From Pseudomonas alloputida (GTDB lineage Bacteria > Pseudomonadota > Gammaproteobacteria > Pseudomonadales > Pseudomonadaceae): a DNA stretch of 64,000 bases. A program made the translations under genes and the position numbers. The notes beneath the pieces were generated by a model, which saw only the letters and a program-made list of their open reading frames with translations, was not told where the DNA came from and did not search any database. Positions 1-64,000 of this stretch are shown piece after piece (position 1 is the stretch's first letter; every line of letters begins with the position of its first letter). The stretch lies in assembly GCF_021283545.2 (NCBI RefSeq), contig NZ_CP128540.1:6298501-6362500 (forward strand). The letters are read 5' to 3'.

Positions 1-176
1 AGGCGAGCCAGCAGCGCTTGCGTGTCGCTGCCGCCATCACGGGCCGGCAAGATCAGTGGCAAGCCGGCAAAGCCGGCCGCCTCGACATACTTGTCGCCGA
101 CCGTGTGCGAGGAGTTCTTCCCTACCTGCTGACGGCAGGCGCTGACACCGATCAAAGGGACCGCATTTGCGCTCAT
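1..176 (-). CDS. Gamma-glutamyl-gamma-aminobutyrate hydrolase-like protein (PuuD/SpuA type), N-terminal part only
   Basis: The reading frame begins with ATG at 176 and runs off the left edge of the window, so only about 58 N-terminal residues are visible. The start (MSANAVPLIGVSACRQ, then a GDKYVEA stretch) resembles the N-terminus of class I glutamine-amidotransferase-like hydrolases that release GABA or glutamate from gamma-glutamylated polyamines. The catalytic Cys and His lie outside the window. It begins 4 bases after the stop codon of the upstream gamma-glutamylpolyamine synthetase, so the two are surely cotranscribed and would perform the first and last steps of the gamma-glutamyl polyamine route. 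Function is inferred from the N-terminus and the neighbour. Confidence 0.75.
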   Translation of the reverse strand, partial: MSANAVPLIGVSACRQQVGKNSSHTVGDKYVEAAGFAGLPLILPARDGGSDTQALLAR

Positions 177-180
177 GGGC

Positions 181-1563
181 TTACACCGTGTGCAGGTACC
201 AGTTGTACTCAAGATCGGAAATCGACACTTCGAACTCGGCCAGTTCGCTTTCCTTGCAGGCCACGAAGATATCGATGTAGTCCGGGCTGATGTATTGGTT
301 GAGGACTTCGCTGTCATCCAGCGCGCGCAGGGCATCGCGCAGGTTGTTCGGCAGGCTTTGCTCCAGCTGCTCGTAGGAGTTGCCTTCGATCGGCGCCTCG
401 GGCTCGACCTTGTTGGTCAGGCCATGGTGAACGCCGGCAAGGATCGCCGCGAGCATCAGGTACGGGTTGGCATCGGCGCCGGCTACACGGTGCTCAAGGC
501 GCACGTTTTCGCTGCTGTCGGTGGGCACGCGTACGGCCACGGTGCGGTTGTCCAGGCCCCAGCTCGGCGCATTGGGAACGTAGAACTGCGCACCGAAGCG
601 GCGGTAGGAGTTGATGTTGGGGCACAGGAAGGCCATCGACGCCGGCATGGTTTCCAGCACGCCACCAATGGCGTGGCGCAGCGTATCGCTTTGCAGCGGA
701 TCGTCACTGGCGAAGATGTTCTTGCCGGTTTTCTTGTCCAGCAATGAAATGTGCACATGCAGACCGTTGCCTGCCTGGCCCGGGTAGGGCTTGGCCATGA
801 AGGTGGTGTCCATTTCATGGTCGTAGGCGACGTTCTTGATCAGGCGCTTGAGCAGGATCGCATAGTCGCAGGCCTTCAGCGGATCCGCCACGTGGTGCAA
901 GTTGACCTCGAACTGCGCCGGGGCGCTTTCCTTGACGATGGCGTCGGCAGGCAGGCCCTGTTCCTTGGCTGCTTCGAGCATGTCCTGCAAGCAGTCGGCG
1001 TACTCGTCGAGGTCGTCGATCAGGTACACCTGGGTCGACTGCGGGCGCTTGCCGGAGATCGGCGAGCGCGGCGGCTGCGGGCGGCCGTTGAGGTTGTCCT
1101 GGTCGATCAGGTAGAACTCCAGCTCGAACGCGGCGCAGATAGTCAGGCCCAGGTCGTCGAACTTGCTCACCACCTGGCGCAGCACTTCACGCGGGTCGGC
1201 GAAGAACGGCTGGCCATCCAGCTCGTGCATGGTCATCAGCAGCTGGGCGGTGGGGCGCTTTTGCCACGGCTCGTCCGACAGCGTGCCGGGGATCGGGAAA
1301 CAGATGCGGTCGGCGTCGCCGATGTCCAGGCCAAGGCCGGTGCTTTCGACAGTGGAACCGTTGATATCAAGGGCGAACAGCGATGCGGGCAGGTTGATGC
1401 CCTTCTCGTACACCTTGTGCAGGCTGGCCCGCTCGATGCGCTTGCCACGTACCACGCCATTCATGTCGGAGATCAGCAGGTCTACGTACTGCGTGTCCGG
1501 ATGGGCCTGGAGGAAGTCATTCATCTCGCTGGAAGAACTGGCGCACGGGGTTACCGACGTCAT
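181..1563 (-). CDS. Gamma-glutamylpolyamine synthetase (PuuA/SpuI-type, glutamine synthetase family)
   Basis: ATP-dependent enzyme of the glutamine synthetase fold that would join glutamate to putrescine or another polyamine, the first step of the gamma-glutamyl polyamine pathway in the cytoplasm. About 460 residues, normal for this branch. An N-terminal MNGVVRGKRIER stretch is typical of PuuA-like proteins; the GS catalytic blocks NGLHVHISL, the SYRRFGAQFYVPN region and NPYLMLAAILAG are all present. The frame is open further upstream (to 1617), but the ATG at 1563 has AGGA eight bases ahead of it and is the better start. It lies 4 bases upstream of the PuuD-like gene, and a LysR gene is divergent. 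True GlnA has a longer C-terminus with an adenylylation site, so this is not the ammonia-assimilating enzyme. The exact amine substrate cannot be read from sequence. Confidence 0.88.
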   Translation of the reverse strand: MTSVTPCASSSSEMNDFLQAHPDTQYVDLLISDMNGVVRGKRIERASLHKVYEKGINLPASLFALDINGSTVESTGLGLDIGDADRICFPIPGTLSDEPWQKRPTAQLLMTMHELDGQPFFADPREVLRQVVSKFDDLGLTICAAFELEFYLIDQDNLNGRPQPPRSPISGKRPQSTQVYLIDDLDEYADCLQDMLEAAKEQGLPADAIVKESAPAQFEVNLHHVADPLKACDYAILLKRLIKNVAYDHEMDTTFMAKPYPGQAGNGLHVHISLLDKKTGKNIFASDDPLQSDTLRHAIGGVLETMPASMAFLCPNINSYRRFGAQFYVPNAPSWGLDNRTVAVRVPTDSSENVRLEHRVAGADANPYLMLAAILAGVHHGLTNKVEPEAPIEGNSYEQLEQSLPNNLRDALRALDDSEVLNQYISPDYIDIFVACKESELAEFEVSISDLEYNWYLHTV

Positions 1564-1768
1564 GGTGTACATCCTTTGATGTGCTGCGGCGATGTGGGGA
1601 TACGGCTGGCGCCTCACGGGCGACGATGGTTGCAGCTGTTGTTGTTTTCACTTTCCCATCGTGGGGACTGGTTACCCGACCGGGCGCATTGATTCCGGGG
1701 GGCCGTTTCACTATAAAATGGCCCAGACGCAACAGACATTGGCAATTTGGCAAGCAGAGCGTGCATCA

Positions 1769-2641
1769 ATGCAATATCAGATAACCCACGCAGACCTCTC
1801 TCTGGTCCTGGCACTGGAACGTGGCCGCTCGCTGGCCAAAGCCGCCGAACTGCTCAAAGTCGACGTTTCGACCGTGTTCCGCTCGATCCGCCGATTGGAG
1901 TCGGCGCTGGGCACCGCCTTGTTCGTCAAGAGCCGAAAGGGCTATCTGCCGACTGACACCGCCCAGGCCTTGGCCGAGCAGGCCGAACGTGCCGAGCAGG
2001 CGCTGGAAGCAGCGCGCATTGCCATGACCAGTGGCGAGCAGGTGGTCAGCGGCACGGTGCGCCTTACCTGCACGGAGGCGGTGATGCACAGCCTGTTGCT
2101 GCCGGCACTGGCCGAGTTCATGTCCAACTACCCGGCCTTGTCGCTGGAGATGGGCACCTCCAACACCTTCGCCAACCTCAGCCGGCGCGACGCCGACATC
2201 GCCCTGCGCCTGACCAACACACCTCCGGAGCACCTGGTTGGCCGCAACCTGGGTTCGACCTCCTATGTAGTCTGCGGCCAGCCACAGTGGCGCGAGCGCC
2301 TCAGCGAGTCCCCCGCCAGCGTGCCGTGGATCGCACCAGACGACTCGATGCAGGACCACCCTACGGTGGTCTGGCGCAACCAACAACACCCGGGCCTGAG
2401 CCCGCGCTACCAGTGCAGCAGCATGTCGACCATCGCCCAGTTGGTAATGGCCGGCCTGGGCGTGGCAGCACTGCCGGACTACATGGTGCATGCGCTGCCC
2501 GGGGTGGATGCACTCAGCGGCCCCCTGCCCGGCTGCGACACTCAGTTGTGGTTGCTGACCCGGCCGGATTGCCGGGCGTTGCGCTCGGTGCAGACCTTGT
2601 TCGAAGAGCTGACCCCGCGGTTGCGTGACGCGATGCTCTGA
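1769..2641 (+). CDS. LysR-family transcriptional regulator
   Basis: About 290 residues with an N-terminal winged helix-turn-helix (residues 5-65, including SLAKAAELLKVDVSTV) and a C-terminal LysR substrate-binding domain (about 90-285). The frame stays open back to 1592, but the HTH begins just after the ATG at 1769, which matches the usual LysR length. It is divergent from the gamma-glutamylpolyamine synthetase gene, with about 205 bases between start codons, the classic layout for a LysR protein controlling the opposite operon. The inducer (polyamine or intermediate) is inferred only from this context. Confidence 0.85.
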   Translation: MQYQITHADLSLVLALERGRSLAKAAELLKVDVSTVFRSIRRLESALGTALFVKSRKGYLPTDTAQALAEQAERAEQALEAARIAMTSGEQVVSGTVRLTCTEAVMHSLLLPALAEFMSNYPALSLEMGTSNTFANLSRRDADIALRLTNTPPEHLVGRNLGSTSYVVCGQPQWRERLSESPASVPWIAPDDSMQDHPTVVWRNQQHPGLSPRYQCSSMSTIAQLVMAGLGVAALPDYMVHALPGVDALSGPLPGCDTQLWLLTRPDCRALRSVQTLFEELTPRLRDAML

Positions 2642-2677
2642 GGTTATCGTCAGGCTCATGCACTGAGGGTGTCTGTT

Positions 2678-2753
2678 CCGGCCCTTTCGCGGGTAAACCC
2701 GCCGCTACAAGCTACGCGGCCCCTGTGGGAGCGGGTTCACCCGCGAAGAAGGC
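2678..2753. repeat. REP element pair (inverted)
   Basis: Two copies of the Pseudomonas REP core face each other: CGCGGGTAAACCCG in one arm and GAGCGGGTTCACCCGCG in the other, separated by a short spacer. It lies between the LysR gene and rpoZ. The same core recurs through the window. Confidence 0.85.
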
Positions 2754-2881
2754 ATCGCAGGGTTTGCAGGTACCGCCCGGCAAAACAGCGCTTCCCTATT
2801 GGCTGGTGAATTTTTATACTATCGAGTCCGCCTGCCCATTAATGGGCTGCACGCCCACCGCAATTGCTACTGAGGAAGACC

Positions 2882-3145
2882 ATGGCCCGCGTAACTGTTG
2901 AAGACTGCCTGGAACACGTGGATAACCGCTTTGAGCTGGTCATGCTCTCGACCAAGCGCGCTCGCCAGCTGGCGACCGGCGGCAAAGAGCCACGCGTTGC
3001 GTGGGAAAACGACAAGCCAACCGTTGTTGCCCTGCGTGAAATTGCCGAAGGCATCGTCACCAACGAGTTCATCGCCGCTGAAGAGATCGTCACCGAGGAT
3101 CCGGTGTTCGCCGCGTTCGAGGACGAGAACAACGAGGCTGTCTGA
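2882..3145 (+). CDS. rpoZ: RNA polymerase omega subunit
   Basis: 87 residues, normal for omega, which assists assembly and stability of RNA polymerase through the beta-prime subunit. The [20 protein letters not shown] start and the following RARQLATGG and [13 protein letters not shown] stretches are characteristic. The frame extends six codons further upstream, but the ATG at 2882 matches the family start. It is directly upstream of spoT with a 59-base gap, the standard gammaproteobacterial order. The acidic C-terminal tail is normal. Confidence 0.97.
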
Positions 3146-3204
3146 TTGATGCCAGGTCGACGTCGTACGGCGCAAGGCCCTCTTCCTCGGCAGGAGGTGA
3201 ACCC

Positions 3205-5313
3205 ATGCCGGGTATAGAAGCCTTGGCCGAACGGCTTTCGACCTATCTTGGCCCCGAACAGGTCAACCTGGTTCGGCGTGCCTATTTCTACGCCGAACAG
3301 GCCCACGATGGGCAACGCCGCCGCAGTGGCGAGCCCTACGTGACCCACCCGCTGGCCGTGGCCAGCATCCTCGCCGACATGCACATGGACCATCAGAGCC
3401 TGATGGCGGCCATGCTGCACGATGTGATCGAAGACACCGGCATCGCCAAGGAAGCCCTCAGCCAGCAGTTTGGCGAGACCGTGGCCGAATTGGTCGATGG
3501 GGTCAGCAAGCTGACCCAGATGAATTTCGAGACCAAGGCCGAGGCGCAGGCGGAAAACTTCCAGAAGATGGCCATGGCCATGGCCCGCGATATCCGCGTG
3601 ATCCTGGTCAAGCTGGCCGACCGCCTGCACAACATGCGCACCCTGGAAGTGCTGTCTGGCGAAAAGCGCCGGCGCATTGCCAAGGAAACCCTCGAGATCT
3701 ACGCCCCCATCGCAAACCGCCTGGGGATGCACACCGTGCGCGTAGAGTTCGAAGACCTTGGCTTCAAGGCCATGCACCCGATGCGCTCGTCGCTGATTCA
3801 TCGTGCAGTGAAGAGCGCGCGCGGCAACCGCAAAGAGATCGTCGCCAAGATCGAGCACTCGCTGGCCAACTGCCTGGCCGCCGACGGCATCGAGGGCGAA
3901 GTCAGCGGTCGGCAGAAACACCTCTATGGCATCTACAAGAAGATGCGCGGCAAGCGCCGTGCCTTCAACGAGATCATGGACGTGTATGCCTTCCGCATCA
4001 TCGTCGACAAGGTTGACACCTGTTACCGCGTGCTCGGCGCCGTACACAACCTGTACAAGCCGCTGCCCGGACGCTTCAAGGATTACATCGCGATCCCCAA
4101 GGCCAACGGCTACCAGTCGTTGCACACCACCCTGTTCGGCATGCACGGCGTGCCCATCGAAATCCAGATTCGCACCCGCGAAATGGAAGAGATGGCCAAC
4201 AACGGCATCGCCGCGCACTGGCTGTACAAGTCAAACGACGACGAGCAGCCCAAGGGCAGCCACGCGCGCGCCCGCCAGTGGGTCAAGGGTATCCTTGAAC
4301 TGCAGCAACGTGCCGGCAACTCCCTGGAATTCATCGAGAGCGTGAAGATCGACCTGTTCCCGGACGAGGTCTACGTGTTCACGCCCAAAGGCCGGATCAT
4401 GGAGTTGCCCAAAGGCTCCACGGCCGTCGACTTCGCCTACGCGGTCCACACCGACGTCGGCAACAGTTGCATCGCTTGCCGCATCAACCGCCGCCTGGCG
4501 CCGCTGTCCGAACCGCTACAAAGCGGCTCGACAGTGGAAATCGTCAGCGCCCCGGGCGCTCGGCCAAACCCGGCATGGCTCAACTTTGTGGTCTCGGGCA
4601 AGGCACGCACGAATATCCGCCACGCGCTCAAGCAACAGCGCCGCTCGGAGTCCATCAGCCTGGGCGAGCGCCTGCTGAACAAGGTACTCACTGGCTTCGA
4701 CAGCAGCCTGGAGAAAATCCCCCAGGAACGCATCCAGTCTATTCTCGCCGAGTACCGCCTGGAGCTCATAGAAGACCTGCTCGAAGACATCGGCCTGGGC
4801 AACCGCATGGCCTACGTGGTCGCGCGCCGCCTGCTGTCGGCCGAAGGCGAACAGCTGCCGGCGCCAGAAGGCCCACTGGCGATCCGCGGCACCGAAGGCC
4901 TGGTGCTCAGCTACGCCAAGTGCTGCACGCCGATCCCGGGTGACCCGATTGTCGGCCACCTGTCGGCCGGCAAGGGCATGGTCGTGCACCTGGAGAACTG
5001 CCGCAACATCAGTGAAATCCGCCACAACCCCGAAAAGTGCGTGCAACTCTCCTGGGCCAAGGACATCACTGGCGAGTTCAATGTCGAACTGCGTGTCGAA
5101 CTGGAACACCAGCGCGGGCTGATCGCCCTGCTGGCCAGCAGCGTCAACGCCGCCGACGGCAACATTGAGAAGATCAGCATGGACGAACGCGACGGCCGTA
5201 TCAGCGTGGTCCAACTGGTGGTCAGCGTGCACGACCGCGTGCACCTGGCGCGTGTGATCAAGAAGCTGCGTACCCTGACCGGTGTGGTCCGCATCACCCG
5301 CATGCGTACGTAG
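3205..5313 (+). CDS. spoT: Bifunctional (p)ppGpp synthetase/hydrolase SpoT
   Basis: 702 residues. Domain order: HD hydrolase (about 20-180, with [11 protein letters not shown]), RelA/SpoT synthetase (about 230-350, with [10 protein letters not shown] and the [18 protein letters not shown] region), TGS (about 385-445), helical region, and C-terminal ACT domain. The HD motif is intact, so hydrolase activity is expected; RelA proteins have lost it. It makes and degrades the stringent-response alarmone. The ATG at 3205 has a strong AGGAGGTGA site. The chain rpoZ-spoT-ridA is closely spaced and probably cotranscribed. Confidence 0.97.
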
Positions 5314-5336
5314 TCCGCCAACCGCAAGGAGTCATC

Positions 5337-5717
5337 ATGAGCAAAACCGTCATCAACAGCGACAAGGCCCCTGCCGCCATCGGCACCTACTCGCAGGCGA
5401 TCAAGGCCGGCAACACCGTGTACATGTCGGGCCAAATCCCTCTGGACCCGAAGACCATGGAGCTGGTCGAAGGCTTCGAAGCCCAGACCGTGCAGGTGTT
5501 CGAGAACCTCAAGGCCGTGGCTGAAGCTGCTGGCGGTTCGTTCAAGGACATCGTGAAACTGAACATCTTCCTCACCGACCTGAGCCACTTCGCCAAGGTA
5601 AACGAGGTGATGGGCCGCTACTTCGAACAGCCCTACCCGGCCCGCGCCGCCATCGGCGTTGCCGCACTGCCGAAAGGCGCCCAGGTCGAAATGGACGCCA
5701 TCCTGGTCATCGAATGA
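5337..5717 (+). CDS. ridA: RidA family reactive imine/enamine deaminase
   Basis: 126 residues, the usual length of the YjgF/YER057c/UK114 family. It hydrolyses reactive enamine/imine intermediates such as 2-aminoacrylate made by PLP enzymes, forming a trimer in the cytoplasm. The family stretches [18 protein letters not shown] near the N-terminus and [16 protein letters not shown] near the C-terminus, the latter with the substrate-binding Arg, are present. It follows spoT by 23 bases with AAGGAG before the ATG. A hairpin follows the stop codon. Confidence 0.95.
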
Positions 5718-5723
5718 TGCCCT

Positions 5724-5757
5724 GGTGACGGGCCCTGCCCGTCACCCTCCTTCCTCT
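5724..5757 (+). terminator. Hairpin after ridA, probable terminator
   Basis: Perfect 10-bp stem GGTGACGGGC/GCCCGTCACC with a 3-base loop, starting 7 bases after the ridA stop and followed by a pyrimidine-rich but not pure-T tract. Its position suggests the end of the rpoZ-spoT-ridA transcript. Confidence 0.6.
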
Positions 5758-5773
5758 GCAAGGTTACCCCGTC

Positions 5774-6505
5774 ATGCGTCAAGCACTGCCCTTCGCGCTG
5801 GCAGCCCTGCTACTGGGCGGCTGCACCAGCCACAAACCCGAAGATTTCAACGGCATCTGGATCAACCAGGAAGCCATCACTGCGGCGGTCAAAGCCGGCA
5901 GCCTGCGCCAGGCGCTGAATGAGCACGGCCCAGTGTTCGAGTGGAAGCTCGACGTGGCCAATCAGCAAGCTAGCTATAGCAATGGTTTCGAGGCCGCCGA
6001 CGGCCAGCTGAGCGCCAATGAAAAGCAATGGCAGGCCCGTTTCCAAGGCGGCCAGACCGAGCAGCTTTCGCTCGATGGCGACGAGCTGCTGGCCGTCGAC
6101 CAGAACGGCACCAAGCAAACCTTCGTGCGCGCCAAGGCGCAGGCTGCAGCCAATGCACCACTGGGCAGCAGCTTCGAGAAAGCGCTTTACCAGGCCTACC
6201 TGGGTGGTAACTGGAAGATCGTCGAAGGCCAAGGCAAGGGCGCCAGCGTGCGCTTCAGCGACACCGGCAACGTCACCGGCCTACCGGGGCCGGACCGCTT
6301 CGCCCTGTGCCTGGCGGGTGATTGCGCGACCATGGGTGGCAACAATGACAGCCTGTGGCTGGAGCGCAACCAGCGTGGTGCACCGTTCATCATCAAGCGC
6401 GATGGTGACAAGCTGGAGATTTTCCAGGCAGTGAACCGTGCACAGCCGGATGAAATGCCAGAGCTGGCAGCGGGCAAGCGTCAGTGGACGCTGGAGCGCA
6501 GCTGA
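5774..6505 (+). CDS. Predicted lipoprotein of unknown function
   Basis: 243 residues. The N-terminus has a short hydrophobic signal ending in LLLGGC with the lipobox Cys at residue 17, so it is probably a lipid-anchored envelope protein. The mature part is hydrophilic and contains two internal stretches beginning FNGIW and GNWKIVEG that could be related beta-type modules, but I do not recognise a named family. It begins 56 bases after ridA, across a terminator-like hairpin, so it may have its own promoter. Confidence 0.8.
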   Translation: MRQALPFALAALLLGGCTSHKPEDFNGIWINQEAITAAVKAGSLRQALNEHGPVFEWKLDVANQQASYSNGFEAADGQLSANEKQWQARFQGGQTEQLSLDGDELLAVDQNGTKQTFVRAKAQAAANAPLGSSFEKALYQAYLGGNWKIVEGQGKGASVRFSDTGNVTGLPGPDRFALCLAGDCATMGGNNDSLWLERNQRGAPFIIKRDGDKLEIFQAVNRAQPDEMPELAAGKRQWTLERS

Positions 6506-6512
6506 GATGATG

Positions 6513-6617
6513 CGCGGTCCCTGTAGGATCGGGTTTACCCGCGAAGAAGACACCGCGGTGGATGGCACGGGCTTCGCCCGTGTTCGCGGGCAAGCCCGCT
6601 CCCACAGGGATCGCGCC
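6513..6617. repeat. REP element pair with central palindrome
   Basis: Inverted REP arms (CTGTAGGATCGGGTTTACCC and GCGGGCAAGCCCGCTCCCAC) flank a second palindrome, CACGGGCTTCGCCCGTG. It sits between the convergent lipoprotein and SDR genes. Confidence 0.85.
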
Positions 6618-6674
6618 AGCTTTTAGAAATTAAGCAAGACAATAGCTCCCACAAGGCATCGCGCCAGTTGCCAG

Positions 6675-7532
6675 CTAGGCTTTTCCTGCCAGGATGGCGG
6701 CGTAGCCTTCCTTGTAGCTCGGATATACCGGCGCCCAACCCAGCGCCCGCGCCCGGGCATTGCTGCAACGCTTGCTACCAGTGCGTCGCACCCGCTGCTC
6801 ATCGGACCATTCGGTAACCCCCATGTAGGCCCGCAGCCAGGCCACCACATCGGCCAGCGGCGCCGGGTCGTCATCAACGCCAATGTAGCAGTCGTCCAGA
6901 GCCTTGCCATCAGCATCGGCCTGCAGCAGAAACGCCAGCAGGCTGGCGGCATCTTCGGCATGAATGCGGTTGCCATACAGCGGCGGCTCCTCGGCAACGC
7001 GGTAACCCTGACGCACCTGGCTCAGCAACCACTCGCGCCCTGGGCCATAGATACCGGTCAGGCGGACCACGCTCGCCGGGATGCCGCTGGCCAGTGCCAA
7101 CCGTTCAGCCTCCAGCATCACACGCCCGGAATAGCCCTCAGGCTCGGTGGCAGCGCCCTCCTCTATCCACTCGCCGCCTTTCTGCGCATACACACTGCTG
7201 CTTGAGACGAACAGCAGGCGACGCGGGCGCTGGCCACGCTCGGCCAACCAGGCCAACACATGGCGCAAACCATCGACATAGGCTGCTTGGTAACCCGCCT
7301 CATCGTGCTGGCTGGCCGCCACGCAGTACACAAGGTAGTCCAGCGGGCCCTGTGGCCAGGCCTGCGGTATCGACGGTTCGGCCAAATCTGCGGCAACCGG
7401 CTGAACCCCTGCGGGCAGCTGACCAACAGAACGGCGCAGGCCGCTCACCTGCCAGCCTTTAGCCAGCATCTGCTTGGCCAGACGCCCACCCACATCACCA
7501 CAACCCACCACCATCACGGAAAGGTCTGACAT
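6675..7532 (-). CDS. Extended/atypical SDR family NAD(P)-dependent epimerase/dehydratase-like protein
   Basis: 285 residues with a Rossmann fold: the nucleotide-binding GCGDVGG motif lies near residue 10 and the SSSSVY strand-turn near 110. The usual YxxxK catalytic pair is degraded: at the expected position the sequence reads YSGRV, with Val where Lys is normally found. It is therefore an atypical SDR whose chemistry may differ from sugar epimerases. It is monocistronic, minus strand, divergent from exbB. The substrate is unknown. Confidence 0.8.
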   Translation of the reverse strand: MSDLSVMVVGCGDVGGRLAKQMLAKGWQVSGLRRSVGQLPAGVQPVAADLAEPSIPQAWPQGPLDYLVYCVAASQHDEAGYQAAYVDGLRHVLAWLAERGQRPRRLLFVSSSSVYAQKGGEWIEEGAATEPEGYSGRVMLEAERLALASGIPASVVRLTGIYGPGREWLLSQVRQGYRVAEEPPLYGNRIHAEDAASLLAFLLQADADGKALDDCYIGVDDDPAPLADVVAWLRAYMGVTEWSDEQRVRRTGSKRCSNARARALGWAPVYPSYKEGYAAILAGKA

Positions 7533-7625
7533 CTCTAAACTCCCTAGACCAATTGATCAGCTTGGCCACGCTACACGATGGGCGGCTAGACCATAGGCGA
7601 AAAAAGCTACAATATTACTTTTGTT

Positions 7626-7644
7626 AACAAGAATTACTTGCAAT
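7626..7644 (+). promoter_or_regulatory. Candidate Fur box upstream of exbB
   Basis: AACAAGAATTACTTGCAAT resembles pseudomonad Fur sites of the AATGAGAATTATTTGCAAT type. It lies about 80 bases before the exbB start and just downstream of a possible -10 (TACAAT, 7608-7613). TonB-system genes are often iron-repressed, which fits. Inferred by eye. Confidence 0.5.
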
Positions 7645-7722
7645 AATGACCGCCAAATTGTTCTCGGCCTACATCGAGGCCTTGGAGAACGCTCACTTTT
7701 TTCTTCATCAGGTCCGGCCAGC

Positions 7723-8685
7723 ATGACACGTACTCAACCTTCCGCTTCGCCAACCCCGTCGCGCGCCTGGCGCGCCATCGCCGCGCTGACACTCAGCCTG
7801 GTGCTGGCCCCGGTGGCCATGGCCGATGAGCCAACCACCAACGCCGCCACACCTGCTGCTGCCACTGCCCCGGCCACACCTGCTGCTGCCCCGGCGGATG
7901 CTCCGGCGCCTGATGCCACTGCCAGCAACCCGGCCGCAGCAGACCCGAGCGTTCAAGCTCTGGTCGAAGACACCTCGCTGGGCATGGCCCATGACCTGTC
8001 CCCATGGGGCATGTACAAGAACGCCGACATCGTGGTGAAGATCGTCATGATCGGCCTGGCCATCGCCTCCATCATCACCTGGACCATCTGGATTGCCAAA
8101 GGCTTCGAGCTGATGGGCGCCAAGCGTCGCCTGCGTGGTGAAATCGCCCAGCTGAAGAAGTCCACCACCCTGAAAGAAGCCAGCGAGGTCACCAACAAGG
8201 AAGGCACCCTGGCCCACACCCTGGTCCACGACGCCCTCGAAGAGATGCGTCTTTCGGCTAACGCTCGCGAAAAAGAAGGTATCAAGGAGCGCGTCAGCTT
8301 CCGTCTGGAGCGCCTGGTGCATGCCAGCGGCCGCACCATGAGCAGCGGCACCGGCGTCCTCGCAACCATCGGCTCCACCGCGCCGTTCGTCGGCCTGTTC
8401 GGTACCGTATGGGGCATCATGAACAGCTTCATCGGCATCGCCAAGACCCAGACCACCAACCTGGCCGTCGTTGCACCAGGTATCGCCGAAGCGCTGCTGG
8501 CCACTGCTCTGGGCCTGGTCGCGGCAATCCCGGCCGTGGTCATCTACAACGTCTTCGCCCGCTCCATTGCCGGTTACAAGGCGCAGGTGTCCGATGCCTC
8601 CGCCCAGGTACTGCTGCTGGTCAGCCGTGATCTGGACCACCAGGGTAGCGAGCGCGCCGCCCCGCACATGGTGAAAGTGGGGTAA
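7723..8685 (+). CDS. exbB: TonB-system biopolymer transport protein ExbB
   Basis: About 320 residues. A signal-like hydrophobic segment (residues 15-34) is followed by a long Ala/Pro/Thr-rich stretch (about 35-80), then three membrane segments of the MotA/TolQ/ExbB fold (near residues 105-125, 215-240 and 260-285) with the conserved GTGVLATIGSTAPFVGLFGT region. It forms the proton channel with ExbD that energises TonB-dependent outer-membrane receptors. The start chosen is ATG at 7723; the frame is open upstream to a TTG at 7621 without a signal. The extended N-terminus is typical of Pseudomonas ExbB. First gene of exbB-exbD-tonB. Confidence 0.95.
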   Translation: MTRTQPSASPTPSRAWRAIAALTLSLVLAPVAMADEPTTNAATPAAATAPATPAAAPADAPAPDATASNPAAADPSVQALVEDTSLGMAHDLSPWGMYKNADIVVKIVMIGLAIASIITWTIWIAKGFELMGAKRRLRGEIAQLKKSTTLKEASEVTNKEGTLAHTLVHDALEEMRLSANAREKEGIKERVSFRLERLVHASGRTMSSGTGVLATIGSTAPFVGLFGTVWGIMNSFIGIAKTQTTNLAVVAPGIAEALLATALGLVAAIPAVVIYNVFARSIAGYKAQVSDASAQVLLLVSRDLDHQGSERAAPHMVKVG

Positions 8686-8688
8686 GCC

Positions 8689-9117
8689 ATGGGCCTGCAT
8701 CTCAACGAAGGTGGCGACGACCTCGCCGAAAACCACGAAATCAACGTTACGCCGTTCATCGACGTGATGCTGGTGCTGCTGATCATCTTCATGGTCGCCG
8801 CTCCCTTGGCTACGGTCGACATCAAGGTCGACCTGCCGGCCTCAACCGCCAAACCGGCGCCAAGGCCGGAGAAACCGGTGTTCGTCAGCGTCAAGGCCGA
8901 CCAGAAGCTGTATGTCGGCGACGATCAGGTTGCTGCACCCGACCAGCTTGGCCCGATGCTCGACGCCAAGACCAAGGGTGACAAGGAAACCACCATCTTT
9001 TTCCAGGCTGACAAAGGCGTGGATTACGGCGACCTGATGGAAGTGATGAACAACATGCGCGCGGCCGGCTACCTGAAAGTCGGTCTGGTAGGTCTCGAGA
9101 CGGCAGCCAAGAAATGA
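8689..9117 (+). CDS. exbD: TonB-system biopolymer transport protein ExbD
   Basis: 142 residues: a short cytoplasmic N-terminus, one membrane segment (about 22-42) with the functional Asp in NVTPFIDVMLVLLIIF, and a periplasmic domain. Partner of ExbB in the proton-driven TonB motor. It begins 3 bases after exbB and its stop codon overlaps the tonB start (ATGA), so the three genes are translationally coupled. Confidence 0.96.
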   Translation: MGLHLNEGGDDLAENHEINVTPFIDVMLVLLIIFMVAAPLATVDIKVDLPASTAKPAPRPEKPVFVSVKADQKLYVGDDQVAAPDQLGPMLDAKTKGDKETTIFFQADKGVDYGDLMEVMNNMRAAGYLKVGLVGLETAAKK

Positions 9118-9845
9118 TGAAAACGCGCTCTAACATGGCGCGCTACGGTGGCAGCCTGGCGATCGTGCTGGGTGTGCACGTGGTCGCCGTGCTGCTGACG
9201 CTCAACTGGTCGGTGCCACAGGCCATCGAGCTGCCCCCGGCAGCGATGATGGTCGAACTGGCACCGTTGCCGGAGCCTGCGCCACCACCACCCCCAAAGG
9301 CAGCTCCGCAGCCACCGGCCCCGGTCGAGGAACCACCGTTGCCGAAGCTGGCAGAAGCGCCCAAGCCCAAGATCGCCATCCCCAAGCCGCCCAAGCCGAA
9401 GGCCAAGCCCCAGCCGCCCAAGCCCGAGAAAAAGCCTGAGCCGCCGAAGGAAGCACCGCCCACCGAGCAAACGGTGGACGCACCGCCCAGCAACTCGCCA
9501 CCGCAGAAGTCCGCGGCACCGGCACCGAGCATTGCGTCCAACAGCAACGCCTTGCCAACCTGGCAGAGCGACCTGCTGCGCCACCTTGCCAAGTACAAGC
9601 GTTACCCGGAAGACGCGCGCCGTCGCGGCCTGCAAGGCATGAACCGCCTACGCTTCGTGGTCGACGCCGAAGGCAAGGTCGTGTCGTACTCCATGGCCGG
9701 TGGCTCAGGCAGTGCCGCACTGGACCGGGCGACCCTGGAAATGATCCGTCGGGCCGGCACGGTACCCAAGCCGCCACCCGAGTTGCTGAACAATGGCACG
9801 ATTGAAGTCGTGGCACCGTTCGTCTACTCACTGGACCGCCGCTAA
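9114..9845 (+). CDS. tonB: Energy-transducing protein TonB
   Basis: 243 residues. One N-terminal membrane anchor (about 12-32), a long Pro/Lys/Glu-rich periplasmic spacer (about 45-125) dominated by PKP and PPKP repeats, and a C-terminal TonB domain (about 150-240, with YPEDARRRGLQGMNRLRF). It transmits proton-motive energy from ExbBD to outer-membrane siderophore and vitamin receptors. It overlaps exbD by 4 bases. The spacer accounts for the skewed composition of this stretch. Confidence 0.96.
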   Translation: MMKTRSNMARYGGSLAIVLGVHVVAVLLTLNWSVPQAIELPPAAMMVELAPLPEPAPPPPPKAAPQPPAPVEEPPLPKLAEAPKPKIAIPKPPKPKAKPQPPKPEKKPEPPKEAPPTEQTVDAPPSNSPPQKSAAPAPSIASNSNALPTWQSDLLRHLAKYKRYPEDARRRGLQGMNRLRFVVDAEGKVVSYSMAGGSGSAALDRATLEMIRRAGTVPKPPPELLNNGTIEVVAPFVYSLDRR

Positions 9846-9939
9846 GACTTTTGCTTCTGTCACAATTCGGCAAGTCTGATAACGTGCGTCTATCGATTGC
9901 AGCCGCTATGCTGGGCCCGCAACTTCATGGACGCACGTT

Positions 9940-10866
9940 ATGACCCTTACAGAATTACGCTACATCGTCACACTCGCCCAGGAACAGCACTTCGGCCATG
10001 CCGCCGAGCGCTGTCACGTGAGCCAACCCACCCTGTCGGTCGGTGTGAAGAAGCTCGAGGACGAGCTTGGCGTTCTGATCTTCGAGCGCAGCAAAAGCGC
10101 AGTACGCCTGACCCCGGTCGGCGAAAACATCGTCGCCCAAGCGCAGAAAGTACTGGAGCAGGCCCAGGGCATTCGCGAGCTGGCCCAGGCCGGCAAGAAT
10201 CAGCTGACCGCTCCGCTCAAGGTCGGCGCCATCTACACCGTCGGCCCCTACCTGTTCCCGCACCTGATCCCGCAGCTGCACCGCGTGGCGCCGCAAATGC
10301 CGCTGTACATCGAAGAAAACTTCACCCACGTACTGCGTGAAAAGCTGCGCAACGGCGAACTGGACGCGGTGATCATCGCCCTGCCGTTCAACGAAGCCGA
10401 CGTGCTGACGCTACCGCTATACGATGAACCGTTCTGCGCCCTGATGCCTGCCGACCACCCATGGACGGCGAAAAAGACCATCGACACCGCCATGCTCAAT
10501 GACAAGAGCCTGTTGCTGCTTGGTGAGGGCCACTGCTTCCGTGACCAGGTACTGGAAGCCTGCCCTACCCTGAACAAGGGGGGTGAAGGCTCAAGGCACA
10601 CCACGGTCGAGTCCAGCTCACTGGAAACCATCCGTCACATGGTGGCTTCCGGCCTTGGCGTATCGATCTTGCCGCTGTCGGCAGTGCACAGCCACCACTA
10701 TGCCCCCGGCGTCATCGAAGTGCGCCCGTTGACGGCACCGGCACCGTTCCGCACGGTAGCCATCGCCTGGCGCGCCAGCTTCCCGCGGCCAAAGGCCATC
10801 GAGATCCTCGCCGATTCGATCCGCCTGTGCTCGGTCGCCAAAAACCCTGCGGAACAACCGGCCTGA
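9940..10866 (+). CDS. oxyR: Hydrogen peroxide-sensing regulator OxyR
   Basis: 308 residues, LysR fold with an N-terminal HTH (LTELRYIVTLAQEQHFGHAA start). The two redox cysteines are present in GHCFRDQVLEAC with the nine-residue spacing of the OxyR disulphide switch (E. coli Cys199/Cys208). It activates peroxide defence genes. It is followed after only 3 bases by recG, so the two are probably cotranscribed, a known Pseudomonas arrangement. Confidence 0.96.
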   Translation: MTLTELRYIVTLAQEQHFGHAAERCHVSQPTLSVGVKKLEDELGVLIFERSKSAVRLTPVGENIVAQAQKVLEQAQGIRELAQAGKNQLTAPLKVGAIYTVGPYLFPHLIPQLHRVAPQMPLYIEENFTHVLREKLRNGELDAVIIALPFNEADVLTLPLYDEPFCALMPADHPWTAKKTIDTAMLNDKSLLLLGEGHCFRDQVLEACPTLNKGGEGSRHTTVESSSLETIRHMVASGLGVSILPLSAVHSHHYAPGVIEVRPLTAPAPFRTVAIAWRASFPRPKAIEILADSIRLCSVAKNPAEQPA

Positions 10867-10869
10867 GTC

Positions 10870-12948
10870 ATGAGTGAGCTGTCGAAGGTCCCGGTCACAG
10901 TACTGAAAGGTGTGGGCGAGGCGATGGCGGAGAAACTCGCCAAGGTCGGCCTGGAAAACCTGCAGGACGTGTTGTTCCACCTGCCCCTGCGCTACCAGGA
11001 CCGCACGCGCGTGGTGCCAATCGGCCAGCTGCGTCCCGGCCAGGATGCGGTTATCGAGGGAGTGGTCAGTGGTGCCGATGTGACCATGGGCAAGCGCCGC
11101 AGCCTGGTGGTGCGCCTGGGCGACGGCAGCGGTGTGCTGACATTGCGCTTCTACCACTTCAGCAACGCGCAGAAAGAGGGCCTGAAGCGGGGCACCCACC
11201 TGCGCTGCTACGGAGAAGCCCGCCCCGGCGCTTCGGGCCTGGAAATCTACCACCCGGAGTACCGTGCGCTGAACGGCAACGAGCCACCACCACCGGTGGA
11301 GCAGACCCTGACGCCAATTTACCCGTCCACCGAAGGCCTTACCCAGCAACGCCTGCGCCTGTTGTGCCAGCAGAGCCTTGCGCTGCTTGGCCCGCGTAGC
11401 CTGCCCGACTGGCTGCCTGACGAACTTGCCCGGGACTACCAGCTGGCACCCCTGGACGAAGCCATCCGCTACCTGCACAACCCGCCGGCCGACGCTGACC
11501 TCGACGAGCTCGCCGAAGGCCAGCACTGGGCTCAACACCGCCTGGCCTTCGAAGAGTTGCTGACCCATCAGCTGTCGCAGCAACGCCTGCGCGAAAGCCT
11601 GCGCAGCCTGCGTGCGCCGGTACTGCCCAGGGCCACGCGCCTGCAGGCGCAATACCTGGCTAACCTGGGCTTCCAGCCGACCGGCGCGCAGCAGCGGGTA
11701 GCCAACGAAATTGCCTACGACCTTAGCCAGCACGAACCGATGATGCGTCTGGTGCAGGGCGACGTGGGTGCCGGCAAGACCGTTGTCGCTGCACTGGCCG
11801 CGTTGCAGGCGCTGGAGGCGGGCTACCAGGTGGCATTGATGGCACCCACCGAGATTCTCGCCGAGCAGCACTACATTACCTTCAAGCGCTGGCTGGAACC
11901 GCTGGGCATCGAAGTCGCCTGGCTAGCCGGTAAACTCAAGGGCAAGGCCCGGGCCGCCTCCCTGGAGCAGATCGCCAACGGCGCACCCATGGTGGTCGGC
12001 ACCCACGCACTGTTCCAGGAAGAGGTAAGGTTCAAGCACCTGGCCCTTGCGATCATCGACGAACAGCACAGGTTCGGCGTGCAGCAACGCCTGGCCCTGC
12101 GCAGGAAGGGCGTGGCCGGCGAGCTGTGCCCGCACCAACTGATCATGACCGCCACGCCTATTCCGCGCACCCTGGCCATGAGCGCCTACGCCGACCTGGA
12201 CACCTCGGTGCTCGACGAATTGCCGCCAGGGCGTACGCCGGTGAACACCGTGCTGGTGGCCGACAGCCGCCGCTTCGAAGTGGTCGAGCGGGTACGCGCC
12301 GCCTGCGCCGAGGGGCGCCAGGCCTATTGGGTATGCACGCTGATCGAAGAGTCCGAAGAACTCACCTGCCAGGCCGCCGAAAGCACCTATGAGGAGCTTG
12401 GCAGTGCGCTGGGTGAACTGAAGGTGGGGTTGATCCATGGGCGCATGAAACCGGCAGAAAAAGCCGAGATCATGGCCGAGTTCAAGGCTGGCAACCTGCA
12501 GCTTCTGGTCGCCACCACGGTCATCGAGGTGGGCGTGGACGTGCCCAACGCCAGCCTGATGATCATCGAGAACCCCGAGCGCCTGGGCCTTGCGCAGTTG
12601 CACCAGCTGCGTGGCAGGGTTGGCCGGGGCAGCGCCGTGAGCCATTGCGTGCTGCTGTACCACCCGCCGCTGTCGCAGATCGGCCGCGAGCGCTTGGGGA
12701 TCATGCGAGAGACCAACGACGGCTTCATCATCGCCGAAAAAGACCTTGAACTGCGTGGCCCGGGCGAGATGCTCGGCACCCGCCAGACCGGTCTGCTGCA
12801 GTTCAAGGTCGCCGACCTGATGCGCGACGCCGACCTGCTGCCGGCCGTGCGCGACGCGGCCCAGGCTCTGGTATCACGCTGGCCGGAACACGTCAGCCCG
12901 CTGCTGGACCGCTGGCTGCGCCACGGCCAACAATATGGCCAAGTGTGA
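10870..12948 (+). CDS. recG: ATP-dependent DNA helicase RecG
   Basis: 692 residues. N-terminal OB-type wedge domain (about 1-150), then SF2 helicase domains with Walker A GDVGAGKT, a DEQH box in IIDEQHRFGVQQR, motif III TATPIPRT and motif VI QLRGRVGR. It remodels stalled replication forks and Holliday junctions. Start ATG at 10870, 3 bases after oxyR. Full length, no sign of damage. Confidence 0.97.
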   Translation: MSELSKVPVTVLKGVGEAMAEKLAKVGLENLQDVLFHLPLRYQDRTRVVPIGQLRPGQDAVIEGVVSGADVTMGKRRSLVVRLGDGSGVLTLRFYHFSNAQKEGLKRGTHLRCYGEARPGASGLEIYHPEYRALNGNEPPPPVEQTLTPIYPSTEGLTQQRLRLLCQQSLALLGPRSLPDWLPDELARDYQLAPLDEAIRYLHNPPADADLDELAEGQHWAQHRLAFEELLTHQLSQQRLRESLRSLRAPVLPRATRLQAQYLANLGFQPTGAQQRVANEIAYDLSQHEPMMRLVQGDVGAGKTVVAALAALQALEAGYQVALMAPTEILAEQHYITFKRWLEPLGIEVAWLAGKLKGKARAASLEQIANGAPMVVGTHALFQEEVRFKHLALAIIDEQHRFGVQQRLALRRKGVAGELCPHQLIMTATPIPRTLAMSAYADLDTSVLDELPPGRTPVNTVLVADSRRFEVVERVRAACAEGRQAYWVCTLIEESEELTCQAAESTYEELGSALGELKVGLIHGRMKPAEKAEIMAEFKAGNLQLLVATTVIEVGVDVPNASLMIIENPERLGLAQLHQLRGRVGRGSAVSHCVLLYHPPLSQIGRERLGIMRETNDGFIIAEKDLELRGPGEMLGTRQTGLLQFKVADLMRDADLLPAVRDAAQALVSRWPEHVSPLLDRWLRHGQQYGQV

Positions 12949-13026
12949 CGCTAGTCCCAGAATGGATCCAGATTTGCTCGCAGGCTGGTTATACTTCGCG
13001 TTTAAAAGATACAGTGGATACGGACC

Positions 13027-14430
13027 ATGACTGAAGTTGCCCTGGACACCGCAACCCCACACGCCCCCTCCGTCATCAGGCTGCTGCTCGACAAACTCGG
13101 CGTGCCCTACCGCCAGGTGGTCGAACACTCGCACCTGCCTGCGGCTTCGCGGGTGCAGGCTGTCCTTCTCGACGACGAGGTCGGCGCCCTCATGGTGCTG
13201 TTCCCGCAGAGCCACCTGCTGGACCTCAACCGGCTGGCCGAGCTGACCGGGCGCAAGCTGACCGCCGTGTCGGTGCCGCGCCTGAAGCAGATGCTCGACA
13301 AGCACCACCTCAAGGCCCTGCCGGGCATCCCGGCGCTGACCAGCTCGCCATGTCAGTACGAAAAGAGCCTGCTCGACGCTGAAACTGTCTTTATCCAGTC
13401 AGGCGAAGCCGGCCTGTTGCTGGAAATCGAACGCGCACACTTCAAGCGCATGCTGGCCAAGGCCAGCGCCAGCAGCTTCGGCCAGCAAGTTGAAGCCATC
13501 AGCCCCAATCTCGACCGCCCCGATGACGACACCCGGGAAATCACCGATGCGGTCCAGGCCTTCACTGCCCGACGCATTCAGAAACGCCTGGAAGAAACCA
13601 TCGAAATTCCACCGCTCGCCGACACCGCGCAGAAGATCATCAAGCTGCGGGTAGATCCCAACGCCAGCATCGACGACATCACCGGCGTGGTCGAAACCGA
13701 CCCGGCGCTGGCGGCACAGGTGGTGAGCTGGGCTGCATCGCCCTACTACGGTTCGCCAGGCAAGATCCGCTCGGTGGAAGACGCCATCGTGCGTGTGCTG
13801 GGTTTCGACCTGGTGATCAACCTGGCCCTGGGCCTGGCGCTGGGCAAGACCTTGAGCCTACCCAAAGACCAACCGCAGCAGGCCACGCCCTACTGGCAAC
13901 AATCGATCTACACCGCCGCGATCATCGAAGGCCTCACCCGCGCCATGCCTCGTGCAGAACGCCCCGAGGCCGGGCTGACCTACCTGGCCGGGCTACTGCA
14001 CAACTTCGGCTACCTGCTGCTGGCGCACGTGTTCCCGCCGCACTTCTCGCTGATTTGCCGCCACCTTGAGGTCAACCCGCATTTGAACCACACCTATGTG
14101 GAGCAACACTTGCTGGGCATCAGCCGCGAACAGATCGGTGCCTGGCTGATGAAGCTGTGGGACATGCCAGAAGAGCTGTCGACTGCCTTGCGCTTCCAGC
14201 ACGATCCGGCCTACGACGGCGAATATTTCGCGTTCCCCAACTTGGTGTGCCTGGCCACCCGCCTGCTGCGCTCGCGAGGTATAGGCTCAGGGCCGCAGGA
14301 AGAGATACCTGACGAACTGCTGGAACGCCTGAGCATTACCCGGGACAAGGCCGAGGATGTGGTGAACAAGGTGCTCGAGGCCGAGAACCTGTTGCGTGAG
14401 CTGGCTTCGCAGTTCCATGCACCGCATTAA
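13027..14430 (+). CDS. YbaK/aminoacyl-tRNA deacylase-like domain fused to HDOD domain
   Basis: 467 residues with two modules. Residues about 10-155 resemble the YbaK/EbsC fold that hydrolyses misacylated tRNA (LLLDKLGVPYRQVVEHSH and the LTGRKLTAVS region). Residues about 190-400 form an HDOD domain (EIPPLADTAQKIIKLR, then LAGLLHNFGYLLLAHVFPPH), a regulatory relative of HD phosphohydrolases that usually lacks catalysis. The combination suggests a signalling protein whose deacylase-like module has become a sensor. It lies 78 bases after recG, with no obvious regulatory site. Function not known to me. Confidence 0.8.
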   Translation: MTEVALDTATPHAPSVIRLLLDKLGVPYRQVVEHSHLPAASRVQAVLLDDEVGALMVLFPQSHLLDLNRLAELTGRKLTAVSVPRLKQMLDKHHLKALPGIPALTSSPCQYEKSLLDAETVFIQSGEAGLLLEIERAHFKRMLAKASASSFGQQVEAISPNLDRPDDDTREITDAVQAFTARRIQKRLEETIEIPPLADTAQKIIKLRVDPNASIDDITGVVETDPALAAQVVSWAASPYYGSPGKIRSVEDAIVRVLGFDLVINLALGLALGKTLSLPKDQPQQATPYWQQSIYTAAIIEGLTRAMPRAERPEAGLTYLAGLLHNFGYLLLAHVFPPHFSLICRHLEVNPHLNHTYVEQHLLGISREQIGAWLMKLWDMPEELSTALRFQHDPAYDGEYFAFPNLVCLATRLLRSRGIGSGPQEEIPDELLERLSITRDKAEDVVNKVLEAENLLRELASQFHAPH

Positions 14431-14495
14431 GCATTAACACATAGCCTGCGGGAGCAACTGTCTTGCTCAATTTCTAACAGCTGGCGCGATTTTGG

Positions 14496-14584
14496 ACTGT
14501 GGGAGCGGGCTTGCCCGCGAACACCGGCGAAGCCGGTGCCATGCACCGCGTCGCTTGTTTCGCGGGCACGCCCGCTCCCACAGG
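14496..14584. repeat. REP element pair
   Basis: Two inverted REP arms (GGGAGCGGGCTTGCCCGCG and CGCGGGCACGCCCGCTCCC) with an ACCGGCGAAGCCGGT palindrome between them, in the gap between convergent genes. Confidence 0.88.
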
Positions 14585-14610
14585 TAAAGCGTCATCATCC
14601 CCGTCGGGCT

Positions 14611-14985
14611 TCAGCCTTTCTTCTTTGGTTTCAGGTATTTCATCAACCCCTGGAACCACATCACCAGCGCCGGGTTGCCCTTGATCTGGATGTGCTTGTC
14701 CTGAATCCCTTGCATGAACGCCAGCTGCTTGTTACCCGCCTGCATGGTGGCGAAGCCATAGGCGGCGTCCTTGAAGGCAATGGCGAATGCCGGCTGTGGG
14801 TGCGCGCCGCCCTTGCTGCTGATGCGCTCGTTGTTGACGATGAAGTGCCGGGCGACCTTGCCGTCCAGGGTCTGCATCTGGAACACCAGGTCCTTGCCCT
14901 TGAGCTGCTGCTGGAATGCGGGGTTATTACGGCTGGCCCTGGCCATCAACAGCCCCATGGCCCAGAGAAGAAAGCGGAACTTCAT
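14611..14985 (-). CDS. SCP2-like sterol-carrier-domain hypothetical protein
   Basis: About 124 residues starting at ATG 14985, which has GAGGCG six bases upstream. The body (KDLVFQMQTLDGKVARHF, then AIAFKDAAYGFATMQAG) resembles the SCP2 lipid-binding fold. An N-terminal hydrophobic segment (residues 3-16) may be a weak membrane anchor. The C-terminus is basic (KPKKKG). In some Pseudomonas annotations similar proteins are labelled helicase, which the sequence does not support. Convergent with the HDOD gene. Confidence 0.6.
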   Translation of the reverse strand: MKFRFLLWAMGLLMARASRNNPAFQQQLKGKDLVFQMQTLDGKVARHFIVNNERISSKGGAHPQPAFAIAFKDAAYGFATMQAGNKQLAFMQGIQDKHIQIKGNPALVMWFQGLMKYLKPKKKG

Positions 14986-15082
14986 CAACGCGCCTCGAAT
15001 GAAAAGTGACTAAGGCGCGCAGTTTATCCTTTTCCAGAACTATTTATGCAAGTTCGAAACATTTTGCCTGCAGAAAGCACAA

Positions 15083-15102
15083 CGGGCGCCTTGGGGCGCC
15101 CG
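15083..15102 (-). terminator. Hairpin after the HU gene
   Basis: Stem GGGCGCC/GGCGCCC with a short loop about 32 bases beyond the HU stop codon on the minus strand. The T tract is weak. Confidence 0.55.
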
Positions 15103-15133
15103 CTTGGCCGACACTGGGGTTGTCAGAGAGCGA

Positions 15134-15433
15134 TCACTTGCCTTTCTTGGCTGGCTTGGCGGGGGCGTTAACGCTGTCACGCAGGTTCTTGCCAGGCTTG
15201 AAGGCCACGGTATTGCTGGCCTTGATCTTGACCGGTTCCCCAGTTTGCGGGTTCTTGCCGGTACGCGCACCGCGATGACGTTTTTCGAAGGTGCCGAAAC
15301 CGACCAGGGTCACGGTGTCCTTGTCCAGGGCACCGGTGATGCTGTCGAGAATCGCGTTCAAAACCTGATTGGCCTTTTCCTTGGTCAGATCAGCCTTATC
15401 GGCGATGACGGCGGCGAGTTCTGGTTTGCGCAT
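15134..15433 (-). CDS. hupA: HU family nucleoid-associated DNA-binding protein
   Basis: 99 residues. MRKPELAAVIADKADLTK start, central GFGTFEKRHRGARTGKNPQTG beta-arm signature and a Lys/Ala/Pro-rich tail (PAKPAKKGK). The dimer bends and constrains DNA. Pseudomonads carry several HU paralogs; the symbol follows the common naming of this locus and is less certain than the family. Monocistronic, with a terminator-like hairpin downstream. Confidence 0.9.
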   Translation of the reverse strand: MRKPELAAVIADKADLTKEKANQVLNAILDSITGALDKDTVTLVGFGTFEKRHRGARTGKNPQTGEPVKIKASNTVAFKPGKNLRDSVNAPAKPAKKGK

Positions 15434-15620
15434 AGTGAAGCCTCTTTGACGGAATTCTTGTTGTTATGCCGTGCTGCCTCTGGGAGCAGCGCTCAAGGCA
15501 CCGCAGGCTCTAATCTGCGGCAGACGGGAGTGAGAATGGCACGAGCTCAGGGGCCGCGCCAGTATCTGGGCGGCCATTGTGCAGGCAACAACAGGATAAA
15601 TCCGACAGAACGCGCGCTAT

Positions 15621-16769
15621 TTACGCCATAACCGGTGGCAACTGACGATTCAGCGCCAGCTTCTCCATCACCGCCGCTCCGGTCAGGGCGTAGCCCAGCA
15701 GCTTGCCGTCGGCATCAAGGCAGAGCACCTTGAGGTCACTGCCCTGCCCCTCTACCTGCCAGATGCCTTCGCAGCCCTGTGGCGCTGGCGAAACCACCAC
15801 CGGACAGGCCGGGGTTTTCACGGTGATAGGCATAGGCCCGTAGGAAACTGCCGTCGGCTTCCCGGCCAGGGTTTGCGCCAGCGCCCGGGCACAGCTCATC
15901 AGCGGCATCACGTACAGCAGGTTGATGCCATCGACTTCGGCACAGTCGCCAAGGGCAAAGATGTTGGCGTGTGAAGTACGTAGCTCGCGGTCTACGCTTA
16001 CGCCACGGTTGGTCTGCAGGCCGGCCGCGGCAGCCAGGTCGGTACGTGGGCGCAGGCCGATGGCCGAAACCACCAGGTCGCAGGCGATCACGCTGCCGTC
16101 CGACAAGTGCGCCTCCAGGCCTTGAGTCACCTGCTGAAGACGGGTCAGCACCGGCCCCAGGTGGAAGCGTACACCCAGGCCCTCCAGCCCACCCTGCACA
16201 GCCGCCGCAGCGGCCGGGTGCAGCAGGGTCGGCATGATCTGTTCACACGGCGCCACAACGTCGACCTTGAAGCCGCCCAGGCTCATGTCGTTTGCGAATT
16301 CGCAGCCGATCAGGCCGGCACCGAGGATCAGTACACGCTGCTTGCCAGCGGCGGCAGCACGGAAGCGTGCGTAGTCTTCCAGGTCGTTGATCGGGAATAC
16401 CAGATGGCCGCCGTCACCCTCGATCGGCACCTGCACGGTCTGCGCCCCCCAGGCCAGCACCAGGTCGCGGTATTCCACGGCCTCTTCGCCGATCCACAGC
16501 CGCTTGTGGCCCGGGTCGATGCCGCTGATACGGGTATGGGTACGGATCTCGGCGTTCAATTGCTCGGCCATGGCGCCCGCCTCGGCCATGCACAGGCCGT
16601 CGGCGTCCTTCTGCTTGGCAAAGCCCATGGAAAGCATCGGCTTGGAGTACGAACGACCATCGTCGGCGGTGATCAGCAACAGCGGCGTCTGCGCATCGAG
16701 CTTGCGAAATTCACGGGCCAGGTTGTAGCCCGCAAGGCCGGTACCGATGATTACCACAGGGGACGTCAT
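15621..16769 (-). CDS. rubB: Rubredoxin-NAD(+) reductase
   Basis: 382 residues, FAD/NAD-linked reductase fold: N-terminal FAD-binding [20 protein letters not shown]-binding [16 protein letters not shown] near residue 150, and the C-terminal FAD motif [13 protein letters not shown]. It passes electrons from NADH to rubredoxin. It lies 16 bases downstream of the rubredoxin gene in the same operon. The role in vivo (oxidative stress, alkane or desaturase support) cannot be told from the sequence. Confidence 0.93.
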
Positions 16770-16785
16770 GTCGTGCTTTCCTCGA

Positions 16786-16953
16786 TTAACCGATGGAGAT
16801 CATTTCAAAGTCGCTTTTGCCGACACCGCAGTCGGGGCACAGCCAGTCTTCAGGCACATCCTCCCAACGGGTGCCGGGGGCGATGCCGTCGTCGGGCCAG
16901 CCTTCGGCTTCGTCGTAGATCAGGCCACAGACAATACATTGCCACTTTTTCAT
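16786..16953 (-). CDS. rubA: Rubredoxin
   Basis: 55 residues, too short to be prominent in ORF lists but complete. Two CxxC knuckles, CIVC (residues 6-9) and CPDC (39-42), bind one iron; the connecting [18 protein letters not shown] is the classic rubredoxin loop. ATG at 16953, TAA at 16786. It is a small cytoplasmic one-electron carrier and the partner of the reductase encoded 16 bases downstream. Divergent from ubiC across a REP-bearing gap. Confidence 0.95.
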
Positions 16954-16999
16954 CAGGTCTATTTCCTCGGTTCAGGCTGGGGCTTGTGTTGCTGCTGAT

Positions 17000-17067
17000 G
17001 GCCTCTTCGCGGGCAAGCCGCTCCTACAGTGACCGCGCAGGCCTGGCGGGCTTGCCCGCGCACAGGG
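17000..17067. repeat. REP elements (one arm degenerate)
   Basis: A GCCTCTTCGCGGGCAAG arm and a facing GGCGGGCTTGCCCGCG arm lie between the divergent rubredoxin and ubiC genes. Confidence 0.75.
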
Positions 17068-17177
17068 CCAGCGCGCAATGCGTGGGGGCTTTGTAGCGGC
17101 CCTGCCGCCAGTATGCAAGCAGTTGGGGCAATCATGCTAAGCTCGCCGCCTCTCTGGCTGTAACAAAGCATACCGAC

Positions 17178-17735
17178 GTGTCGTACGAATCCCCGCAAGC
17201 AGCCGCTGTCGCGTGGCTGCCGTATTCACAGCTGGCGACCGACATCGACCAGCCCACCCTTGACTGGCTGTTCGACGAGGGCTCGCTGACCCGCCGCCTG
17301 ACCCGTCTGTCCATTGATCACTTTTCCGTCACCCCGTTGTTCGAGGGCTGGCAGCCGCTGCGCGATGACGAATGCCAGGCGCTGGGCATCGCTGCCGGCG
17401 CCGAAGGCTGGGTGCGCGAAGTGTATCTGCGCGGCCATGGCCAACCTTGGGTATTCGCCCGCAGCGTGGCCAGCCGCAGCGCCCTGGAACGTGGTGGCCT
17501 GGACCTGGAAACCTTGGGCAGCCGCTCGCTGGGCGAGCTGCTGTTCTGCGACCAGGCGTTCATCCGTCATCCACTCGAAGTGTGCACTTATCCACAGGCC
17601 TGGCTGCCGTCCGAAGCTGCACATGCGGCGCTTTGGGGCCGCCGCTCGCGCTTCGAGCGCAACGGCCTGGACCTGCTGGTGGCAGAAGTGTTCCTGCCGG
17701 CATTGTGGCAAGCGGCCAAGGAGGAAAACCGCTGA
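17178..17735 (+). CDS. ubiC: Chorismate lyase
   Basis: 185 residues. Converts chorismate to 4-hydroxybenzoate and pyruvate, the first committed step of ubiquinone synthesis. [12 protein letters not shown] near residue 30, [19 protein letters not shown] in the middle and LGELLF near residue 120 match UbiC. Translation starts with GTG at 17178. The stop codon overlaps the ubiA start (TGATG), so the pair is translationally coupled. An exact DnaA-box 9-mer lies inside the gene at 17588. Confidence 0.95.
17588..17596 (+). other. Isolated exact DnaA-box 9-mer inside ubiC
   Basis: TTATCCACA on the plus strand, read in frame as part of T-Y-P-Q. No further close copies nearby, so probably chance here, but it belongs to the set discussed in the findings. 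Confidence 0.45.
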
Positions 17736-18625
17736 TGTACCTGCAACTGCTCAAGTCGCTCAACCGCCTGCACCCACGGGCCTGGGACTTCGTCCAGCTC
17801 AGCCGCATGGACCGGCCGATAGGCATCTACCTGCTGTTGTGGCCGACCCTGTCGGCAGTGTGGATTGCCGGCAATGGGTCACCCACCCTGGCCAATGTGC
17901 TCATCTTCGGCCTTGGTGTGGTGCTGATGCGCGCGGCCGGCTGCTGCATCAACGACTTTGCCGACCGCAAGGTTGACGGCCACGTCAAGCGCACAGCAGA
18001 CCGCCCCTTGGCCAGCGGCCGGGTGCGGCCACGCGAGGCGCTGACACTGTTCGCGATTCTGGTCGGGGTGAGTTTCCTGCTGGTGCTGTGCACCAACAGC
18101 CGCACTGTCTGGCTGTCGTTCGGGGCGGTGGCCTTGGCGTTCTGCTACCCGTTCATGAAGCGCTACACCTACTACCCGCAGGTGGTGCTGGGGGCGGCGT
18201 ATTCGTGGGGCATTCCCATGGCTTTCACAGCCGCTGGCGGTGAACTGCCGGCCGGCGCCTGGCTGCTGTATATCGCCAACCTGCTGTGGACGGTAGGCTA
18301 CGACACCTACTACGCCATGGTCGACCGCGATGACGACCTGAAGATTGGCGTGAAATCCACCGCGATCCTGTTCGGCGACGCTGATCGCAGCATCATCCTG
18401 ACCCTGCAGCTGCTGTCGCTGGGCTGCCTGTTGCTGGCCGGTAGCCGCTTCGACCTGGGTGGCTGGTTCCACCTTGGGTTGCTGGGTGCGGCGGCGTGCT
18501 TTGCCTGGGAATACTGGTCAACGCGCAAGCTGGACCGGGAATCGTGCTTCAAGGCATTTCTGCACAACCACTGGGCGGGGATGCTGGTGTTTATCGGAGT
18601 TGTGCTGGATTACGCGTTGCGCTGA
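17735..18625 (+). CDS. ubiA: 4-hydroxybenzoate octaprenyltransferase
   Basis: 296 residues, polytopic membrane enzyme that prenylates 4-hydroxybenzoate in ubiquinone synthesis. Both Asp-rich motifs are present: [15 protein letters not shown] (about 75-90) and [16 protein letters not shown] (about 190-205), with about eight hydrophobic segments between and after. ATG at 17735 overlaps the ubiC stop by one base. Confidence 0.96.
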
Positions 18626-18632
18626 GTAGTTT

Positions 18633-18651
18633 GGGGCCGCAGAGCGGCCCC
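18633..18651. terminator. Hairpin between convergent ubiA and downstream gene
   Basis: GGGGCCGC/GCGGCCCC stem with AGA loop, 8 bases after the ubiA stop. No T tract on either side, so a weak call as a bidirectional terminator. Confidence 0.45.
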
Positions 18652-18658
18652 GGCTATC

Positions 18659-19030
18659 TCATGGCTTGGCAACGTGCCAGACGTCTTTCATGCCGTCACC
18701 GGTCATGTCACCGGCCTTCTTGTCCTTGATGAAGGTATACAGCGGCTTGCCGTCGTAAGCCCACTGCATCGAACCGTCGTCACGCGTTACATGGGTCCAT
18801 TTATCCTTCGGTGCTTCGTCTTCTTTCTTGACCATCAACGGTGGCCAGTTCTTGGCGCACTCGCCATTGCACATCGACTTGCCACCCGCATCCTTGTCAA
18901 AGGTGTACAGGGTCATGCCGGCATGATCGACCCACATGCCATCCTTCTCCATGGCATGGTGGGCCAACGCCACCCCCGGCAGCGCCAACGCAGTGAAAAG
19001 GGCCATCCAGCTCAGCGTATGTCGTGTCAT
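18659..19030 (-). CDS. Secreted COG4315-type repeat protein (predicted periplasmic)
   Basis: About 123 residues from ATG 19030 (GGTGA five bases upstream). A signal peptide (residues 1-23, ending ALA) precedes two copies of a short module: MTLYTFDKDAGGKSMC and KPLYTFIKDKKAGDMTG. This YTFxxD repeat family is found in exported lipoproteins of unclear function. The two cysteines of the first repeat may form a disulphide. Convergent with ubiA and divergent from phoB, with the Pho box between. Confidence 0.75.
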   Translation of the reverse strand: MTRHTLSWMALFTALALPGVALAHHAMEKDGMWVDHAGMTLYTFDKDAGGKSMCNGECAKNWPPLMVKKEDEAPKDKWTHVTRDDGSMQWAYDGKPLYTFIKDKKAGDMTGDGMKDVWHVAKP

Positions 19031-19133
19031 TGGATTCACCATTGTTTCGGGGGGGAAATGAGTTCGGATTGCCATCAAAGCGGCCCTCTGTAGCCTAGTT
19101 CAGTCACGGAATGTCGCCAGAACGGCCAACACC

Positions 19134-19152
19134 CTGTCACACAGCTGCAATA
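19134..19152 (+). promoter_or_regulatory. Pho box upstream of phoB
   Basis: TGTCACA and TGCAATA half-sites with a 4-base spacer (11-bp repeat phasing), preceded by C as in the consensus. A possible -10 (TATCTA, 19160-19165) follows at the distance expected when PhoB replaces the -35 element. It supports autoregulation of phoBR. Confidence 0.65.
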
Positions 19153-19204
19153 ATTCCGTTATCTAATGCGGGCCAAGACACCGAATCCAGGAGAGGTTTT
19201 GAGC

Positions 19205-19894
19205 ATGGTAGGCAGGAACATTCTGATCGTCGACGACGAAGCGCCCATTCGCGAGATGATCGCCGTTGCCCTGGAAATGGCCGGCTATGACTGCCTGGAA
19301 GCGGAAAACTCCCAACAGGCCCACGCGATCATCGTCGACCGCAAACCGGACCTGATCCTGCTCGACTGGATGCTGCCGGGCACCTCCGGCATCGAGCTGG
19401 CCCGCCGCCTGAAGCGCGACGAACTGACCGGCGATATCCCGATCATCATGCTCACCGCCAAGGGTGAAGAGGACAACAAGATCCAGGGCCTGGAAGTGGG
19501 CGCCGACGACTACATCACCAAGCCGTTCTCGCCGCGTGAACTGGTAGCGCGACTGAAAGCCGTGCTGCGCCGCACTGGCCCGAGCGACAGCGAGGCGCCG
19601 ATCGAGGTCGGCGGCCTGCTGCTCGACCCGATCAGCCACCGTGTGACCATCGACGGCAAGCCGGCCGAGATGGGCCCTACCGAATACCGCCTGCTGCAGT
19701 TTTTCATGACCCACCAGGAGCGCGCCTATACCCGCGGCCAACTGCTGGATCAGGTGTGGGGCGGCAACGTCTATGTCGAGGAACGTACCGTCGACGTGCA
19801 CATCCGTCGCCTGCGCAAGGCACTGGGTGAAGCTTACGAGAATCTGGTACAAACCGTCCGGGGCACTGGCTACCGTTTCTCGACCAAGAGCTGA
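19205..19894 (+). CDS. phoB: Phosphate regulon response regulator PhoB
   Basis: 229 residues, the family length. Receiver domain (1-120) with acidic pocket Asp10/Asp11, phospho-acceptor Asp54 ([11 protein letters not shown]) and the conserved Lys in [10 protein letters not shown]-terminal winged helix (about 130-228). It activates phosphate-starvation genes through Pho boxes. The frame opens at 19166, but ATG 19205 has AGGAGAGG upstream and fits the family start. phoR follows after 48 bases. Confidence 0.97.
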
Positions 19895-19942
19895 TCGAGC
19901 TCCCGAGCGCCAAGCTGCACGTCGTTGTACAAGGACCGTCAA

Positions 19943-21250
19943 TTGAACCAGAACTGGCACGCAACCCTGATTCGCCATCTGCTGTTGCTGATTACCGTCT
20001 GCCTGATCGGCGGGCTGGTCAGCGGCTACTACGGCTGGAGCCTGGCCATTGGCCTGGCGCTCTATCTGGGCTGGACCCTCAAGCAACTGCTGCGCTTGCA
20101 CGACTGGCTGCGCAATCACCAACCCGACGAAGCACCGCCCGATGGCTACGGCCTGTGGGGCGAGGTATTCGATAGCATCTACCACCTGCAACGCCGCGAC
20201 CAGCGCGTACGGGGCCGCCTGCAGGCAGTGATCGACCGGGTGCAGGAGTCCACCGCTGCGCTGCGTGACGCGGTGATCATGCTCGACAGCGACGGCAACC
20301 TGGAATGGTGGAACCGCGCCGCCGAGACTCTGCTGGGCTTCAAGACCCCACAGGACGGCGGCCAGCAAGTGACCAATCTGGTGCGCCACCCGCTCTTCAA
20401 AGAGTACTTCGAGGCAGAAAACTACCTCGAACCGCTGGAAATCCCTTCGCCGATCAATGACCGCATGCGAGTGCAGTTGCACATCACCCGCTACGGCAAC
20501 AATGAACACCTGATGCTGGTGCGCGATGTCACCCGCATTCACCAGCTGGAACAGATGCGCAAGGACTTCGTCGCCAACGTGTCCCACGAGCTGCGCACGC
20601 CGCTGACGGTAATCACCGGCTACCTGGAAACCCTGCTGGACAACGTCGAGGACGTGAACCCGCGGTGGAGCCGCGCCCTGCAGCAGATGAGCCAGCAAGG
20701 CTCGCGCATGCAAACCCTGCTCAACGATTTGTTGCTGCTGGCCAAACTGGAAGCCACCGATTACCCATCGGACAACCAGCCGGTGGCAGTCGATGCCCTG
20801 CTCGCCGCCATCAAGAACGACGCCCAGGCCTTGTCCGGGCCGCGCAACCAGCGCATCAACCTGGAAGCGGCGCCTGGCGTCAAGCTGAAGGGCAGCGAGT
20901 CGGAATTGCGCAGTGCCTTTTCCAATCTGGTGTTCAATGCAGTCAAGTACACCCAGGACGAAGGCAGCATCCGCATCCGCTGGTGGGCCGATGCCCAGGG
21001 CGCACACCTGTCGGTGCAGGACTCGGGGGTGGGCATCGATGCCAAGCATTTGCCACGCCTGACCGAGCGCTTCTACCGCGTAGACTCCAGCCGTGCATCG
21101 AATACCGGCGGTACCGGGCTGGGGCTCGCAATCGTCAAGCATGTGCTGATGCGCCACCGGGGCAAGCTGGAAATCAGCAGTGTACCGGGGCATGGCAGCA
21201 CCTTTACCTGTCACTTTGCGCCAGCACAATTGGCCAACGAAAAGGCTTGA
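19943..21250 (+). CDS. phoR: Phosphate regulon sensor histidine kinase PhoR
   Basis: About 435 residues. N-terminal membrane segments (about 10-50), PAS domain (about 95-200), HisKA with VSHELRTPLTVI (His near 213) and HATPase with VFNAVKYTQD, DSGVGI and GTGLGLAIVKH. It senses phosphate status through the Pst-PhoU complex and phosphorylates PhoB. I chose the TTG at 19943 because AAGGA lies seven bases upstream; the frame also opens at another TTG (19925). Confidence 0.95.
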   Translation: MNQNWHATLIRHLLLLITVCLIGGLVSGYYGWSLAIGLALYLGWTLKQLLRLHDWLRNHQPDEAPPDGYGLWGEVFDSIYHLQRRDQRVRGRLQAVIDRVQESTAALRDAVIMLDSDGNLEWWNRAAETLLGFKTPQDGGQQVTNLVRHPLFKEYFEAENYLEPLEIPSPINDRMRVQLHITRYGNNEHLMLVRDVTRIHQLEQMRKDFVANVSHELRTPLTVITGYLETLLDNVEDVNPRWSRALQQMSQQGSRMQTLLNDLLLLAKLEATDYPSDNQPVAVDALLAAIKNDAQALSGPRNQRINLEAAPGVKLKGSESELRSAFSNLVFNAVKYTQDEGSIRIRWWADAQGAHLSVQDSGVGIDAKHLPRLTERFYRVDSSRASNTGGTGLGLAIVKHVLMRHRGKLEISSVPGHGSTFTCHFAPAQLANEKA

Positions 21251-21358
21251 GATTGAGGCTGCGGCGCAGCCCTTCGCGGGCATGCCGGCTGCCACTGGGC
21301 CCGCAATGAGTCCGCTGCCCTTTGCTTTTACGGCCCCAGCCGCTACATTGGATCCCCT

Positions 21359-21386
21359 GTGCCAGCAAAAGCTGGCACTTTTTTTC
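21359..21386 (+). terminator. Strong intrinsic terminator between phoR and the CNNM gene
   Basis: Perfect 8-bp stem GTGCCAGC/GCTGGCAC with AAAA loop followed by seven T. It lies 109 bases after phoR but only 38 bases before the next start codon, and just after a possible promoter (TTGCTT/TACATT, 21322-21349). Confidence 0.85.
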
Positions 21387-21423
21387 TCTCTATCTCAAAG
21401 ACGGACCCCGTAAAAACTCCATC

Positions 21424-22764
21424 ATGGACCCTTCCTCTGGTATTAGCCTCACCTCGTTATTCGCCGACTTCGGCATGATCATCTTTGCCTTCCTGCTGGT
21501 GCTGCTCAACGGCTTCTTCGTTGCTGCGGAGTTCGCCATGGTCAAGCTGCGCGCTACACGCGTAGAGGCCATCGCCGAAAAGCACGGCTGGCGTGGCAAC
21601 ATCCTGCGCAAGGTTCACAACCAGCTCGACGCCTACCTGTCGGCCTGCCAATTGGGCATCACCCTCGCCTCGCTGGGCCTGGGCTGGGTGGGTGAGCCCG
21701 CCTTCGCCCACTTGCTGGAACCATTGCTGGCCTATCTCGGCGTGGACAGCGCCGAGCTGGTCAAGGCGATCTCGTTCTTCGTCGCCTTCTTCGTCATCTC
21801 GTACCTGCACATCGTGGTCGGCGAACTGGCCCCCAAGTCCTGGGCTATCCGCAAGCCAGAGCTGCTGTCGCTGTGGACCGCCGTGCCGCTTTACCTGTTC
21901 TACTGGGCGATGTACCCGGCCATCTACCTGCTCAATGCCAGCGCCAACACCATCCTGCGCATTGCCGGCCAGGGCGAGCCTGGCCCGCACCATGAGCACC
22001 ACTACAGCCGCGAAGAACTCAAGCTGATCCTGCACTCCAGCCGTGGCCAGGACCCAAGCGACCAAGGCATGCGCGTGCTGGCCTCGGCCGTGGAAATGGG
22101 CGAGCTGGAAGTGGTCGACTGGGCCAACTCGCGTGAGGACATGATCAGCATCGACGCCCATGCGCCTCTGAAGCAGATCCTGGCCCTGGTGCGCCGCCAC
22201 AAGTTCAGCCGCTACCCGGTGTACGACGCCGAGCGCGAAGAATTCACCGGCCTGCTGCACATCAAGGACCTGCTGCTGGAGCTGGCTGAGCTGGAGCACT
22301 TGCCAGAGACCATCGACCTGGAGGACCTTGCCCGGCCACTCGAACGCGTGTCGCGGCACATGCCGCTGGCACAGTTGCTGGAGCAGTTCCGTAAGGGCGG
22401 CGCGCACTTCGTGCTGGTCGAGGAAGCCGATGGCAAGGTGATCGGCTACCTGACCATGGAAGACGTGCTGGAAGTGCTGGTAGGCGACATCCAGGACGAG
22501 CACCGCAAGACCGAGCGTGGCATTCTTGCCTACCAGCCGGGCAAGCTGCTGGTGCGTGGCGACACCCCACTGTTCAAGGTCGAGCGCCTGCTGGGTATCG
22601 ACCTTGACCACATCGAGGCCGAAACCCTGGCCGGGTTGATCTACGAGACGCTCAAGCGCGTGCCTGAAGAAGAGGAAGTGCTGGAGGTCGAAGGGCTGCG
22701 CATCATCATCAAGAAGATGAAAGGCCCCAAGATCGTACTGGCCAAGGTGCTGAAGCTGGATTGA
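21424..22764 (+). CDS. CNNM/CorC-HlyC family membrane protein with CBS pair
   Basis: About 446 residues. N-terminal DUF21 (CNNM) membrane domain with four hydrophobic segments (about 12-160, including LVLLNGFFVAAEFAMVKLR), a CBS pair (about 210-330) and a C-terminal transporter-associated CorC_HlyC domain. This family handles Mg2+/Co2+ export or sensing; the old hemolysin label is not informative. It follows phoR across a strong terminator, so is probably expressed separately. Confidence 0.85.
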   Translation: MDPSSGISLTSLFADFGMIIFAFLLVLLNGFFVAAEFAMVKLRATRVEAIAEKHGWRGNILRKVHNQLDAYLSACQLGITLASLGLGWVGEPAFAHLLEPLLAYLGVDSAELVKAISFFVAFFVISYLHIVVGELAPKSWAIRKPELLSLWTAVPLYLFYWAMYPAIYLLNASANTILRIAGQGEPGPHHEHHYSREELKLILHSSRGQDPSDQGMRVLASAVEMGELEVVDWANSREDMISIDAHAPLKQILALVRRHKFSRYPVYDAEREEFTGLLHIKDLLLELAELEHLPETIDLEDLARPLERVSRHMPLAQLLEQFRKGGAHFVLVEEADGKVIGYLTMEDVLEVLVGDIQDEHRKTERGILAYQPGKLLVRGDTPLFKVERLLGIDLDHIEAETLAGLIYETLKRVPEEEEVLEVEGLRIIIKKMKGPKIVLAKVLKLD

Positions 22765-22776
22765 TGGCCCAATCGG

Positions 22777-23673
22777 TCAGGGGTTGCCGGCAGTGAAATC
22801 CGGCAACCCGCTGATCGGCCTGTCGAAGCGGTAAGGTATCGACTCCAGCGCCAACCCCACATTGCGCTGCACCACAAAATGCAGGTGCGGCCCAGTGCTG
22901 TTGCCGGTATTGCCCGACTTGGCCAGCATCTGGCCCTGCCGTACCCGTTGCCCCTCCGCCACCACCACCGAACCACGCATCAGGTGAAGGTATACGCCCA
23001 TGGTGCCATCCGGGTGCAAAATCCTGACAAAGTTACCCGAGGGGTTGGGGCCGCGCCCGCTCTGGCTGTTCTGCGTCTTCACCACCACCCCTTCCCGCGC
23101 TGCGATGATGGGCGTGCCTTCGGGCATGGCGATATCCATGGCGTAGCGCCCTTTGGGTCCAAAATGGCTGACGCGGCCATTGGGGCCCTGAGTGACGCGG
23201 AACGGCCCGCCAATCCACGGGAACGCATAGCGGAAGCCCTGGGGCCGTTTGCCCGGGTCACCCATGGCCTGCAGCAGGGTCGAACGGTAGTTCAGCAGCA
23301 GCCCGGGCCGCCCCCTGAGCACACTGAGCATCTGCGTGGTGCGCGGCGGCAGCAGCCGGCGCACGATACGCGGGGCATCGCCGCCTTGTGCGTTGACCAG
23401 GTTGTCCAGCCGCAACTCTACCTCTACCGGCACATGCAGCTCGTTTCGTGCCGAAAAGCTCACGCCACCGTCGAAGGTTTTCGCGTTCAGCAGTACCTGG
23501 CCTTCGAGCGTTTCGACCATGGGCTCGAGCAACACCAAGGGCTTGGCGCCGGGGCCAGGGCGATCGGAATAGGAGATGACACCGGAATCGTCGGTGATCT
23601 TGTAGAGCGTCACGCCCTGGCTCGACGCTGAGGCCATGAGCAATGCACAGAACAGCAGCAGGCGCGCGGGCAT
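22777..23673 (-). CDS. Secreted M23 (LytM-type) peptidase
   Basis: 298 residues. Signal peptide (about 1-19), a DUF4124-like stretch (about 20-45) and a C-terminal M23 domain (about 165-290) with HFGPKGRYAMD, which supplies the zinc His and Asp, and GPHLHF with the final His pair. All LytM metal ligands are visible, so an active murein endopeptidase is plausible. Convergent with the CNNM gene, 12 bases apart; its 5' end faces the response-regulator gene on the same strand. Confidence 0.85.
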   Translation of the reverse strand: MPARLLLFCALLMASASSQGVTLYKITDDSGVISYSDRPGPGAKPLVLLEPMVETLEGQVLLNAKTFDGGVSFSARNELHVPVEVELRLDNLVNAQGGDAPRIVRRLLPPRTTQMLSVLRGRPGLLLNYRSTLLQAMGDPGKRPQGFRYAFPWIGGPFRVTQGPNGRVSHFGPKGRYAMDIAMPEGTPIIAAREGVVVKTQNSQSGRGPNPSGNFVRILHPDGTMGVYLHLMRGSVVVAEGQRVRQGQMLAKSGNTGNSTGPHLHFVVQRNVGLALESIPYRFDRPISGLPDFTAGNP

Positions 23674-23819
23674 GATAGTGGCTTTTTGACAGTTATGATC
23701 TGTCGAAGCCTAGCAGCGGGTTTTACGGTAGGTATTGCAGTTGGTCGGATGGGGCAACTCGGGCTTGGGCAGAAGCAGCCTTGTGCTGCTCCTGCCCAAA
23801 GCATGGCGCGGGGCCGGGG

Positions 23820-24710
23820 TCAGGCACCGGGGGTGAAGTGCTTCTGCGCTGTGCCGCGGGCAATCAACCGAGACAGGTAGTCGAGCTTCTGGGCATCCTG
23901 GTCGACAAACTTGAACGTCAACTGCAACCAGTCGCTGTCAGGTTTTGGCTCCAGCGCCGCCACCGCATGCAGGTAGCCGTTCAGGCGAGCAACTTCGGCA
24001 CTTTCGCCCTGCTCCAGGTCCAGCACCGCACCTTCCAGCACCTGTGGCAGCGCTTCGCTGCGGCGTACCACCAGCAGTGCCTCTTTCAGGCTCAACGCCT
24101 TGATCACACATGGCTGCATGCCACTGGCCAGGCGCAGCTGGCCCTGGCCACGGCCGCTCGGCGCGGGGGCGGCAGGTGCGGGCGCCGCGACCAAAGGCTT
24201 GGCCGGTGCCGGTGTCGGCGCCGCCACCTTGACCGCTTCGGGCTTGCCCGCAGTCAGCGCGTTCAACGAGTCGTTGGCAAAGGCCGGGTTGGCTCGCGCC
24301 GGGCCGATGGCCATCAGGCTGTCGAGCTTACCGATCTTGGTCAGGGCTTTCTTTACCTTGGTCAGCAGTTGCTCGTTGGTGAACGGCTTGCCTACAAAAT
24401 CGGAAACACCCGCCTGGATCGCCTGAATGACGTTCTCCTTGTCGCCACGGCTGGTCACCATGATGAACTGCAGGTTCTTCAGTGCAGGCTGCTGACGGCA
24501 CCAGGTCAGCAATTCCAAGCCAGACATTTCCGGCATTTCCCAGTCGCACAGGACCAGGTCGAACGCTTCCTTGCCGAGCATGGCCATGGCCTTGCGACCG
24601 TTGATAGCGTCGTCGATGGCCATACCCGGGAAGGCATTACGCAGACACTTGCGGACCAGATCACGGATAAACGGGGCGTCATCCACGACCAGCACATTCA
24701 CTTTACTCAT
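23820..24710 (-). CDS. Response regulator with CheY receiver and PilZ-like C-terminal domain
   Basis: 296 residues. The N-terminal CheY domain (1-125) carries Asp10/Asp11, phospho-acceptor Asp56 (LVLCDWEMPEMSG) and the Lys of GKPFTNEQ. A Pro/Ala linker (about 155-190) leads to a C-terminal domain (about 190-290) that looks PilZ-like but lacks an obvious RxxxR c-di-GMP motif at its start, so the assignment is tentative. No cognate kinase is adjacent; it lies between the M23 peptidase gene and phoU on the same strand. Confidence 0.75.
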   Translation of the reverse strand: MSKVNVLVVDDAPFIRDLVRKCLRNAFPGMAIDDAINGRKAMAMLGKEAFDLVLCDWEMPEMSGLELLTWCRQQPALKNLQFIMVTSRGDKENVIQAIQAGVSDFVGKPFTNEQLLTKVKKALTKIGKLDSLMAIGPARANPAFANDSLNALTAGKPEAVKVAAPTPAPAKPLVAAPAPAAPAPSGRGQGQLRLASGMQPCVIKALSLKEALLVVRRSEALPQVLEGAVLDLEQGESAEVARLNGYLHAVAALEPKPDSDWLQLTFKFVDQDAQKLDYLSRLIARGTAQKHFTPGA

Positions 24711-24824
24711 CGATACTCCTTTTGAATCCCGACTAGCCTACTGCCAATGATGGCCACTTGCTACAACCTGGTCACGCCGGGACTTCTTCACATCGTTCGC
24801 GGGTGCCTGCCGGCTCTCGACCGC

Positions 24825-24854
24825 AAACGAAAACGCCCGGCCAAGGCCGGGCGT
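24825..24854 (-). terminator. Intrinsic terminator of the pst-phoU operon
   Basis: 10-bp stem ACGCCCGGCC/GGCCGGGCGT with a 2-base loop, followed on the minus strand by TTTTCGTTT, about 20 bases after the phoU stop. Confidence 0.9.
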
Positions 24855-24872
24855 CGATGCTCGGGAGCAACC

Positions 24873-25643
24873 TTACTTATCGTCAGATTCACCCGGAACA
24901 TTAGCCTTTTCGCCGTTGGCGACAGCAGTGCCCTGCACTTCTGCCGTCATGCGCTTGAGGCCCATGTGGCGCACGTCGGTGCCGCGCACCAGGTAGATCA
25001 CCAGTTCGGAGATGTTGCGCGCATGGTCGCCAATACGCTCCAGCGAGCGCAGCACCCAGATCACGCTCAGCACCCGCGAGATAGAGCGCGGGTCTTCCAT
25101 CATGTAGGTCACCAGCTCACGCAGCGCGGTCTTGTATTCGCGGTCGATGGTCTTGTCGTACTGGGCCACCGACAGCGCCAGGTCGGCGTCGAAGCGGGCA
25201 AAGGCATCCAGCGCATCCCGGACCATGTTGCGCACCTGGTCGCCAATGTGGCGAACCTCGACATAACCACGCGGCGACTCGCCCTCTTCGCACAGCTGGA
25301 TGGCGCGGCGGGCGATCTTGGTCGACTCGTCACCGATGCGTTCCAGGTCGATCACCGACTTGGAAATACTGATGATCAGGCGCAGGTCCGAGGCCGCTGG
25401 CTGGCGGCGGGCGAGGATGCGCAAGCACTCCTCGTCGATGTTGCGCTCCATCTGGTTGATCTGCTCGTCAACCTCGCGCACCTGCTGGGCCAGACCAGAG
25501 TCGGCTTCGATCAGCGCGGTAACCGCGTCGTTGACCTGCTTTTCCACCAGCCCGCCCATGGCCAGCAGGTGGCTGCGCACCTCTTCGAGCTCGGCGTTGA
25601 ACTGCTGGGAAATGTGATGGGTAAGGCTTTCTTTGTTGATCAT
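24873..25643 (-). CDS. phoU: Phosphate transport system regulator PhoU
   Basis: 256 residues made of two PhoU helical bundles (about 18-110 and 120-215), each with the acidic metal-binding E/DxxxD pattern. It links the Pst transporter to PhoR and represses the Pho regulon when phosphate is plentiful. Last gene of the pst cluster, separated from pstB by a 101-base gap holding a REP pair, and followed by a strong terminator. Confidence 0.96.
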   Translation of the reverse strand: MINKESLTHHISQQFNAELEEVRSHLLAMGGLVEKQVNDAVTALIEADSGLAQQVREVDEQINQMERNIDEECLRILARRQPAASDLRLIISISKSVIDLERIGDESTKIARRAIQLCEEGESPRGYVEVRHIGDQVRNMVRDALDAFARFDADLALSVAQYDKTIDREYKTALRELVTYMMEDPRSISRVLSVIWVLRSLERIGDHARNISELVIYLVRGTDVRHMGLKRMTAEVQGTAVANGEKANVPGESDDK

Positions 25644-25663
25644 CGTTTTGTCCTTTGGTAGCG

Positions 25664-25741
25664 CGGCCCTGTAGGAGCGGGTTCACCCGCGAACACCGGC
25701 AACCCCGGTGCCAGACACCAAGGTGCCTGTTTCGCGAGCGG
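25664..25741. repeat. REP element pair between pstB and phoU
   Basis: CTGTAGGAGCGGGTTCACCC arm, ACCGGCAACCCCGGT palindrome and a degenerate second arm. Being inside the operon, it could stabilise the pst mRNA upstream of it or lower phoU expression; that is inference. Confidence 0.85.
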
Positions 25742-25744
25742 CGC

Positions 25745-26578
25745 TTAGCCGTAGCGACCGGTGATGTAGTCTTCGGTCTGCTTCTTCGCCGGGTTGGTGA
25801 ACAGGGTATCGGTATCCCCGAATTCGACCAGTTTGCCCATGTACATGAACGCGGTGTAATCCGAAACACGCGCCGCTTGCTGCATGTTGTGGGTCACGAT
25901 GACGATGGTGTACTTGGATTTCAATTCATAGATCAGTTCTTCGACCTTCAAGGTCGAGATCGGGTCCAGCGCCGAGCACGGTTCGTCAAGCAGCAGCACC
26001 TCCGGCTCCACGGCAATGGTGCGGGCGATGACCAGACGCTGCTGCTGGCCACCGGACAGGCCCAGCGCCGACTCGTGCAGGCGGTCCTTGACCTCGTCCC
26101 ACAAGGCCGCGCCCTTCAACGCCCACTCGACGGCTTCATCGAGCACGCGCTTCTTGTTGATGCCCTGGATGCGCAGGCCGTAGACCACGTTCTCGTAGAT
26201 GGTCTTGGGGAACGGGTTCGGCTTCTGGAACACCATGCCCACACGCCGGCGCAGTTCGGCAACGTCTTCGCCCTTGCGGTAGATATTGTTGCCGTACAGG
26301 TTGATGGCACCTTCCACACGGCAACCGTCAACCAAGTCGTTCATCCGGTTGAAGGTGCGCAGCAGGGTCGACTTGCCGCAGCCGGATGGGCCGATGAAGG
26401 CGGTCACGCGCTGCTTCGGGATGTTCATCTGCACGTCGAACAGCGCTTGCTTGTCGCCATAGAACAGGCTCAGGCCCGGCACTTCGATGGCCACGGTTTC
26501 TTCAGCCATCCGCAGGCTCTGCTTGTTGCGGCCCAGGGCAGACATGTCGATGCCATGGGTGTGGGAATCTTGCTGCAT
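25745..26578 (-). CDS. pstB: Phosphate ABC transporter ATP-binding protein PstB
   Basis: About 277 residues. Walker [10 protein letters not shown], signature LSGGQQQR, Walker [14 protein letters not shown] and the switch His are intact. Energises phosphate import through PstCA. The frame opens four codons earlier (ATG 26590), but ATG 26578 has GGAG six bases upstream. Confidence 0.96.
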
Positions 26579-26650
26579 GGTCAACTCCATACGCTATCAA
26601 GTCGTTTCAAAGGGCCGCCCGGCTTACGGGCGGCACGCTTGCAATCAGGG

Positions 26651-28321
26651 TCAGCCGTCCAGCGCCTTGTACTTCTCGCGCAGGTGGTTGCGAATCCACA
26701 CGGCAGAGAGGTTGAGGGTCGCGATCACCAGCACCAGCAGCAGCGCAGTGGCATAAACCAGCGGCCGCGCGGCTTCGACGTTCGGGCTCTGGAAGCCGAC
26801 GTCATAGATGTGGAAGCCCAGGTGCATGATCTTCTGGTCCAGGTGCAGGTACGGGTAGTTTCCATCCACCGGCAGCGACGGCGCCAGCTTCACCACACCT
26901 ACCAGCATCAGCGGCGCCACTTCGCCGGCGGCACGGGCCACAGCGAGGATCATGCCGGTCATCATGGCCGGGCTGGCCATGGGCAGGACGATTTTCCACA
27001 GGGTCTCGGCCTTGGTTGCGCCCAACGCCAGCGAGCCTTCACGCACGGTGCGCGGAATTCGCGCCAGGCCTTCTTCGGTGGCCACGATCACCACCGGTAC
27101 CGCCAGCAATGCCAGGGTCAGCGATGCCCACAGCAGGCCCGGGGTACCCAGGGTCGGCGCCGGCAGCGCTTCGGGGAAGAACAGGCGGTCGATCGAGCCG
27201 CCCAGCACGTAGACGAAGAAGCCCAGACCGAACACACCGTAGACGATCGCAGGAACACCGGCCAGGTTGTTAACCGCAATGCGGATAAGCCGGGTGACCG
27301 GGCCCTGCCTGGCGTATTCACGCAGGTACACGGCAGCCAGCACGCCGAACGGGGTAACGATCACGGCCATGATCAGGGTCATCATCACGGTACCGAAGAT
27401 GGCCGGGAAGATACCGCCCTCGGTGTTGGCTTCACGCGGGTCGTCGCTGAGGAACTCCCAGACCTTGCCGAAGTAGGTGCCCAACTTGGTGAACGCCGAC
27501 ATGCCGTTTGGCTGAACGGCATGCACTACCTTGCTCAGGTTGATTTCCACTTCACGGCCGTTGCCATCCCGGGCCACCAGGCTGTCGCGGGAAAAAGCCT
27601 GGTGCAGGCCGGTCAGGCGGTCTTCGATAGCCTTGTAGCGGCTGTTCAGTTCGGCACGGTCGGCGTCCATGTCGGCCTGGGCGGCGGCGTCCAGCTTGCC
27701 GTCCAGCTCCAGCTTGCGCGCTTGCAGGCGCAGGCGCTCAAGGCCATGGTTGATGGCACCGATGTCCTTCTTCTCCAGCTGCTGCAGCTCGCTGTTGAGC
27801 TGGTTGGCACGCTTGAGGCGGGCCTGCAGTTCGTTCCAGGCAGCCGGGCCTTCGGCAACCACGCGGCCTTGTTCCTTGACGCTGACCAGGTAGCCATAGA
27901 AGTTGCCCCACTCGCGGCGCTCAAGGGCCATCAGGTCAGCCGGGCGCTGTTCGTCGACCAGCCAGTCGCCGACCACCCAGGTAAAGTCGCTGCCGTTGAG
28001 GTCGCGGTTACCTACCTTGATCAGCTCGCGGGTCATGAACTCCGGGCCCTGGTCAGGCACTGGCAGGCCAGCCCCCTTCAGACGAGCACGGGGTACTTCC
28101 TCCTTCTGCACCACTTCGCCAATGACGACGTGATCGGCCTGGCCTGGCACCTTGTAGGTGGCCTGGACAAGATCGGCTGGCCAGAAGTGGCCCAGGCCGC
28201 GCACGGCGATCACCGCCAGCAGGCCGACGGTCATGATCACGGCCATGGCCACCGCACCGCCGCTCATCCAGACGCCTGGGGCGCCGCTCTTGAACCAGCC
28301 TTTGAGGGAATCCTTTTTCAC
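26651..28321 (-). CDS. pstA: Phosphate ABC transporter permease PstA (long form)
   Basis: 556 residues, far longer than the roughly 300 of E. coli PstA. One membrane segment (about 20-40), then a large periplasmic insertion (about 45-295) that includes a charged, Leu-rich stretch (about 165-240) with coiled-coil character, followed by the usual permease core (about 300-545) with the EAA-like loop around REGSLALGATKAETLWK. It pairs with PstC to form the inner-membrane phosphate channel. 17 bases after pstC. Confidence 0.93.
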   Translation of the reverse strand: MKKDSLKGWFKSGAPGVWMSGGAVAMAVIMTVGLLAVIAVRGLGHFWPADLVQATYKVPGQADHVVIGEVVQKEEVPRARLKGAGLPVPDQGPEFMTRELIKVGNRDLNGSDFTWVVGDWLVDEQRPADLMALERREWGNFYGYLVSVKEQGRVVAEGPAAWNELQARLKRANQLNSELQQLEKKDIGAINHGLERLRLQARKLELDGKLDAAAQADMDADRAELNSRYKAIEDRLTGLHQAFSRDSLVARDGNGREVEINLSKVVHAVQPNGMSAFTKLGTYFGKVWEFLSDDPREANTEGGIFPAIFGTVMMTLIMAVIVTPFGVLAAVYLREYARQGPVTRLIRIAVNNLAGVPAIVYGVFGLGFFVYVLGGSIDRLFFPEALPAPTLGTPGLLWASLTLALLAVPVVIVATEEGLARIPRTVREGSLALGATKAETLWKIVLPMASPAMMTGMILAVARAAGEVAPLMLVGVVKLAPSLPVDGNYPYLHLDQKIMHLGFHIYDVGFQSPNVEAARPLVYATALLLVLVIATLNLSAVWIRNHLREKYKALDG

Positions 28322-28338
28322 GGATCGCTACCTTTCTA

Positions 28339-30627
28339 TCAAAGCGACGAGTATTTCTTGCGCAGACGCTGGCGAATCAGCTCGGCCAAGGTGTTCATGA
28401 TGAAGGTGAACATCAGCAGCACCAGGGCGGCCAGGAACAGCACGCGATAGTGGCTGCCACCGACTTCCGATTCCGGCATTTCCACAGCCACGTTGGCGGC
28501 CAAGGTGCGCATGCCCTCGAACAGGTTCATCTCCATCACCGGCGTGTTGCCGGTAGCCATCAGCACGATCATGGTCTCGCCTACCGCACGGCCCATGCCG
28601 ATCATCAACGCCGAGAAGATGCCCGGGCTGGCGGTGAGGATGACCACGCGGGTCAGGGTCTGCCAAGGCGTCGCCCCCAGTGCCAGCGAGCCCAGGGTCA
28701 GACTGCGCGGCACACTGAACACGGCATCTTCGGCAATCGAGTAGATGTTCGGGATGACCGCGAAGCCCATGGCGATACCGACTACCAGGGCGTTGCGCTG
28801 GTCGTAGGTGATGCCTAAATCGTTGGTGATCCACAGGCGCATGTCGCCGCCGAAGAACCAGCTTTCCAGGTGCGGGCTCATGGTCAGGGCGAACCAGCCA
28901 GTGAACAGGATGACCGGAATCAGGATCGCCGCTTCCCAACCATCCGGTACACGCAGGCGGATCGACTCCGGCAACCGGCTCCAGAAGAAGCCGGCCAGCA
29001 GGATACCGATCGGCATCAGCAGGAACAGGCTGAACACACCGGGCAGGTGGCCTTCCAGGTACGGGGCCAGGAACAGGCCGGCGAAGAAGCCGAGGATCAC
29101 CGTCGGCATCGCTTCCATCAGCTCGATCACCGGCTTGACCTTGCGGCGCATGCGCGGGGCCATGAAGTAGGCGGTGTAGATGGCTGCGGCAATGGCCAGC
29201 GGGGCGGCCAGGATCATGGCGTAGAACGCGGCCTTCAGGGTTCCGAAGGTCAGCGGCGACAGGCTCAGTTTGGGCTCGAAGTCAGTGTTCGACGCGGTCG
29301 ATTGCCAGACGTATTTCGGCTCGTCGTAGTTCTCGTACCACACCTTGCCCCACAGCGCGCTGAACGAAACTTCCGGGTGCGGGTTGCGCAGGCTCAACGG
29401 CAACAACTTGCCGCCTTCTTCGATGATGATGCGGTTGGCGCGTGGCGACAGGGCCAGCGTACCAGGGCCTTCGGCAGCCGGCTCTACCAGCAGGGTTCGG
29501 TGTGCAGTGCTGTGGAACACGCCCAGTTTGCCTTCGGCGTCCAGGGCGATGAAGCCCTTGCGGCGCTCTTCGGCGTCGATCTGCACGATCGGCGCCTTGC
29601 CCATCTGGAAGGTACGGATCTGCTTGAAGCGCGATTCGCCATCCGGGTCACGGGCCATGAACCACTGGGCCAGCCCCCCCTTGGAGTCACCGATGATCAG
29701 CGAAATGCCGCCAACCAGCTGGGCCGTGGCAGTAATTTCGGTGTCGGCGCTATCAGACAACTTGTAACGGCCGTTGAGGCTCTTGTCGCGCAGGCTGAAC
29801 ACGTCGGCCGTGGCACGGCCGTTGATCACGTACAGCCAGTGCTGGCGTGGGTCGATGAAGATATTCTTCACCGTCTCGGTCATTTGCGGCAGTTCGATGC
29901 GGTTCTGCTCGGTGGTGACCTCTTCGGTCATCATGTTTTCCGTGCGGGTCAGCTCGACCACCTGCAGATGAGCACCGGTAGAGCCGGCAAGCAGCAGGGT
30001 GTCGCCATTGACGTTGACGCTGACGTGGTCCAGCGCACGCCCCTGCTCGTCGAGCACGAACGATTGCTCGCCGTACGGGTAGTCGATGCCAGGGCTGATG
30101 GTTTTCTTGTTGTCCGGGTAGGTGATCTTGTAGGTGTGCTGGAAAACCAGCGCCTGGCCATTGGACAGGCCCAGCACCACCAGCGCGCTGCCCGGCTGGT
30201 CAGTACTGATGGACGTGACCTGGGTGTCTGCCGGCACGGGTAGTTCGACACGCTTGAGTTCGTTACCGGTCTTGGTATCGAAGAACAATGCCTGGCCCTT
30301 GTCCGAAACACGCATCCCCACCTGATTCTGCTCTTCAAGCGCGATCATCAGTGGCTTCCCGGCATCCTGCTGCAGCCAGGTCGGCTCCAGGGCTTTCTTG
30401 CTGGTCAGCTCGGCGCCCTGGAACAGTGGCAGCACCACATAAGCCAGGTAGAAGAAGATCAACGTGATTGCCGCCAATACGGCAAGCCCGCCTACCAGCA
30501 CATACCAGCGGGTCAGGCGGTCCTTGAGGGCGCGCATGCGGCGCTTGCGTTGCAACTCGGGCGTATTGAAATCAATGCGCACGGGCTGGGAGTTTTGGGT
30601 CATGTTGGAATTGGCCAGATCATTCAT
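28339..30627 (-). CDS. pstC: Phosphate ABC transporter permease PstC (long form)
   Basis: About 762 residues against some 320 in E. coli. One membrane segment (about 44-68), then roughly 390 residues of periplasmic beta-rich sequence (about 75-455) with repeated short strands ending in G/D turns, suggestive of a propeller, then the permease core (about 460-760) with RSLTLGSLALGATPWQT as EAA loop. I chose ATG 30627; other candidates are GTG 30633 and ATG 30603. The start lies only 21 bases from an upstream Pho box, so the 5' leader may be very short. Confidence 0.92.
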   Translation of the reverse strand: MNDLANSNMTQNSQPVRIDFNTPELQRKRRMRALKDRLTRWYVLVGGLAVLAAITLIFFYLAYVVLPLFQGAELTSKKALEPTWLQQDAGKPLMIALEEQNQVGMRVSDKGQALFFDTKTGNELKRVELPVPADTQVTSISTDQPGSALVVLGLSNGQALVFQHTYKITYPDNKKTISPGIDYPYGEQSFVLDEQGRALDHVSVNVNGDTLLLAGSTGAHLQVVELTRTENMMTEEVTTEQNRIELPQMTETVKNIFIDPRQHWLYVINGRATADVFSLRDKSLNGRYKLSDSADTEITATAQLVGGISLIIGDSKGGLAQWFMARDPDGESRFKQIRTFQMGKAPIVQIDAEERRKGFIALDAEGKLGVFHSTAHRTLLVEPAAEGPGTLALSPRANRIIIEEGGKLLPLSLRNPHPEVSFSALWGKVWYENYDEPKYVWQSTASNTDFEPKLSLSPLTFGTLKAAFYAMILAAPLAIAAAIYTAYFMAPRMRRKVKPVIELMEAMPTVILGFFAGLFLAPYLEGHLPGVFSLFLLMPIGILLAGFFWSRLPESIRLRVPDGWEAAILIPVILFTGWFALTMSPHLESWFFGGDMRLWITNDLGITYDQRNALVVGIAMGFAVIPNIYSIAEDAVFSVPRSLTLGSLALGATPWQTLTRVVILTASPGIFSALMIGMGRAVGETMIVLMATGNTPVMEMNLFEGMRTLAANVAVEMPESEVGGSHYRVLFLAALVLLMFTFIMNTLAELIRQRLRKKYSSL

Positions 30628-30648
30628 GCGCACACCCTAGCGGTCCCG

Positions 30649-30677
30649 TGTGACAAAAACATTACAAAGTGGTGACG
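30649..30677 (-). promoter_or_regulatory. Three-half-site Pho box upstream of pstC
   Basis: On the minus strand CGTCACC, TGTAATG and TGTCACA follow each other with 4-base spacers (exact 11-bp phasing). It lies between pstS and pstC, downstream of the pstS hairpin, and implies a separate PhoB-dependent promoter for pstCAB-phoU. A possible -10 (TAGGGT, 30635-30640) lies 8 bases downstream. Confidence 0.75.
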
Positions 30678-30727
30678 CGCGAAAGCCCGCCGCACAGGGA
30701 ACCTGGCTTCGGACTGGAAATTCGTGG

Positions 30728-30756
30728 AAGAGGCCGGGCAGTGGCACCGGCCTCTT
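30728..30756 (-). terminator. Hairpin after pstS
   Basis: Perfect 10-bp stem AAGAGGCCGG/CCGGCCTCTT with a 9-base loop, 9 bases past the pstS stop codon. T tract weak on the minus strand, so it may be a partial terminator or an mRNA 3'-end stabiliser that keeps pstS more abundant than pstCAB. Confidence 0.7.
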
Positions 30757-30765
30757 CTTAATTAC

Positions 30766-31764
30766 TTACTTCTTTGCAACGTTACCGGTGTGCGACAGGC
30801 CCAGGTCAGCCAGGGTCTTGTCGACGACTTTGGCCGGCAGCGGAATGTAGCCATCCTTCACCACCACCTGCTGGCCCGCTTGCGACAGCACCAGCTTGAC
30901 GAACTCGGCTTCCAGCGGGGCCAGAGGCTTGTTCGGCGCCTTGTTGACGTAGACGTACAGGAAGCGCGACAGCGGGTAGGTGCCATTCAGGGCGTTGGCT
31001 TCGTTGTCTTCAACAAACTCGCCGCCTTCTTTCTTGGCCAGGGGTACGGTCTTGACGCTGGCGGTCTTGTAACCAATACCCGAGTAGCCGATGCCGTTCA
31101 GCGAGGAGCTGATCGACTGCACGACCGAAGCCGAGCCAGGCTGTTCGTTGACGTTAGGCTTGAAGTCGCCTTTGCACAGGGCTTCTTCCTTGAAGTAGCC
31201 ATAGGTGCCCGATACCGAGTTGCGGCCGAACAGCTGGATTGGCTTGTTGGCCAGGTCGCCGGTCACACCGACGTCACCCCAGGTCTTGATGTCGGCCTTG
31301 CCACCGCACAGGCGAGTGGAGGAGAAGATGGCGTCGACCTGAGCCATGGTCAGGCCCTTGATTGGGTTGTCCTTGTGCACGAACACGGCCAGGGCGTCGA
31401 CGGCGACCGGGATGGCGGTCGGCTTGTAGCCGTACTTCTGCTCGAAGGCTTGCAGCTCGACGTCCTTCATCTTGCGGCTCATCGGGCCGAGGTTGGCGGT
31501 GCCTTCGGTCAGCGCAGGTGGCGCGGTAGAGGAGCCGGCAGCCTGGATCTGGATGTTTACGTTCGGATATTCCTTCTTGTAGGCCTCGGCCCACAGAGTC
31601 ATGAGGTTCGCGAGGGTGTCGGAACCAACGCTGGAGAGGTTGCCCGAAACACCAGTGGTCTTGGTGTAGGTCGGGATCGCAGGATCGACAGCGGCTACCG
31701 CGTTGGCGGTTGCAACGCCAGCGGCGGCAAAGGTAAGGGCCGCCATCAAACGCTTCAGTTTCAT
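30766..31764 (-). CDS. pstS: Phosphate ABC transporter substrate-binding protein PstS
   Basis: 332 residues. Signal peptide (about 1-24, cleavage near ANA-VAA). The mature part has the phosphate-binding [12 protein letters not shown] and [15 protein letters not shown] regions, and ends [13 protein letters not shown]. Periplasmic high-affinity phosphate receptor for PstCAB and PhoR signalling. Of the longer Pseudomonas PstS type rather than the E. coli type. Preceded by three phased Pho half-sites and AGGAGC just before the ATG. Confidence 0.95.
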
Positions 31765-31837
31765 GCCTTGCTCCTAGCAGGAATATTGGGGTGTTGGATG
31801 GAACGGGCCCAAGTATCGGCAGGCCGCATGAATACGA

Positions 31838-31866
31838 TATGACTTCATTGTGACAATTGGATGAAA
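31838..31866 (-). promoter_or_regulatory. Three-half-site Pho box upstream of pstS
   Basis: On the minus strand TTTCATC, TGTCACA and AGTCATA follow with 4-base spacers (starts 11 bp apart). The near-consensus centre and exact phasing make this a strong PhoB site about 75 bases before the pstS start. Confidence 0.85.
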
Positions 31867-31886
31867 GGCCATCACTGGAAGCAGGT

Positions 31887-31986
31887 CTGGCCTCTTCGCG
31901 GCTAAAGCCGTTCCTACAGGGGGTTTGCACAGGCCTCAAGGCCGACACCTAACCTGTAGGAGCGGCTTTAGCCGCGAAGAGGCCAG
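31887..31986. repeat. Long inverted REP pair (BIME-like)
   Basis: 34-base arms 31887-31920 and 31953-31986 are near-perfect inverted copies (CTGGCCTCTTCGCGGCTAAA at one end). This variant carries GGCTAAAGCC instead of GGGTAAACCC in the core. Confidence 0.9.
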
Positions 31987-32001
31987 TAGCCGAAGCGCAG
32001 A

Positions 32002-33291
32002 TCAGCGCTTGTTGGCGAGCAGGTACAGGCCCACGGCTAGACCGACGGCGCACAGGCCTGCCACGTAGTAGGCAGGCGCCATCGGGCTCACCTTCAGCAG
32101 TGCGGTCACCACCATCGGCGTCAGCCCGCCAAAGATCGCGTAGGCCACGTTGTACGAGAACGACAACCCGCTGAAACGCACCACCGCCGGGAACGCCTTG
32201 ACCATGACATAAGGCACTGCGCCAATCACGCCCACGCACAGGCCGGTCACGGCATACAGCGGGAACAGCAACTCGGGACGGGTCGGCAGGCTGTGGTAGA
32301 AGACCCAGGAGCTGACCAGCAAAAGCAGGCTGCCGATCACGAACACCCGGCCCGCACCATAGCGGTCGGCCAGGCTGCCGGCACCAATACAGCCGAAGCT
32401 GAGCAACACGATGGCCAGGCTGTTGGCCTTGAGCGAGTCGGTCGGGCTGATGTGGTAGATGCTCTGCAACAGCGCCGGGGTCATCAGGATGACCACTACA
32501 ATGCCGGCCGAAAGCATCCAGGTCAGCAGCATCGACAGGATGATCGGACCACGGTGGTCACGCAGCACGGCGCGCAGTGGCAACTCCTCGGCCAGTGCCT
32601 TGCGTTGCTGCATTTCGGCGAACACCGGGGTTTCGTGCAGCCAGCGGCGCAGGTACACCGAGAACAGGCCGAACACACCGCCAAGCAGGAACGGGATTCG
32701 CCAGGCGTAGTCAGCCACTTCTTCCGCGCTGTACACGCTGTTGATCAAGGTCGCTACCAGCGAGCCCAGCAGAATGCCGGCGGTCAGGCCGGCGGTCAGG
32801 GTGCCGCAGGCATAGCCGGTGTTGCGAGCCGGCACGTGTTCAGAGACGAACACCCATGCGCCCGGTACTTCGCCGCCGATTGCCGCGCCTTGGATCACGC
32901 GCATCAGCAACAGCAGGATCGGTGCCCACATGCCGATCTGCGCATACGTCGGCAGCAGGCCCATGATCAGGGTCGGCAGGGCCATCATGAAGATGCTCAG
33001 GGTGAACATCTTCTTGCGCCCGAGCAAGTCGCCGAAGTGGGCCATGATGATGCCGCCCAGCGGCCGCGCCAGGTAGCCGGCGGCGAAGATGCCGAACGTT
33101 TGCATCAGCCGCAGCCACTCGGGCATGTCGGCCGGGAAGAACAACTTGCCCACCACCGTGGCGAAGAACACGAAGATGATGAAATCGTAGAACTCCAGCG
33201 CACCACCCAGGGCGGACAGTGAGAGGGTCTTGTAGTCGCTGCGGGTCAGCGGCCGCGAGGGCTGCTCGATACTGCTGGGCACGGAAGTCAT
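32002..33291 (-). CDS. MFS transporter, metabolite:H+ symporter (MHS) family
   Basis: 429 residues with 12 hydrophobic segments. The GGALEFYDFIIFVFFATVVG start, ARPLGGIIMAHFGDLLGRKK loop between segments 2 and 3 and the IQGAAIGGEVPGAW region are hallmarks of the MHS family (citrate, shikimate, proline-betaine and similar symporters). The substrate cannot be told from sequence. Single-gene unit. Confidence 0.85.
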   Translation of the reverse strand: MTSVPSSIEQPSRPLTRSDYKTLSLSALGGALEFYDFIIFVFFATVVGKLFFPADMPEWLRLMQTFGIFAAGYLARPLGGIIMAHFGDLLGRKKMFTLSIFMMALPTLIMGLLPTYAQIGMWAPILLLLMRVIQGAAIGGEVPGAWVFVSEHVPARNTGYACGTLTAGLTAGILLGSLVATLINSVYSAEEVADYAWRIPFLLGGVFGLFSVYLRRWLHETPVFAEMQQRKALAEELPLRAVLRDHRGPIILSMLLTWMLSAGIVVVILMTPALLQSIYHISPTDSLKANSLAIVLLSFGCIGAGSLADRYGAGRVFVIGSLLLLVSSWVFYHSLPTRPELLFPLYAVTGLCVGVIGAVPYVMVKAFPAVVRFSGLSFSYNVAYAIFGGLTPMVVTALLKVSPMAPAYYVAGLCAVGLAVGLYLLANKR

Positions 33292-33652
33292 CGCTCGTTG
33301 TTCTCTTTGTAGGGCATGCAGGCCGCTTGGCGCGCGGCTTCTGGATTGGAGACAGGCGAAGATAGCAAATTGCCGAGCTACGCCGAAAGCGATACAAAAT
33401 CCACACAGATATTCGTGAATGCGCGGTCGTCGCTGGCCGTTATGCCCTATATACTGGCGAATCGTAGGATTATGTTGCTCCTAACGTGGGATGTTGTGCG
33501 AAAACGCCGGTCACTATTGTCAGGCGGTTTCGCAGAGTTTCCCTACGGCCGCCCAGTGAAACGAAATCGGCGTAGTATGTTTCAAGCTGAATCGTTTACC
33601 CGGCCTTTGCGCCACACCAACGAAAAGCGTCACGGGTCAGAGGCCCCATCGC
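33292..33652. other. 360-base intergenic region between divergent genes
   Basis: Lies between the MFS gene (minus) and the thioesterase gene (plus). It is less GC-rich than the flanking genes and holds promoter-like AT-rich stretches (around 33440-33480, with CCCTATATACTGGCG). No convincing ORF, REP element or named operator seen. Confidence 0.5.
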
Positions 33653-34051
33653 ATGATTGAGCTCGAACAAGAAGATCCAATCCCGCAAGGCGACCTGGCC
33701 TTGCAAATCACCGCATTGCCGCGAGAAACCAACGGGTTTGGCGATATTTTCGGCGGTTGGCTGGTTGCGCAGATGGACCTGGCAGGCACGGCCATGGCCA
33801 GCCGTGTCGCCGGCGGCCGCGTAGCCACCGTCGCCATCGACCGCATGGCCTTCCTGGTACCCGTCGCGGTCGGCGCACAGCTGTCTTTCTATACCCAGAC
33901 CCTGGAAATCGGCCGCAGCTCGATCCAGATGATGGTCGAGGTGTGGAGCGACGACCCGCTGTCCAGCGAATGGCGCAAGGTCACCGAAGCGGTATTCGTC
34001 TTCGTCGCCATCGACGGCAGTGGTCGTACCCGCTCGGTGCCTCGTCGCTGA
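33653..34051 (+). CDS. YciA-like acyl-CoA thioesterase
   Basis: 132 residues, single hotdog domain. The GDIFGGWLVAQMDLAGTAMA helix carries the acidic catalytic residue of the YciA/acyl-CoA hydrolase branch, and VAIDRMAFLVPVAVG forms the central strand. Hydrolyses acyl-CoA esters. The next gene starts 71 bases downstream on the same strand. Confidence 0.85.
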   Translation: MIELEQEDPIPQGDLALQITALPRETNGFGDIFGGWLVAQMDLAGTAMASRVAGGRVATVAIDRMAFLVPVAVGAQLSFYTQTLEIGRSSIQMMVEVWSDDPLSSEWRKVTEAVFVFVAIDGSGRTRSVPRR

Positions 34052-34122
34052 GCCACGCTGGCGGTAAACTCATTGCATCTGCCCGGGTCCAAGGCCCACT
34101 GGCAATCAATGAGAAGAACGCA

Positions 34123-35019
34123 ATGGCTACCTTTCAGGTCGTAACCGAGCAACATGGCGAACTCAACTGCTGGCGTATCAGCAGTGACCGTGCCGAACTC
34201 CTGATCGCCCAGCAGGGCGCACAGGTCCTCAGCTACCAGCAGGTAGGCGAACCGCCGCTGCTGTGGCTGAGCGACCAGGCCATCTTCCGCCAGGGCAAGT
34301 CGGTACGCGCCGGGGTACCGGTGTGCTGGCCATGGTTTGGCAACCTGCAGCGCAACCCTCAGGCCGTCCAGGCCATGTACCAGGGAACACCAGCGCCTGC
34401 CCACGGGCTTGCGCGCACGCGTGACTGGCAATTGCTGGGTATCGAGGAAGTGGGCGAAACCCTGCGGATCGAGTTCGAACTGCCTGAAGCGCAGGGCGAC
34501 CTGCCCGGTTGGCCCCATGATGTCGAGCTGAAACTGGTGGTGGAGATGGGCGCAGAGCTGAAACTGAGCCTGACCAGCCGCAACATGGGCAATACCCCCG
34601 TGACCATCAGCCAGGCCCTGCATAGCTACTTCGCGGTCAGCGATGTGCGCCAGGCGCGGGTCGAGGGCGTCGACGGGCTGGGTTATATCGAAACCCTGGC
34701 GGGCTGGGAACAGCGCCAGCAGCAGGGGGCACTGACGTTTGCCGGGGAGACGGACCGGATCTACCTGAACACCCCGCAGACCCTCAGCATCGTCGACCCG
34801 CATTGGAATCGGCGGATTACCTTGACCAGCAGCGGCTCGCGCTCGGCGGTGATCTGGAACCCGTGGACCGAGCGGGCCAAGGAGCTGGCGGACATGGCTG
34901 ACGATGGATGGCAGCGAATGCTGTGCATCGAGACAGCGAATGTGTGGGATGACCTGGTGGAGTTGAAGCCTGGGGCGAGTCATTCGCTGGGCGTCCAGAT
35001 CGGTTGTGAAAATATCTGA
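34123..35019 (+). CDS. D-hexose-6-phosphate mutarotase (YeaD-like, aldose 1-epimerase superfamily)
   Basis: 298 residues. The beta-sandwich signature is clear: AGVPVCWPWFGNL, PAHGLARTRDWQL with the catalytic His, SQALHSYFAVSD with a second His, and VIWNPW with CIETANVWD near the end. It speeds anomer interconversion of glucose-6-phosphate-type sugars. The frame is open further upstream, overlapping the thioesterase gene; ATG 34123 with AGAAG upstream is the likely start. Confidence 0.87.
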   Translation: MATFQVVTEQHGELNCWRISSDRAELLIAQQGAQVLSYQQVGEPPLLWLSDQAIFRQGKSVRAGVPVCWPWFGNLQRNPQAVQAMYQGTPAPAHGLARTRDWQLLGIEEVGETLRIEFELPEAQGDLPGWPHDVELKLVVEMGAELKLSLTSRNMGNTPVTISQALHSYFAVSDVRQARVEGVDGLGYIETLAGWEQRQQQGALTFAGETDRIYLNTPQTLSIVDPHWNRRITLTSSGSRSAVIWNPWTERAKELADMADDGWQRMLCIETANVWDDLVELKPGASHSLGVQIGCENI

Positions 35020-35036
35020 GCCCTGCTCTTTTTTTA

Positions 35037-35072
35037 CCGGCCTCTTCGCGGGCTTGCCCGCGAAGAGGCCGG
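35037..35072. repeat. Tight REP palindrome
   Basis: A 17-bp perfect stem (begins CCGGCCTCTTCGCGGGC) with a TT loop: two REP arms directly abutting. It lies between convergent genes and could block read-through from either side, although no T tract follows it. Confidence 0.85.
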
Positions 35073-35080
35073 GGCAATTA

Positions 35081-35614
35081 TCAAAGGTCTGCGTCTTCCA
35101 CCACCCTCACCTTGTCTGCATCCAGCGCATAGGCCGCATCGGCCAGGTCATTGCTGACCTTCTCCACCTTCAGCTTGCCGCTGACCCACAGCGGGGTGTA
35201 GATATCATCGATCTTCAGGCCTTTCGGGTAGCGCACCAGTACCAACTGGTTGGGCGGCGGTGGCGGCACATGGATGCACGCACCCGGGTACGGCACCAGG
35301 AAGAACAACGTGCTGTTGCCCTTGGCGTCACTCTCCAGCGGCACAGGGTAGCCACCCAGGCGGATGTCCTTGCCATTCATGGCCGCAACGGTCTTGGTCG
35401 AGTACATCACCGCAGGCAGGCCCTTGCTCTGCTTGAGGCCACCCTTGGCGGTAAAGGTGCCCATGGCTTCCGGCGAGTTGTGGTCGATTTCAGGCATTTG
35501 TTCGAGCGCCTTCTGGTCCGACCTGGGCATCAGCTCCAGCCAGTCGGTTTCGGGCAGTTCGGCATGGGCCAGGGTACTGGCCAACAGCAAGGGGACGAGG
35601 AAAAAGGCACGCAT
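35081..35614 (-). CDS. DUF3299 family exported protein
   Basis: About 177 residues from ATG 35614, chosen because it begins directly with a signal peptide (residues 1-18, ending AHA); the frame opens 12 codons earlier. The mature part contains RLGGYPVPLE, FFLVPYPGACIHVPPPPPNQ and YTPLWVSGKL, typical of DUF3299 proteins, which have a conserved Cys-His in the GACIHVPPP segment. Periplasmic; function not established. Confidence 0.82.
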   Translation of the reverse strand: MRAFFLVPLLLASTLAHAELPETDWLELMPRSDQKALEQMPEIDHNSPEAMGTFTAKGGLKQSKGLPAVMYSTKTVAAMNGKDIRLGGYPVPLESDAKGNSTLFFLVPYPGACIHVPPPPPNQLVLVRYPKGLKIDDIYTPLWVSGKLKVEKVSNDLADAAYALDADKVRVVEDADL

Positions 35615-35662
35615 GAAAATGCTCGGCAACTCGAATGAATTGCCGAGCATTCTAACCAGTAA

Positions 35663-35908
35663 TCAGCGTTTCTTGATGAATCCGTAGATCACCAGCAGGA
35701 CCACGGCACCGACCAGCGCACCAAAGAAGCCCGCCGCCTGCCCAGCCTGGTATATACCCAGCGCCTGGCCGCCATAGGTAGCCAACAAGGAGCCGGCAAT
35801 ACCCAGCAGGATGGTCATGATCCAGCCCATGCTGTCATCGCCCGGTTTGATGAAGCGGGCCAGCAGGCCGACGATGAGGCCGATGAAGATGGTTCCAATG
35901 ATACCCAT
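35663..35908 (-). CDS. GlsB/YeaQ/YmgE family small membrane protein
   Basis: 81 residues, three hydrophobic segments (about 2-18, 27-45 and 57-77), with GLLARFIKPGDD and GWIMTILLGIAGS as family signatures. Transglycosylase-associated is a historical name; members are small inner-membrane proteins often induced by stress. Start ATG 35908 with GAGGG upstream. 48 bases before the DUF3299 gene. Confidence 0.88.
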   Translation of the reverse strand: MGIIGTIFIGLIVGLLARFIKPGDDSMGWIMTILLGIAGSLLATYGGQALGIYQAGQAAGFFGALVGAVVLLVIYGFIKKR

Positions 35909-36016
35909 GGCAATCCCTCTGCAGTGAAGTTGGAACAAGCCAAAGCCTAGACGGGCTTCGGCTTGTTGCCATATTCAGAGGGCATGCCGCTTGCAGAAGT
36001 TCGATTCGAAGCCCGA

Positions 36017-37099
36017 TCAGTTGCTGATCAGCGCCTCTACTTCGGCAATCTTGCGCTCGAGGGTGGCCATGTCAGGGCAGCGCAGGGTGGCGTGTCCTAC
36101 CTTGCGGCCAACCTTGAAGGCCTTGCCGTAGTGGTGCAGGTGGCAGTCCCCGATGGCGACAACCTTGTCCACGGCCGGCACTTCACCGATGAAGTTGAGC
36201 ATCGCGCTCTCGCCCACCTTGGCGGTCGAGCCAAGTGGCAGGCCGGCCACGGCACGCAGATGGTTCTCGAACTGGCTGCACTCGGCGCCTTCGATGGTCC
36301 AGTGCCCGGAGTTGTGCACGCGCGGGGCGATTTCGTTGGCCTTCAAGCCACCATCAACTTCGAAGAACTCGAAGGCCATCACGCCAACGTAATCCAGCTT
36401 CTGCAACACGCGGCCGACGTAATCTTCGGCCAGAGCCTGCAGCGGGTGTGCCTGGCTGGCTACCGACAAGCGCAGAATGCCGCTCTCGTGGGTATTGTGC
36501 ACCAGCGGGTAGAAGCGGGTTTCACCATCGCGGCCACGCACGGCCACCAGCGACACCTCGCCGGTGAACGGCACGAAGCCCTCCAGCAGGCATGGCACGC
36601 TGCCCAGCTCGGCGAAGGTACCCACCACGTCTTCTGGCGTGCGCAGCACCTTCTGGCCCTTGCCGTCGTAACCCAGGGTGCGGGTTTTCAGCACGGCCGG
36701 CAGGCCGATGCTGGCCACTGCGGCGTCCAGATCGGCCTGCGAGAGGATGTCGGCGAAGGCCGGGGTGGGGATGCCCAGGTCGCGGAACATGCTCTTTTCG
36801 AACAGGCGGTCACGAGCGATGCGCAGCGATTCGGCGCTGGGGTACACGGGCACGAACTGCGAGAGGAAGGCCACGGTCTCGGCCGGGACGCTTTCGAACT
36901 CGAAGGTGACCAGGTCGACTTCGTCGGCCAGCTGACGCAGGTGGTCCTGATCGCCGTAGTCGGCACGCAGGTGCTCGCCCAGGGGCGCAGCGCAGGCGTC
37001 CGGTGCCGGGTCGAGGAAGGCGAAGTTCATGCCCAGCGGGGTACCCGCCAAGGCCAGCATGCGGCCCAGCTGGCCGCCACCGATTACACCGATCTTCAT
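36017..37099 (-). CDS. purK: N5-carboxyaminoimidazole ribonucleotide synthase
   Basis: 360 residues, ATP-grasp fold. Start MKIGVIGGGQLGRMLALAG, central LKTRTLGYDGKGQ glycine loop and EIAPRVHNSGHWTIEG near residue 265. It makes N5-CAIR from AIR, bicarbonate and ATP in purine synthesis. 10 bases after purE in the same operon. Confidence 0.96.
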   Translation of the reverse strand: MKIGVIGGGQLGRMLALAGTPLGMNFAFLDPAPDACAAPLGEHLRADYGDQDHLRQLADEVDLVTFEFESVPAETVAFLSQFVPVYPSAESLRIARDRLFEKSMFRDLGIPTPAFADILSQADLDAAVASIGLPAVLKTRTLGYDGKGQKVLRTPEDVVGTFAELGSVPCLLEGFVPFTGEVSLVAVRGRDGETRFYPLVHNTHESGILRLSVASQAHPLQALAEDYVGRVLQKLDYVGVMAFEFFEVDGGLKANEIAPRVHNSGHWTIEGAECSQFENHLRAVAGLPLGSTAKVGESAMLNFIGEVPAVDKVVAIGDCHLHHYGKAFKVGRKVGHATLRCPDMATLERKIAEVEALISN

Positions 37100-37109
37100 G
37101 GGTTGAGCC

Positions 37110-37601
37110 TCAAGCCTGGCGCGGGTCTGGGTTGTCCAGCACGGTGTCGGTCTGTTCCGTGCGGAACTGCTTCAACGCCGCGTGGTACTGCGGGTACTTG
37201 GCGCCCAGAATGCTGGCCGACAGCAGGGCAGCGTTGACCGCACCGGCACGGCCGATGGCCAGGGTGGCAACCGGCACACCGGCTGGCATCTGCACGATCG
37301 ACAGCAGCGAATCGACGCCCGACAGCATCGACGACTGCACCGGCACGCCCAGCACCGGCAGGTGGGTCTTGGCGGCGCACATGCCTGGCAGGTGGGCTGC
37401 GCCACCGGCACCGGCGATGATCACCTCGATGCCACGGCCCTCAGCCTCCTCGGCATACTGGAACAGCAGATCCGGGGTGCGGTGGGCGGAAACCACCTTC
37501 ACTTCGTAGGGAATGCCGAGTTTTTCCAGCATATCGGCGGTGTGGCTAAGGGTGGACCAATCGGACTTGGAGCCCATGATCACGCCAACCAGTGCACTCA
37601 T
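37110..37601 (-). CDS. purE: N5-carboxyaminoimidazole ribonucleotide mutase
   Basis: 163 residues. [13 protein letters not shown] start, [13 protein letters not shown] with the catalytic His, and [13 protein letters not shown] loop. Converts N5-CAIR to CAIR, the step after PurK. The frame is open far upstream, but ATG 37601 has AGGAGAGG and fits the family. A stem-loop leader precedes it. Confidence 0.96.
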
Positions 37602-37644
37602 CGTCGAGCCTCTCCTGCAAGCGCCTTCTGGCGCGCTAAAAGCA

Positions 37645-37676
37645 ACAAGCCACGCAGGTGGGCCGGCGTGGCTTGT
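37645..37676 (-). promoter_or_regulatory. Stem-loop in the purEK leader (possible terminator or attenuator)
   Basis: Perfect 11-bp stem ACAAGCCACGC/GCGTGGCTTGT with a 10-base loop, followed on the minus strand by TGCTTTTAGC, 44 bases before the purE start. A -10-like TACAAT lies upstream (37718-37723), so it may sit inside the purEK leader. A second small hairpin (GCGCC AGAA GGCGC) lies next to the ribosome binding site. Alternatively it is the terminator of the upstream LysR gene. Confidence 0.6.
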
Positions 37677-37868
37677 CATACGGATTCTGAATCGACCAGG
37701 TCGGCCGAAGGCGCGGGATTGTAACGTATTTAAAGGCTGGCCGCCCACCCCTACAAGCACATGCCGGATCAAAGGGCAAGCTGTCTCGTGGGACAACTTT
37801 TTCCTGCTGCCTCGGGGTCGACGAGCGCTGCACGCCTGCATCAAATCACTGAATACCTGAAGGACAAT

Positions 37869-38786
37869 TCAAAGTGACGCTTCACCTTGTGCTCCAGACG
37901 ACTCCAGCTTGCGCCATAGCAAGCGGACGTTAGCCTTACGCACCAGCGCGCAGCGGTACAGGCGGATTTCCAGCGGCACATGCCATTGGCTACCGCCGCA
38001 GATCGCCAGTTCACCGCGTTCGAGCTCGCCACGCATGGACAGACGCGGCACCCAAGCGATGCCCATCCCTTCCAGGGCCATGCTCTTGAGGCTGTCGGCC
38101 ATGGCAGTTTCATAAACGGTGGTATACCGCAGGTTGCGCTGGCGCAGCAGCAAGTTGACCGAGCGGCCGAGGAACGCGCCGGCGGTGTAGGCTAGCAACG
38201 GCACACTGCCCTCGCCCTCCAGGTCGAACAATGGCTTGCCATCGGCATCCACAGCGCACACCGGCAGCATTTCAGTGGTGCCCATGTGCAGCGACGGGAA
38301 GATCTCGGCATCCATCTGCAAGGCCGCGTCCGGGTCGTAGAACGCCAGCATCAGGTCGCAGCCGCCTTCGCGCAGTGCATGTACGGCATCTCCGACGTTA
38401 GTCGCAACCAGGCGGGTGGCGATGTTCAACCCGTCGTTGCGCAACTGGGCCACCCAACGGGGGAAGAAACCCGACGCCAAGGAGTGTGCCGCAGCCACCT
38501 GCACCACCTCGCCCTGCCCGCCTTCCAAGTGATGCAAATGGCGGAGAATTTCGCTCAACTGGTCGACAACAGTACGTGCTGTGACGAGAAATAGCTGACC
38601 CGCCTCGGTCAGCTCGATGGGTGTGCGAGAGCGGTTCACCAGTTGCAGGCCCAACGCCGCCTCAAGGCTGCGAATTCGCCGGCTGAAGGCCGGTTGGGTC
38701 ACGAAACGCCGCTCTGCGGCCTGGGAAAAACTGCGGGTAGCGGCCAGAGCACTGAAGTCTTCCAGCCATTTGCTTTCAAGGTTCAC
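37869..38786 (-). CDS. LysR-family regulator divergent from aspA
   Basis: About 305 residues; winged HTH (about 5-65, with RSFSQAAERRFVTQPAFSRR) and substrate-binding domain (about 90-295). I prefer the GTG at 38786, which has GGGAG nine bases upstream; ATG 38795 and ATG 38822 are alternatives. The aspartase gene is divergent with about 180 bases between, making aspA the probable target. The inducer is unknown. Confidence 0.83.
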   Translation of the reverse strand: MNLESKWLEDFSALAATRSFSQAAERRFVTQPAFSRRIRSLEAALGLQLVNRSRTPIELTEAGQLFLVTARTVVDQLSEILRHLHHLEGGQGEVVQVAAAHSLASGFFPRWVAQLRNDGLNIATRLVATNVGDAVHALREGGCDLMLAFYDPDAALQMDAEIFPSLHMGTTEMLPVCAVDADGKPLFDLEGEGSVPLLAYTAGAFLGRSVNLLLRQRNLRYTTVYETAMADSLKSMALEGMGIAWVPRLSMRGELERGELAICGGSQWHVPLEIRLYRCALVRKANVRLLWRKLESSGAQGEASL

Positions 38787-38968
38787 GAAGCACATCTCCC
38801 GGCGCGCACCAAAATGGAACACGCTCGAATATCAATTGGCGTCACATGAAACACTATGCCGTTTGTGCATAGGTTAGCGTGCAATAGCATTGGCCGCAAA
38901 AACACCTTCAGGCCTAGGATTGGCGCCATTCCGGCATGTGCCGGGTCAAAATCGAGATGATATACATC

Positions 38969-40393
38969 ATGTCCTCTGCTGCATCGTTCCGCGTCGAAAA
39001 AGACTTGTTGGGTACCCTTGAAGTTCCTGCAGATGCCTACTACGGCATCCAGACCCTGCGCGCTGCCAACAACTTCCACCTCTCCGGTGTTCCGCTGTCG
39101 CACTACCCGAAGCTGGTCGTGGCCCTGGCCATGGTCAAGCAGGCCGCTGCCGACGCCAACCGTGAGCTGGGTCACCTGAGCGATGCCAAGCACGCTGCCA
39201 TTTCCGCAGCCTGCGCCCGCCTGATCAAAGGCGATTTCCACGACCAGTTCGTGGTAGACATGATCCAGGGCGGCGCTGGTACTTCTACCAACATGAACGC
39301 CAACGAAGTCATTGCCAACGTTGCGCTGGAGGCCATGGGCCACCAGAAGGGTGAGTACCAGTACCTGCACCCTAACAACGACGTGAACATGGCGCAGTCG
39401 ACCAACGACGCCTACCCGACCGCAATCCGCCTGGGCCTGCTGCTGGGCCACGACGCGCTGCTGGCCAGCCTTGATAGCCTGATCCAGGCCTTCGCTGCCA
39501 AGGGTAAAGAATTCGACCACGTACTGAAGATGGGCCGTACCCAGCTGCAGGACGCCGTACCGATGACCCTGGGCCAGGAATTCCGCGCCTTCGCCACCAC
39601 CATGACTGAAGACCTGCAGCGCCTGCGCTCGCTGGCTCCGGAACTGCTGACCGAAATCAACCTGGGCGGTACCGCCATCGGTACTGGCATCAACGCCGAC
39701 CCTGGCTACCAGGCCTTGGCCGTACAGCGCCTGGCCACCATCAGCGGCCACCCGCTGGTACCGGCTGCCGACCTGATCGAAGCCACCTCCGACATGGGCG
39801 CCTTCGTGCTGTTCTCCGGCATGCTCAAGCGCACCGCGGTCAAGCTGTCGAAGATCTGCAACGACCTGCGCCTGCTGTCCAGCGGCCCACGCACCGGCAT
39901 CAACGAGATCAACCTGCCAGCGCGTCAGCCAGGCAGCTCGATCATGCCAGGCAAGGTCAACCCGGTTATTCCAGAAGCTGTGAACCAGGTGGCCTTCGCC
40001 ATCATGGGCAACGACCTGGCCCTGACCGTCGCCGCCGAAGGTGGTCAGCTGCAGCTGAACGTGATGGAGCCGCTGATCGCCTACAAGATCTTCGACTCGA
40101 TCCGCCTGCTGCAACGCGCCATGGACATGCTGCGCGAGCACTGCATCGTCGGCATCACCGCCAACGAACAGCGCTGCCGTGAACTGGTCGAGCACTCGAT
40201 CGGCCTGGTTACCGCACTGAACCCGTACATCGGCTACGAAAACGCCACCCGTATTGCCCGCGTTGCCCTGGAAAGCGGCCGCGGCGTACTGGAACTGGTG
40301 CGCGAAGAGAAGCTGCTGGACGACGCGATGCTCGACGACATCCTGCGTCCGGAAAACATGATCGCTCCACGTCTGGTTCCGCTGAAGGCGTAA
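38969..40393 (+). CDS. aspA: Aspartate ammonia-lyase
   Basis: 474 residues of the fumarase/aspartase superfamily. Substrate motifs: GGAGTSTNMNANEV near 100, TNDAYPTAIRLG near 140, GRTQLQDAVPM, and the flexible signature loop GSSIMPGKVNPV near 317-328. Deaminates aspartate to fumarate. The frame opens at 38936; ATG 38969 matches the family start. A strong terminator follows. Confidence 0.95.
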   Translation: MSSAASFRVEKDLLGTLEVPADAYYGIQTLRAANNFHLSGVPLSHYPKLVVALAMVKQAAADANRELGHLSDAKHAAISAACARLIKGDFHDQFVVDMIQGGAGTSTNMNANEVIANVALEAMGHQKGEYQYLHPNNDVNMAQSTNDAYPTAIRLGLLLGHDALLASLDSLIQAFAAKGKEFDHVLKMGRTQLQDAVPMTLGQEFRAFATTMTEDLQRLRSLAPELLTEINLGGTAIGTGINADPGYQALAVQRLATISGHPLVPAADLIEATSDMGAFVLFSGMLKRTAVKLSKICNDLRLLSSGPRTGINEINLPARQPGSSIMPGKVNPVIPEAVNQVAFAIMGNDLALTVAAEGGQLQLNVMEPLIAYKIFDSIRLLQRAMDMLREHCIVGITANEQRCRELVEHSIGLVTALNPYIGYENATRIARVALESGRGVLELVREEKLLDDAMLDDILRPENMIAPRLVPLKA

Positions 40394-40451
40394 TCAGGCC
40401 GCTGTAAACAGTCTCACCAGGTCGAGGGACTAGACACCTCTCAACCTTTCC

Positions 40452-40484
40452 AAGGCCCGAGCGCTTGCTTCGGGCCTTTTTTTT
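40452..40484 (+). terminator. Intrinsic terminator of aspA
   Basis: AAGGCCCGA/TTCGGGCCTT stem with an 8-base loop followed by a run of eight T. Confidence 0.95.
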
Positions 40485-40622
40485 GCCTGAAGGTTTTGGA
40501 GGCCGCTATGCAGCCTTCGCAACACCCGGCCGCGCCGGCAGGGTATGTGGTTTGCCTGCAGCCCCGGATATCGGCACATAACTTGCTCCGTAATGCGTCC
40601 CAGCCAAACGGGATTACCCAGC

Positions 40623-41615
40623 ATGCTGCACAGCCACCTGACCACCCTCAACGCAGTTTCGCTGATCCTCAACGTCTTCCAGGCAGACGGTTGCGAGGCG
40701 TCGGCGTTGCTGGCCGGCAGCGGCATTGGCCCGGCAGACCTGGGGCATGCCGATGCGCGCATCACCACCCAGCAGGAGCTGCAGGTTTGCGCCAATGCTG
40801 TGGCCCGGCGCGAGGACATTGGCCTGGAACTGGGCCAGCGCATGCGCGTGTCGTGCTACGGCATGCTCGGTTACGCGCTGCTCTCCAGTGCCACTTTGGG
40901 TGACGCCCTACGCCTGGCGCTGCAGTATCCGGCACTGCTGGGAACAGTCTTCAAGCTGCGCTTGCTCGACGACGGCCAACGTGTCTGGTTCAGCGCCAGC
41001 GATTACCAGGACAGCCCGGCGCTGAGCGCTTTCAACGCCGAGTTCTGCCTGGTGTCGCTGAAAGTCATCTGTGATGACCTGCTTGGCCGGCCGTTGCCGC
41101 TGCTTGGCGCACGCTTCGAACACCCTCGCCCTGGTTACCACGCGCTCTATGCCGGAGCCTTTCAATGCCCGATCGGTTTCGCCGCCGAGGACAATGCCTT
41201 TGCCTTCGAACGGCGATGGCTGGATATGCCGCTGCCGCTGGCCGACCCGATTACTCACAAAGCCATGAGCGAGCGCTGCCGGCGCCTGAACCTTGAATTC
41301 ACCGGTCGCCAGGCATGGCTGGGACGGATTCGCCAGCTGCTGGCGCAGCAACTGGACGCAGCACCCGGGCTGGAAGGGCTTGCGCGGCAGATGAACTGCT
41401 CTTCGCGCACCCTGCGCCGGCATTTGCAGGCGCTGGGCAGCAGTTATCAACAGCTGTTGGACGAGCTGAGGTTCGAGCGGGCCAAGCAGTTGCTGGCCGA
41501 TGAACAGATGCCGATCTACCGGATTGCAGAGACTTTGGGGTTCAGTGAGACGGCCAGTTTTCGGCATGCCTTCCAGCGCTGGAGTGGCGTGGCGCCCAGC
41601 CATTTTCGTGGTTGA
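40623..41615 (+). CDS. AraC-family regulator with arabinose-binding-like (PF12625 type) N-terminal domain
   Basis: About 330 residues from ATG 40623. The N-terminal ligand domain (about 15-200) with MRVSCYGMLGYALLSSATLG is typical of the OruR/ArgR-like AraC branch; the C-terminal double HTH (about 225-328) has LARQMNCSSRTLRRHLQALG and IAETLGFSETASFRHAFQRW. Upstream ATGs at 40593 and 40545 are possible. Target unclear: it lies between aspA and the acetylpolyamine genes. Confidence 0.83.
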   Translation: MLHSHLTTLNAVSLILNVFQADGCEASALLAGSGIGPADLGHADARITTQQELQVCANAVARREDIGLELGQRMRVSCYGMLGYALLSSATLGDALRLALQYPALLGTVFKLRLLDDGQRVWFSASDYQDSPALSAFNAEFCLVSLKVICDDLLGRPLPLLGARFEHPRPGYHALYAGAFQCPIGFAAEDNAFAFERRWLDMPLPLADPITHKAMSERCRRLNLEFTGRQAWLGRIRQLLAQQLDAAPGLEGLARQMNCSSRTLRRHLQALGSSYQQLLDELRFERAKQLLADEQMPIYRIAETLGFSETASFRHAFQRWSGVAPSHFRG

Positions 41616-41621
41616 CCTGTT

Positions 41622-41719
41622 CTGGCCTCTTCGCGGGTAAACCCGCTCCTACAGGGGCGTCACAACCCCTGACGCCCTGGTGGCCATTGTAGGAGCGGGT
41701 TCACCCGCGAAAAGGCCGG
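41622..41719. repeat. Inverted REP pair (BIME-like)
   Basis: TGGCCTCTTCGCGGGTAAAC arm and facing TAGGAGCGGGTTCACCCGCG arm with a GGGGCGTCAC/CCTGACGCCC palindrome between them. Confidence 0.9.
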
Positions 41720-41844
41720 ATAGGTCACCACCCATCCGGCCAAAGACCTTGGCCATATCAATCCCCTTTTGGCCGTTTGCGTCGTTCTCCCCTGCTGATC
41801 AGCCCATGACAATGGACCCACGCCAGTCCCACCGGAGAACAACA

Positions 41845-42888
41845 ATGCTGACGATCTATTCCGATGACCACCGCCTGCACCACGGCCGCTGCGAGCTGAT
41901 CGATGGCAAGCTGATGCCCTGTTTCGAAATGCCTTCGCGCGCCGACCATGTGCTCGACCAGGTGAAAAAACGCAAGCTCGGCGACATCCAGGGCCCGACC
42001 GACTTCGGCCGTGCGCCGTTGTTGCGCGTCCACAGCGCCGATTACCTGGATTTCTTCGAAGGCGCCTGGGCCCGCTGGGCTGCGCTGGGCCAAGAGGGTG
42101 ACCTGCTGCCCTTCACCTGGCCGGCCCGCACACTGCGCCAGGTCAAGCCGACCGGCCTGCATGGCGAACTGGGTTACTACAGTTTCGATGCCGGCGCCCC
42201 CATCACCGCGGGTACCTGGCAGGCGGCCTACAGTGCTGCGCAAGTTGCCCTGACCGCCCAGGCTGCAATTCAGCAAGGCGCCCATGCCGCGTTCGCCCTG
42301 TGCCGTCCGCCAGGGCACCACGCTGCCGGCGAAGTGATGGGCGGCTACTGCTATCTGAATAATGCCGCCATCGCCGCCCAGGCCTTCCTCGACCAAGGCC
42401 GACGCAAGGTCGCCATCCTTGACGTCGACTACCACCACGGCAACGGTACGCAGGACATCTTCTACAGCCGCGACGACGTGTTCTTCGCCTCGATCCACGG
42501 CGACCCGCAGGACGAATTCCCGTTCTTCCTCGGCTATGCCGATGAAACCGGCGAAGGCGCAGGCCAGGGCTACAACATCAACTACCCCTTGCCCGCCGGT
42601 AGCGACTGGGCCGCCTGGAGCGCAGCCCTGGAGGATGCCTGCAAGCGCATCGCCAGCTATGACGCCGACGTGCTGGTCATCTCCCTGGGTGTGGACACCT
42701 TCAAGGACGACCCCATCTCGCAGTTCAAGCTGGACAGCCCGGATTACCTGGAAATGGGCAAGCGCATCGGCCAACTCGGCAAGCCGACCCTGTTCGTGAT
42801 GGAAGGCGGCTACGCTGTGGAAGAAATCGGCATCAACGCGGTCAATGTGCTGGAAGGCTTCCAGCGCGCCCAGTCAGGAGCCCGATAA
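41845..42888 (+). CDS. Acetylpolyamine amidohydrolase (class II HDAC-like)
   Basis: 347 residues, arginase/deacetylase fold. Zinc and charge-relay motifs are intact: CRPPGHHA (about 155-162), [12 protein letters not shown] (about 192-203) and SLGVDTF. It removes acetyl groups from N-acetylputrescine/cadaverine-type compounds so they can be degraded. ATG 41845 follows GGAG. Its stop overlaps the start of the polyamine-binding protein gene by one base (TAATG), showing tight coupling to uptake. Confidence 0.9.
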
Positions 42889-43991
42889 TGGTCCGACTCA
42901 AACGTCTGCTCGCCCCGTTCATCGCTGCCACCCTGTTCGCAGGCGCCCTGCATGCACAAGCCGAGCAGCGCACCCTGCGTGTATATAACTGGTTCGATTA
43001 CATCACCCCACAGACCTTGACTGCCTTCCAGAAGGACAGCGGCGTGAAGCTGGTGTACGACATCTTCGACACCAACGAGGCGCTGGAAGCCAAGCTGCTG
43101 ACCGGCAACTCCGGCTATGACGTGGTAGTACCGTCCAACGTGTTCCTCGCCAAGCAGATCGAAGCCGGGGTGTTCCAGCCGCTGGATCGCAGCAAGCTGC
43201 CGAACTGGCAACACCTGGACCCGGCACTGATGAAGCTGATCGAAGCTAACGACCCGGGCAACAAGTTTGCCGTGCCGTATATGTACGGCACCGTGCTGAT
43301 CGGCTTCAACCCGGCCAAGGTCAAGGCTGCACTCGGCGACAACGCGCCGGTGGACAGCTGGGACCTGATCTTCAAGGAAGAGAACATCGCCAAGCTCAAG
43401 CAGTGCGGCGTGGCCCTGCTCGACTCGCCGTCGGAGATTCTACCGCTGGCGCTGCAGTACCTGGGCTTGCCGCCGAACAGCGACAAACCGGCGGACTACA
43501 AGAAGGCCGAGGAACTGATGCTGAAGATTCGTCCGCATATCACCTACTTCCACTCCTCGAAGTACATGGCAGACATCGCCAATGGCGACATCTGTGTGGC
43601 AGTGGGCTACAGCGGCAGCTTCTCGCAGGCAGCCAACCGCGCCCGTGAGGCGAACAACGGCGTGGTGGTGGACATGCGCCTGCCCAAGGAAGGCGCGCCG
43701 ATCTGGTTCGACATGCTGGCGATTCCAAAGGGCGCTGCGAACCCGGAGGATGCGCATACGTTCATCAATTACCTGCTGCGGCCAGAGGTGATTGCGCCGA
43801 TCAGCGACTTCGTGGGGTATCCGAACCCGAACAAGGATGCGACCGACAAGGTGAATCCGACGATTCGCAACAACCCCAACCTGTATCCGACGGCAGAGGC
43901 GATGGCCAAGCTGTATACCCTCAAGCCTTTGACGCGAAATGCCGAACGGGCCAGGACCCGCGCCTGGACGCGGATAAAGTCCGGTACGTGA
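42888..43991 (+). CDS. Periplasmic polyamine-binding protein (PotF/SpuD-like)
   Basis: 367 residues. Signal peptide (about 1-25, HAQA). The mature part begins [20 protein letters not shown], diagnostic of putrescine/spermidine receptors, and [20 protein letters not shown] follows. No permease or ATPase genes are adjacent, so it must share membrane partners encoded elsewhere or serve a sensing role. Coupled to the deacetylase gene upstream; a hairpin terminator follows. Confidence 0.9.
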
Positions 43992-44000
43992 TGTTGAACC

Positions 44001-44028
44001 GGGGGCTGCTTTGCAGCCCCCTTCATTT
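44001..44028. terminator. Hairpin terminator between convergent genes
   Basis: GGGGGCTGC/GCAGCCCCC stem with TTT loop, then TTCATTTTC on the plus strand. Overlaps the last codons of the convergent MocR gene. Confidence 0.85.
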
Positions 44029-45552
44029 TCTCCAGACTTTGCGTAATTTCATCAAGGCTTCGGCTATCTCGCCCTCCGGCACCGCCGCGAAGCCCAGCAC
44101 CAGCCCCGCCCGCTTATCCACAGGCACCTCGCAGTCCGCCAACCAGAAATTGCTCAGTGGCGTCACTTCCACTTCCACCGCCTCAGCCTTGGCCACCAAC
44201 TCCTGCTCCCGAGCAAAGTTATCCACATTGACCTTCACATGCAGCCCAGCCGCCACTTCCGGCATTGCACCCAACCCCGGAATATCCACAGGCCAACCGG
44301 CCTTGAGCACATCGCGCCGCTTCAATGCCGCCTTGCGCATACGGCGGATGTGCCGCTGAAAATGGCCACGGGCCATGAACTCGGCCATCACGCACTGGCT
44401 GCTGACCTCCGAATGCCGCACCGCTATAGCTCTGCCCTGGCTGAAGGCCTGCACCAGTTTCGACGGAAGCACCAGGTAGCCTAGACGCAACGCCGGGAAG
44501 GCGATCTTGCCGAAGGTGCCGACATACAGCACCCGCCCGTGCCGGTCGAGCGCTGCCAGCGGGGCCAGCGGCGCACCGCTGTAGCGATACTCGCCGTCGT
44601 AGTCGTCCTCGATGATCCAGCCGTCACTGCGTTCAGCCCAGGCCAGCAATGCCAGGCGACGTGCAAGGCTCATGGTCACCCCGGTCGGGTATTGGTGTGC
44701 AGGCGTGACATAGGTCAGTCGGCAATCGGTCAACTGTTCCAGCCGGCCGCAGTCCAGCCCGTCTTCATCCACAGGCACGCCACACACCCGGCCACCCGCG
44801 AGCGTGAAGGCATGAGCGGCCGCCCGATAGCCTGGGTTTTCCACAGCCACACCGTCGCCCGGCTGCAGCAGCAACTGTGCACAAAGGCTGATGGCCTGCT
44901 GCGCACCGCTTGTGATCACAATTTGTTCAGCCGTACAGCTCAGCCCCCGCGAGCGGCGTAGATAGGCCGCTATCAGATCGCGCAAAGCCGGCTCGCCAGC
45001 GGGGTCACCATAGCCCAGTTGTGCAGGCGATGGGTTGCGCCAGAAACCCGCCTGTAGCTTGGCCCAGACGTCAAACGGGAACAGGTCGAATGCTGGAATA
45101 CCAACGCGAAAAGCACGCGGCAAACCGCTTCTGGGGGGTGGCAAATGGTTGTTTTTCAGGCGCTGCAGAGGCGCGCTGATATGCCTCCCGCTGGATAAAT
45201 CCTCAGTATTTTCTTGACGAAATGTGGATAAACCTGTTGATAAGCCCAGGTATAACCCTGTGGATACTTGTGTGGACAGTTTTGGCAACCGGCTAACGTA
45301 GGTGCCATCACCGACCCGGCTTTCGATGAAGCCCTCGGCATACAGTTGATCGTACGCGCGCACCACGCTGTTGCGTGAAAGCGCCAACATGGCAGCCAGG
45401 TCGCGCGTAGCCGGCAGACGAGTACCACTGCTCAGGCGCCCATCCAGCACCCGCGCTCGCAACGCCTGATATAGCTGCTGGCTAAGCCCGCGGCTGCGAT
45501 CCAGGGCGATCCCGGCAGGGTCGAAAGGCAGTATGAGGGGCGACTCGCGCAT
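44023..45552 (-). CDS. MocR/PdxR-type GntR regulator with aminotransferase domain
   Basis: 509 residues. N-terminal GntR winged HTH (about 15-85, RLPATRDLAAMLALSRNSVV), a linker (about 88-150) and a class I aminotransferase-like domain (about 150-505) with ITSGAQQAISL, YVTPAHQYPTG, IIEDDYDGEYRY and the PLP-Lys region YVGTFGKIAFPALRLGY. MocR proteins usually sense PLP or an amino compound and regulate divergent genes; here those are the PaiB-like and acetyltransferase genes. The linker DNA is unusual: it carries a 12-bp-period array of DnaA-box-like 9-mers, and more exact boxes occur near the 3' end. Confidence 0.9.
   Translation of the reverse strand: MRESPLILPFDPAGIALDRSRGLSQQLYQALRARVLDGRLSSGTRLPATRDLAAMLALSRNSVVRAYDQLYAEGFIESRVGDGTYVSRLPKLSTQVSTGLYLGLSTGLSTFRQENTEDLSSGRHISAPLQRLKNNHLPPPRSGLPRAFRVGIPAFDLFPFDVWAKLQAGFWRNPSPAQLGYGDPAGEPALRDLIAAYLRRSRGLSCTAEQIVITSGAQQAISLCAQLLLQPGDGVAVENPGYRAAAHAFTLAGGRVCGVPVDEDGLDCGRLEQLTDCRLTYVTPAHQYPTGVTMSLARRLALLAWAERSDGWIIEDDYDGEYRYSGAPLAPLAALDRHGRVLYVGTFGKIAFPALRLGYLVLPSKLVQAFSQGRAIAVRHSEVSSQCVMAEFMARGHFQRHIRRMRKAALKRRDVLKAGWPVDIPGLGAMPEVAAGLHVKVNVDNFAREQELVAKAEAVEVEVTPLSNFWLADCEVPVDKRAGLVLGFAAVPEGEIAEALMKLRKVWRK
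44114..45279. other. Cluster of DnaA-box 9-mers inside the MocR gene
   Basis: Exact TTATCCACA at 44114-44122 and 44219-44227 (plus) and 45223-45231 (minus). One-mismatch forms at 44282, 44765, 44837, 45235 and 45259; CTGTCCACA (two mismatches) at 45271. The last group (45223, 45235, 45247, 45259, 45271) lies at strict 12-bp steps on the minus strand; the 45247 member is degenerate. Two exact copies are read as VDK/VDN, the third as LST. Confidence 0.7.
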
Positions 45553-45641
45553 GATATTGGACCTATGAAAACAGGCATTAATGGATCTTACCCAGAACCA
45601 ATAGCCTGCCTAGGATGGAACCATTCGACAAGGATCCCGCC

Positions 45642-46271
45642 ATGTACAACAGTAAGCCGCATCAGGAACACGACCTCACCCGCTTGCACCAGCACATGCT
45701 AGACACCCGCCTGGCCGTTCTGGTCAGCCAGGGCGAACAGGGCCTTCTGGCCACGCACCTGCCGGTGCTGGTCGATACCGCCGAGGGCGATTTCGGCACT
45801 GTGTATGCCCACCTGGCCCGGGCCAACCGCCAATGGCAAGACCTGCAGCACGGCGGCGAAGCACTGCTGGTATTCCCCGGCGCCGATGCCTATGTCAGCC
45901 CCGGCTATTACCCAAGCAAGGCCGAAAACCCCAAGGTGGTGCCGACCTGGAACTACCTGGCGGTGCACGCTTATGGCCCGGCCGAAGTTATCCATGAGGC
46001 CGAGCCGCTACTGGCTATCGTAAGCCGCCTGACCGACCGCCACGAACAGGGTCGCAGCGAACCATGGAAAGTCACCGACGCCCCTGCCGACTACATCGAG
46101 GGCATGCTCCGCGCCATCGTCGGTATCCGTCTGCCCATCGCGCGCCTGCAAGGTGCGCGCAAGCTCAGCCAGAACCGCTCCGGGCAAGACATCGCTGGTG
46201 TGCGCGAAGGCCTGAGCGCCAGCCCCGATCAACTGGACAATCAACTCGCGGCGCACATGCGCCAACTCTGA
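45642..46271 (+). CDS. PaiB-like FMN-binding negative transcriptional regulator family protein
   Basis: 209 residues. YNSKPHQEHDLTRLHQHML start, LLATHLPVLVD, YVSPGYYPSK and TWNYLAVHAYGPA are typical of the PaiB/FMN-binding split-barrel family. In Bacillus PaiB is linked to the PaiA polyamine acetyltransferase; here two acetyltransferase genes follow, suggesting a comparable unit. ATG 45642 with AAGGAT upstream. Divergent from the MocR gene with 89 bases between. Confidence 0.85.
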   Translation: MYNSKPHQEHDLTRLHQHMLDTRLAVLVSQGEQGLLATHLPVLVDTAEGDFGTVYAHLARANRQWQDLQHGGEALLVFPGADAYVSPGYYPSKAENPKVVPTWNYLAVHAYGPAEVIHEAEPLLAIVSRLTDRHEQGRSEPWKVTDAPADYIEGMLRAIVGIRLPIARLQGARKLSQNRSGQDIAGVREGLSASPDQLDNQLAAHMRQL

Positions 46272-46282
46272 AGGAATAGCCC

Positions 46283-46729
46283 ATGCCCAACCTTACCCTG
46301 CGCCCTGTCACGGCCCAAGATCACGCAGCCTGGCACGCCCTTTGGCAGGCCTACCTGCACTTCTACGAGACCGAGTTGGCCGATGCCGTCAGCCTGAGCA
46401 CCTGGCAACGCCTGCTCGACCCCAGCGAGCCAACCCATTCGGCACTGGCCTGGGTCGACGGCAAGGCGGTGGGGATGGTCAACTTCATCTACCATCGTTC
46501 CAACTGGAGTATCGAGAATTCCTGCTACCTGCAGGACCTGTATGTGGACAGCACGCAACGTGGCCTGGGCATTGGTCGACAGTTGATCGAGCACGTCTAC
46601 ACCACTGCCAAGGCCGACAACTGCATCAAGGTGCACTGGCTGACCCACGAAACCAACGCCACCGCCATCAGCCTGTACCAGCAGGTTGCCGAGCGCTCGG
46701 GCTTCATCCAATTCCGTAAAGGCTTGTAG
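46283..46729 (+). CDS. GNAT family N-acetyltransferase
   Basis: 148 residues, single GNAT domain. DLYVDSTQRGLGIGRQLIEH carries the acetyl-CoA-binding R/QxxGxG/A motif. Substrate unknown; the position after a PaiB-like gene and near polyamine genes suggests a small amine. 11 bases after the PaiB-like gene with AAGGAA before the ATG. Confidence 0.88.
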   Translation: MPNLTLRPVTAQDHAAWHALWQAYLHFYETELADAVSLSTWQRLLDPSEPTHSALAWVDGKAVGMVNFIYHRSNWSIENSCYLQDLYVDSTQRGLGIGRQLIEHVYTTAKADNCIKVHWLTHETNATAISLYQQVAERSGFIQFRKGL

Positions 46730-46736
46730 GCCGCAC

Positions 46737-47408
46737 ATGACAGACGCATTGAACTGGAAACCCGCCGCAACCCCCCAGGCCGAACCCATTGAAGGCCGCT
46801 TCATCCGCCTGGAGAAGCTCGATCCGGGGCGCCATGGCGAAGACCTCTGGGAGGCACTGCAGGGTCCGGCCTCCGATCCGGTGCTGTGGGACTACCTGCC
46901 CTACGGCCCGTTCGCCGAACGCGCCGCCTTCGACCGCTGGCTGGAAGGCAACGCTGCTGGCCGCGACCCGCTTTTCTACACCGTCATCGACCGCGCCAGT
47001 GGCCAGGCCCAAGGCATCCTCAGCCTGATGTCGATCGTGCCTGAACACGGCCGGATCGAGATCGGCCACATTGCCTTCGGTGCCGCCATGCAGCGCACGC
47101 CCAAGGGTACCGAGGCGGTGTACCTGCTGGGCAAGCTGGGCTTCGCGCTGGGTAATCGACGGCTGGAGTGGAAGTGCAATAACGCCAACGCCCGCTCCAA
47201 ACGTGCGGCAGAGCGATTCGGCTTCGTCTACGAAGGGGTGTTCCGCAAGCACCTGGTGGTGAAGGACCATAACCGCGATACGGCGTGGTATTCGATTACC
47301 GATGATGAATGGCCGGCGGTGGCTGCCGGGTTTGAGCGGTGGTTGAGTGAAGAGAACCAGCAGCCGGGTGGCCAGGTGGAAAGCCTTGAGATGTGCCGCA
47401 AAGGTTGA
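46737..47408 (+). CDS. GNAT family N-acetyltransferase (RimJ/RimL-like)
   Basis: 223 residues from ATG 46737, 7 bases after the previous acetyltransferase gene. GRIEIGHIAFGAAMQRTPKG and LEWKCNNANARSKRAAERFG mark the RimJ/RimL-type GNAT branch, which acetylates protein N-termini or small amines. Third gene of the unit controlled, presumably, by the divergent MocR protein. Confidence 0.87.
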   Translation: MTDALNWKPAATPQAEPIEGRFIRLEKLDPGRHGEDLWEALQGPASDPVLWDYLPYGPFAERAAFDRWLEGNAAGRDPLFYTVIDRASGQAQGILSLMSIVPEHGRIEIGHIAFGAAMQRTPKGTEAVYLLGKLGFALGNRRLEWKCNNANARSKRAAERFGFVYEGVFRKHLVVKDHNRDTAWYSITDDEWPAVAAGFERWLSEENQQPGGQVESLEMCRKG

Positions 47409-47469
47409 GCGGTGTGCTGAATCAGCTCCTACAAGGGATGCGCGTTGTGAGGTGCGGGTGAGTCCGGCA

Positions 47470-47495
47470 CAAAAAAAGGGGAGCATCCGCTCCCC
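47470..47495 (-). terminator. Intrinsic terminator of the pyruvate carboxylase operon
   Basis: GGGGAGC/GCTCCCC stem with a 4-base loop followed on the minus strand by seven T, 33 bases past the stop. Confidence 0.95.
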
Positions 47496-47527
47496 AGAGG
47501 TTAACCACTTGTAGATGAGGGCTTAAA

Positions 47528-49336
47528 TCAGCCCTCGATCTCGATCAGGATCTCACCCGGCGTCACGCGATCACCCTTGGCCACATGGATGGCCACGACC
47601 TTACCGGCGATGGCCGCCTGCACTTCGGTTTCCATCTTCATGGCTTCGGTGATCAGGACCGCCTGGCCGGCCTTGACCATGTCACCTTCCTTGACCAGCA
47701 CATCAACGATGTTCCCTGGCATGGTGGTGCTCACGTGGCCAGGGTCGGTCGCTTGCTTGCGCTTGCTGCCGCCACCGCTGACGAACTCGTTGAGTGGCTC
47801 GAATACCACTTCCTCCGGCATGCCGTCGATCGACAGATAGAAGTGACGCTTGCCTTCGGCCTTCACGCCCACACCGGTGATGTCGACGCGGTAGGTTTCG
47901 CCGTGTACGTCGATCACGAACTCGGTCGGCACGCCTTCACCGCCTGGGGCAGCCACGGCACCGGCTTCCGGAATCGGCAGCAGAACTTCAGGCGTCAAGG
48001 TGCCAGCTTCGCGTTCTTCGAGGAACTTGCGGCCAATGTCCGGGAACATGGCAAGGGTCAGCACGTCTTCTTCGCAACGGGCCAGGGCACCGATGTCGCT
48101 ACGCAACTTGGCCATTTCCGGCTTCAGCAGGTCAGCCGGGCGCACATCGATCACTTCTTCGCTGCCGATAGCCTGGCGACGCAGTTGCTCGTTGACCACA
48201 CCCGGGGCCTTGCCATAGCCACCTTGCAGGTACAGCTTCACCTCATTGGTGATGGTTTTGTAGCGCTCACCCGCCAGCACGTTGAAGAACGCCTGGGTGC
48301 CGACGATCTGCGAGGTCGGGGTGACCAGTGGCGGGAAGCCGAGGTCTTCACGCACACGCGGGATTTCGGCCAGCACTTCGTTCATGCGGTTGAGGGCGCC
48401 CTGCTCCTTGAGCTGGTTGGCCAGGTTGGAAATCATGCCGCCCGGTACCTGGTTGACCTGCACCCGGGTGTCTACCGCGGTGAACTCGCTTTCGAACTGG
48501 TGGTACTTCTTGCGCACAGCGTAGAAGTACAAGCCGATCTCCTGCAGAAGCTCCAGGTCCAGGCCGGTGTCGAACTCGCTGCCCTTGAGTGCAGCAACCA
48601 TCGACTCGGTACCCGGATGGCTGGTGCCCCAGGCGAAGCTGGAGATGGCGGTGTCGATGTGGTCCGCGCCATTTTCCACGGCCTTCAGCTGGCACATGGC
48701 TGCCAGGCCGGCGGTATCGTGGGAGTGAATGAACACCGGCAGCGACTGTTCTGCCTTCAGCGCCTTGACCAGCTCGCCAGTGGCGAACGGGGTCAGCAGG
48801 CCGGCCATGTCCTTGATCGCCACCGAGTCGCAACCCATGGCTTCCATCTGCTTGGCCTGGTTCACGAAGGCTTCGATGGTGTGTACCGGGCTGGTGGTGT
48901 AAGCGATGGTGCCCTGGGCGTGCTTGCCGGCGGCCTTGACCGCTTCGATGGCCACGCGCAGGTTACGCACGTCGTTCATGGCGTCGAAAATGCGGAACAC
49001 ATCGATGCCGTTGACCGCCGCCTTGGCGACGAAGGCCTTGACCACGTCGTCGCTGTAATGACGGTAGCCCAACAGGTTCTGGCCGCGCAGCAGCATTTGC
49101 AGGCGGGTGTTTGGCAGCGCTGCGCGCAGCTTGCGCAGGCGCTCCCACGGGTCTTCCTTGAGGAAGCGCACGCAGGCGTCGAAGGTTGCACCACCCCAGA
49201 CTTCCAGCGACCAGTAGCCAACCTTGTCGAGCTTGTCGCAGATCGGCAGCATGTCTTCGGTACGCATGCGGGTAGCCAGCAGGGACTGGTGAGCGTCGCG
49301 CAGGATCGTGTCGGTTACGTGAATTTTCTTGGACAT
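47528..49336 (-). CDS. pycB: Pyruvate carboxylase subunit B (carboxyltransferase plus biotin carrier; OadA-like)
   Basis: 602 residues. Carboxyltransferase TIM barrel (about 5-290, DTILRDAHQSLLATRMRTED), conserved PYC_OADA domain (about 310-480) and C-terminal biotinyl domain (about 530-602) with the EAMKMET site, Lys near 567. Often annotated oadA, but no Na+-pump beta/gamma subunits are present and the partner is a biotin carboxylase, so pyruvate carboxylation to oxaloacetate is more likely. ATG 49336 with AGGA upstream; 11 bases after pycA. Confidence 0.9.
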   Translation of the reverse strand: MSKKIHVTDTILRDAHQSLLATRMRTEDMLPICDKLDKVGYWSLEVWGGATFDACVRFLKEDPWERLRKLRAALPNTRLQMLLRGQNLLGYRHYSDDVVKAFVAKAAVNGIDVFRIFDAMNDVRNLRVAIEAVKAAGKHAQGTIAYTTSPVHTIEAFVNQAKQMEAMGCDSVAIKDMAGLLTPFATGELVKALKAEQSLPVFIHSHDTAGLAAMCQLKAVENGADHIDTAISSFAWGTSHPGTESMVAALKGSEFDTGLDLELLQEIGLYFYAVRKKYHQFESEFTAVDTRVQVNQVPGGMISNLANQLKEQGALNRMNEVLAEIPRVREDLGFPPLVTPTSQIVGTQAFFNVLAGERYKTITNEVKLYLQGGYGKAPGVVNEQLRRQAIGSEEVIDVRPADLLKPEMAKLRSDIGALARCEEDVLTLAMFPDIGRKFLEEREAGTLTPEVLLPIPEAGAVAAPGGEGVPTEFVIDVHGETYRVDITGVGVKAEGKRHFYLSIDGMPEEVVFEPLNEFVSGGGSKRKQATDPGHVSTTMPGNIVDVLVKEGDMVKAGQAVLITEAMKMETEVQAAIAGKVVAIHVAKGDRVTPGEILIEIEG

Positions 49337-49347
49337 TATAGGGTTCC

Positions 49348-50763
49348 TCACAGGCCTGCGTGGGCGGCGATGGCGGCGGCGATGGCCAGGGCCAGCTCTT
49401 CGGGTTTGCGCTTGATCGAGTAGTTGGTCAATTCAGGGTGGCTTTCGACAAAGCTGGTATTGAACTGGCCGCTACGGAATTCCGGATTGCGCAGGATTTC
49501 CTGGTAGTACGCGGCGGTGGTCTTCACCCCTTGCACGCGCATGTCGTCCAGGGCCCGCAGGCCGCGGTCCATGGCTTCTTCCCAGGTCAACGCCCACACC
49601 ACCAGTTTCAGGCACATGGAGTCGTAGAACGGTGGAATGGTATAGCCGGTGTAGATCGCCGTGTCGGTGCGCACGCCCGGGCCGCCGGGGGCGTAGTAAC
49701 GGGTGATCTTGCCGAAGCTGGGCAGGAAGTTGTTTTTCGGGTCTTCAGCATTGATACGGAACTGCAGGGCGTAGCCGCGGTGCTGAATGTCTTCCTGCTT
49801 GACCGACAGTGGCAGCCCCGAGGCGATGCGGATCTGCTCACGAACGATGTCGATACCGGTGATTTCCTCGGTAATAGTGTGTTCCACCTGCACCCGGGTG
49901 TTCATTTCCATGAAGTACACTTCGCCATCGGCGAGCAGGAACTCCACGGTACCGGCGTTCTCGTAATTCACCGCTTTGGCCGCACGCACCGCCAGGTCGC
50001 CGATGTAGGCGCGCTGCTCAGGAGTGAGCTGTGGGCTGGGGGCAATTTCGATGAGCTTCTGGTTACGGCGCTGGATAGAGCAGTCGCGCTCGAACAGGTG
50101 CACTACGTTACCGAAGCTGTCACCGAGAATTTGCGCCTCGATGTGCTTAGGGTTGACGATGCATTTCTCCAGGAACACTTCGGCCGAACCGAATGCCTTG
50201 GTCGCCTCGGAAATGACCCGTGGGAAGTTCTGTTCCAGTTCTTCGCGGCTATTGCAACGGCGAATACCACGGCCGCCACCACCGGAGGTGGCCTTGAGCA
50301 TCACCGGATAACCGATGCGGTCACCTTCGCTCAGGGCTTCATGAATATCGGCAACGTTACCTTCGGTGCCCGGGGTTACCGGCACACCGGCGGCGATCAT
50401 GGTGCGGCGCGCTTCGGTCTTGTCGCCCATACGGCGAATCACGTCGGCGGCCGGGCCGATGAACTTGATCCCGCGCTCGGCGCAAATTTCTGCCAGTTCA
50501 GCGTTTTCCGAAAGGAAACCGTAGCCTGGGTGCAGGGCATCACAGCCGGTTTCCACAGCCAGGTTCACCAGCTTGCGCGGGTTGAGGTAACCGGCCAGCG
50601 GCTCGGCACCGATGCTGTGTGCTTCGTCAGCGCGCTTGACGTGCAAGGCATGCCGGTCGGCGTCGGAAAAGATCGCTACCGAGCGAATGCCCATCTCGGC
50701 GCAAGCACGCACGATCCGAACTGCGATTTCACCTCGGTTGGCGATCAGGATTTTTTTTATCAC
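49348..50763 (-). CDS. pycA: Pyruvate carboxylase subunit A (biotin carboxylase)
   Basis: 471 residues, ATP-grasp biotin carboxylase: KKILIANRGEIAVRI start, KATSGGGGRGIRR glycine loop, EMNTRVQVEHTITE catalytic segment and ALQFRINAEDP. It carboxylates the biotin on PycB. Translation starts with GTG at 50763 and codons 2-5 contain a run of eight A, unusual in this GC-rich genome. Divergent from the LysR gene, whose orthologue in P. aeruginosa (PycR, by recall) regulates it. Confidence 0.9.
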   Translation of the reverse strand: MIKKILIANRGEIAVRIVRACAEMGIRSVAIFSDADRHALHVKRADEAHSIGAEPLAGYLNPRKLVNLAVETGCDALHPGYGFLSENAELAEICAERGIKFIGPAADVIRRMGDKTEARRTMIAAGVPVTPGTEGNVADIHEALSEGDRIGYPVMLKATSGGGGRGIRRCNSREELEQNFPRVISEATKAFGSAEVFLEKCIVNPKHIEAQILGDSFGNVVHLFERDCSIQRRNQKLIEIAPSPQLTPEQRAYIGDLAVRAAKAVNYENAGTVEFLLADGEVYFMEMNTRVQVEHTITEEITGIDIVREQIRIASGLPLSVKQEDIQHRGYALQFRINAEDPKNNFLPSFGKITRYYAPGGPGVRTDTAIYTGYTIPPFYDSMCLKLVVWALTWEEAMDRGLRALDDMRVQGVKTTAAYYQEILRNPEFRSGQFNTSFVESHPELTNYSIKRKPEELALAIAAAIAAHAGL

Positions 50764-50952
50764 TGGAGTCTTCCCAAAGCCGTAGGAACAGTCGAGCCGG
50801 TTCTACCGGTCGGCGCGTGACCAGACGTTGCTAGCCAGTCGCGTATTCACCCTAGCGCTGTAGGTCGATAAACAAAAATCAATATTTGTTAGAGGCTGTA
50901 TTAGCAAAAGCTTATAGTTGGGTAACAAGGTGTTGCCGACGAGCTGATTAAA

Positions 50953-51915
50953 ATGCGTAAGTCCTTGATGCGTATGACATTGCGTCAACTCCAGATCTTT
51001 AACGAGGTGTGCGATTTGCGGTCGTACAGCCGTGCTGCGGAGGAGATGGCGCTGACGCAACCCGCCGTTAGTCTACAGATCCGCCAGCTTGAAGAGCTGA
51101 TTGGCCAGCCATTGTTCGAGTACGTGGGCAAGAAGCTCTACCTGACCGAGGCGGCCGAGGCCCTGCAGCGCGCCAGCCACGATATCTTCGGGCGCCTGGA
51201 GAGCCTGGACATGCAGCTGTCGGACATGCAGGGCTCACTGCAGGGTCAGTTGAAACTGGCGATCGAGTCCAGTGCCAAGTACTTCGTGCCACACCTGTTC
51301 GCCGCCTTCAAGCAGCGTCACCCGGAAGTCAACCTGACCCTGACGGTGGTCAATCGTGCCCAAGCCATCCGCCGTCTTTCCGATAACCGCGACGACCTGA
51401 TCATCATGTCGATGGTGCCGCAAGACATGGGCCTGGAGTTTCTGCCGTTCCTCAACAACCCGATCGTTGCGGTTGCGCCGCCACAGCACCCGCTGTGCAA
51501 GCTGGAGCAGTTGCGCATGCAGGACCTGGAGCCTCATACCCTGCTGGTCCGCGAGCAAGGTTCGGGAACACGCAAGGCGTGCGAAGAGTACTTCAAGGAC
51601 AAGCGCGTGCATTTCGCCCAGACGCTTGAAGTAGCCTCGGCCGATGCCCAGCGCGAATGCGTGATCGCCGGGCTGGGGATCGCCCTGTTGACCCGTCACG
51701 CCGTCAACCTGGAATTGGCTACCGGGATGCTGAAGGAATTACCGGTCGAGGAGCTACCGCTGTACCGTAGCTGGTGCGTGGTGCAGGCCAAGGCCAAGCG
51801 GCAGTCACCGGTGGCCTTGGCGTTTCTTGCATTCATACGCGGCGAACGTGCTCTTATCAGCGCGCTTGTTGAACGTTTTTCGGGGAAGTTGCCGCCGACG
51901 ACTGCCATACCGTGA
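50953..51915 (+). CDS. pycR: LysR-family regulator of the pyruvate carboxylase genes (PycR-like)
   Basis: 320 residues. HTH at about 8-70 (LRSYSRAAEEMALTQPAVSL) and substrate-binding domain (about 95-300). Divergent from pycA with about 190 bases between. The start may be ATG 50953 or ATG 50968. Its 3' end overlaps a small convergent gene by 59 bases. Confidence 0.8.
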   Translation: MRKSLMRMTLRQLQIFNEVCDLRSYSRAAEEMALTQPAVSLQIRQLEELIGQPLFEYVGKKLYLTEAAEALQRASHDIFGRLESLDMQLSDMQGSLQGQLKLAIESSAKYFVPHLFAAFKQRHPEVNLTLTVVNRAQAIRRLSDNRDDLIIMSMVPQDMGLEFLPFLNNPIVAVAPPQHPLCKLEQLRMQDLEPHTLLVREQGSGTRKACEEYFKDKRVHFAQTLEVASADAQRECVIAGLGIALLTRHAVNLELATGMLKELPVEELPLYRSWCVVQAKAKRQSPVALAFLAFIRGERALISALVERFSGKLPPTTAIP

Positions 51916-52075
51916 GTGCTTGCAGCTCGGGGTAGTCCGCCAGGTCGCGGAGCAATTGACGTTGGTCGCAATAGCTCTCGATCGCGCGGCGGTATTCCAT
52001 ACGGCGCTGATCCTTTTCCTGCTGCTTGCGAGCCTTGGCGTTGGGTTGGTACGTACCGTCGAAGTCACGAGCCAT
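51857..52075 (-). CDS. Small basic/acidic conserved protein (PA3496-like family, tentative)
   Basis: 72 residues, highly charged: MARDFDGTYQPNAKARKQQ, then a helical segment RRAIESYCDQRQLLRDLADY. ATG at 52075 has GGAG seven bases upstream on the minus strand. The family name is a tentative recall. Its C-terminal 19 codons overlap the end of pycR on the other strand. Confidence 0.65.
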   Translation of the reverse strand: MARDFDGTYQPNAKARKQQEKDQRRMEYRRAIESYCDQRQLLRDLADYPELQALTVWQSSAATSPKNVQQAR

Positions 52076-52176
52076 TGCCTGTCTCCCAGATAGTATGCGG
52101 GAGTTTCAGACTGGCCTTGATGGTTTACCGTTTGGCGGTGGAATGGTGACAGAATCGTGAATTTTCACTGCCTGTA

Positions 52177-52273
52177 CCGGCCTCTTCGCGGGCTTGCCCC
52201 GTTCACACAGGAATTGCACCGATTTATAGAAGTGCACAGTACCTGTGGGAGCGGGCAAGCCCGCGAACAGGCC
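52177..52273. repeat. Inverted REP pair
   Basis: CCGGCCTCTTCGCGGGCTTG arm (right part degraded) and facing GGGAGCGGGCAAGCCCGCG arm, between two minus-strand genes. Confidence 0.85.
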
Positions 52274-52287
52274 AGTACAGGTTGAAT

Positions 52288-53154
52288 TCAGTCGTCGGTA
52301 GCCTTGATCGACTTGGGCGACAGACGCAAGCTGCGCAAGCTGCGTTTCACGCTCTTCAGGTGGTTGACCAGGCTAGGCCCGCGCGCCATGGCAACGCCCA
52401 TGGCCAGCACGTCGATCACCACCAGGTGGGCAATACGCGAGGTCAGTGGGGTGTAGATCTCGGTGTCTTCATGCACGTCGATCGCCAGGTTGACCGTCGA
52501 TAGCTCGGCCAGCGGCGTCTGGCTGGGGCACAGGGTAATCAGGTTGGCGCCGCTCTCACGCACCAGGTTGGCAGTGATCAGCAGGTCCTTGGAACGGCCC
52601 GACTGGGAAATACACACCGCCACATCGCCCGGTTTCAGGGTAACGGCCGACATCGCTTGCATGTGGGGGTCGGAATACGCTGCCGCGCTGAGCAGCAGGC
52701 GGAAGAACTTGTGCTGGGCATCGGCCGCAACCGCACCGGACGCGCCAAAGCCATAGAACTCTACCCGCTGCGCCTGGGCCATGGCGCTCACGGCTTGTTG
52801 CAGCGCCTGCGGATCAAGGTGCTCGCGCACTTCCATCAGGGTGTGCAGGGTGGTGTCGAAGATCTTCAGGCTGTAGTCGGCGACCGAATCGTCTTCGTGG
52901 ATGGCGAACTGACCGAAGCTGGCCCCGGCAGCCAGGCTTTGCGCCAGCTTCAGCTTCAGGTCCTGGAAGCCCGAGCAGCCAATGGCCCGGCAGAAACGCA
53001 CGATGGTCGGCTCACTGATACCCACGCTGTGCGCCAAATCGGCCATGGAGCTGTGCATGACGGCAGCCGGGTCGAGCAGCACGTGGTCGGCCACTTTCAG
53101 TTCCGATTTGCGCAGCAAGTGGCGCGATTGGGCGATATGTTGCAACAGATTCAC
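52288..53154 (-). CDS. RpiR-family regulator, HexR-like
   Basis: 288 residues. N-terminal RpiR HTH (about 1-77, with SVGISEPTIVRFCRAIGC) and SIS sugar-phosphate-binding domain (about 115-250, with VEFYGFGASGAVA and CISQSGRSKDLL). HexR senses 2-keto-3-deoxy-6-phosphogluconate and represses glucose-6-phosphate metabolism genes; this protein is divergent from a zwf gene around a HexR-type palindrome. P. putida also has a hexR-zwf pair elsewhere (recall), so this is probably a paralog. Start GTG at 53154. Confidence 0.85.
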   Translation of the reverse strand: MNLLQHIAQSRHLLRKSELKVADHVLLDPAAVMHSSMADLAHSVGISEPTIVRFCRAIGCSGFQDLKLKLAQSLAAGASFGQFAIHEDDSVADYSLKIFDTTLHTLMEVREHLDPQALQQAVSAMAQAQRVEFYGFGASGAVAADAQHKFFRLLLSAAAYSDPHMQAMSAVTLKPGDVAVCISQSGRSKDLLITANLVRESGANLITLCPSQTPLAELSTVNLAIDVHEDTEIYTPLTSRIAHLVVIDVLAMGVAMARGPSLVNHLKSVKRSLRSLRLSPKSIKATDD

Positions 53155-53198
53155 AGGCGGGACTCGGTTATGATCGGCTTGCCGGGTTGTAGCTTTCT

Positions 53199-53213
53199 TG
53201 TAGTTATACTACA
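53199..53213. promoter_or_regulatory. HexR-type operator
   Basis: TGTAGTTATACTACA, a perfect 15-bp palindrome (6-bp arms, 3-bp centre) matching the TGTARTNNNAYTACA form known for HexR. It lies in the divergent gap, 45 bases from the regulator start and 45 bases from the zwf start. Confidence 0.8.
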
Positions 53214-53257
53214 TGGACGCCAACCCGCCCAGTTAAACGAACGTGGAGAGTGGTGGT

Positions 53258-54700
53258 TTGACTATTCCTTGCGACATTCTGGTCTTCGGCGGCACCGGTG
53301 ATCTGGCCCTGCACAAATTGCTTCCGGCGCTCTACCACCTGTTTCGCGAGGCCCGTCTGAACCCTGCCGTGCGGGTCATCGCACTGGCCAGGCGCAACCT
53401 GCCACGCATCGACTATCTGAAGCTCGCCGAACGCCATTGTCGGGCGCAGATTGCCCGCAGCGACTTCGACGAAGAGGTGTGGCAGCGGTTTTCCGCACGG
53501 GTCGACTACTTCCCGATGGATGCTTCACAGAGCGCCGACTTCGGCCGCCTGGCACGCTACCTGGGCGAACCCGGTGGACTGACACGCATCTTCTACCTGG
53601 CCACCGCTCCCAACCTGTTCGTGCCGATTGCCAACCACCTGCGCATTGCCGGACTGGCCGACACCGAAGCGCGCATCGTGCTGGAAAAACCGATCGGCCA
53701 TTCGCTGGAATCGGCCACTGCCATCAATGAAGCGATTGGCACGGTGTTCGAAGAAAGACAGGTGTTCCGCATCGACCACTACCTGGGCAAGGAAACCGTG
53801 CAGAACCTGATGGCCCTGCGTTTTGCCAATGCCCTGCTGGAGCCGGTGTGGCGCAACAACCAGGTCGACCATGTCCAGATCAGCGTTTGCGAGACACTGG
53901 GCGTAGAAAACCGCGGTGCCTACTACGATCGCGCCGGGGCTATTCGCGACATGCTGCAGAACCACCTGCTGCAGCTGCTGTGCCTGGTGGCCATGGAGCC
54001 ACCCGCGCAATTCGAGGCAGAGGCGGTACGCGACGAAAAGGTGAAAATCCTGCGCGCCCTCAAGCCGATCACCGGCCAGGATGTGCAGGACAAGACGGTA
54101 CGCGGCCAATATGGGGCCGGGCGTATCGGCGGCCAGGAAGTGCCGGCCTACTACTTTGAAAAGGACGTCGACAACGACAGCGATACCGAAACTTTCGTGG
54201 CCATCGAGGCGCATATCGACAACTGGCGCTGGGCGGGCGTGCCTTTCTATCTGCGCACCGGCAAACGCATGGCGCGGCGCGCTTCGCAGATCGTCATCCA
54301 GTTCAAGCCAGTGCCTCACGAACTGTTCAGCGGCGGCCAGGTCAACCAGTTGCTGATACAGCTGCAACCGGACGAACGCATCAGCCTGCGCATGATGACC
54401 AAGAGCCCAGGCAAGGGCATGCGCCTGGAACCCGTGGACCTGGACCTTAATCTGGCCCAGGTGTTCAGCCAGACTCGCCGCTGGGAAGCCTACGAGCGTC
54501 TGCTGCTGGATGTGCTCGAAGGTGATTCGACACTGTTCATGCGCCGCGATGAAGTGGAAGCAGCCTGGGCTTGGGTAGATCCAATCATCAAGGGCTGTGA
54601 AGAGCACTTCCAGGCGCCCCGCCCCTACCCGGCTGGCAGTTTCGGGCCCGAACAAGCCAACAGCCTGCTCGCCAGGCATGGCAGGCACTGGCATGGCTGA
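53258..54700 (+). CDS. zwf: Glucose-6-phosphate 1-dehydrogenase
   Basis: 480 residues from TTG 53258; the upstream GTG 53243 is the alternative. FGGTGDLALHKLLPALYHL nucleotide loop, RIDHYLGKE active-site segment (about 175-183) and RTGKRMARR. Oxidises glucose-6-phosphate to 6-phosphogluconolactone, feeding the Entner-Doudoroff and pentose phosphate routes. No pgl or eda follows, unlike the main zwf cluster of pseudomonads. Confidence 0.95.
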   Translation: MTIPCDILVFGGTGDLALHKLLPALYHLFREARLNPAVRVIALARRNLPRIDYLKLAERHCRAQIARSDFDEEVWQRFSARVDYFPMDASQSADFGRLARYLGEPGGLTRIFYLATAPNLFVPIANHLRIAGLADTEARIVLEKPIGHSLESATAINEAIGTVFEERQVFRIDHYLGKETVQNLMALRFANALLEPVWRNNQVDHVQISVCETLGVENRGAYYDRAGAIRDMLQNHLLQLLCLVAMEPPAQFEAEAVRDEKVKILRALKPITGQDVQDKTVRGQYGAGRIGGQEVPAYYFEKDVDNDSDTETFVAIEAHIDNWRWAGVPFYLRTGKRMARRASQIVIQFKPVPHELFSGGQVNQLLIQLQPDERISLRMMTKSPGKGMRLEPVDLDLNLAQVFSQTRRWEAYERLLLDVLEGDSTLFMRRDEVEAAWAWVDPIIKGCEEHFQAPRPYPAGSFGPEQANSLLARHGRHWHG

Positions 54701-54856
54701 ATGGCCTGCGCGATGGCGCGATCTTTAATCTGATACAGCAGCAGATGAAGTGCGAAGGTGAGAAATCCATAAGGTGAAGGCCATCGCCTGACCATGCCTC
54801 AGCCAGCTTGCGCAAGCCGTGACCTGGCCCCGGACCGATGAGCGGGATGCCGCCAG

Positions 54857-54872
54857 GTGAATATTCATACAG
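54857..54872 (+). promoter_or_regulatory. Candidate LexA box upstream of uvrD
   Basis: GTGAATATTCATACAG fits CTG-N10-CAG except for the first base, with AT-rich centre. It ends 42 bases before the uvrD start. SOS control of uvrD is established in E. coli; here it is inferred. Confidence 0.55.
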
Positions 54873-54914
54873 TAGATATTTGCCCCTTACCCGGCATCGC
54901 CCTAGAATGGCCCG

Positions 54915-57101
54915 ATGCGCACAGACGACCTCTCTCTCCTGCTGAATTCCCTCAACGATGCCCAACGCCAGGCCGTAGCGGCCACGCTCGGGCGTCAACT
55001 GGTGCTTGCCGGCGCCGGTTCCGGTAAAACCCGCGTGCTGGTACACCGCATCGCCTGGCTGATCCAGGTCGAGCAGGCGTCGCCGCACTCGATCCTGTCG
55101 GTGACCTTCACCAACAAGGCCGCAGCAGAAATGCGCCAGCGGATCGAGCAACTGCTGGGCATCAACCCGGCAGGCATGTGGGTAGGCACCTTCCACGGCC
55201 TGGCCCATCGCCTGTTGCGGGCCCACTGGCAGGAAGCGCGGCTGGTGCAGAACTTCCAGATCCTCGACAGCGACGACCAGCAGCGCCTGATCAAGCGGGT
55301 CATGCGCGAGTTGGGCCTGGACGAGCAGAAGTGGCCGGCACGCCAGGCCCAATGGTTCATCAACGGACAGAAAGACGAAGGCCTGCGCCCGCAGCATATC
55401 CAGGCGGGGGGCGACCTGTTCCTGGCGACCATGCGCGAGGTCTATACGGCCTACGAGCAGGCTTGCGAGCGCGCCGGTGTCATCGATTTCTCCGAGCTGC
55501 TGCTTCGCGCCCTGGACCTGTGGCGTGACCACCCGGGCCTGCTGGAGCACTATCAGCGACGCTTCCGCCACGTGCTGGTGGACGAGTTCCAGGATACCAA
55601 CGCCGTGCAGTACGCCTGGTTGCGCCTGCTGGCACGCGGTGGCGACAGCCTGATGGCGGTAGGCGATGACGACCAGTCGATCTACGGCTGGCGCGGCGCC
55701 AAGATCGAGAACATTCACCAGTACACCGCCGACTTCCCCGACGCCGAAATGATCCGCCTGGAGCAGAACTACCGCTCCACCGGCGGCATCCTCAAGGCGG
55801 CCAACGCGCTGATCGCCAACAACAGCGGGCGCCTGGGCAAGGAACTGTGGACCGACATGGGCGAAGGCGAACCACTGACCCTGTACGCGGCCTACAACGA
55901 GCACGACGAAGCGCGCTATGTCGTGGAAACCATCGAGAGCCTGGTCAAGCAGGGCAATGCGCGCAACGAGATCGCCATTCTGTACCGTTCCAACGCCCAG
56001 TCGCGCGTGCTGGAAGAGGCCCTGCTGCGCGAGCGCATCCCCTACCGCATCTATGGCGGCCAGCGCTTCTTCGAGCGCGCCGAAATCAAGAATGCCATGG
56101 CTTACCTGCGCCTGATCGAAGGGCGTGGCAACGATGCCGCTCTGGAGCGGGTGATCAACGTGCCGCCGCGCGGTATTGGCGAAAAAACCGTCGAAGCCAT
56201 CCGCGAGCACGCCCGCCACAGCCAGCTGTCCATGTGGGAGGCCATGTGCCAGCTGATCGCTGCCAAGGCCCTCAAAGGCCGCGCCGCCAGTGCCCTGGGG
56301 GCCTTTATCGAGCTGATCGAGGGGCTGGCTGCCAAGGTTGTGGACATGCCGCTGCATACCATGACCCAGACCACCATCGAACAGTCCGGCCTGATCACCT
56401 ATCACCAGGAAGAAAAGGGTGAAAAGGGCCAGGCACGGGTAGAAAACCTTGAGGAACTGGTCAGTGCGGCGCGCAACTTCGAGTCCACCGACGAAGACGC
56501 CGACCTTTCCCCGCTCTCGGCCTTCCTTGGCCACGCCTCACTCGAAGCTGGCGATACTCAGGCTGACGAGCATGAAGACAGCATCCAGCTGATGACCCTG
56601 CACAGCGCCAAAGGCCTTGAGTTCCCATATGTGTTCCTGGTGGGCATGGAAGAAGGCTTGTTCCCGCACAAGATGAGCCTGGAAGAACCCGGCCGCCTGG
56701 AAGAGGAACGACGCCTGGCCTATGTAGGCATCACCCGCGCCATGCGCCAGCTGGTCATGACCTATGCCGAAACACGCCGCCTTTATGGCAGCGAGACTTA
56801 CAACAAGGTGTCGCGTTTCGTACGTGAAATTCCGGCAGGCCTGGTTCAGGAAGTACGCCTGTCCAACAGCGTCAGCCGCCCGTTCGGCGGGGCCAAGACG
56901 GCCACCAACAGCAACCTGTTCGCCAATGCCAGCATTCCGCAGACCGCGTTCAACCTTGGCCAGCGTGTGCAGCATGCGGTATTCGGGGAAGGTGTGATCC
57001 TCAACTTCGAGGGTTCTGGCGCTCAGGCGCGGGTGCAGGTGAATTTTGCCGAAGGTAGCAAATGGCTGATGCTGGGGTATGCCAAGCTCGAGGCTGTCTA
57101 A
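54915..57101 (+). CDS. uvrD: DNA helicase II UvrD
   Basis: 728 residues, SF1A helicase. Walker A LAGAGSGKTRVL (about 30-41), TFTNKAAAEMRQR, DEFQDTN (about 220), GDDDQSIYGWRGA, QNYRST and LMTLHSAKGLEFPYV. The C-terminal GQRVQHAVFGEGVILNFEG is the UvrD tail domain. Acts in nucleotide excision and mismatch repair. Start ATG 54915. Confidence 0.96.
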   Translation: MRTDDLSLLLNSLNDAQRQAVAATLGRQLVLAGAGSGKTRVLVHRIAWLIQVEQASPHSILSVTFTNKAAAEMRQRIEQLLGINPAGMWVGTFHGLAHRLLRAHWQEARLVQNFQILDSDDQQRLIKRVMRELGLDEQKWPARQAQWFINGQKDEGLRPQHIQAGGDLFLATMREVYTAYEQACERAGVIDFSELLLRALDLWRDHPGLLEHYQRRFRHVLVDEFQDTNAVQYAWLRLLARGGDSLMAVGDDDQSIYGWRGAKIENIHQYTADFPDAEMIRLEQNYRSTGGILKAANALIANNSGRLGKELWTDMGEGEPLTLYAAYNEHDEARYVVETIESLVKQGNARNEIAILYRSNAQSRVLEEALLRERIPYRIYGGQRFFERAEIKNAMAYLRLIEGRGNDAALERVINVPPRGIGEKTVEAIREHARHSQLSMWEAMCQLIAAKALKGRAASALGAFIELIEGLAAKVVDMPLHTMTQTTIEQSGLITYHQEEKGEKGQARVENLEELVSAARNFESTDEDADLSPLSAFLGHASLEAGDTQADEHEDSIQLMTLHSAKGLEFPYVFLVGMEEGLFPHKMSLEEPGRLEEERRLAYVGITRAMRQLVMTYAETRRLYGSETYNKVSRFVREIPAGLVQEVRLSNSVSRPFGGAKTATNSNLFANASIPQTAFNLGQRVQHAVFGEGVILNFEGSGAQARVQVNFAEGSKWLMLGYAKLEAV

Positions 57102-57233
57102 AGCCCGCAAGGGTCGGGCCTGCCAACTTTGTAACATTCAAGCAAAAGCTCGAAACACTATGTCGCTGGTCATGTGCCCGGGAACCTGTGCACCATGACG
57201 CGCGTGCAATCCACAACAGGGGATATCCCACTT

Positions 57234-58088
57234 ATGCAACGTTTTCTTAGCATCGCACTGGCGCTCTGCGTCGGCCTGACGCTGAGCCTGGACGCCAGCG
57301 CCAAGCGTTTCGGCGGCGGCAAGAGCTCGGGCTCCGCGCCTATCCACCAGACCCGCCAGGCTACGCCAACCACGCCTGCTGCCGCGCCGACCGTACCTGG
57401 CCGTGCACCGGCTGCCGCCAGCGGTGCTTCGCGCTGGTTGGGCCCACTGGCCGGCCTCGCCGCCGGTGGCCTGCTGGCTTCCATGTTCATGGGCGACGGT
57501 TTCGAAGGCTTCCAGATCATGGACTTCCTGATCGTGGCGCTCATCGCCTTCCTCGTGTTCCGCTTCATCGCCGCGCGCCGTCGCCAGCAGCAGCCGCAAA
57601 TGGCCATGCCAGGCCATGCGCCGATGCAGCGTGAGGCTCACGCGCAGCCTGCGCAGCCGTCGATTTTCGGTGGTTCGGCCGCACCTGCTGCCACAGCCGC
57701 ACCGGTGATCAACGCGCCGGCCTGGTTCAACGAGCAGAGCTTCCTGGCGGCAGCCCGTAACCACTTCCAGTCGCTGCAGCAGCACTGGGATGCCAATGAA
57801 ATGGACAAGATCAGCGAGTTCGTTACCCCGCAAATGCTTGAGTTCCTCAAGCGTGAGCGTGCTGAGCTGGGTGATGGCTTCCAGTCTACCTACATCGATA
57901 ACCTGGAAGTGCAACTGGACGGTGTCGATGACCGCGCCGACCGCACCGACGCTACCCTGACCTTCCGTGGCGTGTCGAAGAATTCGCGCTTCGACCAGGG
58001 CGAAGTGTTCAGCGAAAGCTGGCACATGGTTCGCGCCCAAGGCGAGAACCAGCCTTGGCTGGTAGCCGGTATCCGTCAAAACAGCTAA
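57234..58088 (+). CDS. Tim44-like domain membrane protein
   Basis: 284 residues. Signal-like N-terminus (about 1-23, ending ASA), an Ala/Pro-rich low-complexity region, one or two membrane segments (about 65-85 and 97-116) and a C-terminal Tim44-like domain (about 165-282, with SEFVTPQMLEFLKRERAELG). Function unknown. ATG 57234; AGGGGAT lies a little far upstream. Strong terminator downstream. Confidence 0.83.
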   Translation: MQRFLSIALALCVGLTLSLDASAKRFGGGKSSGSAPIHQTRQATPTTPAAAPTVPGRAPAAASGASRWLGPLAGLAAGGLLASMFMGDGFEGFQIMDFLIVALIAFLVFRFIAARRRQQQPQMAMPGHAPMQREAHAQPAQPSIFGGSAAPAATAAPVINAPAWFNEQSFLAAARNHFQSLQQHWDANEMDKISEFVTPQMLEFLKRERAELGDGFQSTYIDNLEVQLDGVDDRADRTDATLTFRGVSKNSRFDQGEVFSESWHMVRAQGENQPWLVAGIRQNS

Positions 58089-58108
58089 TCGCTGCGTGCT
58101 AAACACAG

Positions 58109-58137
58109 AACCCCGGGCTTGCCCGGGGTTTTTGCTT
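58109..58137 (+). terminator. Intrinsic terminator after the Tim44-like gene
   Basis: AACCCCGGGC/GCCCGGGGTT stem with TT loop running into a T-rich tract. Confidence 0.95.
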
Positions 58138-58201
58138 TTGCCAAAGTGGGCTACTAGGGTATAAGGCGCAGCGTTGTCATCTAGGTCAGAGGAAGTGAAC
58201 C

Positions 58202-58609
58202 GTGGAAGAAGTGATCGAACAACTCCGTGAAGCGAATGAGCCGGTACCGGTGCCCCTGGAGCTTCCCGACGAAGACCAGCTGGTAGAAATCGAAGAGCAG
58301 CTGTTCATCAATATTCCATTCGTGTTCAAAGAGTTTCTGCTGACCGTAAGTGATGTGGTTTACGGCTCCCTTGAGCCAGTTACCGTCACTGATCCGCACT
58401 CGCACACCTACCTGCCAGATGTGGCCTCCAACGCTTGGGATGCCGGCGTACCGCGCGACCTGATTCCGCTGTGCCAGGACGGCGACAATTACTATTGCGT
58501 GGAAGAAGACGGCACCGTGGTGCTGTGGGATGCCGAAGAGGAAGGTGTCGGCGAAGACAGTTGGGAATCGGTGTGGCACTGGGCGCGAGATGTTTGGCTG
58601 GAGAGCTGA
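58202..58609 (+). CDS. SUKH/SMI1-KNR4 domain protein
   Basis: 135 residues, a single SUKH domain. LPDEDQLVEIEEQLFINIPFVFKEFLL is the N-terminal helix pair and WESVWHWARDVWLES the conserved end. Very acidic. The GTG at 58202 has AGAGGAAGTG upstream. SUKH proteins are often immunity proteins for contact toxins, but no toxin gene is adjacent, so a housekeeping role is equally possible. Confidence 0.82.
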   Translation: MEEVIEQLREANEPVPVPLELPDEDQLVEIEEQLFINIPFVFKEFLLTVSDVVYGSLEPVTVTDPHSHTYLPDVASNAWDAGVPRDLIPLCQDGDNYYCVEEDGTVVLWDAEEEGVGEDSWESVWHWARDVWLES

Positions 58610-58681
58610 TCGCTAACGCCCTTATAGATGCGCGATTTGAGGCAGGAAAATGACGTCTTAGCGACTCAAGGTCGTTAAAAT

Positions 58682-58704
58682 CGCCAGGCTTTTTGCGCCT
58701 GGCG
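58682..58704. terminator. Hairpin between convergent genes
   Basis: CGCCAGGC/GCCTGGCG stem around a T-rich loop, between the SUKH and antiporter genes. No following T tract. Confidence 0.45.
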
Positions 58705-58763
58705 ACATCGCTATAGCCCCATCTCCTCGGGCGGGCGAGATACTTTGCCCGGGGCAGACCCCC

Positions 58764-60524
58764 TCAGTGCGAGTTCTCGCGACTGTTCTCCAGCGTCTCC
58801 AGCAACGCGATCTGCATGCGCGTGTGCACGCGGATGAGCCAGCGCCACAACAACGCCACCACCACCGCAGCTACCACGGCAATCACCAGCAGCAATTCGC
58901 TGGTGGGCAGAATGCTGGCGGACAATGCCGACAGCAGCAGGAAAATCACCAACAGCGACAACAGCGGGATCACTTCGGCGATCACACGGCGCACGCGCTG
59001 GGTATGTCGCCCGGCCATTTCCGGCTTCACGCCCATCTCTGCCAGCAGCATCGAGAGTGCTTTTAGCTTGCGGTACGCGGCGATCAGGAATGGCAGTGAC
59101 AGCAACAACGCTGCCCCCCAAATGACGGCCTTCTGATGGCTGACATCGCTGACCCACTCGCTGAGCCAATTGCCGAGACGCCCTGCAAAATAACCGCCAC
59201 TGAAGAAGATGGCGATCACCAGCGCCAGGTTCACCCCCACCTGCAACAGGATGCGCCGGATCATCGCCGCCAGCATGGCACTCTCGCCCTGCGGCTGGAT
59301 GTTGCGCAACCACTCGCCATACAACGACAGCACGCGCGCGAGGCGGGCGGGCACCACATTGCCCAGTTTCTGCGACAACGGGTCAGCCGCGCGGATCAGG
59401 TAGGGTGTCAGCAACGTAGTGATTGCCGATACTGCGACCGCCACCGGGTATAGGAAGTCGCTGGTCACCTGCAGGGTCATGCCCAGCGCGGCGATGATGA
59501 AAGAGAACTCGCCAATCTGCGAAAGCCCCATGCCCACGCGTAAAGACGTACGCCCGTCATTGCCGGCTATAAACGCCCCCATGCCGCAAGACAGCATCTT
59601 GCCCAGTACCACCGCCAGGGTGATGACTACGATCGGCCAGGCATAGTCGATGAGCACCTCAGGATCAATCATCATACCGATGGCGACGAAGAATATGGCG
59701 CTGAACAGGTCGCGTACGGGCTCAATCAAGCGTTCAATCTTCAACAACTGGCGTGATTCGGCCATGATCGCGCCAATCAGGAAAGCGCCCAGAACCATAC
59801 TGTATTCCAGCTTCACGACCAGCAGGCAGAAGCCGAAACACAGGCCCAGAACGGTGATCAGCAACATTTCGTTGCTTTCGAACCTTGCGACGTAGGCCAA
59901 TAACCGCGGCACCAGCAAAATACCGATGACCAGAGCGACAACCATGAACAGCGACAGCTTGCCGACTGTGGAGAACACCTCGCCCGAGCTGACCGTGCCG
60001 CTGACCGCGATACCCGACAGCAGGGCAATGATACCGATGCCAAGAATGTCCTCGACGATCAGCACGCCGAAGATCAGCTGGGCAAAGCGCTCGTTCTTCA
60101 TCTTCAAGTCGTTGAGCGCCTTGACGATGATGGTGGTGGAGGAAATGGCCAGGATGGCGCCCAGGAACAGTGAATCCATGGTGCTCCAGCCAAACCAGCG
60201 GCCAATCTCAAAACCGATCCAGATCATCAGGACGATTTCCAGGAACGCTGCGATGAACGCCGTGGCACCGACCTTGAACAGCTTGCGCAAGCTGAACTCG
60301 AGCCCCAGGCAGAACATCAGGAAGATCACCCCCAGTTCGGCGAGGGTCTTGATGGTGTCTTCGTCATGAATCAGGCCGAATGGCGGAGTGTGCGGGCCAA
60401 TGATGAAGCCGGCGACAATGTAGCCCAGCACCACCGGCTGCTTGAAACGGTGAAAAAGAATGGTGACCACGCCAGCGACCAGCATGATGACTGCCAGGTC
60501 CTGGATGAAGCTGATGGCATGCAT
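58764..60524 (-). CDS. CPA2 family cation:proton antiporter (KefC/YbaL-like, without RCK domain)
   Basis: 586 residues from ATG 60524, with AAGGAG upstream. Na+/H+ exchanger domain with about 12 hydrophobic segments (1-385, KQPVVLGYIVAGFIIGPHTP and VLGAFLIGAIMAES). Unlike KefB/KefC, the C-terminal part (about 400-586) has no Rossmann RCK/TrkA-N motif but more membrane segments (about 440-460, 480-500 and 530-570) and a short tail. Cation specificity unknown. Confidence 0.87.
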   Translation of the reverse strand: MHAISFIQDLAVIMLVAGVVTILFHRFKQPVVLGYIVAGFIIGPHTPPFGLIHDEDTIKTLAELGVIFLMFCLGLEFSLRKLFKVGATAFIAAFLEIVLMIWIGFEIGRWFGWSTMDSLFLGAILAISSTTIIVKALNDLKMKNERFAQLIFGVLIVEDILGIGIIALLSGIAVSGTVSSGEVFSTVGKLSLFMVVALVIGILLVPRLLAYVARFESNEMLLITVLGLCFGFCLLVVKLEYSMVLGAFLIGAIMAESRQLLKIERLIEPVRDLFSAIFFVAIGMMIDPEVLIDYAWPIVVITLAVVLGKMLSCGMGAFIAGNDGRTSLRVGMGLSQIGEFSFIIAALGMTLQVTSDFLYPVAVAVSAITTLLTPYLIRAADPLSQKLGNVVPARLARVLSLYGEWLRNIQPQGESAMLAAMIRRILLQVGVNLALVIAIFFSGGYFAGRLGNWLSEWVSDVSHQKAVIWGAALLLSLPFLIAAYRKLKALSMLLAEMGVKPEMAGRHTQRVRRVIAEVIPLLSLLVIFLLLSALSASILPTSELLLVIAVVAAVVVALLWRWLIRVHTRMQIALLETLENSRENSH

Positions 60525-60803
60525 GGCGTGATACTCCTTTTCTCGTCTTGTGAATGCCTGGGCAGACCGCTCCTCTGCCGAGGCAAACCTGAGCGAGCAG
60601 CAAGTACATACTGTATTGAATCCGGGAACACCCATGTTGCATGGGCGTACTCAGGTTAACATCGCGCTCCGCCGCAAAAAGCCAGTGCAATATGCAGAAA
60701 CAGATCGGCTGGAAAAGCGCCGCTGATGGCATGATCAGCGTGACGATGATGCGCCAGCCAACGTCCCGTATCAGCAAGGCACATTCAAAAGAGGGGAACA
60801 GCA

Positions 60804-61349
60804 GTGTCAGCAGATAACGCCCTCCATTCGCCCGATTCAGCGCAACCTCACCGTGAGCACACTATGGAACCTGGAAACGCCCAGCTGAGCATGACCGTCC
60901 TGATGACCCCGGACATGGCCAACTTTTCTGGCAACGTACATGGCGGCACCCTGCTCAAGTACCTCGACGAAGTGGCTTATGCATGCGCCAGCCGTTATGC
61001 CGGCAGTTATGTGGTAACCCTGTCGGTCGACCAGGTGATCTTCCGTGAACCCGTGCACGTGGGTGAACTGGTGACCTTCCTGGCGTCGGTCAACTACACC
61101 GGCAACACTTCGATGGAAGTTGGCATCAAAGTCGTGACCGAGAACATTCGCGAGCGCTCGGTGCGCCATTCCAACAGTTGCTTCTTCACCATGGTCGCGG
61201 TCGACGACAACCGCCGCCCGGTGCCGGTGCCACCACGCCAGCCGCACAGCAGCGAAGAAAAGCGCCGCTTCCTGCAAGGCCAGCAGCGCCGTCAGATCCG
61301 CCAGGAACTGGAAAAGCGCTATCAGGACTTGAAAACCGACGCCATTTAA
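60804..61349 (+). CDS. Acyl-CoA thioesterase (hotdog, BFIT/YciA-related)
   Basis: 181 residues from GTG 60804 (GAGGGGA seven bases upstream); ATG 60864, giving 161 residues, begins where homologues usually begin and may be the true start. The hotdog core has the [19 protein letters not shown] helix with catalytic Asp, and [14 protein letters not shown] charged C-terminal tail ([17 protein letters not shown]) extends beyond the core. Last 4 bases overlap the end of convergent pdxY. Confidence 0.87.
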
Positions 61350-62218
61350 AGCGCCAGTAACTGCGCTTCGAAGCGCACCCGTGGGTGCGCAATGCGGTCC
61401 TGGGCCCGTACCAGCTGCAATTCGTAGCTGGCGCAAGCCTGGGTTTCCAGCAGCACTTCATGCACTGCCGCAGCCGTGAATTCGAATGCCTGCACCCAGC
61501 TGTCGCCAAGCAGCACACGCGCCAGGAACAGGCCTGAGGTCAGGTCACCCACCCCTACCGGCTGACGCGGAAACGCCAGCAGTGGGCGGCGCAAGTGCCA
61601 GCTGTGCTCGGCGGTCACCAGCAGCATTTCGAAATGCTCTTCGGCCCGCCCGGGGTACGCCAGGTGCTTGACCAGTACAACCTGTGGTCCACGCTGCAGC
61701 AGGCTGCGCGCCATGTTCACGCAATCCTCCAGCGACTGGGCGCGGCGCCCACAGAAGCTGTCCAGTTCCAGCTGGTTGGGGCACAGGATGTCCGCTGTGG
61801 CTGCAGCCTCGTCAAGCAGAAACTCACTGACTTCGGGCGGCACGATGCAGCCCTTTTCCGGGTGCCCCATGACCGGGTCGCACAGGTATAACGCTTTTGG
61901 GTTTACCGCCTTGATCCGCTCGACGCCGGCCAGGATCGCTCGCCCTTGTTCGGCACTGCCCAGGTAGCCGGAAAGCACCGCATCGCAGTGGCCCAGCTCG
62001 CCGATGTTGGAAATGCCTTCCACCAACGCAGGAATTTGCGCTGGGGCAAGCACTTCCCCCGCCCACTGGCCATACTGTGTGTGATTGGAGAACTGCACGG
62101 TATTGAGGGGCCAGGCATTGACCCCGATACGCTGCATGGGAAATACCGCGGCGCTGTTGCCGGCGTGGCCGAACACCACGTGGGACTGAATGGCGAGCAG
62201 GTGCGGGGTACGTTTCAT
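61346..62218 (-). CDS. pdxY: Pyridoxal kinase PdxY
   Basis: 290 residues, ribokinase-like fold. [20 protein letters not shown] start, LCDPVMGH and [20 protein letters not shown] with the catalytic Asp (GVGD in place of the usual GTGD). Phosphorylates pyridoxal in the B6 salvage route. The frame is open far upstream; ATG 62218 fits the family length. Confidence 0.93.
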
Positions 62219-62338
62219 GCGGGAGGTTTCCAAAGCTGTTTCTAGGATTGTGCGCAGCGCAGTATGAACTTGATTGCTACCTGTACGACAGGCCAGGAAC
62301 GCAGTTAAGCTGGATCTACCTGTTTGGAGCATATGCAA

Positions 62339-62731
62339 ATGTTGACCCTGGAGAACCTCTTCGTCCTGATGCTGGTAGCCACGGCAGGCGCCTGGTTGTG
62401 GCACAACCATGGGTTGCGTGAAAAGGCCCTGGAACGGGTCAAACAGCATTGCGCCAAACTCGACCTGGAGTTGCTTGACGATGCCGTAGCGCTCAAGCGT
62501 ATCGCCTTTGTCCGGGATGCCAATGGCCGCAAGCGCCTGGCACGCGTCTATGCCTTCGAATTCACCGTCACGGGTGAGCAACGTCACCCCGGCACCGCGA
62601 CCCAGTTCGGCGCCCACAGCGTGCAGATCGAACTAGCGCCCTACCCGTTCGAAATCAAGACCCCACCACGCGCCGACAACGTCATAGAGATGCAGCAATG
62701 GCGCCAGGAGCATAACCGCTGGCGCAACTGA
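62339..62731 (+). CDS. DUF3301 family membrane-anchored protein
   Basis: About 130 residues. One N-terminal membrane segment (about 4-22), then a cytoplasmic domain with [20 protein letters not shown] and [13 protein letters not shown], the DUF3301 signature. ATG 62339 is chosen because GGAG lies nine bases upstream; an ATG at 62333 is too close to it. Function unknown. Confidence 0.85.
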
Positions 62732-63703
62732 TCAACTGACGCGACATTCATTCAACCCGGCTTGCAACGCGGGTTGCGGTTGCGGCTGATGGAAAATCAG
62801 CTCGATACGGCTGTCCCTGCGCCAGTCGCTGGGCTGCCAAGCGGGCATATCCCCATTCAGCCCATTGAATGACCACCAGCCCTCCATGCTGTGGATAACT
62901 CCCTTGGCCCGTCGCCATGGCAAAGCACACAAGAAAGCTTTCAGCCGCTGTGGATAAAACTGTTGTCCAGGGTGCCACCGCCAGCCAATACTCCAACCAC
63001 CCTCTCCCTGCTGGACAAGGCAAATCGGTTGACTCGGGTCAGCCCACAATGCTGCTGGAGCGATTCCAAGATTGTCGACAATCCTGTTTTTCAAGAATGG
63101 GCTGTCAACAATCTGTGGAGATACCGTCGGGAGGCCGGACAAAGGCAGCTGCCCTTGCACGGTCCACATGATCTTCTTTTCTTGAAATTTATTACTTATC
63201 AACAACTTATGTATTTCATCCACAGCCTCTGACTTATTGAAAACCACGCTTTCAGAGGCGTTGAAAGCCTGCTGTTGAGCCTCTGGAAGAGGCTCGTTTC
63301 GAGCCATGGCCCGGGCATCCACAACCATCAGGAGTGGCTGAATTGTCAGCACTCCAACCCAAGGCGCTTGTTGCAGCTGAGCCAGCAGCTGCAAGGGATG
63401 GCCCAGGCCGGAAGGTTCGATAAACAGCCGGTCAGGCCGCGATTTGCGCAGCAGTCGTCCCAGGCCCACCTGGAACGGCATGCCGTTGACGCAGCACAGG
63501 CAGCCGCCTGCGACCTCGCCGATGGCGATGCCGTCTTCGTCACGGCTGAGTAAGGCTGCATCCAGGCCGACAAGGCCGAACTCGTTGATCAATACCGCCC
63601 AGCGCTCGTTGGCTGGGCGCTGAGCCAGCAAGTGACGGATCAGCGTGGTCTTGCCAGCACCAAGGGGGCCGGCAATTACATGGGTGGGAATGTTCTGCAG
63701 CAT
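62732..63703 (-). CDS. COG0523 (CobW/P47K) family metal-chaperone-type GTPase
   Basis: 323 residues. G1 motif GPLGAGKTTLIRH, the metal-binding CLCC motif in GEVAGGCLCCVNG, and NKSEAVDE at the position of the NKxD base motif, although the Asp is displaced. C-terminal CobW_C-like part after about 200. Members deliver metals such as zinc. The gene holds two exact DnaA boxes, two near boxes and an AT-rich patch (63165-63245) unlike its neighbours. It directly abuts DUF3301, convergent, with no gap. Confidence 0.85.
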   Translation of the reverse strand: MLQNIPTHVIAGPLGAGKTTLIRHLLAQRPANERWAVLINEFGLVGLDAALLSRDEDGIAIGEVAGGCLCCVNGMPFQVGLGRLLRKSRPDRLFIEPSGLGHPLQLLAQLQQAPWVGVLTIQPLLMVVDARAMARNEPLPEAQQQAFNASESVVFNKSEAVDEIHKLLISNKFQEKKIMWTVQGQLPLSGLPTVSPQIVDSPFLKNRIVDNLGIAPAALWADPSQPICLVQQGEGGWSIGWRWHPGQQFYPQRLKAFLCALPWRRAKGVIHSMEGWWSFNGLNGDMPAWQPSDWRRDSRIELIFHQPQPQPALQAGLNECRVS

Positions 63704-63999
63704 GGGGTGGCTTCAGGCGGCGGTGATGCCTCACTATGCGCCGTCAAGCCAGCCAGTCAAGGCTGAGCAGCAAACGCCCCCGCTGCGCCGAAGGTGACCG
63801 ATGCACCAAGCCTGCCCCTTCGTTACCCTGCCATTGTTCGCCTTTAAGTATCGCAACCTCGGCGGCTTGCAGGTGTTGGATGTTATCCACAGGTGGCTGA
63901 GCTGTGTGTAACTCTCCACGACAGCTATCCCGCTCTTGCAACCATTCACTACCTGGGCCGACGTAAGTGGTGAGCAAGCGCAACGGTACGTTATCCACA
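62890..63999. other. Cluster of DnaA-box 9-mers with AT-rich patch
   Basis: Exact boxes at 62890-62898 and 62949-62957 (minus) and at 63883-63891 and 63991-63999 (plus); one-mismatch forms at 63196-63204 and 63216-63224 (plus). An AT-rich stretch (63165-63245) begins with GATCTTCTTTTCT at 63170, similar to the oriC 13-mer GATCTNTTNTTTT. A 14-bp palindrome GATTGTCGACAATC lies at 63070-63083. It spans coding sequence of two genes and may continue past the window edge. Confidence 0.65.
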
Positions 64000-64000
64000 T
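63744..64000 (-). CDS. DUF1826 family protein, C-terminal part only
   Basis: Reading frame ending at 63744 and open through the right edge; the beginning lies outside the window. VPLRLLTTYVGPGSEWLQE and the C-terminal AGLVHRSPSAQRGRLLLSLD match DUF1826, a family commonly paired with COG0523 GTPases in zinc-responsive loci. It lies 40 bases upstream of the COG0523 gene on the same strand, so they are likely cotranscribed. Two exact DnaA boxes fall inside and are read as VDN. Confidence 0.75.
   Translation of the reverse strand, partial: VDNVPLRLLTTYVGPGSEWLQERDSCRGELHTAQPPVDNIQHLQAAEVAILKGEQWQGNEGAGLVHRSPSAQRGRLLLSLDWLA

Follow-up and report, generated by a model that had tools for sequence, protein, structure and literature searches.

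The window, i.e., the whole 64-kb stretch of the Pseudomonas alloputida chromosome analysed here (C1:6298501-6362500 of 6438596), contains eight exact copies of the 9-mer TTATCCACA, counted on both strands. This sequence is given as the high-affinity DnaA box of P. putida in a passage of PMC4285127, and four exact copies lie in the last 350 bp 5' of dnaA, so that it is the same sequence as the organism's own oriC boxes. In 100 dinucleotide-preserving shuffles of the window, the mean number of copies was 0.13 and the largest was 1. The first-pass annotation of this DNA had listed the same eight boxes, with coordinates and strands that were all right. It had also put the chance expectation at well under one and the GC content at about 62% (61.8% measured), read the boxes as VDK/VDN, LST, VIHS and YPQ in the proteins, and taken the window to be probably near oriC. 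All of this was borne out; dnaA starts at contig base 1, and the window lies 76–140 kb from it. One box stands singly within an open frame (17588..17596, plus strand) and forms part of a halo of boxes around the origin. The others fall into two clusters, which had been described as about 1.1 kb each. This holds for the first (three boxes, 44114–45231) and for the four boxes of the second that lie in the window (62890–63999), but the second runs past the window end.

The first cluster is hosted by a gene for a MocR-type regulator (44023..45552, minus strand), with a GntR domain and a class I/II aminotransferase domain according to Pfam. Two of its exact boxes, at 44114..44122 and 44219..44227, lie on the plus strand and read VDK and VDN, respectively, on the gene strand; the former is kept in 4/28 orthologues aligning there and the latter in 5/29 orthologues. 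The third ends a tandem array of head-to-tail DnaA-box-like sites with a 12-bp period in the MocR linker (45223..45279, minus strand), a structure absent from the first-pass annotation. From the 5' end of the minus strand, its members are CTGTCCACA (45271-45279), GTATCCACA (45259-45267), the degenerate TTATACCTG (45247-45255), TTATCAACA (45235-45243), and the exact TTATCCACA (45223-45231). The array is translated as a tetrapeptide repeat.

The exact box at 45.2 kb was exact in all MocR orthologues (29/29), a conservation equalled by 3/358 residue-matched windows. Omitting this box, the array threonines were encoded by ACA in 103/105 cases, compared with 40/465 elsewhere; counting it gives 133/135, the exact box having served as the anchor by which the genes were picked. 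An array of five sites, each with at most two mismatches and at a 12-bp period, was found in 23/30 MocR loci (L151-L180, the best 30 of 54 genomes with a match), while permuted motifs gave a mean of 0.085 loci and at most 13/30, the latter for one motif. A strict test for three sites in a row was failed by 7/30 loci, including that of the window strain, which fails because its third member is degenerate. Two genomes that lack a MocR match have retained the array next to the same neighbours. Codon choice and the survival of the array without MocR both speak against peptide constraint as the cause of the boxes and the array. The MocR gene or the array is no more than 160 kb from dnaA in 35/37 tabulated genomes; the distance is about 95 kb for the array in the window and 1.33 Mb for that in G029. 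No further arrays of at least three sites were found in the examined origin stretches of G000 (the genome of the window), G003 and G067, of which the first include its own degenerate array and the other two stop short of their MocR genes.

The second cluster comprises seven exact boxes within 1.85 kb of a cobW-DUF1826-cobW gene row. The first gene, encoding a CobW-family GTPase (62732..63703, minus strand), hosts two of them. The box at 62890..62898 (minus strand, VIHS) is the most widely kept of the cluster: it is exact in 77/80 Pseudomonas loci, ranks second among 961 9-mer windows for conservation, and was matched by 0/29 residue-matched windows. The box at 62949..62957 (minus strand, FYPQ) is exact in 14/80 loci, all within the putida-like 43. 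The DUF1826 gene carries boxes at 63883..63891 and 63991..63999, both on the plus strand and reading PVDN and HVDN on the gene strand, which are exact in 35/39 and 26/39 putida-like loci, respectively, and in 0/34 fluorescens-like loci each; the two sets (L071-L113 and L114-L150) were split by list order and not by a tree. At the former box, the residues are unchanged in 21 putida-like loci. Three more exact boxes follow past the window end (window-equivalent positions 64475, 64575 and 64744), where the cluster runs on through the remainder of the DUF1826 gene and a second CobW-family gene. The second-cobW box at nt 1092 was equalled in the putida-like set by 12/361 residue-matched windows. 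A conserved box can outlast the residues it encodes, being exact in 36/43 loci with the residues unchanged in 10/43. Turnover is also visible, as 3/7 boxes of this cluster and 2/3 of the MocR cluster are confined to near relatives or to fewer than half of the loci. At both loci of the window it is the DNA that is conserved, with box conservation above that of identity-matched and residue-matched windows. The earlier claim that the nucleotide motif is kept rather than the peptide agrees with both box conservation and codon choice.

Across the whole chromosome, we counted 115 exact copies of TTATCCACA, compared with 11 of a reversed control pattern. Their density drops with distance from oriC on both arms: the successive tenths of the ori-to-ter distance hold 50, 24, 27, 5, 5, 2, 0, 2, 0 and 0 boxes. 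Thus, 101/115 boxes lie in the 30% nearest oriC, the last seven tenths together hold 14, and half of all boxes lie within 10.5% of the replichore. The 400 kb around oriC contain 45 boxes, while twenty 20-kb terminus stretches contain none. An excess over chance that becomes denser towards oriC, the pattern looked for in titration sites, is therefore present. The boxes are also clustered locally beyond this gradient, with 39 neighbour pairs less than 1.2 kb apart; when box positions were jittered by ±25 kb in 2000 runs, the mean was 15.3 and the largest value 28. No strand bias was seen (26+/33- and 28+/28-), and 39/45 origin-region boxes lie inside open frames of at least 450 nt, on both strands. 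The concentration in two coding loci reported by the first-pass annotation is real, but these loci are not special, being two among many clusters in an origin-centred halo. The genome-wide count of the 9-mer, which it had proposed as a check, gave no similar density in most genes.

Permuted motifs occurred at the origin with a mean of 0.28 per 100 kb, compared with 31 for the box; the largest permuted-motif count in the composition control was 41, and no single-mismatch variant of the box exceeded 11 in the origin 400 kb. In raw 9-mer counts one repeat-derived 9-mer ranked above the box, and in 2-kb bins the box came first. The GC content of the origin 400 kb is slightly lower (59.1% versus 62.0%). 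Base composition as the cause was rejected by the permuted motifs and the terminus control, and a repeat or mobile element as the source of the boxes was rejected because the flanks of the 45 boxes share no common sequence.

The halo extends to other genomes. G003, G012 and G020, in which dnaA is not at coordinate 0, showed the same dnaA-centred pattern, and in G014 the gradient was not clear; genome lengths were rounded or estimated for all four. Among boxes that could be aligned, 19/28 were kept in G003 (5.0 expected) and 16/31 in G067 (3.5 expected), four in each case being oriC boxes and with 17/45 (±100 kb taken) and 14/45 unaligned boxes dropped, respectively. The trait is not genus-wide, since G013, G014, G027 and G028 had less than four times the control, and species counts share descent and are hence non-independent. 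In a class comparison covering 41/140 rows picked by eye, the genome of the window had the highest box count, the second ratio (after G139), and the fourth excess per Mb; its enrichment is strong, and not unique in the class. The Pfam model of SeqA had no match in this genome and matched 1/140 class genomes, with a positive E. coli control, and with a single match SeqA cannot be correlated with box number.

The DnaA of this organism can be aligned with 1j1v, the structure of the C-terminal domain of E. coli DnaA, and is identical to E. coli DnaA at 54/60 positions of block 420–479, as counted by eye. Together with the identity of the boxes to those of oriC, this strongly implies that the boxes would be bound by DnaA. 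We consider it probable that they are DnaA sites under selection on the DNA, which form an early-replicating, origin-proximal sink and in which the MocR array acts as a DnaA-oligomer site. Boxes near oriC would be doubled soon after initiation. With half of them so close to it, they would be copied early and could absorb free DnaA at the time when re-initiation must be blocked, i.e., titration, and so may affect initiation timing. The MocR array would be a specialised member of the halo, with a strong box followed by weaker 12-bp-spaced sites in one orientation, as would be expected if DnaA assembled on it head to tail as an oligomer. The array is probably a nucleation site for a DnaA filament and serves as a compact sink, datA-like in its logic.

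Known systems offer partial parallels. In E. coli, a passage of PMC12371093 describes an over-representation of DnaA boxes around oriC, proposed to be a DnaA trap that doubles early; like the Pseudomonas halo, it consists of origin-proximal, early-doubling sites. The E. coli excess, however, spans centisomes 98 to 5 for a broad motif list and has a lagging-strand preference (same source), whereas that of Pseudomonas involves exact strong boxes with no strand preference seen. Within 100 kb around the origin, Pseudomonas has 31 exact boxes and E. coli 4; for the looser TTWTNCACA, the contrast shrinks to 45 versus 17 per 100 kb. The string 'Pseudomon' does not occur in the text of PMC12371093. 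In B. subtilis, several oriC-proximal DnaA-box clusters (DBCs) are regarded as DnaA-binding, and deletion of six led to early initiation, according to one passage of PMC5295017; another states that no B. subtilis clusters with significant roles have been identified. The Pseudomonas clusters resemble these in grouping several boxes near but outside oriC and in their predicted DnaA binding, but differ in lying in genes; the boxes of the window, moreover, are embedded in codons and conserved between species. The first-pass annotation had suggested that Pseudomonas has a counterpart of DnaA-box clusters, and conservation now gives this a good foundation. The MocR array also resembles E. coli oriC, where arrays of low-affinity DnaA sites anchored by R1 and R4 are proposed oligomer guides (part of PMC4285127): in both, a strong box stands beside close-set weaker sites of the same orientation. 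Unlike those arrays, it lies far from dnaA, inside a gene, and has a 12-bp period.

More tentatively, the MocR array could represent a new class of replication-control element, in which a site for DnaA-filament nucleation is encoded within a protein linker, assembles DnaA without IHF, and forms with the halo the initiation brake of Pseudomonas, SeqA having no Pfam match in the genome of the window. The tandem peptide repeat would then exist because the DNA must carry tandem boxes, and the array would be copied soon after oriC. A literature search by title and start of abstract, with subscription papers mostly outside it, found no report of a Pseudomonas box halo or MocR array.

datA promotes hydrolysis of DnaA-bound ATP, and DARS sites act in DnaA reactivation, DARS2 with IHF and Fis sites. 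The array and clusters might likewise actively alter the nucleotide state of DnaA, by ATP hydrolysis or by ADP-to-ATP exchange. Their ordered, grouped sites at conserved places near oriC, as seen for the MocR gene or array in nearly all tabulated genomes, recall datA and DARS, which in E. coli lie at conserved distances from oriC (passages of PMC4585315 and, for datA, PMC5295017). We nevertheless regard this as unlikely: non-coding sites are what datA and DARS are said to be, and datA works with IHF (a passage of PMC5295017), whereas each cluster of the window is located within genes, and strict IHF matches within 150 bp of a box numbered 0/45 (random mean 0.22) in a weak test whose consensus matches just seven times in 400 kb. 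Alternatively, DnaA at the boxes could regulate transcription of the host genes, as it does in several bacteria (part of PMC8203912), and these genes form coherent operon-like rows; but they are unrelated to each other, the array persists without MocR, and most boxes lie within open frames on both strands, which makes this very doubtful. Sites that mark a chromosomal domain, such as parS, are expected to have a polar distribution around oriC. The halo has the same distribution, and its role could be to label the origin region as a domain in organising or segregating the chromosome, rather than to count DnaA, with DnaA or some other protein recognising the 9-mer. This is highly improbable for a motif that is oriC's own box in an organism with a well-conserved DnaA. 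Chance, base composition, or peptide constraint with shared descent, for which the slightly GC-poorer origin, the relatedness of the species and the repeat-derived 9-mer might speak, is extremely improbable and, unless mutation is biased towards this particular 9-mer, largely refuted by the motif controls, the 2-kb bins, the conservation above matched windows, the codon choice, and the retention of the array after gene loss.

The reading of the boxes as a DnaA sink touches on the importance of chromosomal DnaA titration beyond E. coli. Pseudomonas offers a test system in which the gradient is steep, the sites are exact, and the clusters are defined and conserved; since these clusters lie mostly in genes, the question is testable by synonymous recoding that leaves the proteins unchanged. 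The findings suggest that codons, and even a peptide repeat, can be imposed on unrelated genes by the control of replication, and they are relevant to the interpretation of conserved linkers and of codon usage close to origins.

Exact copies of TTATCCACA on either strand (hereafter, boxes) were found in the window at all eight positions listed by the first-pass annotation: 17588, 44114, 44219, 45223, 62890, 62949, 63883 and 63991. Its hand estimate of well under one copy by chance was sound, as window shuffles averaged 0.13 copies, and it had rightly placed the window probably close to oriC; the distance to dnaA is 76–140 kb. The genome of P. alloputida (G000) is a single contig, C1, of 6438596 bp, in which the window spans C1:6298501-6362500. 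The DnaA frame starts at contig base 1, and was identified by alignment with E. coli DnaA (64% identity overall) and by its match to structure 1j1v. By eye, we take the frames that follow it to be dnaN, recF and gyrB, and those at the opposite contig end to be parA, rsmG, mnmG, mnmE, yidC and rnpA. The contig junction is the site of oriC, following the placement between rpmH and dnaA that is described for P. putida (PMC3056050).

The genome contains 115 exact boxes (54 forward, 61 reverse), against 11 matches to the reversed pattern used as a control, and no strand preference was seen among them. When the boxes were assigned to ori-to-ter tenths by distance from dnaA, the counts were 50, 24, 27, 5, 5, 2, 0, 2, 0 and 0. 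Half of the boxes are already contained in 10.5% of the replichore; the 400 kb around oriC hold 45, and twenty 20-kb terminus stretches hold none. By raw counts in these 400 kb, one repeat-derived 9-mer outranks the box, while by the number of 2-kb bins occupied the box ranks first among all 9-mers. Several other 9-mers there, such as GATGGTGAC, have very high counts in few 2-kb bins (L031-L050), suggesting a large, internally repetitive gene. Neighbouring boxes less than 1.2 kb apart formed 39 pairs, compared with 15.3 after jitter, and the boxes are thus clustered on top of the gradient. Stop-to-stop open frames of at least 450 nt enclose 39 of the 45 origin-region boxes. The base preceding these boxes is A in 1/45 and G in 23/45, and the following base is G in 23/45, which hints at a longer preferred site. 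Further dense clusters lie at C1:337448-339543 (L202; six boxes in 2.1 kb) and C1:38431-43815 (eight boxes in 5.4 kb).

The excess of boxes around oriC, including those inside genes (the halo), is seen in other genomes. A dnaA-centred pattern like that of G000 was found in G003, G020 and G012, where dnaA lies at 1.45, 1.62 and 0.13 Mb and the first tenth holds 42/80, 37/84 and 21/50 boxes, respectively; in G014 (9/32) the pattern was not clear. Box counts were at least four times the control in 31 of 35 same-genus relatives. G013, G014, G027 and G028 fell below this ratio, so the genus may have seen gain or loss of the halo. G139, which belongs to a different family, has 48 boxes and 3 control matches, a ratio above that of G000. 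Among origin-region boxes of G000 that could be aligned, 19/28 were exact in G003 and 16/31 in G067, where identity-matched background predicts 5.0 and 3.5, respectively. Four of the boxes kept in each genome are those of oriC; permuted 9-mers were kept in 74/377 and 68/351 cases. Therefore, many positions are held while others turn over.

Cluster 2 comprises seven boxes in 1.85 kb from 62.9 kb of the window, starting at 62890 and running past its end, in three genes of one reading direction that encode a CobW GTPase, a DUF1826 protein and a second CobW-family GTPase. Conservation was assessed in the best 80 of 364 loci. These contained 360 boxes in 1.64 Mb (400 permuted motifs: mean 2.7, largest 41), of which 314 fall between -1200 and +900 of the cobW start, where each locus has at least one. 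The cobW box read as VIHS is exact in 77/80 loci at a mean protein identity to the query of 68%, and none of 29 residue-matched windows equalled its conservation. In the putida-like loci (L071-L113, separated from the fluorescens-like loci L114-L150 by list order, not by tree), an exact box was found at nt 823 of the second cobW in 36/43, with its residues unchanged in 10, and at nt 479 of DUF1826 in 35/39, with its residues unchanged in 21. These comparisons indicate that nucleotides in cluster 2 are kept at places where residues change. Counting against nucleotide conservation, however, the boxes at nt 746 of cobW and nt 992 of the second cobW are exact in 14/80 and 13/80 loci, respectively; the second-cobW box at nt 1092 is retained exactly in 36/43 putida-like loci but is equalled by 12/361 matched windows. 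The 34 fluorescens-like loci with DUF1826 lack the boxes of that gene, and the three second-cobW boxes occur in 1, 0 and 0 of 37 fluorescens-like loci.

Cluster 1 (44.1–45.2 kb) lies in a gene for a MocR-type regulator. Its box at 45223 is exact in 29/29 orthologues and ranks top of 1519 windows, and 3/358 residue-matched windows equal it. The remaining two boxes of the cluster are kept in 5/29 and 4/28. Around 45223, box-like 9-mers stand head to tail with 3 bp between neighbours, forming an array (window 45223..45279, minus strand; anchor box 45223-45231) whose typical order is CTATCCACA, GTATCCACA, TTTTCAACA, TTACCCACA, TTATCCACA. In the protein, the array reads LSTK-VSTG-FSTG-LPTA-LST and sits between the two Pfam domains. 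With a limit of 2 mismatches per site and a period of 12, five sites were found in 23/30 MocR loci (best 30 of 54), and permuted motifs gave an average of 0.085 loci and at most 13. The window's own array, with TTATACCTG as its third member, is among the seven that fail. Most orthologues outside the nearest relatives have an additional exact box 46 bp farther along. Threonine codons of the array, leaving out the anchor, are ACA in 103/105 cases; elsewhere in the same 30 genes, 40/465 are. Selection acts on the array as DNA.

A tandem three-site pattern (at most 3 mismatches) occurs in 40/59 Pseudomonas genomes, with no control matches, and coordinates compared by hand place it inside the MocR gene in 37 of the 40. 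It lies only outside that gene in G077, and G002 has a second copy outside. In 37 tabulated genomes where dnaA and the MocR gene or array share a contig, their median distance is 96 kb; it is within 160 kb in 35, and 1.3–1.4 Mb in G029 and G062. The pattern was found in 3/132 genomes of the class (about one per family). In another family of the class, L250 (G101 C148:6766-6798) has three exact TTATCCACA in tandem at a 12-bp period.

Neither G058 nor G064 has a MocR match at 1e-100, although both have the array. It adjoins the same two neighbour genes, presumably acetyltransferase-like (window 46281-47361 matches at 71–72%), and the flanks match window 47.5–51 kb on the neighbour-gene side and 37–40.5 kb on the other at 79–87%. 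Apart from weak scraps, the array (29 residues in G064) is all that matches the MocR gene at these loci, and the gene next to MocR has no match. The G064 array aligns with window 45223-45276 at 87%; in G058 (L238), a short MocR-like scrap, read by eye, immediately precedes it. G018 also has the array, within a MocR frame that is interrupted by a TGA.

Far from the origin, about 1.57 Mb from dnaA, G000 has an inverted exact pair, TTATCCACA-N5-TGTGGATAA (C1:4872632-4872654, L201). Such pairs occur in 60/132 gammaproteobacterial genomes, with no reversed-control matches. Spacers vary, a third box-like piece is near many copies, and a gene with PriA domains adjoins the pair in 7 of 20 loci (L214-L233). 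One possibility is that the pair forms a separate promoter element under DnaA control.

TTATCCACA is listed as a high-affinity box of P. putida (PMC4285127), and by our by-eye count, 54/60 residues in block 420-479 of the DNA-binding end of DnaA are identical between G000 and E. coli. DnaA would bind the boxes, and strong sites centred on the origin and doubled early fit DnaA titration, for which evidence is described in E. coli along with an origin-proximal box excess (PMC12371093). In P. putida, extra own DnaA is reported not to repress dnaA (PMC8203912, citing Ingmer and Atlung 1992), which agrees with DnaA being soaked up, among other possible reasons. In the array, the strong box would nucleate and the weak sites would extend a DnaA oligomer, the same logic as described for oriC arrays (PMC4285127). 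The sites should not be filed as datA, because they are coding and no IHF site was found near the origin-region boxes (a weak test). The halo would work like E. coli titration and the DnaA-box clusters of B. subtilis; however, E. coli MG1655 has 4 exact boxes per 100 kb at the origin versus 31 in G000, and 17 versus 45 for the looser TTWTNCACA. What is new relative to these known systems is the density of exact strong boxes, their placement largely in coding sequence, and a tandem array embedded in a coding region.
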